Origin: Sulfuricurvum sp.
GTDB lineage: Bacteria; Campylobacterota; Campylobacteria; Campylobacterales; Sulfurimonadaceae
Assembly: GCF_028712165.1 (NCBI RefSeq)
Contig: NZ_JAQTQR010000025.1
Location: forward strand, 1 to 34,325
Direction of reading: 5' to 3'
Length of the DNA: 34,325 bases
In this document: positions 1-34,325 of the stretch, one piece after another
Layout: the number at the start of each line of letters is the position of its first letter
Numbering within the stretch: the stretch's first letter is position 1
The notes under the pieces: generated by a model
Seen by the model: the letters and a program-made list of their open reading frames with translations, nothing else
Database searches by the model: none
Told to the model about the DNA's origin: nothing
Position numbers and translations under genes: made by a program

Positions 1-425
1 CGCCAATCGGAGTATTAGGGCAGGTGTTTCAGGGCGTTACCCCATCATTCCACCCGTCAAATTATTAGTTTAACCCCCTTTTACGACTGGGGTTAGTGCA
101 ACTTTTAATTGCACAACGAGTCGCACCAAAGTAGCAATCGAGTTCTGCTTTGACCCATCATTCAGAATGTCTTCATACAGTTATTGTATATTCCAAATAT
201 AGCAAGACAACATTCAAAAAATAAGATGATAAATTCTAAAAGTTTGTCATGTTCCAAATAGTATATGTTGGTGACATCATCAAACTAAACTGCGTCCAAG
301 TCTGACTGAATGCAATCAAATAAACAGATTTAATTATTACATCACGTGTTCAAATAAGTTGTTGTTCAGTCCTTAATCATATAATGTGTGTACTAATTAA
401 GAGTTATATACAAAAAGGAATACAC
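1..425. other. Non-coding left edge with small hairpins
   Basis: I find no convincing gene here. The first ~170 bases look richer in G+C than what follows, and the remainder is very AT-rich. Two perfect hairpins lie back to back: TAACCCC (71-77) pairs with GGGGTTA (89-95), and GTGCAA (96-101) pairs with TTGCAC (109-114). The 10-mer CCCATCATTC occurs at 41-50 and again at 154-163. The 9-mer TTCCAAATA also occurs twice, near 188 and 253. This could be the end of a neighbouring unit or a recombination site, but nothing in the sequence decides that. A reading frame open from base 2 closes at about base 72, so a gene tail entering from the left cannot be excluded. Confidence 0.5.
41..163. repeat. 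Short direct repeat bracketing hairpins
   Basis: CCCATCATTC is found at 41-50 and 154-163, in the same orientation and 113 bases apart. The two small stem-loops at 71-114 lie between the copies. Ten identical bases is weak evidence alone, but the arrangement of hairpins between repeats is typical of recombination or small mobile sites. I cannot assign it to a known element. Confidence 0.35.
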
Positions 426-803
426 GTGCTTACATTCAAAGAATTTCTTGCTGGGGAAGCACAGAAAAAAGTCCTCGATAAAATCAATATATTTGAACAT
501 CATGTATATCAGAATATTCCAGGTACGAAAAATTCATTCAGGGAAGATCCTACTAATACGAGTTCAATGACGTTGAAGCATGCCCACGTATATGCCAAAC
601 CAAAGGGAATGGGAAAAGAGCTTTACTCGGTAAACATAAATGGAACAGGGCACGATGGTTCTAGTGGTAAAGAGATTCCTAATAGTCACGCTGATTATTT
701 TAGAGACAAAGGCTATCAAATTAAAAATGACAATATTCTTGAAAGCCTACTTCTTAACAACCTTGAGCCAGATGAGTATGAGTTGTTTATCCTAGGTGAA
801 TAA
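426..803 (+). CDS. Conserved-looking hypothetical protein (125 aa)
   Basis: I do not recognise a named family with certainty. The start chosen is GTG at 426, which has an AAAAAGGA ribosome binding site 6 bases upstream. An ATG in the same frame at 384 would add 14 residues but has no such site. The protein is soluble, with no signal peptide or membrane segment. A block rich in His and Gly (HAHVYAKPKGMGKELYSVNI, then GTGHDGSSGKEIP) is the most conserved-looking part, followed by an acidic C-terminus. It is the first gene of a left-hand group on the plus strand and is separated from the TIR gene by a strong hairpin, so it is probably transcribed independently. Function unknown. Confidence 0.75.
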   Translation: MLTFKEFLAGEAQKKVLDKINIFEHHVYQNIPGTKNSFREDPTNTSSMTLKHAHVYAKPKGMGKELYSVNINGTGHDGSSGKEIPNSHADYFRDKGYQIKNDNILESLLLNNLEPDEYELFILGE

Positions 804-822
804 TGTATAAAAAATCAGTAGA

Positions 823-860
823 GAGCAATCAAAAACCCGTTGGCGGCTTTTTGATTGCTC
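823..860 (+). terminator. Strong stem-loop between hypothetical and TIR genes
   Basis: A 13-bp perfect stem (GAGCAATCAAAAA at 823-835 with its complement at 848-860) is continued inside by CCG/CGG pairs around a TTGG loop. It begins 19 bases after the stop of the upstream gene and ends 34 bases before the TIR start. The A-run and T-run lie within the arms, and ATTTTC follows. That fits an intrinsic terminator acting on both strands better than it fits a regulatory RNA. Confidence 0.6.
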
Positions 861-894
861 ATTTTCAACGTTATGTGTAAAAGAAAAGGAAGAC

Positions 895-1824
895 ATGCGA
901 GTACTTGAACGAATTGAATTGATAGACCGAATAGGACGTGAGTTGCAATCACGTATGACTTTTGCTGATATTGCCATTTACTTAGGAGCCTATGGTGTTA
1001 AAACAAAAGATATTCAACCTAGTTCAAATAGTAAATGGGTCTACGTAAAAGAACTACTCGCTGATTGTGACGAGAGCCTAATATCATCAATTGCTGATGA
1101 ACTTGAACTTAATCATAACTTCTCTAGTAATGTTCCCAAAGAAGCAACTTTTTGGAAATCAGGGCATTTCAAATTATTTTTAAGCCATTTGGCATCCTTT
1201 AAATCAAATACCGCAAAGCTCCAACAAGTACTAAAGAAATATGCAATTACTTCTTTTGTTGCACATGAAGACATTCAACCAACAAAAGAATGGCAAATAG
1301 AAATAGAGTCTGCCTTGCACACCATGGATGCTATGGTTGCAATATTAATGGATGGTTTTAAAGAAAGCAATTGGTGTGACCAAGAAGTGGGATTTGCTGT
1401 AGGAAAAAATGTTTTAATTATTCCTGTCAGAAAAGGTCTTGATCCATATGGTTTCATTGGGAAGTATCAAGGTATTCAAGCCAATGGCAAAAATGTTGGA
1501 CAGGTTGCTGAAGAAATATTTCAGACAATTGTAAAGTCAACAAAAACACGCGGAAAAATGCTTAACTCATTAGCTAATGCCATTACACAGTCAATTGAGG
1601 TAGGAGAAGCTACCGAAAAAGTTTTTTTACTTCAATCTGTTCAGAATATTCCACTTGAAATACTAGAAAACATTAAAAAATCAGCAACTGAAAATACAAT
1701 CTTGATTAACTCACAGATATTTGTTAATGCATTAAATGAACTGTTCAGTGAATATTCTATAGAGAAACTCAATCTTGGAGGAGAAGCAGTTGCAACTCAA
1801 TGGAATGATGACGTACCATTTTAG
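895..1824 (+). CDS. TIR-domain protein (probable NAD-cleaving effector)
   Basis: 309 residues. The TIR domain spans about residues 91-200: it opens with FKLFLSH, has a central HEDIQPTKEWQIEIESAL helix region, and carries the WCDQEVGFA motif, in which E164 sits where TIR NADases have their catalytic glutamate. An ~85-residue N-terminal helical region precedes it, and a ~100-residue C-terminal region follows. Bacterial TIR proteins with these features usually deplete NAD+ during phage infection; that is family knowledge, not shown here. The start follows AAGGA at 885-889. The peptidase gene begins about 50 bases downstream on the same strand, so the two are probably one operon. No transmembrane segment is seen, so a cytoplasmic location is expected. 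Confidence 0.85.
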   Translation: MRVLERIELIDRIGRELQSRMTFADIAIYLGAYGVKTKDIQPSSNSKWVYVKELLADCDESLISSIADELELNHNFSSNVPKEATFWKSGHFKLFLSHLASFKSNTAKLQQVLKKYAITSFVAHEDIQPTKEWQIEIESALHTMDAMVAILMDGFKESNWCDQEVGFAVGKNVLIIPVRKGLDPYGFIGKYQGIQANGKNVGQVAEEIFQTIVKSTKTRGKMLNSLANAITQSIEVGEATEKVFLLQSVQNIPLEILENIKKSATENTILINSQIFVNALNELFSEYSIEKLNLGGEAVATQWNDDVPF

Positions 1825-1857
1825 AAAAGCTCATAACAAACCACAGGAGAAAAATAC

Positions 1858-1926
1858 TTGGATCAAGATATTCTAAATGTTATCAAAACTTTATGGCAAT
1901 CGTATGAATATAGAAAATGTAAATGA
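1858..1926 (+). other. Short frame with the good RBS, overlapping the peptidase start
   Basis: AGGAG at 1845-1849 is correctly spaced for TTG at 1858, not for the ATG at 1877 that opens the peptidase frame. The TTG frame encodes 22 codons (LDQDILNVIKTLWQSYEYRK and two more), stops at 1924-1926, and overlaps the peptidase frame. It may be the true N-terminus of the peptidase, disconnected by a one-base shift near 1915-1925, or a short leader peptide. Only a comparison with homologues can tell. Confidence 0.4.
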
Positions 1927-3007
1927 CGTTGAAATTTACAGAATAGCTGCAGGTGTATTAAGTGAAATAACTCATGACTTTAATGGTGGTATTTATGCAA
2001 AACTTGGTGGTAACTTGAATTTTTCATGGGTAGACAAGAAAATGGTAACTGCTTGGGCTGAATCCAAAGGAAACCCTGATAGTCCGCCAAATCATGAAAT
2101 CATACTTAGCTACGAATTAGCACGCCAAGTATATAGAGATATAGAAGGCTATTATGAGTTTGCTGCAAGTGCTCTCCTTGAAGAACCAATGATAACTATT
2201 TTTAATTCCTTTAATCCTAAACCACAGCTACCTGATTTTGACAAAAAAGCTATTATTACTAATATGTATCTTGGTGCCATTACTTGGGTATTTTTTCACG
2301 AGCTTGGACATCTAACACAGGAACATGGATATATCCGCTCTATTTTTGGCAAGGGGGAACCTAAGACTCGTATAGAAGATTGTGAATCTGATGGTGAGAA
2401 AAAACTAGAAGGTAAAGCCGCCACTATATCTCATGTGACAGAACTTGCAGCTGATGTCTATGCGACATATTCGTGCATAATGGAATTGATAAGACATTTT
2501 TCGCCAGAACAACTAGATGACGTTAATGAAGAATCCAAAAAATTATTCCAAGGAAATCTTTACTTAATGGTTTGTGGTATATCGTGTATATTTTACCGTT
2601 TTAATGGAGAAAGATTACTAGAGCCTCACGAAGAACCAATTGGTAGCCATCCCACTCCAATAAGGCGACTGGAACTTTGTATTCCAAACATATTTGAGAG
2701 ACTTGATGTTAATGGCACTGGGCATAAACTGCACGGAATGGATCGTAGTGTACTCGTCAACCTTTGTATTGGTGCTGCTGAAAGCGTCGGATTTTTTTGG
2801 CTGTGGCCTTATATTCATCCAGATGCAATCCCAGAACATTTCTTCGTGAAGGGAGTATTACAAGATCCATATAAAACGTCGTATTGGAAGGAAATTATAG
2901 AGTCTTGGGATGAAATTAAGGTTGAGATTAACAAAATCAAGCGTTTCGGCAATGAAAGGGGCTTACTCTTTTTTACAGACGAACTGCGTGATGAAGTATT
3001 TTCATAA
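1877..3007 (+). CDS. M48-like zinc metallopeptidase
   Basis: 376 residues as read from ATG 1877. The zinc site is clear: HELGH (H141, E142, H145) followed by ELAAD (E189 to D193), the ExxAD third-ligand pattern of M48 peptidases, and then GSHPTPIRRLEL (256-267), resembling the HPxxxxR segment of that family. Unlike HtpX or Ste24 it has no obvious transmembrane segments, so it is probably a soluble variant. It follows the TIR gene by 52 bases on the same strand and is probably co-transcribed with it, suggesting a two-gene effector or sensor pair. The start is uncertain: the best ribosome binding site serves an upstream TTG in another frame, and ATG 1904 is a further option. It could also be an unrelated peptidase of the ImmA/IrrE kind, although ExxAD favours M48. 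Confidence 0.8.
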   Translation: MLSKLYGNRMNIENVNDVEIYRIAAGVLSEITHDFNGGIYAKLGGNLNFSWVDKKMVTAWAESKGNPDSPPNHEIILSYELARQVYRDIEGYYEFAASALLEEPMITIFNSFNPKPQLPDFDKKAIITNMYLGAITWVFFHELGHLTQEHGYIRSIFGKGEPKTRIEDCESDGEKKLEGKAATISHVTELAADVYATYSCIMELIRHFSPEQLDDVNEESKKLFQGNLYLMVCGISCIFYRFNGERLLEPHEEPIGSHPTPIRRLELCIPNIFERLDVNGTGHKLHGMDRSVLVNLCIGAAESVGFFWLWPYIHPDAIPEHFFVKGVLQDPYKTSYWKEIIESWDEIKVEINKIKRFGNERGLLFFTDELRDEVFS

Positions 3008-3256
3008 TACTGGAATGTATCCAATAAACTAGACACTTATTAAGTAACTCAACAACTTCTAGTTTGTGACACAACTCCAATAAAGCTTCCCATATTTGCA
3101 CTAAACTCATTATAGGCGACATCATTTACCCCACAAAGCGTTCAACAACTAAAAAATGAGAATTTCCATAGCGCCTTAGGACTTTTGGAACACATTATTT
3201 TAAATCGATCAGCCTCATTTTCAATTGTGGTCAAAAAGTGTAAATATACAGTGATC
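3008..3256. other. Intergenic region with an inverted repeat
   Basis: The space lies between the convergent peptidase and recombination operons. An 8-bp perfect inverted repeat, AAACTAGA (3026-3033) and TCTAGTTT (3058-3065), has a 24-base spacer. I see no U-run typical of a terminator, so it may be a protein-binding or recombination site near the 3' end of the recombinase operon. I see nothing else here. Confidence 0.4.
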
Positions 3257-3808
3257 TCATTTATCTTTATTCCAAACCATACACATTGCACGCAGTCTAG
3301 CATTTTCTGCAAGCAAGCGTGCATTTTCTCTTTTTAATTCATTTGATTCTTTTGCCGATTCCCTTGCCCTTTCAATAATTCCTGCCTGCTCTTTGATCTG
3401 CCTATTCAACTCATCGATCTGCAAGTTTTTTACCTTCAGGTCTATCTTTTGCTTTTTTATCTCATCGATCTCGTCTCTAAGCTTCTTATTCTCCAGTATC
3501 AACCACGCTTTACTGTCTCGTTTGGGTTCGTCAGATGCCTTTGCATTTTCAAGATTTCTGATCTTTTTCATAAACGGATGCAAAAGTCGTTCAATCCTCT
3601 CATCATCTTTACTTTTCCTGTAAAGCGTTTTGACATTCACATTCAACTTTTTTGAAATAAGGATCATAGAAATGGAAGGCCATATGTAGCCTTTCTTTGG
3701 AATCTTTGAGTCAATTGGAATCTTCCTGATTTCATGGTGCTTTAATCGCTTTAGCCTATCGACAGCTTCTTTAATCTGCTCATAATCCACTTTTTCAGGT
3801 GCTGGCAT
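3257..3808 (-). CDS. Small HTH/coiled-coil accessory protein of the recombinase operon
   Basis: 183 residues. Residues 46-66 (SISMILISKKLNVNVKTLYR) look like a helix-turn-helix. Residues ~103-174 form a long, strongly charged coiled coil with heptad-like Leu/Ile/Ala spacing. The gene lies 3 bases after the 579-residue recombinase gene, with AAGGGG before its ATG, so it is translated from the same message. A small protein of this type closing a run of large tyrosine recombinases is what is seen in Tn554 (TnpC) and in GInt islands (GinD, a small helix-loop-helix protein needed for integration and excision). I infer the same role: DNA binding or assembly of the recombinase complex. Confidence 0.7.
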   Translation of the reverse strand: MPAPEKVDYEQIKEAVDRLKRLKHHEIRKIPIDSKIPKKGYIWPSISMILISKKLNVNVKTLYRKSKDDERIERLLHPFMKKIRNLENAKASDEPKRDSKAWLILENKKLRDEIDEIKKQKIDLKVKNLQIDELNRQIKEQAGIIERARESAKESNELKRENARLLAENARLRAMCMVWNKDK

Positions 3809-3811
3809 GTG

Positions 3812-5551
3812 TTAAATCCCCTTCGATTCTTGTTTAAGGCGATCGATAAGCCCGATTAGTGTCTGCGTATCGTTTTGAAACTCCATCATCCTTGCGTCCA
3901 ATTCATCTTTATATTCAGGAGAACTTTCTGCTTGACCATCGTATAACCTACTTAATTCCGGTGCAGTACGTTTTCTTTCTTGCAACATCTCGATAAAGGA
4001 TGGGATTTCAGATGCGTCTGGTTCAAACTTTTCGCATTCAGACAAATAACATGGCTTAACATCACCATACCCATACTGGCATGATTCGCCGAGGGCTAGC
4101 ATACAGAATCCATGATCATAATAGACAACACTAAGATCGTGCTTTCTTTTTATCGATGCATAAACCGCGAGCTGATCAAAGTAATCCAGATGTTCCCATT
4201 CCGAAGCTGATGCAACTCCAATAACTTCATTTGCAAAACTATTCACTTTTTGATTACTGACGTTGATCCCTAGCATTTTCCCTGCTGAAACAGCGCTCAT
4301 CTCCATGTAATCTCGCTCGTGACTTGAGGATATATATCCAGACGTTGTATCGATTTTAATATGGTTGAGATATTTTTGAATCATCTCTTCTGGCACACCC
4401 AAATCATACAACATCGTTGCAAAAGTGGCTCTCATCATATGAAAAGCGAAATACGGCAACCTCATGTCTTGAATGAATTTGTTTTTCGCTTTATGCAAAG
4501 CGGCATAACTGCGGACTTTAATAACGCCATGAGCCTTGTTGATAAACAGATATTCCGAACCGTTTTCCTCTCGCAACTCGTCTGTAAATTCCTCTATCTC
4601 TTTTAGGGTATCATAAACAACCTTGGAGACTAAAATTGGGGTGCCAATTGCCCATTCTTTAGTCTGCTTATCCTTTATTACCTGATGGCCTTTTAGCCAG
4701 TACATCTCCGACCAATCAGGATCAACTCCCCCAAGACCAATTTTATGCTTCCGACGATACTCCAGCGAATCTTTGATTTCATCATCGGAAACTGGTACAA
4801 GGCAGCCCTTTTTCAGCACTAAAACTTCAGTGATTCTCAATCCAGTATGTAAAGCCACCGTCATTGCGGCCTTAAGATATGGATCAGAGCATTTTACAAA
4901 TACTCTAGTGATCTTCAGTAAATCATCATAAGGAATCACTTTACTCTTCTGCACAAACTGTAAACGAACCAATTCTTGTCTAAACTGATAGCGCTCCTCA
5001 CCAGACATATAGCTAGATATTTCATGAGGTAGCAGTACGCTATAATCACGTCTAAACACCCATTCAAAACCTTTATAAACCCCACCCAATTGAGCTAGCA
5101 TCAACAGAGTATTATTTGCATACTGACTAGCCGTACGAGGTTGAAGAGAATCCTCACAGTCTTTGACAATAGAACTCTTCACACGTCGCTGCAGATCCCC
5201 GACATAATCCATCCAAGCATCATAGAAATTGTCTTTTTCGGTACTTGCCCCATGATTATCCAACGCAAATTTAAAAAAATATTTCGCATGATCGACCATA
5301 CTCCTCACGCTACTACCCTGAAAGTCTTGTCTTGTAAGCAACGTCCAAGCCCAGAATTTACATATTTTTTTGATCTCGTCGCTTGCCCACGTAAAGATTA
5401 CTGTTATTTTCGCATCAGGCCTCTTTTCATACTCCGACACATCCCATTCATCAGGAATATCTTTTACTACACTACTAATGTACTCTAGGTAAAATTTTCT
5501 TTCGCTTTTACTAGAGGGTTCTTGAAGGATTATTTCTTCAGCAGTACTCAT
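3812..5551 (-). CDS. Tyrosine recombinase (579 aa, TnpB/Gin type)
   Basis: The C-terminal catalytic domain has the full set of residues: R239 in HTGLRITEV, HMMR at 371-374, H397 in LNHIK and the nucleophile Y406 in TSGY. The N-terminal ~220 residues form a large arm and core-binding region. After the nucleophile there is an extra ~170-residue tail with a cysteine cluster (CMLALGESC then CYLSEC). That tail is also found in the large recombinases of Tn554-like and GInt-like elements but not in ordinary phage integrases. ATG 5551 has AGAGGAG upstream and overlaps the end of the preceding recombinase gene by 14 bases, so the two are translationally coupled. Role: strand exchange for integration and excision of the island. 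Confidence 0.88.
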   Translation of the reverse strand: MSTAEEIILQEPSSKSERKFYLEYISSVVKDIPDEWDVSEYEKRPDAKITVIFTWASDEIKKICKFWAWTLLTRQDFQGSSVRSMVDHAKYFFKFALDNHGASTEKDNFYDAWMDYVGDLQRRVKSSIVKDCEDSLQPRTASQYANNTLLMLAQLGGVYKGFEWVFRRDYSVLLPHEISSYMSGEERYQFRQELVRLQFVQKSKVIPYDDLLKITRVFVKCSDPYLKAAMTVALHTGLRITEVLVLKKGCLVPVSDDEIKDSLEYRRKHKIGLGGVDPDWSEMYWLKGHQVIKDKQTKEWAIGTPILVSKVVYDTLKEIEEFTDELREENGSEYLFINKAHGVIKVRSYAALHKAKNKFIQDMRLPYFAFHMMRATFATMLYDLGVPEEMIQKYLNHIKIDTTSGYISSSHERDYMEMSAVSAGKMLGINVSNQKVNSFANEVIGVASASEWEHLDYFDQLAVYASIKRKHDLSVVYYDHGFCMLALGESCQYGYGDVKPCYLSECEKFEPDASEIPSFIEMLQERKRTAPELSRLYDGQAESSPEYKDELDARMMEFQNDTQTLIGLIDRLKQESKGI

Positions 5552-8500
5552 CAGCCAACTCCTCTAGTCTTTTGACAATATTCTCATCCCTTTGACACTC
5601 CAGAAATAGGTGCTCAGAAAATCCAGTCCCTCTATATCGAGCAAGGCTCATGGATGATTTTTGATATTTCAGTTTCCAATACGGAAGATTTCCTGTAGTC
5701 GGGGTATATAATGCACACCCCTTACAGCCTGAGTTGCCCGAAGTTTGCCTAAATGCTTTACAACTGAAACATACGCTTGCACCACCCATACATTTTCCAC
5801 CCACAACATCTATGGCATCACCAAACTCTGCAGCCTGCTCGTCGGTCATAGGCTTTGGTTCTCCGGGGTATTTCGTCAAAATAATTTCTTTAATTGTGTC
5901 CTCTATCGTAGTAATAAGCGCACCCCTCTTCAAGGCCATAGTCTCACGTTGTGATACAGTATCTATATAGCTCTTCATAGTAGTCTCGATTCCATCACCT
6001 AATGCAGCTGCAACTAGTGCAATACTACTACCAGAACGAATAAGACGTGTCGCACCAGAGTGTCTAGACTGATGACCCGTAAACCCGTCTGGTAATCCCA
6101 AAATCTTTCGCAGCTCCACAAGCCGATCACTCAATCTAGAAGTAGATATAGGATAATAAAGCCCTTTTTTACCAGGAGATGCTGACTCCTCGAGAAATAT
6201 ATACTCTTTCAAATCCGGCACAACAACATCCCTGTGCACCTGTGTAATCTTGATAGCTTCATCTAAAAGGGACGGAACTAGATCGTCCATTACTAAAGCA
6301 AAAGGGTCTTTTCTCTCGCCCTTTAAACTAGCTAAACTCACAACTTCCATCTTCTTCTTCTTTTCTGAGTAATAACTCAGAATTTTTTCATTAGATGAGC
6401 CGAGAAGACGAAGTGTGTCGGTTTTCATATTCACAATCTCACTCACTCTGCGAAAGGTCATCAATTGCAGTACGGTCGCAATATCAAATAGGCGCTCTTT
6501 CGTCCGCTCTCCCGCACCCTTTTGAATATATGAGATAATAGCCTTCATATTGTCATCGGAAAGCAGCACCATAGATGACCTTCCCGATGCCTTCATTCTG
6601 AATTCGCCCTTATGTATAGCCACATGAGGATCAAACCATTCCGGCAGCAAAGGTTTCACTTTTCCAATCACAGCTCTCAGCAATAGAACCATAGCCTTAG
6701 CATTGGCTTCTTTCCCGCTGTCGCGCAGGTCATTACACCTATCATAAAACATCTGCTTTTTAATATTGGTGAATTCCTTCCACTGCAATATTCCAAGCTC
6801 ACCTAAAAAACTCTCCAAATGAACCGCGGTCAACATGTGAGTTGGCAGAGATACTCCCTTTGCTGCAGTCTCCTGCAAATAGACTTTGTCAAAATAGGTC
6901 TTCATTATATAGCGGAAGTCATCGTTTTTGATTTTAGAGAATTTCAACTCCCTCCCGTCAACGTACCAGACATCATCATCAAACACATATCCTTCATCTC
7001 TATTATCAAGTAAATCAGATGAAGCAACCCCATCTTTAACCATCAGTCTGTATACCTGCTTGATTTTAACCGTATCCATTTTTTCTATGTTGTAGTCATC
7101 AATAGTAAACTCAGATGTTTTTTTTGCCTCAAAAACCTCTTTTGCTTTTATGAGATGACTAAGGCAAGGTGTTTTTTTATTGTAGACACCCTCATGAAGC
7201 TTTGCAACGTAGTAAAATACATTATCTTTCTCACCTGCTAGTGCTTCCTCAACAATTCTCTTTTTGCGCTCTGAAGTGCTGGCATAAATGTCCTCCATCC
7301 AGCCTTTTTGAATAAACGGTACAATAAGCTCATTGACAATACGATTTTTCCGTAAATTTAGAGTTCTTCTTAAGGCTCCCTCCTCAAATACAAAATTATC
7401 TAAAAGATCATCATCAATCTCATCCAGTTGCTTTTCCTTGAAGGTCCATGCAAAAAGAAACGCACCAATGCCAATCTTTACATCACCACTGCAAATTGTC
7501 AATGCCCTCCCCATTACCTTATCTTGCCACTTGATATTGAGAGATTCCATATGATTTCGCGCAGCCACCAAGTGACTAGATTTAAGCGCAGTAGAGTCAA
7601 ACAACAGAGGATCTACCAACGCGCCAGCCATCACTGCTTCTCTTAATGCAAAATTGGCAATCACCCGCCTAGTACCATAGTCTGTGAATTGCTCCTCAAA
7701 CCACTTACGATCCACCTCTCCAAGAGGCTTTTGCAAAAGGCCAAAAAAGTTCTCAATATATTCAAATTTTATAGTGCGCTCATAGCTGCCGTACTCTTCA
7801 GTAGTTAAGCAAAGCATTCCATAGGCAACAGCTTCTGCGAGCGTTTTTATTCCTTTTGGCTCTTTTGGGGCCAACTCCTTAGCCTTCTCTTTTAGACCAT
7901 AATTTTGTTTGCTTGTTTTTTGAGTATATTTAAGATGCCTAAAGGCATCCTCAAGCAATCCCTCCTCCTTTAGAAATTTATGCTTCTCGGGATAATTACT
8001 CCGCCACCTTGCGATGTTTTTTTGTCTAAAAGCGACTTCAAGCGCTACTTTCTTTTTTTCCTCATAAGTCAATTCATTAAACGGCAATTTGCCTGAAGTC
8101 ATGTGAGCAGTAACCTCCACTAGACACCCGAGTTCAATTGCTTTTTTATAGTACCTACTTGCATGCTTCTGAAAAGCGCCAACAGCGTCATGCTTTTTAG
8201 CCGCCCTAGCAACAAGCTCCTTTGCTTCATCATCACGCATATCCGACCAGTTCTCAGGGATTGTCCAGCCCCCTGAAACCATCATCTCTTTCCAAACACC
8301 AAGCTCCTGAGCCTTCAAATACTTTCCAGGACTATCCCTTTCAAACAATCTTGCAGTCTTATGGTTGACAACAGATGCTACCAGCACTCGCTTTGCGTCT
8401 GCTTCACTTATCCTTGACCAAGGGACAATATCCCTCCATCCTGTTATTTCAAGAAACTCTTTACGAAGCCCCTTGCTGAGCAATTTAATATAGAGTTTAA

Positions 8501-8600
8501 TATTATTCTGAATAAATCCAGAGGATGAATTGTACTGTCCATATTTTTCACGCAAATCATCCAAACACTTCTCATTCGTTCGCTCCATTGGTTTTGTCAT
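5538..8600 (-). CDS. Very large tyrosine recombinase (~1020 aa)
   Basis: The C-terminal third is a tyrosine recombinase: FRRVSEI gives the first Arg, GHQSRHSGATRL the His-x-x-Arg (H843, R846), and MKSYID the nucleophile (Y878). The usual second His/Trp position falls in ALGDGIET and appears replaced, which is unusual. A cysteine cluster follows (C937, C944, C947, C959, C962), probably a zinc ribbon. The first ~600 residues carry no domain I can name; they contain repeated basic helical segments. ATG 8600 is chosen because TTGGGG precedes it. A GTG at 8639 would add 13 residues and overlap the serine recombinase gene by 23 bases, but has no ribosome binding site. The gene sits between the serine recombinase and the 579-residue recombinase in one operon. 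It fits the largest integrase of a GInt-type set. Confidence 0.85.
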   Translation of the reverse strand: MTKPMERTNEKCLDDLREKYGQYNSSSGFIQNNIKLYIKLLSKGLRKEFLEITGWRDIVPWSRISEADAKRVLVASVVNHKTARLFERDSPGKYLKAQELGVWKEMMVSGGWTIPENWSDMRDDEAKELVARAAKKHDAVGAFQKHASRYYKKAIELGCLVEVTAHMTSGKLPFNELTYEEKKKVALEVAFRQKNIARWRSNYPEKHKFLKEEGLLEDAFRHLKYTQKTSKQNYGLKEKAKELAPKEPKGIKTLAEAVAYGMLCLTTEEYGSYERTIKFEYIENFFGLLQKPLGEVDRKWFEEQFTDYGTRRVIANFALREAVMAGALVDPLLFDSTALKSSHLVAARNHMESLNIKWQDKVMGRALTICSGDVKIGIGAFLFAWTFKEKQLDEIDDDLLDNFVFEEGALRRTLNLRKNRIVNELIVPFIQKGWMEDIYASTSERKKRIVEEALAGEKDNVFYYVAKLHEGVYNKKTPCLSHLIKAKEVFEAKKTSEFTIDDYNIEKMDTVKIKQVYRLMVKDGVASSDLLDNRDEGYVFDDDVWYVDGRELKFSKIKNDDFRYIMKTYFDKVYLQETAAKGVSLPTHMLTAVHLESFLGELGILQWKEFTNIKKQMFYDRCNDLRDSGKEANAKAMVLLLRAVIGKVKPLLPEWFDPHVAIHKGEFRMKASGRSSMVLLSDDNMKAIISYIQKGAGERTKERLFDIATVLQLMTFRRVSEIVNMKTDTLRLLGSSNEKILSYYSEKKKKMEVVSLASLKGERKDPFALVMDDLVPSLLDEAIKITQVHRDVVVPDLKEYIFLEESASPGKKGLYYPISTSRLSDRLVELRKILGLPDGFTGHQSRHSGATRLIRSGSSIALVAAALGDGIETTMKSYIDTVSQRETMALKRGALITTIEDTIKEIILTKYPGEPKPMTDEQAAEFGDAIDVVGGKCMGGASVCFSCKAFRQTSGNSGCKGCALYTPTTGNLPYWKLKYQKSSMSLARYRGTGFSEHLFLECQRDENIVKRLEELADEYC

Positions 8601-8616
8601 AACTGCCCCAACAATA

Positions 8617-9168
8617 TCACTTGGCTCTCTCAATCGCACGATAGATTGTGGTTCTGTTCACACTGTAGCTTTGCGCCAAACTACTGACACACTCACCCAT
8701 CTCAATCAGATTTCTAATACTCACAACGTCCTCATTACTCAGTTTGACACCACGTCCAAACTTCACGCCTCTCTCTTGTGCCGCGCGCCGCCCAGCCTCG
8801 CTGCGCTCATTGATAATAGAGCGCTCGAATTCGGCGATGGCGGCGATCATATGGAACATGAGCTTTCCAGCGGGGCTAGACGTGTCGATATCCCGTTCAA
8901 GCACTACGAGGCTCACTCCTTTCCTTTCGAGCGTTTTAGAGGTGGTTTGCAGCTCATATGCGCTACGGCTTAAACGGTCAAGGCGCGTCACAACAATCTG
9001 ATCACCTTCACGGCCAAACTCCATCATGACCTCGAACTCTTTACGGTGAGCTTTTACGCCGCTGACCTTCTCCCTGTATATCTTCTCGCATCCTACTTTA
9101 TGTAGAGCCTTAAGTTGGAGATCGAGCGACTGTGATGTCGTAGATACTCTAGCATAACCTATTTTCAT
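8617..9168 (-). CDS. Serine recombinase (resolvase/invertase family)
   Basis: 183 residues from ATG 9168, which has GGAGAGAAG directly before it; an in-frame start at 9204 would add 12 residues that look unlike the family. The N-terminal resolvase domain has YARVST with the nucleophile S9, then RLDRLSRSA and the long E-helix region FHMIAAIAEFERSIINERS. A C-terminal helix-turn-helix (SSLAQSYSVNRTTIYRAIE) binds DNA. Size and order match Tn3-type resolvases and Hin/Gin-type invertases. It is the first gene of an operon otherwise made of tyrosine recombinases, which is unusual. It may resolve cointegrates, invert a segment, or be the remnant of a different inserted element. Palindromic repeats just upstream may be its binding sites. 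Confidence 0.9.
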   Translation of the reverse strand: MKIGYARVSTTSQSLDLQLKALHKVGCEKIYREKVSGVKAHRKEFEVMMEFGREGDQIVVTRLDRLSRSAYELQTTSKTLERKGVSLVVLERDIDTSSPAGKLMFHMIAAIAEFERSIINERSEAGRRAAQERGVKFGRGVKLSNEDVVSIRNLIEMGECVSSLAQSYSVNRTTIYRAIERAK

Positions 9169-9213
9169 CTTCTCTCCATGCACGTACTTGCTCTCCCTTT
9201 GCATTTAGCATAA

Positions 9214-9420
9214 ATGGAATATTCCATCGTCTTGCTGTTTTGATTAATGACTCAATATTTAATTGATTGTGAACTATTGCCATAACGATCCTTTCTTGCT
9301 GTCCGAAAGTGCATGGAGATTTGCAACTGACTAATGATACAACTTTTAGTACACCTATTTTAGGAATATTGCAAATTACCGAGTAGGTGTCTTAAACTTG
9401 TAATAAATGGAATTGTGCAA
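9214..9420. promoter_or_regulatory. Palindromes upstream of the serine recombinase (res-like candidate)
   Basis: No gene lies between 9169 and 9467. The region contains a perfect 14-bp palindrome, ATGGAATATTCCAT (9214-9227), a related GGAATATTGCAA at 9363-9374, and AAATGGAATTGTGCAA at about 9405-9420. It also holds an inverted pair, ACACCTA (9351-9357) and TAGGTGT (9384-9390). Several related short palindromes upstream of a resolvase gene resemble the multi-subsite res sites of Tn3-type elements, which also control the resolvase promoter. The similarity is by eye and the spacing differs from classic res. Confidence 0.4.
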
Positions 9421-9467
9421 GGGAAAAGCATGATAGCAAAATGTTTTGGTTAAAAACAAAAATCTAT

Positions 9468-9836
9468 TTATTTGTATTTCTCTTTATAGATCAACACATA
9501 GCCATTATGAAGATACACAATCGTTCCATCGTACTCCGGCGTCGCTTCTTTGATACAGATGTATGCCTTATTGATGATATAACTTATCGCATCATCCTCG
9601 TAGCGGATATGATTAACACGATTATCCTGTTCGTCAATATCGACAATGTAGTTCGGAAAAAGATTGCGAAAAATACGGATGAGAGTTTGGGATGAAATTT
9701 CTCTAACCGTATTTCTCATAATATTTGGATTGTCTTGGGGATAGTATCGCACTTCGCCAAGCTTGAGGTTGGGAAGCTTGCCTTCCATATGTTTGTCGCC
9801 CCTAAAATGTCCTATGACTTTGAGTTTATTGTCCAT
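9468..9836 (-). CDS. Unknown protein at the end of the Phd/NYN operon (122 aa)
   Basis: I do not recognise this protein. It is 122 residues, soluble, with no signal peptide, an acidic middle (NYIVDIDEQDNRVNHIRYED) and a Tyr/Ile-rich C-terminus ending in lysines. Its ATG overlaps the stop of the NYN gene by one base (TAATG), so it is almost certainly co-translated with it. This suggests a partner or modulator of the RNase. No motif for catalysis or metal binding is visible. Confidence 0.75.
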   Translation of the reverse strand: MDNKLKVIGHFRGDKHMEGKLPNLKLGEVRYYPQDNPNIMRNTVREISSQTLIRIFRNLFPNYIVDIDEQDNRVNHIRYEDDAISYIINKAYICIKEATPEYDGTIVYLHNGYVLIYKEKYK

Positions 9837-10465
9837 TATGATTCTTCCTTTTTGCGCAGTTTATATGCATTTAATCCGTGTATTTGTTCAGCCCATGTTG
9901 GGATTTTCTGATCAAACAGTACGGTAGTATTTAATCCTCTCTCCGTCGCGTCTTTCGCAATTTCAATAAAGTCGCTATCACTGGAGATGATGACTATTCC
10001 TGAGATCCGATCAACAAACTGGTAGTAGAGCTTTTTGAGCTGTTTATCCGCATCCTTTTTTTCTTCGAGCACCCAACCTAAACGACGTAGTTGAATTTTT
10101 CTCCATTCGATGTTATCCCCGTATTGTTGGAGCCACCACGGGATTCCTCGATCCATACGTATGTGATAGGAGATATACTTCATTGAATATCGAACCCCGA
10201 TTTTTTTGAGCATCGCTTCAATAGCAACTCTATCGTATGGGAAATTTATATTTTCAATGTCCCATAAAATCAAGTAAGGCTTAGCGTTTCGCCCCTTACG
10301 TTTTGGGGTAACAGTTTTATTTTTTGAACTTTTTGCTAGTGAGATATCTAAATCATATTCAACGCGTGGCCAGTCCTCTTCGGTATAGAGGATACCTGTT
10401 TCGTGATGATCTTGAAGCTCATCGCTGATAGACATGCCAAATTCGATATCTATTTTTTTTGGCAT
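9836..10465 (-). CDS. NYN-domain (PIN-like) RNase
   Basis: 209 residues. The NYN fold carries its acidic active-site positions: LILWDIEN (D69, N72), EEKKDADKQL (D138, D140) and IVIISSDSDF (D163, D165). Proteins of this family (LabA/DUF88, related to PIN nucleases) cleave RNA with metal ions. An N-terminal ~60-residue extension, acidic and then lysine-rich, precedes the fold. The gene overlaps the Phd-like gene upstream by 16 bases and the 122-residue gene downstream by one base, so the three form one translationally coupled operon. With a Phd/YefM-like partner, the likeliest role is the toxin of a toxin-antitoxin or abortive infection module; that is inferred. Its first ten codons are duplicated exactly about 0.5 kb upstream. 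Confidence 0.8.
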   Translation of the reverse strand: MPKKIDIEFGMSISDELQDHHETGILYTEEDWPRVEYDLDISLAKSSKNKTVTPKRKGRNAKPYLILWDIENINFPYDRVAIEAMLKKIGVRYSMKYISYHIRMDRGIPWWLQQYGDNIEWRKIQLRRLGWVLEEKKDADKQLKKLYYQFVDRISGIVIISSDSDFIEIAKDATERGLNTTVLFDQKIPTWAEQIHGLNAYKLRKKEES

Positions 10466-10466
10466 G
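10437..10466. repeat. 30-bp direct repeat, copy in the NYN gene start
   Basis: The 30 bases here (core TTCGATATCTATTTTTTTTG) are identical to 10941-10970, in the same orientation. On the coding strand this copy spans the first ten codons of the NYN gene (MPKKIDIEFG) and the last codons of the Phd-like gene. A weaker match continues for ~12 bases on the right side (ttacacc against ctgcacc). Confidence 0.9.
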
Positions 10467-10800
10467 TTACACCCATGTATGTTATGTACTCACGTATTCG
10501 TAACCCAGGATGTATTAAATCAGCATAATATTGTTGGATTGCAGGATCTTCACATGCTTCTCTTATTTTTTGACGCCGATCGTTGCGCCAATTTTCATAG
10601 GCAATTTTTGTACGATATATTCGCTCATATTCTGTGGCGGAAATAACTATTGCTTCGATACGTTCGTTATGGAGAATTGCAAACTGCGTTTTTTCTCCAG
10701 AAGATAAATCATCGAGAAATTGATCTATATTTTTGGCGCATTCAGACGACGAAATAATTTCATATTCGAATAAACCAAACTCATATTGTGTGGCTACCAT
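10450..10800 (-). CDS. Phd/YefM-like antitoxin
   Basis: 116 residues. Residues ~13-62 fit the Phd/YefM antitoxin fold: EIISSSECAKNIDQFLDDL, then FAILHNERIEAIVISATEYERI, the typical 'name-your-target, do not touch' strand-helix pattern. A ~50-residue basic and acidic C-terminal tail follows, which in this family wraps and inhibits the toxin. AAGGAG precedes its ATG. Its 3' end overlaps the NYN gene by 16 bases, the usual antitoxin-first order. The canonical partners Doc and YoeB are absent; the NYN RNase takes that position. It is expected to repress its own promoter through its N-terminal part. The gene lies between two exact 30-bp direct repeats, so it may have been inserted as a unit. Confidence 0.8.
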   Translation of the reverse strand: MVATQYEFGLFEYEIISSSECAKNIDQFLDDLSSGEKTQFAILHNERIEAIVISATEYERIYRTKIAYENWRNDRRQKIREACEDPAIQQYYADLIHPGLRIREYITYMGVTCQKK

Positions 10801-10858
10801 GTGAGCTCCTTATAATTTTTGCTATATCTAGAAATCACAACAAACTCTTCTTATGAAA

Positions 10859-10969
10859 TTAAGTCTTCATTACCAAAGAGATGCAGTAAAACTGTTTCGT
10901 ATGTACTATCCCAAATTGTGAGTATAAGGTTTCATTTGAACCAAATTCGATATCTATTTTTTTTGGCAT
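10859..10969 (-). pseudogene. Truncated copy of the NYN gene start
   Basis: ATG at 10969 begins with the same ten codons as the NYN gene (MPKKIDIEFG) and then diverges into unrelated residues before a stop at 10859-10861. It overlaps the end of the zinc-ribbon gene in the same way that the real NYN gene overlaps the Phd-like gene. This looks like the scar of a recombination that separated the zinc-ribbon gene from an NYN gene formerly directly downstream. Confidence 0.7.
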
Positions 10970-10970
10970 G
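10941..10970. repeat. 30-bp direct repeat, copy at the zinc-ribbon gene end
   Basis: Identical over 30 bases to 10437-10466. On the coding strand it holds the last codons (CQKK, stop) of the zinc-ribbon gene and the truncated NYN start. The 474 bases between the two copies contain the Phd-like gene and its promoter region. Confidence 0.9.
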
Positions 10971-12255
10971 CTGCACCAACGTTCTCTATATTTTTCTCCA
11001 AATAATCCCTAGAAGCTTTTTGTATAAACCCATTTTCTCCTATTTTTAGTATCTGATCAAACAAGATGCTCGAAACGATTGTTTGTTTATTGTGATAGGT
11101 TCTTGAATAGTTGCCAATCTCCCAATTGTTTTCAATTGCTCGATTACAATATTTGACGATGTTATTGACAAGAGTATCAGCTGAAACGCTTTTATTGTAT
11201 TTTTGTTTTTGTGCTGCTGCATTATTGGTAATTGACCAAAGGATCTTAAATAACTGGGAGGTAGAAAAATGTTCTAGATATGTCGATATTTCGATGGATG
11301 TCTTTTCATTTATTATTTCCAATGCTAGCCTGATTAGACCACATTGCTCCAATAAAAGTTTTAGATACTGCATACTCTCATGAAGAGCTATCTCAAGCCA
11401 TAGCTTGTAGCCATCTTCCACTTCATAGACTTCCAATGGTATCGGATGGAGAAGAGACTTTATCATAGCTGTTTTACTTGATTCATTCGATATTACATTG
11501 AGATCGTAATAGCTATGTAGCGGATCGTACCTGAGCTTATTATCCTCCAAACTGTACTCTATATGGGCGCGTTCACTAAGCTGAATAGCCCCATAATAAC
11601 TTAAATGCTTCAACATGTCGATCGTATACTCCCTTGTTGGAGCGAGCGCTTGTCGATATTCAAAAGCCGGTTTGATAATTTTCAGATCACCGGATAAATG
11701 AGTTTTTAGCAAGGCAGCAATAAATAGACGATCACGAAGCGTCAAATCGCTTAGATGAATAGGCGGTTGTCTGGTTTTTTTCAAAAAATCTAAGATACTT
11801 TCACTCTTGTATTGCTCGGCAATTTTTTTCTTATGAGCTTCTTCATTTTTACGTTCAGTGCAGCCATTACACGTACATTTATTGTTTTCATATTCATGGT
11901 CACAGGAGAGGCAAACACTTTCTCGACGATCTGATCTCGATTGTGCTTTCGAAATAGGTAGATAGACTAAATTAACCTTGCAGTAGGGGCATTCTGTATC
12001 AGATTTTTGAGGAGGAAAACATTTATATAAATTTCCACTTGGGACATCTATGCCGAATTTTTCAATCAATGCTGAATGTTTGACATTTGAATAATAAAGT
12101 TGCGCAAGTTCCTCTACTTCTTCTTTGGACAAATGCTGGCTTTTATGAAGATACCTCTCATATTTGTACATTTTATACTCCCAAGGATACTTACAATCCA
12201 ATTGACCCACTATAGCAGGTTGTTTAAAAGTATAACAGAAACTACACTCGTGCAT
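10954..12255 (-). CDS. Unknown multi-zinc-ribbon protein
   Basis: About 433 residues from ATG 12255; a TTG at 12282 would add nine residues and overlap the divergent repressor gene. Four cysteine clusters are seen in the first ~135 residues: C4/C7 (ECSFC), C89/C92 (ECPYC), C115/C118 (CLSC) and C127/C129/C132, each fitting half of a zinc ribbon. The rest is helix-rich with no motif I can name. No family is recognised; DNA or RNA binding is a reasonable guess from the ribbons only. Neither start has a good ribosome binding site, and TTGACT with TAAAAT lies directly upstream, so leaderless translation is possible. Its last codons lie in a duplicated segment that suggests it was once joined directly to an NYN gene. 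Confidence 0.75.
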   Translation of the reverse strand: MHECSFCYTFKQPAIVGQLDCKYPWEYKMYKYERYLHKSQHLSKEEVEELAQLYYSNVKHSALIEKFGIDVPSGNLYKCFPPQKSDTECPYCKVNLVYLPISKAQSRSDRRESVCLSCDHEYENNKCTCNGCTERKNEEAHKKKIAEQYKSESILDFLKKTRQPPIHLSDLTLRDRLFIAALLKTHLSGDLKIIKPAFEYRQALAPTREYTIDMLKHLSYYGAIQLSERAHIEYSLEDNKLRYDPLHSYYDLNVISNESSKTAMIKSLLHPIPLEVYEVEDGYKLWLEIALHESMQYLKLLLEQCGLIRLALEIINEKTSIEISTYLEHFSTSQLFKILWSITNNAAAQKQKYNKSVSADTLVNNIVKYCNRAIENNWEIGNYSRTYHNKQTIVSSILFDQILKIGENGFIQKASRDYLEKNIENVGAACQKK

Positions 12256-12276
12256 ATATTTTAATGAAGAAGATAA

Positions 12277-12528
12277 ATGCAAGAGTCAATAGTTTTTTCT
12301 GACAATGAAATCAGTTTAATGTATAAAAGAATCGGAGAGAATGTTAAAAAATACCGAGAACTAAAGAGTATGAGCCAGCTTCAACTCTCGAATGCGATGG
12401 GATATAGCTCGGTGAGTCTTGTGTCGGCAGCAGAACTATGCAATGATGGAAAGCATTTTAATCTTGAACATTTGTATAAAATAGCAAAAATTCTTAATGT
12501 TCAAATTTGTAAACTTATGGAAAATTGA
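12277..12528 (+). CDS. XRE-family transcriptional regulator
   Basis: 83 residues with a Cro/C1-type helix-turn-helix at about residues 32-55 (MSQLQLSNAMGYSSVSLVSA), followed by a short helix that probably supports dimerisation. An ATG at 12319 (MYKRIGENVKKYRE) is an alternative start; the chosen one has GAAGAAG before it. It is divergent from the zinc-ribbon gene with only ~21 bases between starts, so its binding sites probably control both directions. It also precedes an unknown gene on the same strand, which has its own promoter. Likely role: autoregulated repressor of this small accessory block. Confidence 0.8.
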   Translation: MQESIVFSDNEISLMYKRIGENVKKYRELKSMSQLQLSNAMGYSSVSLVSAAELCNDGKHFNLEHLYKIAKILNVQICKLMEN

Positions 12529-12562
12529 TTTAAAAAGTTTAATCATACTAAGGAGTTAGCAC

Positions 12563-12591
12563 TTGGTATTTCAATGTGATTTTGTTATACT
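12563..12591 (+). promoter_or_regulatory. Probable sigma-70 promoter for the 224-aa gene
   Basis: TTGGTA (12563-12568) and TATACT (12586-12591) are separated by exactly 17 bases, 27 bases before the ATG at 12619. This is the clearest vegetative promoter in the accessory region and indicates that the downstream gene is transcribed separately from the repressor. Confidence 0.6.
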
Positions 12592-12618
12592 TTAATCAAA
12601 TTCAACAAAAGAGTAAAG

Positions 12619-13293
12619 ATGGCTGAAAAAATTCTAATTAAATTCAAGGGTCATGACAAGCTTTCGTCGTCAGCCATAAGCCATTATGTTCAGCAAACTG
12701 ATATCAATTATGTTAAATTGATGATAATCCAAAAAATTTGTACTCTTATAAAAGATGGGTTGGATCCAGATCAACTAGTAGTTGCTTCTAAATCAGCAGA
12801 TTTATTTAATACTACACAAACTGCATATAATGATTATGATGATTTTTTCATATTGGCTAAAAAAGGAGAATCTGCAAAAGATTTCTGGAATGTAATCAAT
12901 CGGCACTATCGTCCGGTTGTTTTTTACAAACAAAATAATGAATATATTCCTATTTTCAATTATCAAGATGAAGATAGATTGATTATTCGAAATTTAAGTG
13001 TAAATTCTCCTGTAAACATGAGTTTTGAAGGGGCTGGGAGTGCCTTGGCTGATTTGTATTATGCGCCAGAAAGAGAGCAAAGAAATAGGATTCAATGGCA
13101 AAATGAGCAAATTGGGCAAGTAGTAAGTAATATTAACGAGATTGGTAAAGCGAGCTCAACCATCAACGATCCTGCTGTTCCAGAAGGAGTGAAAAGATAT
13201 GCAGAAAATATTTTAAATCAAGTCATGCAGAGACAAGAAAAGCTAAATGCTGAAATTGGATTGACAGATGGAAGATTTCAAATACTTGGTTAG
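12619..13293 (+). CDS. Unknown protein (224 aa)
   Basis: Not recognised. Soluble, with no signal peptide or membrane segment. The N-terminus is basic (MAEKILIKFKGHDKL). The middle has a strand-rich part (YRPVVFYKQNNEYIPIFNYQ) and then SPVNMSFEGAGSALADLYYA. The last ~75 residues are predicted helical and rich in Gln, Asn and Glu, likely a coiled coil. AAGAGTAAAG precedes the ATG. It follows the XRE regulator on the same strand and converges on the giant STAND gene, 25 bases away. Location inside a defence region suggests, but does not show, a related role. Confidence 0.75.
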   Translation: MAEKILIKFKGHDKLSSSAISHYVQQTDINYVKLMIIQKICTLIKDGLDPDQLVVASKSADLFNTTQTAYNDYDDFFILAKKGESAKDFWNVINRHYRPVVFYKQNNEYIPIFNYQDEDRLIIRNLSVNSPVNMSFEGAGSALADLYYAPEREQRNRIQWQNEQIGQVVSNINEIGKASSTINDPAVPEGVKRYAENILNQVMQRQEKLNAEIGLTDGRFQILG

Positions 13294-13318
13294 CATGTCT
13301 TGATAATTAAAAGGGTAG

Positions 13319-16300
13319 TTAATTTGTTGGAATAGTAAATAATATATCATTGGTTTTATATGGGGCAAAGGTTCTATCTCTTCGAATTTGAGATACTTGA
13401 CACATAAAAACTTGATCCAGACCAGAAAGATTATTATTCATCCAATGCTCAAAATTTGATGATGATAAAAGCGTGTAAGAAGCACATAATGAATTAAGCC
13501 CTTTTGGATGTATAGGGTCCCAATGATAATTCCAATGGCCAAATTTTCCAATCACTTGTTCGTCGATCAAAAATTGAAGTTCTCTATCAAAAGGCAAAGC
13601 TTTAATTTCTCGATTTTCAGCATAGGTAAGAGGAATATGAATTCCACGTGTTTCCAAATCAGAATGCCAATGACCATATCGAGAAAGAGGTAAAATAGAT
13701 CCTGTCAACTGTATAATATTATGTCCTCTGTTTGGCTCAAGGTTATTACAAAGATAGGTAATGTGTCGATCTAATTTTTTACCTATAGAGAATCCATGTG
13801 CTCGATTTTTAATCGAAAAAGTTGATGAGCTTTCTCCTGATATGACTCCTCTTAAAATTGTGAAATCTAACCAATAGTCTTGATCAATTTGGATGGGAAA
13901 AGATAATGCACCTAAAACAGAAGTGCTTTCATGATCATTCAAATTCGAAATACATTGATTGATGAATTCAAATAGCGTTTCTTCTTTTACATTGTCCCCA
14001 TAAATCCATTCAGGAAGCCAAACTGGTTTACTTGGTCTTAGAAGTATGTATGCCGGCTCAATCGGTAAAGCATGTGTAGCAAGATCTTTAGCGTAGTTAT
14101 CAGGCATACTGAAAAATCTTCTACCAACTTCTATGGATCTTAGAAAAGCCGAACGTCCACGATGACTGCTGTCGGTATAAAACTGACCTGTGGCACCTTC
14201 TCTTTCTGAACCGAAAAAGTAGCTGATATCACTGTTTGCAGCTGGAGCATATTCGAATGTTCTATTCCACTCTGATTTGTAAAATTCAACAAATGGTATA
14301 CCGGTACTTTCTTCTAAATCTTCTAGAGTACTTTTATAAACAAGGGGAACATCATGGCCTTGAGCTTTTTTAAAACTATTATTTTCAGGTTGAACCATTA
14401 TTATAGGTTCGAAATTAGTAGAGAAAGCACCCTTTTCAATCAGTCCGATATCTTCAATTAACATATCTGAAAGTATTGATCGAGAATGTATAAATTTACC
14501 TATTTCCTCACTTGGTTTATATCCAAGATCTTTTGCCATTAAAAAGACAGATAAAACTTCAATACAATCAGATTCTTGTTTACATGAGTTTAGGAATGAA
14601 AACAGTACATTTTCTACTTGTGCAGGTGTTTCTACTAGTATTTCAGATAGCTGTCGACTTACCCAAAATTTTATAGAGGGAACAGGCCATTTAAGTCTAG
14701 CAACAAGCATTTTTGTAAATGTGTCATCAGTATTTTCAATTGAGTCCCAATCCCAATTAGGTGATACCAAAGGAAGATTACGTATATCTTCTTCAAGCTT
14801 TTCAATTATTGTATCTGTAAAATCGATAGCTTTTTCAGTGTTTCCAGATTCAACCAACAAATAGATAAGTTTGTTATTTGGGATGATTAAATCGCTCATT
14901 CCAGAGCGCCAAGTATTCGATGATTTTGTAGATTTTAATATAAATTCATCTACTCGTTCTGGGTAAATTTCAGCGACAATCTTTAATCGATTTAATGAGC
15001 TTTCACTAGACTCGTACCAGTCTAACCAACCGTTCATATTTATTTGAGCAGATACTAAAAAGTCAAAAGCTTTTTTCTTGCCATAAAACTTTTTGCTACT
15101 ATGGAAAAGTGAGTCATACAGATATCTTTTATCGTCCAGCCTGTCCTCGGATGTAGATAATGAATTAGATAAAATACTGAGAAGTTCCTGTTCACGTCCA
15201 TGGTCAACCCAGTAGGAATACCATTGGAGCCAGAATATACGGGTGGAATACTTTCCAGCTAAAGCTCTCTCAAGTTCTACTAATTGATTTGGAGGGTATA
15301 GTGCAGGATCTATATCAATTTTTTCATTAGAGATATTGGGTTTTGACTCCTCCTCCTGTAAAATTAAATCAATACCAAGGGATTTTTGAATGTTGGCAAG
15401 AACGGCTTCAGCCGCTTTGTCTCCCATTTCTGTCTTTTTTGCAATTAGTCTATGACACTTGTCTGAAAGACCTGTGAGACAAAAACGACCAACTGTACTA
15501 GAGTTAAAATTAGTGTGATTCAGTAAAGCTGATAATGACGTGTCTGCATCATACCATTCGCCATTTTGAACTTCTTGAGCATATTTTGAAGCTAATACTG
15601 AGGGGCGTAGCTTGGCTAACATTTCCGAGATTATTGATAATGAGTGTCTTGTTTCATCACCATCAGTAAATTTTGATATGTTAAATACAATAGGTGCGAT
15701 TCGCTCTAAAAATATCAACGCTTCGGACGGGCAAGCTTTTGACAAATAATCTATAGCATCTAATACATTTAATATTGTTGTATCTTTATGATTTCCATAA
15801 CCAATTGTGTAATCCCAAGAAAGTTTTGTCAGCTTTTCAACATACTCTTTATTCTTATGTCTTAAAGCGATATGTGCCAATTCTAAATTGTTGTTTGATC
15901 GTTCGCTTGTATCTTCTAATTCTTGAGATTGTCTATCCGTTGCAATCTCTAATAACAATTGTGCGGCTTCATCGGACAGCAGATTTAATTGGATATCAGA
16001 ATACCAATGTCTTATCCATTCGAATAAGTATATCTCTTGATCAATAACTTCTTGAAGTTCTGAAAGATTGATACTTCTTTGTGTTGTTAGCAGGTGTACA
16101 TCTGCTGAAATTTTTAACCAGTCACGTTTAAAGAAAATTGTTTCTCGCCTGTTATCATAATTACTCTCTTCTGGTATTACGATCGTCCTTAACAAGTCAC
16201 TTATGGTAGGGAAATCTATTTCTCCATATACTACTAATAAATCCGCAACGTAACTTGCTAATTCAGTAAGCGTGTTCAGATAAAAGGTGATATCTACTCT

Positions 16301-19084
16301 TTCTTTGGTCGCTTTAGCCGGTAGCCAGGAAAAATTCCCTTCGGCTCTAAGTTTGATCACAAGTGCTGAAAAAAACCATTCGTGATAGTTGCTATAAGGA
16401 TATTGATAGTATTCACAGTTTTCAGTATCTGGGAGATTATCCACTATGGAGCTAAAGTTTTTTTCCCTGTATAGCTTTAGAAGTTTGGTAGCAGCATGCG
16501 AGCTATTTTCTAAGAATTCTTGCCATACAAATACGTCGGAGTTTTCAAGTATACTTACTCTAATAGTGGACAATTCAAAATTTTTCCCCTCATTGGATAT
16601 TCCTAAAGCATTAAGCGCTCTCATCATTAAAGATATATCATGTTTAGTGAGACAAGCATCTTTAAAAGCTTTTATATAACTATCGGGCCAGTTCACAAAA
16701 TTATCTTCAGCAAAAACAAACTCATAATCGAGAGCTTCTGACAAGACGCCAGCTTTGATAATTATATGTGCTTCAGAATCTGATTCCTCTCTATTATTAT
16801 GACTGTTAAATTTTCTTTGTGTTTTATGCTTGTTAATTGCTTTTTTAGCAATAAATTTTGCATTTTTAAGATCTCCACGTTGCCATAATGCTATAGAAAG
16901 TGTTGCCAGTTTTTTAGGTGTAAAGTCTCGATGCAGTGATACCTCTGAATCTATAAATGAGATAGGAGCGGATAACAACGATATCATTTCTAAAGCGGGA
17001 AAATCCCAGATTTGGAATTCAGGCCCATTATGTAGACGAGTTTTTAGTACTCTATGCTTATAAGCTTCCGAATAGTTTAATTCATTAAAGGCAATGTTTT
17101 CGGCTTCTTCAAGTAAGCGAGTTAGTGTTCGTGTATTGTAGCCTTCTGATACTCGATCAATTATCCAATCCCGTGTAACTCCTTCTCGAAGGGGTATAGT
17201 GTTGCCACTTTTGGCTAAACACAACCAATACCAGCTATTCCTTAAATGTTCTGGTGCTTGATTATTTAGCCATACACATACATTGTCGATTAGAGCAGAA
17301 ATTCTGGAATCATGTTCTGCCTGCTTTCTGATAAAGACTATAAGACTTTCATGAAATGGACGAACACCAGATTTGGTTTCAAATAGTAGGTGTGAAACAG
17401 CGTTCAGACTCGGTTGTTCATCAAAAGAATCGCTAAGGATTGTAATAAATGACTCTCGTGGCCAGCTGAATTGAAAGCCACAACATAAATGCAATACATC
17501 TTTTTGTTTATGCGTAAGACGGCGCCAAAAATTTTGGTAATAACTTGAAATATGACTATTTTCACAAGGAGGCAAATGTTCTATAGTCCAAGAAGACAAA
17601 GGGCTGCCATTTTGCGTAAGATATTCACAAGAATAAATCACATGTAGTGGATAGCCAGAAGTTATACCCGTAAGTTCCTTTGCCGCCATATTGAGTTCAT
17701 CTTTGATCATGTCTGCATGGCAATTCATATATAGACGACCAGATTCGACTTGAAAATTAAGGTATTGATATATGGCATTTTCAGTCATTGCTGGAAGCCA
17801 GTGCCATGTGTTTTGAGGGCAATATTCAAGAAGAGTATCGGGCAACATTACTTCATCAATAGGCTGTGTACCAACCAGTAGCACCAAATTACTGGGGACT
17901 GGAAGTAGTACTCTGAAAAATTCATCAAGAGGCTTTTTATTGCGGTCATTATCACGCCATACATGATCCAACCCATCGACAATCAAAACAAATGGTTTAT
18001 CTTGTTCTTTGTAATGTGCTGCACATTGTTCCAATGTAGTTCGTAAGTCTTCGGGATTCGATGATGAAGCACCAACATCTCGATGATTGCTATTTACTTG
18101 CGAGAGCAGAGATTCAGCGACAATTCTCGGGCTGAGCCTATCGTCGGTTTGATCATCTACTGATAGAAAATAATGATGCCGAATCGTTGGAATTCCCATT
18201 TCCTCTAATGCTTGACATAAATAGCTTATATACGTACTTTTCCCTCTGCCTGGATCGCCTGTAAGTGTAATGACTTCGCCATATGATCCAATAATTTTAT
18301 TTTGAATCGTTTTATGAAATTCTTCATCTGGAAGACAGTAGTTGTCTGGAATTGAGAACGATTCAGGAATTGGTTCTGGTCGCTTTAGTGATAAGATATC
18401 GCGAATATTGTGAAGATAAATCCATCCACCGTCTGAAGGCTGGTTTTGAAAAATAGCCCATTCTCTCGCCCTAATCAGCAGTCGATTAATACCATCATCA
18501 TCCGAGTGTCTTTCAAGTTCACTACGTACGGTCCTAAAAATAGATTGGTAGCTACCTTCACTGTGCTGGATTTGTAATGTTGCAAAAAGAGTTCTTACTA
18601 AAGTTTCATTGCCTATTTGTTCGATGATTTTGGTGCGTGTTTCTAGTTTGATTTGATCATAATTCAGTTTTCCGTCTTTTAAGCAATCCTCAATTTCCCT
18701 GTCAGGAATTTTGTTGGTAACAAGTATTACATCTCCTAATTGATCAGGTAGAACCTTTGTAATTGCATCAGAAAGTTTTTTAAGAATAGATCTTGAACGC
18801 GCAGTCTTTCCACTTCGTGTTAATAACCAGTCCCAACTAAAGGCATTTTCATCTTTGTATGGACTTGGTGTGAATTTTACCTGACGAAAATCAATTTTTC
18901 CATCGGCACGTTCACAAACAATATCATCAATTCCCTGTGGGGCTTCATTTTCTAAAGAATCTGCTTCAAAACAAATGCGGCGAAATACAGTCGGACTATT
19001 GAGCCAATATGCGAGTATTAAAATACCTTGTAGCGTTTGATATTCATAACCACTGTATATTATTGCACTTGTTTTAATTTGCAT
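13319..19084 (-). CDS. Giant STAND NTPase with N-terminal Cap4-type nuclease (Avs-like)
   Basis: 1921 residues from ATG 19084, which has AAGGGG seven bases upstream; an ATG at 19102 has none. Residues ~1-170 fit the Cap4/DUF4297 restriction-like nuclease: GYEYQ (12-16), an acidic E40, DDIV (D53, D54) and QVK (68-70). The STAND NTPase follows, with Walker A GDPGRGKST (276-284) and Walker B VLIVDGLD (D370, D373), then a WHLP-type segment. The remaining ~1300 residues look like a long helical-repeat sensor. Family knowledge: Avs proteins bind conserved phage proteins (terminase, portal) through the C-terminus, oligomerise with ATP, and degrade DNA. Which phage protein is sensed cannot be read here. 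It lies downstream of the type III system on the same strand but 173 bases away, so it probably has its own promoter. Confidence 0.85.
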   Translation of the reverse strand: MQIKTSAIIYSGYEYQTLQGILILAYWLNSPTVFRRICFEADSLENEAPQGIDDIVCERADGKIDFRQVKFTPSPYKDENAFSWDWLLTRSGKTARSRSILKKLSDAITKVLPDQLGDVILVTNKIPDREIEDCLKDGKLNYDQIKLETRTKIIEQIGNETLVRTLFATLQIQHSEGSYQSIFRTVRSELERHSDDDGINRLLIRAREWAIFQNQPSDGGWIYLHNIRDILSLKRPEPIPESFSIPDNYCLPDEEFHKTIQNKIIGSYGEVITLTGDPGRGKSTYISYLCQALEEMGIPTIRHHYFLSVDDQTDDRLSPRIVAESLLSQVNSNHRDVGASSSNPEDLRTTLEQCAAHYKEQDKPFVLIVDGLDHVWRDNDRNKKPLDEFFRVLLPVPSNLVLLVGTQPIDEVMLPDTLLEYCPQNTWHWLPAMTENAIYQYLNFQVESGRLYMNCHADMIKDELNMAAKELTGITSGYPLHVIYSCEYLTQNGSPLSSWTIEHLPPCENSHISSYYQNFWRRLTHKQKDVLHLCCGFQFSWPRESFITILSDSFDEQPSLNAVSHLLFETKSGVRPFHESLIVFIRKQAEHDSRISALIDNVCVWLNNQAPEHLRNSWYWLCLAKSGNTIPLREGVTRDWIIDRVSEGYNTRTLTRLLEEAENIAFNELNYSEAYKHRVLKTRLHNGPEFQIWDFPALEMISLLSAPISFIDSEVSLHRDFTPKKLATLSIALWQRGDLKNAKFIAKKAINKHKTQRKFNSHNNREESDSEAHIIIKAGVLSEALDYEFVFAEDNFVNWPDSYIKAFKDACLTKHDISLMMRALNALGISNEGKNFELSTIRVSILENSDVFVWQEFLENSSHAATKLLKLYREKNFSSIVDNLPDTENCEYYQYPYSNYHEWFFSALVIKLRAEGNFSWLPAKATKERVDITFYLNTLTELASYVADLLVVYGEIDFPTISDLLRTIVIPEESNYDNRRETIFFKRDWLKISADVHLLTTQRSINLSELQEVIDQEIYLFEWIRHWYSDIQLNLLSDEAAQLLLEIATDRQSQELEDTSERSNNNLELAHIALRHKNKEYVEKLTKLSWDYTIGYGNHKDTTILNVLDAIDYLSKACPSEALIFLERIAPIVFNISKFTDGDETRHSLSIISEMLAKLRPSVLASKYAQEVQNGEWYDADTSLSALLNHTNFNSSTVGRFCLTGLSDKCHRLIAKKTEMGDKAAEAVLANIQKSLGIDLILQEEESKPNISNEKIDIDPALYPPNQLVELERALAGKYSTRIFWLQWYSYWVDHGREQELLSILSNSLSTSEDRLDDKRYLYDSLFHSSKKFYGKKKAFDFLVSAQINMNGWLDWYESSESSLNRLKIVAEIYPERVDEFILKSTKSSNTWRSGMSDLIIPNNKLIYLLVESGNTEKAIDFTDTIIEKLEEDIRNLPLVSPNWDWDSIENTDDTFTKMLVARLKWPVPSIKFWVSRQLSEILVETPAQVENVLFSFLNSCKQESDCIEVLSVFLMAKDLGYKPSEEIGKFIHSRSILSDMLIEDIGLIEKGAFSTNFEPIIMVQPENNSFKKAQGHDVPLVYKSTLEDLEESTGIPFVEFYKSEWNRTFEYAPAANSDISYFFGSEREGATGQFYTDSSHRGRSAFLRSIEVGRRFFSMPDNYAKDLATHALPIEPAYILLRPSKPVWLPEWIYGDNVKEETLFEFINQCISNLNDHESTSVLGALSFPIQIDQDYWLDFTILRGVISGESSSTFSIKNRAHGFSIGKKLDRHITYLCNNLEPNRGHNIIQLTGSILPLSRYGHWHSDLETRGIHIPLTYAENREIKALPFDRELQFLIDEQVIGKFGHWNYHWDPIHPKGLNSLCASYTLLSSSNFEHWMNNNLSGLDQVFMCQVSQIRRDRTFAPYKTNDILFTIPTN

Positions 19085-19256
19085 TCTGTTTCCCCTTGGC
19101 ATTGAAAACCAAGCTTCGTGTGTTTATGACCACCATAATTCTTTGCAGAAGATTTAATGTGTGATGAGTCACGATTGAACCCTGCTTTTTTATAAGATTG
19201 AGTTGGACATTAACACCCACATCTCAGAATAATACTATGACACTTACCTTGAATAT

Positions 19257-21833
19257 TCAAAGCCTCAAAATAGAACTAATACTCAAGTCCATAGCCTTTT
19301 GCGATGGAACGAATAAATAGCTAAACGAACTGTGCTCTGCCATATCCTCAGCATATTTCTTTTTAGCTTGAACCACCACATCATTTATTTTATCTTCACC
19401 CTTGATCTCCACCATAACCCAAGAATCATCGAATTTTTGTACTAAAAAGTCAGGGTAGTATTTACGGACTGTATGTGACTCTGGATCGATATACGAAACA
19501 TAAAAATCTGATTGACCATGGGTTAGTTGGCCGGTAAAGAATACTCGTTTTATTTCCTTCTCATCTTTCATTGCTTTTTTAAAGAATGTGATCTCAGGAT
19601 TTGAATCAAAACAATAAGGATTATAATGAAATGATTTAGAGGCATTTTCTGTGTCAAAAGCATCAAGAACCTTATCAAGGGTTGCTGTAACACATTTAAA
19701 GCCTTCTTGACCTTCTGGAGGCTCATTAACAAGAGATATTTCTTGTTCATACGAGGTTTGTTTCTCTTCGAGGTCCCAAAAATGATTAAATAGTTTTGGA
19801 ATAATGACATCATGAATGATTTCATTATATTTGTTGACCATTTCAAGAATAGCATTGATACCATCTTCTGATGTTTCAAGCAATGTTTCTATAAGTAAAG
19901 ATGGTTTCCCTATGTAAGCACTGCAAAGCGAAACAAGCATCATTTCTGAGTAGTTAGTTTGGCGCTTTTTGATATCTTCTTTATAAGTATGATTACCTAG
20001 ATTTTTAAGCCCTTCCATAGTTGTGACGGTTGCAAGGTACTTGTGTGTGTCAACGGTGTTTAAGGCAAAATCAATGCCATCTTTTGCTAAGACTTTTTCT
20101 TTTAATTCATAGGTTCGTTGAACGCGTTTGATTTTGAGTTTTTCTAGTGGAAGCTTGACTTTGAGCGTAATAATTTCTTTATCAGATGCATCTTTATTGC
20201 CGAAATTTTCTAGCTTCATGTTGAAGTTTGCTTCGAGTTCTGAGGCCAAAATCTGTTCATTTTCTGATGAAAGATAAACATGACCGTTGAGTTGTGCCGG
20301 TTCGACCGCTCTAAGACATCTCATCGTTGCTTGTAATACGAATATTTTTGACTGAGGTTTTCGATAAAGTGCCGTTGAAAAAAGACTGCGACAGTTCCAT
20401 CCCTCTTGGCCTTTGTTGACTAAAAGTATGAATTGTTTTTCGCTTGCAGGGGTATCGAGGTTTATAAACTCACGTATGTCATCGTTAGTGGTAAGTTTTG
20501 GATCACCAACATTTACTAAGATCTTGCTTGTATCAATGTTGAGTTCATCTAAGACCGCTTCCAATGCTGGCTTCAAATCGTTTTCAAGGATATCGATGCT
20601 TGGCGCGAAAAAAGCAATCTTTGGCAGCATGTTTTCAAATCGTTTGCCTGCAAATTTAGTCCAAAAATCGCTGATGACTTGTTTCACAAAATCCGATTCA
20701 CCAACGTTGTCATAGGCTTTTACAATAGGATTTTTGAGATATTTTTTTTCAATCGCATCTTTGAGTGAGTAAGCATAAACGACTTCAGGGATCAGCTTGT
20801 TGTTTACATAAGGCGTACCCGTGAAGTTATAGCATCCAACGACCGTCGTCTGCTCTGAAATCGCATCGATAGAGGCCTTAAGCTTTTTCATGCTCCCTTC
20901 TAGTGTCGTCCCAAATGCATGGTGGGCTTCATCAACATAAATTGCCAAGTTGTCCAACCGTAAAAGCTTCTCAAAGCGTTGATTCTTGGTTAGGTACTTG
21001 TCGTCTATCAACACAACATTGTCGAGGTCAAGCATTGCATCCATGTCTTCGAGAATACTCAGAACATCAGAATCCATCAATTTTTTGACAGCACTGACTT
21101 CGGTTGCTTTTTCTTGCAATGATATTTTTTGTTGATTAGTAATAATGATATTAAAATCACTTCCATCAAGTGTATTGAGTTGCGTACTGGTGTCTGCAAG
21201 GAAGTGAAACTTGATTTCACTGTTGATAAAGTTCCGATACTCAGGCGGTATAACAAGTGATTTATCAAAAGTAATGATCTCACGTAGCGACTCAAGAACG
21301 GTTCTGTCGGGAGCAAATACAAGCGCATTATGTGCATACAGCTTATCTTTTGGAAACTTGTTCGCCAAGATGAACTCATAGAAAATTGTCGTGGCCATGA
21401 GGATCGTTTTACCTGTTCCCATGGTAAGAGCGAATACATAGTCGGGATAGTTACGTTTTAATTGCTCTAATTGTTTTTTGAGATCTTTATAGTAGCCATC
21501 AAAGAGCTTTTGCTCATCTTCTACGAAATTGAAAACTCCTTGCTTTCCTTGTGTAGTAGAGATAGCTAGTTCCTCTTGCTCATAAAGATGGGTAAACACA
21601 TCAAAAACTTTCTTGTTTTCAAAAAACTCTTTCATGAAGACATAGATTTCAAGTGCTTTAAATTGAGGTTCCCTTAGATATCCGTCTTCGTTGTAATCCA
21701 AATAAACTTTTGTGACACGGCGATATTTTTTTTTGATCATACCCTTGTTGCGTTCGTAATAAGCGAGCAAGTTCGTAAAGAGTGAGTACTGATCGATGTC
21801 AGGCTGTGTTGATTGAGATTTTTTCTTAGCCAT
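19257..21833 (-). CDS. Type III restriction enzyme, Res subunit
   Basis: 858 residues from ATG 21833; an in-frame TTG at 21848 adds five. Superfamily 2 helicase motifs are in order: TMGTGKT (137-143), VDEAHHAFG (DEAHH 301-305), FTGTPY and QATMRCLRAVEP (motif VI). A C-terminal PD-(D/E)XK nuclease has PD (794-795) and EIK (809-811). Res translocates or diffuses along DNA with ATP and cuts near unmethylated sites in complex with Mod. It is somewhat shorter than typical Res (~950-1000 residues) but all motifs are present. Its start overlaps the mod stop by eight bases, the usual coupling for type III systems. Confidence 0.92.
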   Translation of the reverse strand: MAKKKSQSTQPDIDQYSLFTNLLAYYERNKGMIKKKYRRVTKVYLDYNEDGYLREPQFKALEIYVFMKEFFENKKVFDVFTHLYEQEELAISTTQGKQGVFNFVEDEQKLFDGYYKDLKKQLEQLKRNYPDYVFALTMGTGKTILMATTIFYEFILANKFPKDKLYAHNALVFAPDRTVLESLREIITFDKSLVIPPEYRNFINSEIKFHFLADTSTQLNTLDGSDFNIIITNQQKISLQEKATEVSAVKKLMDSDVLSILEDMDAMLDLDNVVLIDDKYLTKNQRFEKLLRLDNLAIYVDEAHHAFGTTLEGSMKKLKASIDAISEQTTVVGCYNFTGTPYVNNKLIPEVVYAYSLKDAIEKKYLKNPIVKAYDNVGESDFVKQVISDFWTKFAGKRFENMLPKIAFFAPSIDILENDLKPALEAVLDELNIDTSKILVNVGDPKLTTNDDIREFINLDTPASEKQFILLVNKGQEGWNCRSLFSTALYRKPQSKIFVLQATMRCLRAVEPAQLNGHVYLSSENEQILASELEANFNMKLENFGNKDASDKEIITLKVKLPLEKLKIKRVQRTYELKEKVLAKDGIDFALNTVDTHKYLATVTTMEGLKNLGNHTYKEDIKKRQTNYSEMMLVSLCSAYIGKPSLLIETLLETSEDGINAILEMVNKYNEIIHDVIIPKLFNHFWDLEEKQTSYEQEISLVNEPPEGQEGFKCVTATLDKVLDAFDTENASKSFHYNPYCFDSNPEITFFKKAMKDEKEIKRVFFTGQLTHGQSDFYVSYIDPESHTVRKYYPDFLVQKFDDSWVMVEIKGEDKINDVVVQAKKKYAEDMAEHSSFSYLFVPSQKAMDLSISSILRL

Positions 21834-23748
21834 TTGACATGACCTCAAAATAGGTTTCTGATACTAAATCTGTAATTTTGATCGCTACGGTTCCTCGGTC
21901 TTCTGGTAGCTCATATTCACCTAAAACCAATTCTTTTTTGTCAGGAATATCAACAATTTTTGGTTCGAATACTGACCCGTCATAGTTGGTGTCAATCATG
22001 ATCGATTCTACCATTTCACGGTAATCTTCAACTTCAGTACCATCTTGGCGGAGTTTTTCAAGCAAGCTATTCGGATAGAATTTTTGAATCTTGAGTTGAT
22101 TGCCATCTATGACAATTTGGGCTTCAGATTCACGTTTAAAAACAAGTTCGGAACCGTCTTTTAAGATGTCATATATATCGATGTTAATATTGTATGGACA
22201 TTCGTTCTTGAAATGGCCTTTAATATCAGGATCATGCCCCATACATACCAGCAGAATATCGTCCACTTTGGCTTTGCTATTTTCTTTTGAAAGCTCTTCG
22301 TATGCTTTATAATCGAGGTTCATAATAAGATTAGAGACATCGGCCTTGGTTGCAATACGATTTACTGGCATAATCTTGACCTTCTGGCCATCTTTCATCC
22401 CATCAAAGTAGCTAGAGTTTCCAAGTGGATCGATTTCGAGTGCTTCTATGAGAAGGTCTTTGGCCTGTACTGGATTTCTGAAGACATCGTAGTTGTTCAC
22501 ATTGAATACTTCAAAGCCACACCCCTTGTATTCATCATCTTTTATTAGATCTAAGTATTTATTTTCATCTACTATATTTAAGAGGCGTTTTGTAGTAGTT
22601 TGAATAGCACCAAGATTAATATCTGCACCTATAAAGCGTCTACCTAGTTTTTGTGCAGCAGCCATTGTTGTTCCTGAACCCATAAAGCAGTCTAGAATAA
22701 TACTAGATTGATTTGAAGACATTTTAATTATTCGCTCAAGTAAAGCTTCTGGTTTTTGTGTGGGATAGTCTAACCGTTCGTGAGATTGTGATGCAATTAC
22801 TGGAATATCTGTCCACAATGAATTAACTTCATATCCTTGCCATTCATCCAGATATTGTTTCCTTCTAATTCTTCCATCTTTGTTGCTAGGTAGCAATAAT
22901 TTTCCTTCGTCATAATACCTTTGCATAACTTCTGGTTTAACACTCCACCCATTTCTTCCAGGTTTATATCCCATAAAATCGTACATCAAAGTTGGCCTTG
23001 GAGCAGGTGCATTTAAAGCTGTTGACTGATACTTTCTTCCGTTTGCATCAGTTTGATTAAAACTACTTTTTATATATTCTTCTGCACCATGCTGCGTGAA
23101 TTGACTATTAAAAATTTTATCATCTGTTTTAGAATAGACGAGTAAATAATCAACTATATTTTCAATTCTATTTGCGTCAGGTGACGTTTTACTCATCCTT
23201 CTTTTCCAAATAATTTCATTAACTAAATTTTTTTCGCCAAATATTTCATCCATGATGCATCTTAAATGGTGAACTTTATGCCAATCACAATGTAAATATA
23301 TTGAACCTTGATCGGAAAGCAATTCCCGCAATAAAACTAACCTCTCATACATAAATTGAAGATATTCATCATTTGACCACATATCGGTATATTGTTTCTC
23401 TTCAAACATAGAAGTATCATTTGTAACTTCCATTCCTTTTAGATTGATTTTTTTCTTGTAATCTGCTTTAGAATCAAATGGTGGATCGATATAAATCAAA
23501 TCAACTTGACCACGATACTCTTTCAAGAGATGTGACATTACTTGGATATTGTCACCCCAAAATATCTTATTAAGCCATCCGTTGATATCTTCACCATGAA
23601 CTTCTTTGAGTTGCGCAGGAAAATATTTAGTGCCTTTAAAAGGTCGCTTCCCCTTCCAGTTAAGCATAGGAAACCCTTTAATAGGCTCGAATTTATATTC
23701 TGCTACTTTCTCTAAACTGGTATCTAATTCTAAATTTTGTGACTCCAC
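21826..23748 (-). CDS. Type III DNA methyltransferase, Mod subunit
   Basis: 640 residues from GTG 23748, with AGGAG seven bases upstream. It is a beta-class adenine methyltransferase: catalytic DPPF (88-91) precedes the target recognition region, and TQKP (330-333) with FMGSGT (355-360), the S-adenosylmethionine pocket, follows. It sets the sequence specificity of the system and protects host DNA. The recognition sequence cannot be read from the protein. No long homopolymer or tandem repeat for phase variation is seen near the start, unlike many Campylobacterota mod genes. It lies nine bases after the helicase-nuclease gene and overlaps res. Confidence 0.92.
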   Translation of the reverse strand: MESQNLELDTSLEKVAEYKFEPIKGFPMLNWKGKRPFKGTKYFPAQLKEVHGEDINGWLNKIFWGDNIQVMSHLLKEYRGQVDLIYIDPPFDSKADYKKKINLKGMEVTNDTSMFEEKQYTDMWSNDEYLQFMYERLVLLRELLSDQGSIYLHCDWHKVHHLRCIMDEIFGEKNLVNEIIWKRRMSKTSPDANRIENIVDYLLVYSKTDDKIFNSQFTQHGAEEYIKSSFNQTDANGRKYQSTALNAPAPRPTLMYDFMGYKPGRNGWSVKPEVMQRYYDEGKLLLPSNKDGRIRRKQYLDEWQGYEVNSLWTDIPVIASQSHERLDYPTQKPEALLERIIKMSSNQSSIILDCFMGSGTTMAAAQKLGRRFIGADINLGAIQTTTKRLLNIVDENKYLDLIKDDEYKGCGFEVFNVNNYDVFRNPVQAKDLLIEALEIDPLGNSSYFDGMKDGQKVKIMPVNRIATKADVSNLIMNLDYKAYEELSKENSKAKVDDILLVCMGHDPDIKGHFKNECPYNINIDIYDILKDGSELVFKRESEAQIVIDGNQLKIQKFYPNSLLEKLRQDGTEVEDYREMVESIMIDTNYDGSVFEPKIVDIPDKKELVLGEYELPEDRGTVAIKITDLVSETYFEVMSNG

Positions 23749-23757
23749 TGTTATCTC

Positions 23758-26682
23758 CTAAAATATACTGCTTTTACATTTTTCTTCTGGTTTTGTTCTT
23801 GTGCAATAGTGTTTAAAATCACATTCTTTACATAAGTCCAGCGGTCTTGCTGATAAGGTATAATCTTTATTCTCTATTTTATCCACAACCTTATCAAACG
23901 ATGCTAAGGTCTTCTCAATGGATGAGCTATTCTTGATATAGCTGATCTTCGGATCGCCTTCCGTCTCCCCTGTATAGTAAAGATGCATCTTGGAGACAGT
24001 TTTGCCATATTTTTCCTCTACGATATGAGCATACACTTCCAGCTGTCTTTGATAAAGCTCAAGGCGGCCTTTTTTTAAATCTTTAGGCTTCTTGGTTGCT
24101 TTAAAATCAACAATCTCAACTGTATCATCTTGTCCTTGGATAAGATCGATTACGCCTTTTAAAATATAATCTTTACGTAGCACTGATATATCAACTTCGG
24201 CGGCAACAATGTCTTTGAATTTGGTCTGATTGCGCTTATAGTAGTTCATGACATGTCTAAGTGCTGCTTTTAACGCCCCTTTATCCAAATATGCGTTTTC
24301 CTTCAATGCGAGTAGATTATAGTTTGTATTTAACCACTCCTCTATGCGCCATTCTGGGATTGGTTTAAAATTATTCTTGAATGTATCAGTATGTATATCC
24401 TCTATGGTCTGATGCACTAGTGTACCAAATATAATCGTACCCGATCTGGCAGGGGTAAATTCCAACTCTCTATAAAACTTGTATTGGAGTGGACAATTCT
24501 CATAAAGAGCAATGTCTGAGGTAAAACTATACTGATGGTTGATTTTGGCTTTTTTAACGCTTTCCAGTTCAAGCTTCACATCTTTTAGTGTTTCTTTTTT
24601 CCATGAAGGAATTTTCAAAAGGGTGCTTGCTAGTGCTTTTGAAGGTATCGGCCACGATCCTGTTGGTCGTATCATATCAGAGAGTAGGAGTAAATTCTGT
24701 GCTCTTGAGAAAGCGGTGTAGTAGAGTCGTGTAAAATCAAAATCTGCAATCATCTCATAGGGCTCAAACTCTTTTTTGGCCATAAACGGTAATAATTTAT
24801 CATCCAGTTCTTTGTGCTGTGATCTTGGCTTATTATGAAGCCCTGTCACGATGGTTACGGGGAATTCCATCCCTTTGGACTGATGAATTGTCATGAACGA
24901 AATAGCACCTGATGGAGCTAACACTTCACCGTCTTCATACTCACTAATCCCGCCTTGATATAAATAGTGCAGGAAAACAGAGAAATAGTTTTTCAACACA
25001 CTATCGAGCTTTGATTCGCTAAGGACGGAAACATAGTAGTATCCTTCGAATTTAACAGTTAAGTCTATGAACATTGAGAGATTTCTGGTGGCCAATGAGC
25101 TATTTGTTAAAAAATTTGCAAACGGTTCAAATTGAATCAACTTATAGATAAGAGAGGTAATACTATCATCTGTAGTTTGCCCCTTGTCTATCTGGGTGTA
25201 GATTTTAGCTTGGGTTCTTATGAATAGTAGCAGTTCGGGATCGGGATTGTTTTTAATGTAGCTCTGAGCCGTTAACAAACATTTTTTGATATAGTAGTCT
25301 TTAATTGTATCAGTTTCATAGATATCACCACGCTGATACGAATCGATAAACCTTTTGAAAATGATCAGCAAAAATCCTATAATGAGTTTAATCTCATCAC
25401 GTTGGAAGTAAAAATCCGAACGGGGTGAAAAAACAGGAATTTGATTCTCTTCCAAGAATCCAATAAGATTTTTAATTCGATCGCCTTTAACAGAGTTTGC
25501 CAAAAATGTAATCTGATTTAGGTCAGCAAGTGTATTGGTAGCTTGAAGATACTGAATAAATTCTAAGACACCTTGATTCCAAGCCTCTTCCTCTTCGACC
25601 ATTAGCTTTAAGACGGACGGATACTTAACAAACTCTTTGTCTTTGGGTGGTTGAATCGTTTTGTCATGACGATAGGAAACACCGTCTTGAGTCCAGGTTT
25701 TGCTTTTGATGTAATCATTGTAAAAATCTATTATTTTCTCATGAGAGCGGTAATTGGTTTCTAACTTTACGACCTTACAATCATCAAATTTATTTGAGAA
25801 CTCAAGAATATTTCTAACCGTTGCTCCTCTAAACCGATAAAGAGACTGATCATCGTCACCCACAACACACATCTTTTTGCTCTTCGAAGCGAGCTTCAAG
25901 AGGATCATTTCTTGAAGGGTATTTGTGTCTTGGTATTCATCGATCATAAAATATTCGATCTTATTTTGAATCATTTCTATCACTTCTGGATGTTCAGTTA
26001 TGAGGCGATAAAATTCCTTTTCAATAAGAGCGAAGTCTATGCAGTTTTCTTCTATCATCAAGTGATAGTAGTAGTCGTATGCTTTTGCGTATACTCGTAG
26101 TTCTTCATCGTTTGATACAGCCAATAGGGCCGTATCAATATTCTCCTCGGTAAATTTATTAAAGAGTGCAATTAGAACTTCTGTGCGAGCCCAGTTGTCT
26201 TTTGGCTTGATGAATTCTGCCAACTCTGGTATTTTTTTAAATATTCCATAGATGTGTCTGTATACATAATACTTTTGGTCAAAGTCATCGAGAATAGAGT
26301 AGCTGCGTTTAAAAACAGAATATTCAAGATGTTCATCAATGAGCTCTAAAAATATACTATGAAGTGTTCCGATATAAAAGTCGTTGACGTTAATCTTTAG
26401 TCCATGTTCAAGTATTTTATTCGAAATACGTGTTAGAAGCTCTTTCGCTGCTTTTTCGGTAAAAGTTGAGATGAATATATTCTCAGGCAAAACCTGCTTC
26501 TCGACAAGAATGTGGACAATGCGCTCTGTAAGAGTAAAGGTTTTTCCTGAACCTGGCCCTGCAACTATTAGAAGTGGCTGTTCTGTGATTTCTACGGCTT
26601 GTTTTTGCGGTGTTGATAACAAATCGGACGCCCCATCATTAAATATAATTAAATAATACAATCCATTTGCTAAAATTCTCAA
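23758..26682 (-). CDS. UvrD/PcrA-like helicase fused to RecB-type Fe-S nuclease
   Basis: Superfamily 1 helicase motifs: AGPGSGKT (41-48), MIDEYQDTN (DEYQD 248-252), VGDDDQSLYRFRGA, LETNYRS, TIHQSKGMEFP and YTAFSRA. The C-terminal ~220 residues are a RecB/AddB-type nuclease: YENCPLQYKFYREL, VEIVDFKATKK and QRQLEVYAH, with an iron-sulfur cysteine set made of that first Cys plus C951, C954 and C960. Such fusions unwind and degrade broken or foreign DNA. It is first in the operon and ends nine bases before mod, so it is probably expressed with the type III system. The start is uncertain: the frame opens at TTG 26682 without a ribosome binding site, while TTG 26622, just before STPQKQAV, has GGGG seven to ten bases upstream and gives a more typical N-terminus. 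Confidence 0.88.
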   Translation of the reverse strand: MRILANGLYYLIIFNDGASDLLSTPQKQAVEITEQPLLIVAGPGSGKTFTLTERIVHILVEKQVLPENIFISTFTEKAAKELLTRISNKILEHGLKINVNDFYIGTLHSIFLELIDEHLEYSVFKRSYSILDDFDQKYYVYRHIYGIFKKIPELAEFIKPKDNWARTEVLIALFNKFTEENIDTALLAVSNDEELRVYAKAYDYYYHLMIEENCIDFALIEKEFYRLITEHPEVIEMIQNKIEYFMIDEYQDTNTLQEMILLKLASKSKKMCVVGDDDQSLYRFRGATVRNILEFSNKFDDCKVVKLETNYRSHEKIIDFYNDYIKSKTWTQDGVSYRHDKTIQPPKDKEFVKYPSVLKLMVEEEEAWNQGVLEFIQYLQATNTLADLNQITFLANSVKGDRIKNLIGFLEENQIPVFSPRSDFYFQRDEIKLIIGFLLIIFKRFIDSYQRGDIYETDTIKDYYIKKCLLTAQSYIKNNPDPELLLFIRTQAKIYTQIDKGQTTDDSITSLIYKLIQFEPFANFLTNSSLATRNLSMFIDLTVKFEGYYYVSVLSESKLDSVLKNYFSVFLHYLYQGGISEYEDGEVLAPSGAISFMTIHQSKGMEFPVTIVTGLHNKPRSQHKELDDKLLPFMAKKEFEPYEMIADFDFTRLYYTAFSRAQNLLLLSDMIRPTGSWPIPSKALASTLLKIPSWKKETLKDVKLELESVKKAKINHQYSFTSDIALYENCPLQYKFYRELEFTPARSGTIIFGTLVHQTIEDIHTDTFKNNFKPIPEWRIEEWLNTNYNLLALKENAYLDKGALKAALRHVMNYYKRNQTKFKDIVAAEVDISVLRKDYILKGVIDLIQGQDDTVEIVDFKATKKPKDLKKGRLELYQRQLEVYAHIVEEKYGKTVSKMHLYYTGETEGDPKISYIKNSSSIEKTLASFDKVVDKIENKDYTLSARPLDLCKECDFKHYCTRTKPEEKCKSSIF

Positions 26683-26707
26683 AAGAGAATAGATACAATG
26701 ATTAGTA

Positions 26708-26847
26708 TTAGCTCCTTTTTGTTGTTAGTTTCGCACCTTTTTCATTTTCGTGCCAAGCCAGTTCAGTCTCCAGTTCATAAAGAGCAGCACATCATCTTCA
26801 ACGAACTTATTTCTCATTTCTGCAAATTTATCCATATAAAGTTTCAT
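26708..26847 (-). pseudogene. Possible small frameshifted gene upstream of the helicase
   Basis: ATG 26847 (or 26835) with AGGA upstream opens MDKFAEMRNKFVEDD and then runs into a low-complexity reading that stops at 26725. In another frame the same stretch continues as ALYELETELAWHENEKGAK and stops at 26708, with AAGGAG next to the stop. The two halves together read like one ~45-residue helical protein broken by a small indel near 26785-26795. This is a weak call from appearance only. Confidence 0.3.
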
Positions 26848-26907
26848 TAGTCCTGCAAGGAGCTACTTCAGACATCAGAGTATCAAATAGGCAACGATTA
26901 TTTCAAT

Positions 26908-28005
26908 TCAGTAGAAAGTGGATGTACTGTCAATCTCATCCAAACGTACACCGATATTCCTCGCGCCATCTACTGCAGCCATGCCAACCTTCAGTGTTAA
27001 TCCACGGGAATAGATAGAAATAGTAGCTACAGACTTATGCCCCATCTGTGTTTTGACTTCCGTTTCTGATGCACCCTCCAATAAAAGGTTTGTAGCAAAG
27101 GAATGTCTACCTTTATGAGGAGAGATAATCTTCGGATTTAATCCAGCAAGCTTTGCATCCTTCTTCATCGCCTTGTAGATGGCCATATAGGACAAAGGGT
27201 CTCCAGGCACAGTAGTACCATTCTTATTTTTGGCTGGTCTTTCAGCAGTGAATATTTCGTGGTGTTTATTGCTGTTTTCATATCGCATAGTCCTAATATA
27301 CCGCGATACCTTTTCTGCCAATAACGTCCTAATCCAAACAGGGCGTCCCTCAGATTTTGGCTGTTTACGCTGATCCTTGTTGTAGGAAACATAAACATGA
27401 AAACAGAAAAATTCTTCATCGCCTGCTCTTGGAACATCATAGAATTCTTTATAGTCAATATTAAAAAGCTCACCTATCCTCACCCCCGACTCATAGAGGA
27501 ATTGGTAGATCAATTTATTTCGCCCAGAAGCCACATTCATCAATTGCGCCCAATCATCAATTTCAACAGCTTTAGACTTAGGGTCATCTTGCGCTGGAAT
27601 ACGCATTCTCGGTATATCAAAAGACAATCCGTAAAGCGGCTTGATGAAATTCATCAAGAACTGTCTTGCATCCCTCTCTCTCAATGCAATAGTGCTCTTT
27701 TTGAGGTTATTCTTTTTTCTCTCAACATCATCACCCCTATACATCTTGTCAGATGCAAGCCACTGCCTGTACTCCATAAAAATCTCATAGGTCATAAATC
27801 TAACATTAATATACAAATAGTCTAGGTATTCAAATAAAAGGCGAAGGGAATATGCTACACGTTCTTGTGTATTTAAAGAGTCTTTATAATTCTCATGGAT
27901 ATATCTATTGGCTATCGTGACAGGCTGATCATTGTCATTAAACAAAAACCATCTTTCCCCTTGACCAATATCAAGCTTAACAACCTCAAACTTTGAATGC
28001 ATCAT
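26908..28005 (-). CDS. Tyrosine recombinase (365 aa, TnpA/GinA type)
   Basis: A complete catalytic set is visible: R176 in SGVRIGEL, K in the beta-hairpin region around KDQRKQPKSEGR, HKGR at 297-300, H323 in MGHKS and nucleophile Y332 in SIYSR. The N-terminal ~130 residues form the core-binding domain. TGGGGAT precedes ATG 28005. Size and composition resemble TnpA of Tn554 (361 residues) and would fit the first integrase of a GInt-type set. It is the rightmost island gene, reading inward from the probable junction at ~28138. The other recombinase genes lie ~18 kb away on the same strand. It could instead belong to a separate smaller element. Confidence 0.9.
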   Translation of the reverse strand: MMHSKFEVVKLDIGQGERWFLFNDNDQPVTIANRYIHENYKDSLNTQERVAYSLRLLFEYLDYLYINVRFMTYEIFMEYRQWLASDKMYRGDDVERKKNNLKKSTIALRERDARQFLMNFIKPLYGLSFDIPRMRIPAQDDPKSKAVEIDDWAQLMNVASGRNKLIYQFLYESGVRIGELFNIDYKEFYDVPRAGDEEFFCFHVYVSYNKDQRKQPKSEGRPVWIRTLLAEKVSRYIRTMRYENSNKHHEIFTAERPAKNKNGTTVPGDPLSYMAIYKAMKKDAKLAGLNPKIISPHKGRHSFATNLLLEGASETEVKTQMGHKSVATISIYSRGLTLKVGMAAVDGARNIGVRLDEIDSTSTFY

Positions 28006-28137
28006 ACGATATCCCCAGTACCATCAAACTACCACATCTTTAGTGTCTCATTTTCATTATAGCTAAAAGTTGTATGATTATGTAATTAAGGAGGCTATAT
28101 GCAATATACTATATGAAGTCTCAAACTGGGTTTACTT
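28006..28137. other. Probable right terminus of the island
   Basis: 132 bases of AT-rich DNA lie between the recombinase start and the point where the MutS-like frame breaks off. It contains near-repeated TATATG motifs (28096-28101 and 28111-28116) that might be recombinase arm sites, and the promoter of the recombinase must lie here. No matching end sequence was found at the left of the window, so the core attachment sequence is undefined. Confidence 0.45.
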
Positions 28138-28266
28138 TCCCACTTCAATAATGACGAGGGTGTCGGGGCCGTATTTGGCTTCACATGCCGTTTGGAGCTC
28201 AAAATAGATTTCGGAGAGGAGCTTAGATTTATCCTGTAACAGTGCTCCGATCTCTTCCGTAGTCAT
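28132..28266 (-). pseudogene. 5' remnant of a MutS-family gene, cut by the island
   Basis: ATG 28266 has GGAG six bases upstream and encodes 44 codons: MTTEEIGALLQDKSKLLSEI, then ELQTACEAKYGPDTLVIIEV, then GK and stop. The KYGPDTLVIIEVG segment matches the start of MutS-type proteins, where it is normally followed by a Phe-Phe/Tyr-Glu motif (G-S/T/D-F-F-E). Here that continuation is absent after the glycine and a stop follows two codons later. The richer G+C codon use resembles serA, not the island genes. I infer an insertion into this gene at about 28136-28140. The remainder should lie beyond the left edge of the window. If the family call is wrong, this may be a normal tiny gene. Confidence 0.55.
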
Positions 28267-28285
28267 TCGCGCTCCGCAGTGTTCC

Positions 28286-28314
28286 GTCATTCCCAACTTG
28301 ATTGGGAATCCATC
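28286..28314 (-). repeat. Palindromic intergenic repeat, copy 1
   Basis: ATTCCCAA (28289-28296) and TTGGGAAT (28302-28309) form an 8-bp stem with loop CTTGA. On the minus strand the unit reads GATGGATTCCCAATCAAG and continues TTGGGAATGAC. It matches copy 2 at 32331-32360, in opposite orientation. It lies just upstream of the MutS-like remnant's ribosome binding site. Confidence 0.8.
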
Positions 28315-28409
28315 TCAAATTTAATAATTTTATTATAACGAAGGGGGGCTAAAAAGAGGCTATATCGAAAAATACTATGAATATTTTTACATACTTTTTT
28401 TTTACTACT
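28315..28409. other. AT-rich spacer
   Basis: The spacer between the repeat and the end of the CHAT gene is nearly pure A+T apart from a GAAGGGGGGC stretch at about 28341-28350. No hairpin with a U-run was identified for the CHAT gene. Confidence 0.4.
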
Positions 28410-31400
28410 TTAATTTTTCCAAACTTCAATTCCAGCCCAAAAGACTGGGTGCATATTTGGATTTTGTCGAAGATACTCTTTAATGGCTATATTTATAACT
28501 TCATCGATATTTCTATCCATTTCGATAATCTTTTCAAATATCTTTAATGATGGCTCTAAAAACACATCCCATCTACATAAAACCGCACTATTGATATTTT
28601 TTGAAAGAACACTACTGATTATTGTATTGCTTGTTTCATGCTCACCAACTGATAATGAACCTCCACTACAACTTAGAAAAGCCATACACTCCAATCCATG
28701 AATAAATTTAAAATCATCTATTGTATAAGTTTTTTTCTCACCCTCGATAGATAATGCACCTGTTAATATATTTTGATTACTCCCTTGAATACCATGACTG
28801 ATTATTAAAAGTGAATTTGTTTGATTGCTTTCCATTGCACTAGTAATACTAGAGAAATTATTTTCAAAATTTTCAATATTTTTTTGACTTCTTATTTGAC
28901 TTTCACTTATCCATTGATCCGTTTCAATAAATTGCATATCTGTTTTTTTTCCGAGATTTGCAATACTAAACGCACATGTGGTATTTATTTTTTTATCAAG
29001 AAAGTAATGTCTATTCATTAAATTCACTATAGAATCAACTTCCTCAACTAACCATTTATCGTATATACGAATTAAATTGGAAGAAATAAAAGGCAAAGAT
29101 AGGTCATGATTTATATAAATTTTTTTATATTTATTGCTCGTTATATACCCAAGCAAAGGCTTAAAATAATACAAAGATAGATTGGAATATGACTCTTCTA
29201 TCTTTTTTATATCATATTGTGTGCTTGAGGTAAAAGTTTGAATTTGATGAGCTAAATTATCAACATCTTTTTTATCAAATGAACCCTTATTATTGATAAA
29301 ACCAAAATCAATAAAATCATTTGTAATAACAAAATAGCATATAAATATTTCTGTATCAATATATTGATAATATATTTCGTCTGTCTCCATTTTCGATTGG
29401 ATTATCGTTATCGGCACTTCTTCATAAAATGAATCATTCATATAAATAGGATGTTTTTCTTCTAAAATTCTTCTAAGTTCAGCATAACGTTGACTTTTTT
29501 CTTTATATTCTTCACTTAAAAATGCTTCTTTAAAATTTTTAACACTATATTGTGAAAGTTCCTCAAGCAATTGCAAATATTCTTTTTCAATTTTTTCTAA
29601 TTCTATGGTTACTTGTGCACCTGACTTATTAATCTTTTTTTCTTTTTGAGTTCGCAATGATAAATAATCAAATGCATTTAATATATTTTGAATTATTTTA
29701 AATTCTTCAATTTCATTTAAATACATCTGACCTTTGAATACTATAATATTTACTCTCAGATAGAGTTCATATATTATTCTGCTTTCATCTGATATAAAAG
29801 CTCTTTCATACGTATTTTTCAGATTTTTTCTTTTTTCTTCTAAATCCTGAATAGAAATAGTCAAAAGTTTCAAAGATGTTTTCCACCGTTCTACTGGCGA
29901 ATATTTGTTATCTGAACCCATAAAAATCAATTCAGCAAACCAGTTTAATAGCTTAGCCCTTTGATCTTTTCTCATCACAAGTGCATGTATAAGATTCTCT
30001 ATATTGTTCATAATCAAATCAAAATCAATAGTTAGGTGTTTTGATTTTGCAGTTGCAAGAACATAATGATAAAAATCAAAAGCCCATTGAGCATCATAGT
30101 TCTGAGGATTATAAACTTTATAACCAAATAGAGAATAGATAGTATTCCAATCTTCTTTAGCAATATATTCGTACACCTCATCTTGCTGTGCATTTTTAGG
30201 AATCAGTCTTTTAAAAAATTGAATAAAAAAATCAAAGTCACTTTCAGAGAATAAATTTCTATTACTTTGAACCCAAATGTTAAGCACGCCTAGTCCATCT
30301 TCAAGCAATGGTACAATCTCTTGAATCTCTACAAAATATTCAATGGTAGTTGCAATACAAGCAATACCTTCTATTTCTTTTCCATTTTTATATTGAGCCA
30401 TACCCCACGAAAGTGTTCCTAGAAGCCTTGCTATTTTTGAATTTTTCTTATCATCAATTCTATTGGCGAAGTACCATAAAGATATTGAATGATTGTTTGC
30501 AAGTTGCATTTCTCCGATATACATAAAAAAGTTTGCTATGTAATATCGAATCCAAATTTGCTCTAAAACATTTTGAGATTGTGATACAAGAGCTTCTGCT
30601 GATTCTTTAAATATTGTTATTTGTTCATAAGACAAATTACCACTCTTATAAAACCTAATCATCTCCAGTAATTCATTTTCTTTGAATTCATTAAATATTG
30701 CAGATTTGTTAATATCATCAACATGGATTTGGCTGTCAATTTTTCGTAAAATCGTTATAACTTTGCTACTTAAATATTTTTTCCAAGTTTGTTTTGTTTG
30801 AGAGTTATCTAGAAAGTCTTGCCAAATTAAATAGCCCTTATCATCATACGTAAGAATTAATAAACTATTAAAAAGCTCATTAACTCTCATTATTGGAAGT
30901 CTATCTGGATACTTTCTTTGGTATCCAGTCTTAATTATTTTGTTCGAATAGCCATGATTACCAAGTAATTTCATACGATATTTTGCGGCATCTACTGCAT
31001 GAATATTGTTGCAATGTTTTAAAACATTTTTAAAATGGTAATAGGCTTGATACGGGCTACTGTAAACTTCAAACCATATTCTTCCAAGCCTATAATTTTT
31101 TTCAATTTCTAAAACTTCATCATCATATCCAGCTAATACACTTAAAATTTGTTGTTCAGCTAAATTGCCATTAGTAGGTTTATCTTTTTCAATTTTTAGA
31201 ATCTCCGACAATAACAAATGATATGGCATACCACTGATACTAAAAAGTTGCTTTCTAAATTCTATGGCTAAATCAAAAGTCTTATCTTTTGTAAAATAAT
31301 CAGCACATATCTCAAGTGCTTTGACATCCCTAGTATCTATTTCAAGAATATGCTCATACACATTTTCAAATTTATTTAATTGTATTGCCGTTTTTAGTAA

Positions 31401-32240
31401 AAGAGTATTCAAGCCAACTAGCAAAGGATTTTCTTGAAATAATATATTTGCAATAACATCAGCTTCATGATGTTTTTCATCAAAATAATACAAATCAGCC
31501 AATTGTTTTTTTTCACTGCTATGTAATATTCCAAAATTATCTTTCAAAAATTCAATCGCTTTATCTTGAAATCCATGCTGTAACCAGATCATAACTTGTA
31601 AATTTCTAATTGATAACTGACTTAACTCTGATTTATATTTTTTAAATACATCCATTGCCTCTTCATAAGTTGTGTTTTCTAATTCTTCAAATATTATTTT
31701 TTGCATATTTTTCGAATCATCATCTTCATACTTTATACTTAATATTTCTATATCGTATTCTTGTAATTCAGAAGTTATTCTTTCACTATTGGATATATCT
31801 GCTTGAAGTAGAAAAAGAAAATGAAAGTTAAATTGTTTGCATAAATATTCTATATATGTAATAAGTTGTACAGAATCTATATTTTCATAAGAATGATAAT
31901 TAAAAAGTTTTGTTCCACTTTTTATTTGAAAATTACTTTGTGTAGTATTTAAAAATATTTTTTCTAATCCTATGATCAAAACAATACTTTCTTCTTGTAA
32001 AGTTGATAGACTTGAATGAAGCTCATATACAGATTTAGTTTTTGGTGAATAAAGTTCAAAACTATCGAAGCCATAATTTGAAGATAGTCGTTGAATTTCT
32101 TCAAAATTCAATGTTTCTTTTTCATAACTTATTATAAGAACATTATGATTTTGAACACCATTTAGTATGTTAAAAATTAATTTTTCAGATAAATTTGTGC
32201 TGTTTAAAATGAGCGTTTTTTGGCGTTCGATTTGTTTCAT
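28410..32240 (-). CDS. CHAT-domain caspase-like protease with long helical N-terminus
   Basis: 1276 residues from ATG 32240, which has AAAAAGG six bases upstream; ATG 32276 has none. The last ~200 residues are a CHAT protease: LLIISHG with catalytic H1149 and CMAFLSCSGG with C1191, 42 residues apart, as in caspase-like folds. The first ~1000 residues are helical and rich in Leu, Asn and Lys, with TPR-like helix pairs (for example YKSGNLSYEQITIF), probably a sensor or scaffold. Family knowledge: bacterial CHAT/TPR proteins can cleave partners such as gasdermins or act in CRISPR-linked complexes. No gasdermin or Cas gene is adjacent here. The gene is much more AT-rich than serA next door and is bracketed by inverted copies of a palindromic repeat, both suggesting acquisition. 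Confidence 0.85.
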   Translation of the reverse strand: MKQIERQKTLILNSTNLSEKLIFNILNGVQNHNVLIISYEKETLNFEEIQRLSSNYGFDSFELYSPKTKSVYELHSSLSTLQEESIVLIIGLEKIFLNTTQSNFQIKSGTKLFNYHSYENIDSVQLITYIEYLCKQFNFHFLFLLQADISNSERITSELQEYDIEILSIKYEDDDSKNMQKIIFEELENTTYEEAMDVFKKYKSELSQLSIRNLQVMIWLQHGFQDKAIEFLKDNFGILHSSEKKQLADLYYFDEKHHEADVIANILFQENPLLVGLNTLLLKTAIQLNKFENVYEHILEIDTRDVKALEICADYFTKDKTFDLAIEFRKQLFSISGMPYHLLLSEILKIEKDKPTNGNLAEQQILSVLAGYDDEVLEIEKNYRLGRIWFEVYSSPYQAYYHFKNVLKHCNNIHAVDAAKYRMKLLGNHGYSNKIIKTGYQRKYPDRLPIMRVNELFNSLLILTYDDKGYLIWQDFLDNSQTKQTWKKYLSSKVITILRKIDSQIHVDDINKSAIFNEFKENELLEMIRFYKSGNLSYEQITIFKESAEALVSQSQNVLEQIWIRYYIANFFMYIGEMQLANNHSISLWYFANRIDDKKNSKIARLLGTLSWGMAQYKNGKEIEGIACIATTIEYFVEIQEIVPLLEDGLGVLNIWVQSNRNLFSESDFDFFIQFFKRLIPKNAQQDEVYEYIAKEDWNTIYSLFGYKVYNPQNYDAQWAFDFYHYVLATAKSKHLTIDFDLIMNNIENLIHALVMRKDQRAKLLNWFAELIFMGSDNKYSPVERWKTSLKLLTISIQDLEEKRKNLKNTYERAFISDESRIIYELYLRVNIIVFKGQMYLNEIEEFKIIQNILNAFDYLSLRTQKEKKINKSGAQVTIELEKIEKEYLQLLEELSQYSVKNFKEAFLSEEYKEKSQRYAELRRILEEKHPIYMNDSFYEEVPITIIQSKMETDEIYYQYIDTEIFICYFVITNDFIDFGFINNKGSFDKKDVDNLAHQIQTFTSSTQYDIKKIEESYSNLSLYYFKPLLGYITSNKYKKIYINHDLSLPFISSNLIRIYDKWLVEEVDSIVNLMNRHYFLDKKINTTCAFSIANLGKKTDMQFIETDQWISESQIRSQKNIENFENNFSSITSAMESNQTNSLLIISHGIQGSNQNILTGALSIEGEKKTYTIDDFKFIHGLECMAFLSCSGGSLSVGEHETSNTIISSVLSKNINSAVLCRWDVFLEPSLKIFEKIIEMDRNIDEVINIAIKEYLRQNPNMHPVFWAGIEVWKN

Positions 32241-32330
32241 AAATACCTTTTTAAATATATTACTATGAAAGTTCAATAGAGTAGCTAAAAACTTTATTAG
32301 ACTTATTTCATAACCTAATTTTTAGATAAA

Positions 32331-32360
32331 GCTGGATTCCCGATCTAGTCGGGAATGACA
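32331..32360 (+). repeat. Palindromic intergenic repeat, copy 2
   Basis: GGATTCCCGATCTAGTCGGG continues AATGACA. ATTCCCGA (32336-32343) pairs with TCGGGAAT (32349-32356). Compared with copy 1, an A-T pair of the stem is replaced by G-C, which preserves the hairpin. It lies upstream of the CHAT gene; copy 1 lies downstream in inverse orientation. Confidence 0.8.
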
Positions 32361-32636
32361 AGAAAAGTTAATCCCTACCCTCAGCTTCATCGGCAATTTT
32401 CTTTAATGCTTCTTTAACATTGTTAACCTATAATTATCACTGTAATTCGCCTTCGGGCAGCTCTGCTTACTTCGTAGGCAGAATAATTTCTCCACAAATT
32501 CTCGCCCATTCAACAATCAAGTGTAATACAATTATTTTTATTTAATATCGCATCCAAGCACACTAAAAATTAAATTGATATGACAATTTGACAGATTTAA
32601 ATTGTAGAAATAAAAAAGCTAAAAGAATAAAGAAAA

Positions 32637-32667
32637 GTGGTATTCCCGAACAAGTCCAGAATACCAC
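32637..32667 (-). terminator. serA intrinsic terminator
   Basis: GTGGTATTC and GAATACCAC form a 9-bp stem that starts 16 bases after the serA stop, followed on the minus strand by TTTTCTTTATTC. The centre, ATTCCCGA (32642-32649), is identical to the arm of repeat copy 2, so the terminator may be a decayed third copy of that repeat. Confidence 0.8.
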
Positions 32668-32682
32668 ATGAAAAGAAAGAAT

Positions 32683-34269
32683 TTAGATACGTGCGTATGA
32701 AACGCTGATACACGCTTTAAGCGCTGCAAGTTCTTTGAGAGTTTTATCGTTGACGACAGAGTCAACCATGATAACGGCAAGAGCTTCACCGCTTTTATTG
32801 CGACCGAGGCGGAAATCGGCGATATTGACTTCATGTGCGGCAAGCAGTGTACCCACTTGACCGATAACACCCGGTACATCGGTATTTTTGAAAAGGATCA
32901 TATTCCCTTTCGGTTCAACATCGATACCGAAACCGTTGATATCAACGATACGCTGTACATCGTCATTAAACATCGTCGCACTGATTTCGATTACATTTTT
33001 ATCGGTAGTAAGTTTGACGGTTACAAGGTTTTTATAGACAGGACTTGCAGGAAGTTCTTCTGTTTCAATCTTGATTCCACGCTCTTTTGCAACGAAATCG
33101 GCATTAACATAATTAATCGTATCACCTGAAATATCAGCCAAAGCACCGACAGTTACAAATGTTGCAAGTGAATTGACATACTCAGCAATATCACCGCGGC
33201 CGCTTACTTTGATCGAAACAATCGGTGCTTTATTCATTTGAGAAGCAAGGAAACCGATTTTTTGCCCCATTTCGAGGAAAGGTTTTACAAATGACGGGAT
33301 TTTAGTCTCATCGATCGGTAAGTTCAATGCATGAGGATATGCAATCCCTTTTGCCGCTTCGATCGCTTGTTGAGCTGCTTCCACACCGATGTTGTATTGA
33401 GATTCGAATGTATTTGCCCCTAAGTGCGGAGAGACACAGATATTATCCAAATCAAGAAGTTTATTATCGATAGCGGGTTCTTTGTTAAATACATCAATTC
33501 CGGCAAATCGGATTTTTCCTGATTTAAGACCGTCATAGAGTGCATCTTCGTTGTACAAACCGCCGCGTGCACAGTTGATTAGAACAACACCGTCTTTCAT
33601 TTTAGCAATTTCATCCGCACCGATCATACCAACCGTCTCTTTGTTTTTCGGAGTATGGATCGTAATGATGTCACAAGCCAAAATATCATCAAAGTTTGTT
33701 GTATATTTAGCACCCAAATCGGTTGCTTTAGACGGGTGAATATATGGGTCATACGCAATAACATCCATTTCAAAGGCTTTAGCGCGGATACCGACACGGC
33801 TTCCGATATTACCGAAACCGATAACTCCCAGTTTTTTACCTTTTAACTCATATCCGTACCATTTTTCACGTTTCCAGATGCGTTGATTTTTCAAATGATC
33901 GTGAGAGTACGGGAACATACGCATACAAGAGAGCATATGTGTCATCGTCAATTCAACCGCAGCAATAGTATTTGCCGTAGGAACGTTCATTACAATGATT
34001 CCCTCTTTTGAACATCCCGGAATATCCACGTTGTCAACACCGACTCCGGCACGAACAATAGCTTTCAGTCCGCGCCCTGCTTGGATAAATTTGTCATCAA
34101 CATCGGTTGAACTGCGTGTAATTGCAACATCTGCATCAACAAGAAGATCCAACAGTGCAGTTTTATCCATATCAGCAGCAAAAATCATTTCGACTTTATC
34201 ATCACGGCGAAGGATATTCAAACCCTCTTCATGAATATGATCACATACGACAATTTTAAATTTTTCCAT
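32683..34269 (-). CDS. serA: D-3-phosphoglycerate dehydrogenase
   Basis: 528 residues, the long form of the enzyme that oxidises 3-phosphoglycerate with NAD+ as the first step of serine synthesis in the cytoplasm. The NAD-binding loop is GFGNIG (151-156). The catalytic residues are R235 (NCARGG), E264 (FNKEP) and H282 (SPHLGA). The intervening ASB region (~310-450) and a C-terminal ACT domain (~455-528, NTDVPGVIGQVGTLLAAHEV), the usual site of serine feedback, are complete. AGAGGA precedes ATG 34269. Codon use is richer in G+C than in the island. It is a core chromosomal gene and anchors the right end of the window. Confidence 0.97.
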   Translation of the reverse strand: MEKFKIVVCDHIHEEGLNILRRDDKVEMIFAADMDKTALLDLLVDADVAITRSSTDVDDKFIQAGRGLKAIVRAGVGVDNVDIPGCSKEGIIVMNVPTANTIAAVELTMTHMLSCMRMFPYSHDHLKNQRIWKREKWYGYELKGKKLGVIGFGNIGSRVGIRAKAFEMDVIAYDPYIHPSKATDLGAKYTTNFDDILACDIITIHTPKNKETVGMIGADEIAKMKDGVVLINCARGGLYNEDALYDGLKSGKIRFAGIDVFNKEPAIDNKLLDLDNICVSPHLGANTFESQYNIGVEAAQQAIEAAKGIAYPHALNLPIDETKIPSFVKPFLEMGQKIGFLASQMNKAPIVSIKVSGRGDIAEYVNSLATFVTVGALADISGDTINYVNADFVAKERGIKIETEELPASPVYKNLVTVKLTTDKNVIEISATMFNDDVQRIVDINGFGIDVEPKGNMILFKNTDVPGVIGQVGTLLAAHEVNIADFRLGRNKSGEALAVIMVDSVVNDKTLKELAALKACISVSYARI

Positions 34270-34285
34270 TACTTTTCCTCTGTGT

Positions 34286-34304
34286 ACGGCGATACAGTCG
34301 CCGT
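34286..34304. promoter_or_regulatory. Hairpin in the serA leader
   Basis: ACGGCGA (34286-34292) pairs perfectly with TCGCCGT (34298-34304) around a five-base loop. It ends a few bases before the serA ribosome binding site on the minus strand. It may be part of the serA leader or the terminator of an upstream gene outside the window; no long U-run is seen. Confidence 0.5.
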
Positions 34305-34325
34305 GATTTGGTAGGTTTTTAGTTT

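What the first reader, a model, noticed from the sequence alone, without database searches (positions are those of the whole stretch)
3257..28005. GInt-like recombinase set split by about 18 kb of defence cargo
Seen: three tyrosine recombinases (365, ~1020 and 579 residues) and one small HTH/coiled-coil protein, all on the minus strand. The last three form a coupled operon (3257-8600); the first lies alone at 26908-28005. Known: GInt islands carry a contiguous ginABCD operon of three integrases plus a small helix-loop-helix protein, all required for movement, followed by cargo. Inference: this is a GInt relative in which the first gene has been separated from the rest by the cargo (helicase, type III R-M, STAND, NYN/Phd genes), or a variant island carrying cargo between its recombinase genes. 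If functional, both recombinase loci flank the same defence block.
Basis: partly seen in the sequence, partly recalled or inferred. Interest (0 to 1): 0.65.

Follow-up and report, generated by a model that had tools for sequence, protein, structure and literature searches.

The report
Split four-gene recombinase island interrupting mutS
A mobile island of bacterial defence genes has landed inside the DNA-repair gene mutS, and one of the four recombination genes that relatives keep side by side sits about 18 kb away from the other three, with defence genes between them and a different kind of recombinase in its usual place.

Summary
In detail: three tyrosine recombinases and a small helical/coiled-coil protein, all minus strand, one recombinase (365 aa) about 18 kb from the other three genes. 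New findings. (1) The 365-aa protein is the 'A' type (Tn554 TnpA-like); the 1033- and 579-aa proteins are both 'B' type (TnpB-like signature and post-tyrosine Cys tail). The window therefore holds a complementary A + B + B + D set, in the order seen contiguously in Malaciobacter and P. putida plasmids. (2) The A gene starts 133 bp from the island's right end, which lies inside mutS: MutS is cut after codon 43 and the rest is on another contig. (5) Neither w365 nor w1033 has a close match elsewhere in about 400 sampled genomes of the phylum. I read it as a split, hybrid member of the Tn554/SE/GInt class, probably working in trans. It is not filed as a GInt: contiguity and the degenerate GinC fail. 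The left end and mobility are untested. The main rival is two elements side by side.

The parts
28138..28266 (-). 5' fragment of host mutS, codons 1-43 (...TLVIIEVG), cut by the island; the fragment then reads K-stop
   Evidence: Homologous to intact mutS in same-genus genomes; the rest of mutS, from residue 195, is on contig C67
28006..28137 (.). Right terminal region of the island, 132 bp between the A gene and mutS
   Evidence: Homology to relatives stops at 28138; the A start to contig/element end is 132-139 bp in four Bacillus-group Tn554-like contigs
26908..28005 (-). A-type tyrosine recombinase, 365 aa (TnpA/GinA/IntA position)
   Evidence: A profile 109 bits vs 74 (single integrases) and 32 (B), including the N-terminal domain; trees
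8617..9204 (-). Serine recombinase (resolvase/invertase type), 195 aa, in the slot where relatives carry A
   Evidence: PF00239 2.4e-42; phrog_125 DNA invertase 2.4e-60
5538..8639 (-). Large B-type tyrosine recombinase (gene 2), 1033 aa from GTG or 1020 aa from ATG 8600; about 540-aa N-terminal extension with an internal repeat
   Evidence: B-type signature, R718 H843 R846 Y878 and Cys tail; Cys tail and B profile; internal repeat
3812..5551 (-). B-type tyrosine recombinase (gene 3), 579 aa
   Evidence: B profile 112 bits, Cys tail; R239 H371 R374 H397 Y406
3257..3808 (-). Small helical/coiled-coil protein, 183 aa (TnpC/GinD/Srap position)
   Evidence: AlphaFold2 single-sequence model; weak similarity to TnpC-type proteins
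9468..26682 (.). Cargo between A and the other recombinase genes: 122-aa ORF, NYN, Phd-like, 442-aa ORF, HTH, 224-aa ORF, NACHT/STAND with Cap4-like nuclease, type III R-M (Res + Mod), UvrD helicase-PDDEXK
   Evidence: Pfam and PADLOC scans
384..3007 (+). Cargo left of the operon: 139-aa ORF, TIR protein, Lit-like peptidase
1..127 (-). 5' part of a group II intron that ends the contig
   Evidence: Rfam RF02004 at 1-73, 69 bits; GTGCG 5' end at 127 read from the sequence

Best explanation
It is an integrated mobile island of the multi-tyrosine-recombinase class (Tn554, SE and GInt elements). It entered the chromosome inside mutS. Its four recombination genes are split: the A-type recombinase stays at the island's right end, 133 bp from the junction, while the two B-type recombinases and the small coiled-coil protein form an operon 18 kb inward, led by a serine recombinase in the usual A position. 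Inferred mechanism: the four proteins are made from two transcription units and meet in trans at the island ends. A acts on the terminal site, the B-type pair supplies strand exchange and end specificity, and the coiled-coil protein stimulates or orients the reaction, as TnpC does for Tn554. Shown: gene classes, catalytic residues, order, right junction, mutS interruption. Inferred: function in trans, mobility, role of the serine recombinase, loss of MutS function.
For: w365 fits the A profile best (109.1 bits vs 73.7 and 31.8), including a separate N-terminal match (residues 10-109). w1033 and w579 fit the B profile best (53.6 and 112.1). The Cys tail is in 0 of 26 A, 22 of 24 B, 0 of 20 single integrases, and in both w1033 and w579 but not w365. 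Trees put w365 on the A side (SH-aLRT 90; 92/94) and do not reject one clade (AU p 0.47). The same quartet is contiguous in Malaciobacter pAMYT, P. putida pKF715A and, with an IS cassette inside, Chondrocystis. The operon has no A-type gene of its own, and the only A-type gene on the contig is w365. A-to-end distance is 133 bp here and 132-139 bp in Tn554-like contigs. mutS is continuous at this point in seven same-genus genomes and cut here.
Against: All identities are low (14-29%) and w365, w579 and w1033 are long branches; w1033 is unplaced by tree and its BLAST hits mix A and B types. No other example of a split quartet was found; A was directly upstream of B in 45 of 45 loci. The left junction and mutS residues 44-194 are missing from the assembly, so end pairing is unproved. 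One near-invariant histidine (H-III) is Asp in w1033.
Confidence: 0.6

Rival explanations
1. Two elements side by side or nested: a single-integrase defence island run by w365 sits in mutS, and a separate element with its own recombination module (serine recombinase plus two tyrosine recombinases plus coiled-coil protein) lies next to or inside it.
For: The operon is self-contained, with the serine gene 17 bp upstream. w365 is a deep, long branch not nested among known A proteins. Contiguity is otherwise universal. Defence genes lie on both sides of the operon.
Against: A complete trio should include an A-type gene, and this operon has none, while the lone recombinase is A-type. w365 scores better with A than with single integrases. 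No operon of this make-up without A was seen in any collection searched.
Confidence: 0.25
2. A decayed or immobilised island: the split is the result of a rearrangement that left the recombinase genes as relics, with no current mobility.
For: The arrangement is unique; the H-III residue is Asp in w1033; a group II intron sits near the left side; neither w365 nor w1033 has a close match elsewhere in about 400 genomes of the phylum.
Against: All four ORFs are open over full length with R, H-x-x-R and Y in place in the three recombinases, and the mutS remainder on C67 is open without stops, which suggests a recent insertion.
Confidence: 0.1
3. Assembly artefact: the contig joins pieces that are not neighbours in the genome.
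For: Draft genome of 130 contigs; about 450 bp of mutS are missing between C63 and C67.
Against: The A gene sits at the distance from the junction expected for this class; the recombinase genes and most of the genes between them share one strand and similar composition.
Confidence: 0.05

Closest known systems
GInt islands (ginABCD; Bardaji et al. 2017, PMC5385486)
   Same: Three tyrosine recombinases plus a small coiled-coil/HLH protein, cargo of tens of kb, A gene near one end, insertion in a protein-coding gene.
   Different: The GInt operon is contiguous at the 5' end; here A is 18 kb from the rest. GinC lacks the first Arg; here both large proteins keep it. A serine recombinase is added. 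No published Gin sequence could be compared directly.
Strand-biased circularizing elements, SEs (IntA-Tfp-IntB-Srap; PMC10214605), and the pKF715A quartet L122
   Same: Gene order A, 2, 3, small coiled-coil protein; A of about 365 aa in pKF715A.
   Different: Tfp lacks the RHRY residues; w1033 keeps R, H-x-x-R and Y and is about 350 aa longer than the pKF715A gene 2. The A gene is contiguous in SEs.
Tn554/Tn553 family (TnpA, TnpB, TnpC = DUF6262)
   Same: A-type and B-type recombinases with the same signatures; TnpC-like last gene; A about 135 bp from the end.
   Different: Tn554 has one B-type gene, contiguous genes and small cargo.
Malaciobacter mytili pAMYT quartet (NZ_CP031220; A 409, 466, 600, D 130)
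   Same: Same order of bacteria; same four gene classes in the same gene order, all catalytic residues present.
   Different: Contiguous and overlapping; gene 2 is 466 aa without the N-terminal repeats; no serine recombinase.
SpyCI islands in S. pyogenes mutL (PMC4129442)
   Same: Integration into the 5' end of a mismatch-repair gene, which gives a mutator phenotype there.
   Different: Phage-like islands; mutL, not mutS; in the present case no phenotype is known.

Membership tests
GInt | Three tyrosine recombinases plus a small helical protein | tested here: met
GInt | Contiguous ginABCD operon at one end of the element | tested here: not met
   A is at 26908-28005, the others at 3257-8639
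GInt | Third recombinase (GinC) lacks the first catalytic Arg | tested here: not met
   R718 in w1033 and R239 in w579 are present
GInt | Flanking imperfect direct repeats of 10-17 nt and AT-rich 3' end | not testable with these tools
   Left junction not in the assembly
GInt | Sequence relation to published GinA-D | not tested
   No published Gin sequence was obtained from the collections; pKF715A was used as an SE/GInt-like stand-in
Tn554/SE/GInt multi-recombinase class (broad) | A-type recombinase together with B-type recombinase(s) carrying the Cys tail and a TnpC-like coiled-coil protein | tested here: met
   Profiles and Cys tail; TnpC-like by weak similarity and fold only
Tn554/SE/GInt multi-recombinase class (broad) | A gene at the element end, reading inward | tested here: met
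   A starts 133 bp from the mutS junction and reads inward
Tn554/SE/GInt multi-recombinase class (broad) | A directly upstream of B | tested here: not met
   18 kb apart here; adjacent in 45 of 45 reference loci
SE | Gene 2 (Tfp) without catalytic residues | tested here: not met
   w1033 keeps R, H-x-x-R and Y
SE | Strand-biased circle and 6-bp footprint | not testable with these tools
   Needs DNA from the strain and a left junction
Single-integrase island | Lone integrase groups with unrelated single integrases | tested here: not met
   w365 falls on the A side, 92/94; A profile beats single profile by 35 bits; long branch, so moderate only

The most novel reading that the evidence does not exclude
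The serine recombinase has become part of the recombination system: a hybrid serine-tyrosine module in which it acts on an inverted 18-nt pair (9332-9349 and 28063-28080) lying upstream of the operon and upstream of A. It would invert the 18.7-kb block and switch A between a distant and a divergent neighbouring position, tying island excision (and mutS repair) to an inversion switch.
Probability: 0.06. Interest if true: 0.8.

Novelty: new variant of a known kind. Interest (0 to 1): 0.45.

Why it matters
If the split set works, the recombination genes of this island class need not be an operon at one end, so annotation rules that look for three adjacent integrases will miss members. It also ties a defence island of this class to mutS: excision could restore mismatch repair, a reversible mutator like the mutL islands of streptococci, in an environmental Campylobacterota lineage where none was reported in the papers I found.

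Tried and rejected
Close relatives of w1033, w579 and w365: none in IMG/VR with single queries, none of w1033 in GTDB contigs, none of w1033 or w579 in plasmids at E 1e-3. w365 had only weak plasmid and phage hits, several to unrelated single integrases with scores as good as to TnpA, so trees and profiles were needed. Alignment A1 was too diverse to scan with. The first Aeromonas and E. coli hits were class 1 integron contexts. AlphaFold model of w1033: pLDDT 47, not used. N-terminal repeats of w1033: no relatives in PDB, plasmids, or convincingly in phages. Candidate left terminal repeat at 152-215: among the top few of 1362 positions but others score higher by chance. Promoter scans of the regions upstream of A and of the operon gave no more sites than shuffles. 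Second MutS-like gene as an acquired rescue: rejected, it lies in core context on C54. An earlier count gave the mutS cut as codon about 46; the exact count is 43.

Full report
What is there. The window is a complete 34,325-base contig (C63) of a 2.72-Mb draft genome in 130 contigs. It belongs to the same order as Malaciobacter mytili: genome G284, listed as same order, is that species by the identity of its plasmid contig, so the host is Campylobacterota. The four ORFs of the finding are present as described. Three match the Phage_integrase domain. The fourth, 183 aa, has no family match but folds as N-terminal helices and one 84-residue helix with pLDDT about 95. It ends 17 bp before the ATG of the large recombinase, so the operon is serine recombinase - 1033 - 579 - 183.

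Where the island ends. A segment starting at 28138 is conserved in same-genus genomes. It is the 5' end of mutS: codons 1-43, ending in ...TLVIIEVG. In seven relatives the gene runs on without a break; here it stops and the element begins. The remaining mutS is on contig C67 from residue 195 and is open; residues 44-194 are not in the assembly, so the left junction is not seen. In E. coli MutS the motif just after this point holds the mismatch-contacting Phe and Glu (own knowledge; here GSFFEVYE in relatives), so the gene is cut just before it. The start of the 365-aa gene is 133 bp from the junction and the gene reads inward. In four Bacillus-group contigs that appear to be whole Tn554-like elements, the A gene starts 132-139 bp from the contig end. 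This match supports both the junction and the role of the 365-aa protein.

What the proteins are. I collected A-B-C trios and A-2-3-D quartets from plasmids and genomes: Tn553, Mycobacterium, Legionella, Metabacillus, Sulfurimonas aquatica, Malaciobacter, P. putida pKF715A, cyanobacteria and Rhodococcus, and 49 GTDB loci. Profiles built without the window proteins give: w365, A 109.1, single integrases 73.7, B 31.8 bits; w579, B 112.1, single 57.3, A 40.2; w1033, B 53.6, single 31.3, A 25.9. w365 matches the A profile also in its N-terminal domain (residues 10-109). A Cys tail after the catalytic tyrosine occurs in 0 of 26 A, 22 of 24 B and 0 of 20 single integrases; w1033 and w579 have it, w365 does not. 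In the B alignment both keep R, H-x-x-R and Y and the upstream W/F signature; the near-invariant H-III is Asp in w1033. In the trees w365 falls on the A side (SH-aLRT 90; 92/94) and A plus w365 as one clade is not rejected (p 0.47), but it is a long branch and the group also takes in three single integrases. w1033 could not be placed by tree. w183 resembles TnpC-type proteins only weakly and is assigned by position and fold.

Why the split reading is favoured. The operon has two B-type genes and a TnpC-like gene but no A. The only A-type gene on the contig is 18 kb away at the island's end, on the same strand. Relatives carry A - gene 2 - gene 3 - D in just this order, contiguous and overlapping (Malaciobacter, pKF715A); in Chondrocystis an IS cassette lies between genes 2 and 3, and in S. 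aquatica an IS256 cuts gene 3. In 45 of 45 loci with a B gene the A gene is directly upstream (one search counts 44 within its gap limit, the other overlaps by 86 bp). This set is mostly Firmicutes and cyanobacteria and was fetched by similarity to the A gene, so it is not a census. The split is therefore unusual, and the serine recombinase fills the vacated place. Serine relatives of 39-54% identity occur in 13 of 60 relatives (12 besides this genome), so it looks like a locally common accessory that was recruited or inserted (inference).

Large extension. w1033 has about 540 residues before the B-type signature, with a clear internal repeat (residues about 60-112 and 117-170, score 62 against a shuffle maximum of 37). 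No relatives of this part were found. My guess is DNA binding; this is inference.

Mechanism. Most likely the four proteins act in trans at the two island ends as in Tn554, SEs and GInts; in GInts all four genes are essential (PMC5385486), in Tn554 three (Bastos and Murphy 1988, cited in PMC10214605). Separation need not stop function, since the products diffuse, but it removes co-transcription. Excision could restore mutS if it is precise; in GInts and SEs it often leaves changed or no empty sites (PMC5385486, PMC10214605), so whether repair returns is open. A mutL precedent exists in SpyCI islands (PMC4129442, abstract).

Leads not proved. An 18-nt inverted pair at 9332-9349 and 28063-28080, upstream of the operon and of A, is reached in 8 of 5000 shuffles for that pair, with 0.17 such pairs expected over all intergenic regions. 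It could mark an invertible block for the serine recombinase, but this is weak and would not by itself recreate an A - gene 2 junction. A possible left terminal repeat at 152-215 is no better than several chance positions.

Rarity. w1033 and w365 each matched closely only their own genome among 397 genomes of the phylum: w1033 had one marginal hit in another genome (3.5e-4) and w365 one at 8.3e-12, the Malaciobacter A gene. The mutS-serA region is variable among relatives: the two genes are close together in one and about 4 kb apart in others.

Verdict. It is a new variant of a known kind, unproved as to mobility, with the two-element reading as the main rival.

Noticed in passing
window 28138-28266; contig C67:1-2343 (L025): mutS interrupted after codon 43; residues 44-194 of the gene are missing between the two contigs. 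A switchable mutator state is possible.
   Followed up: partly
window 10437-10478 and 10941-10982: 42-nt direct repeat, 90% identical, flanking the Phd-like gene; looks like a recombination scar or cassette boundary.
   Followed up: no
window 1-127: Group II intron 5' part on the minus strand ends the contig, with GTGCG at 127.
   Followed up: partly
window 28267-28409 and 32277-32682: Imperfect inverted copies of a GTCATTCCC...GGGAATCCA sequence on both sides of the 1288-aa gene; repeat of REP/MITE type, a similar sequence lies upstream of mutS in a relative.
   Followed up: no
window 28410-32276: AT-rich 1288-aa ORF with no family match in Pfam or PADLOC between the mutS fragment and serA; looks like a TPR plus caspase/CHAT-like protein by eye.
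   Followed up: no
window 13319-19102: 1927-aa NACHT/STAND protein with an N-terminal Cap4-like nuclease domain, likely an anti-phage sensor.
   Followed up: no
L052:9875-15505: Paenibacillus oleatilyticus carries a four-gene A-B-B-C version (391, 680, 672, 127 aa), so four-gene sets with two B-type recombinases also occur in Firmicutes.
   Followed up: partly
L034:5149-11007: Sulfurimonas aquatica pSULFM1 has a quartet whose third gene is cut by an IS256 element, with the DUF6262 gene stranded beyond it.
   Followed up: partly
G000:C54:29511-31532: A second, shorter MutS-like protein (673 aa) in a core gene neighbourhood; not an acquired replacement for mutS.
   Followed up: yes
window 895-3007: TIR protein followed by a Lit-like peptidase, a possible two-gene defence unit left of the recombinase operon.
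   Followed up: no
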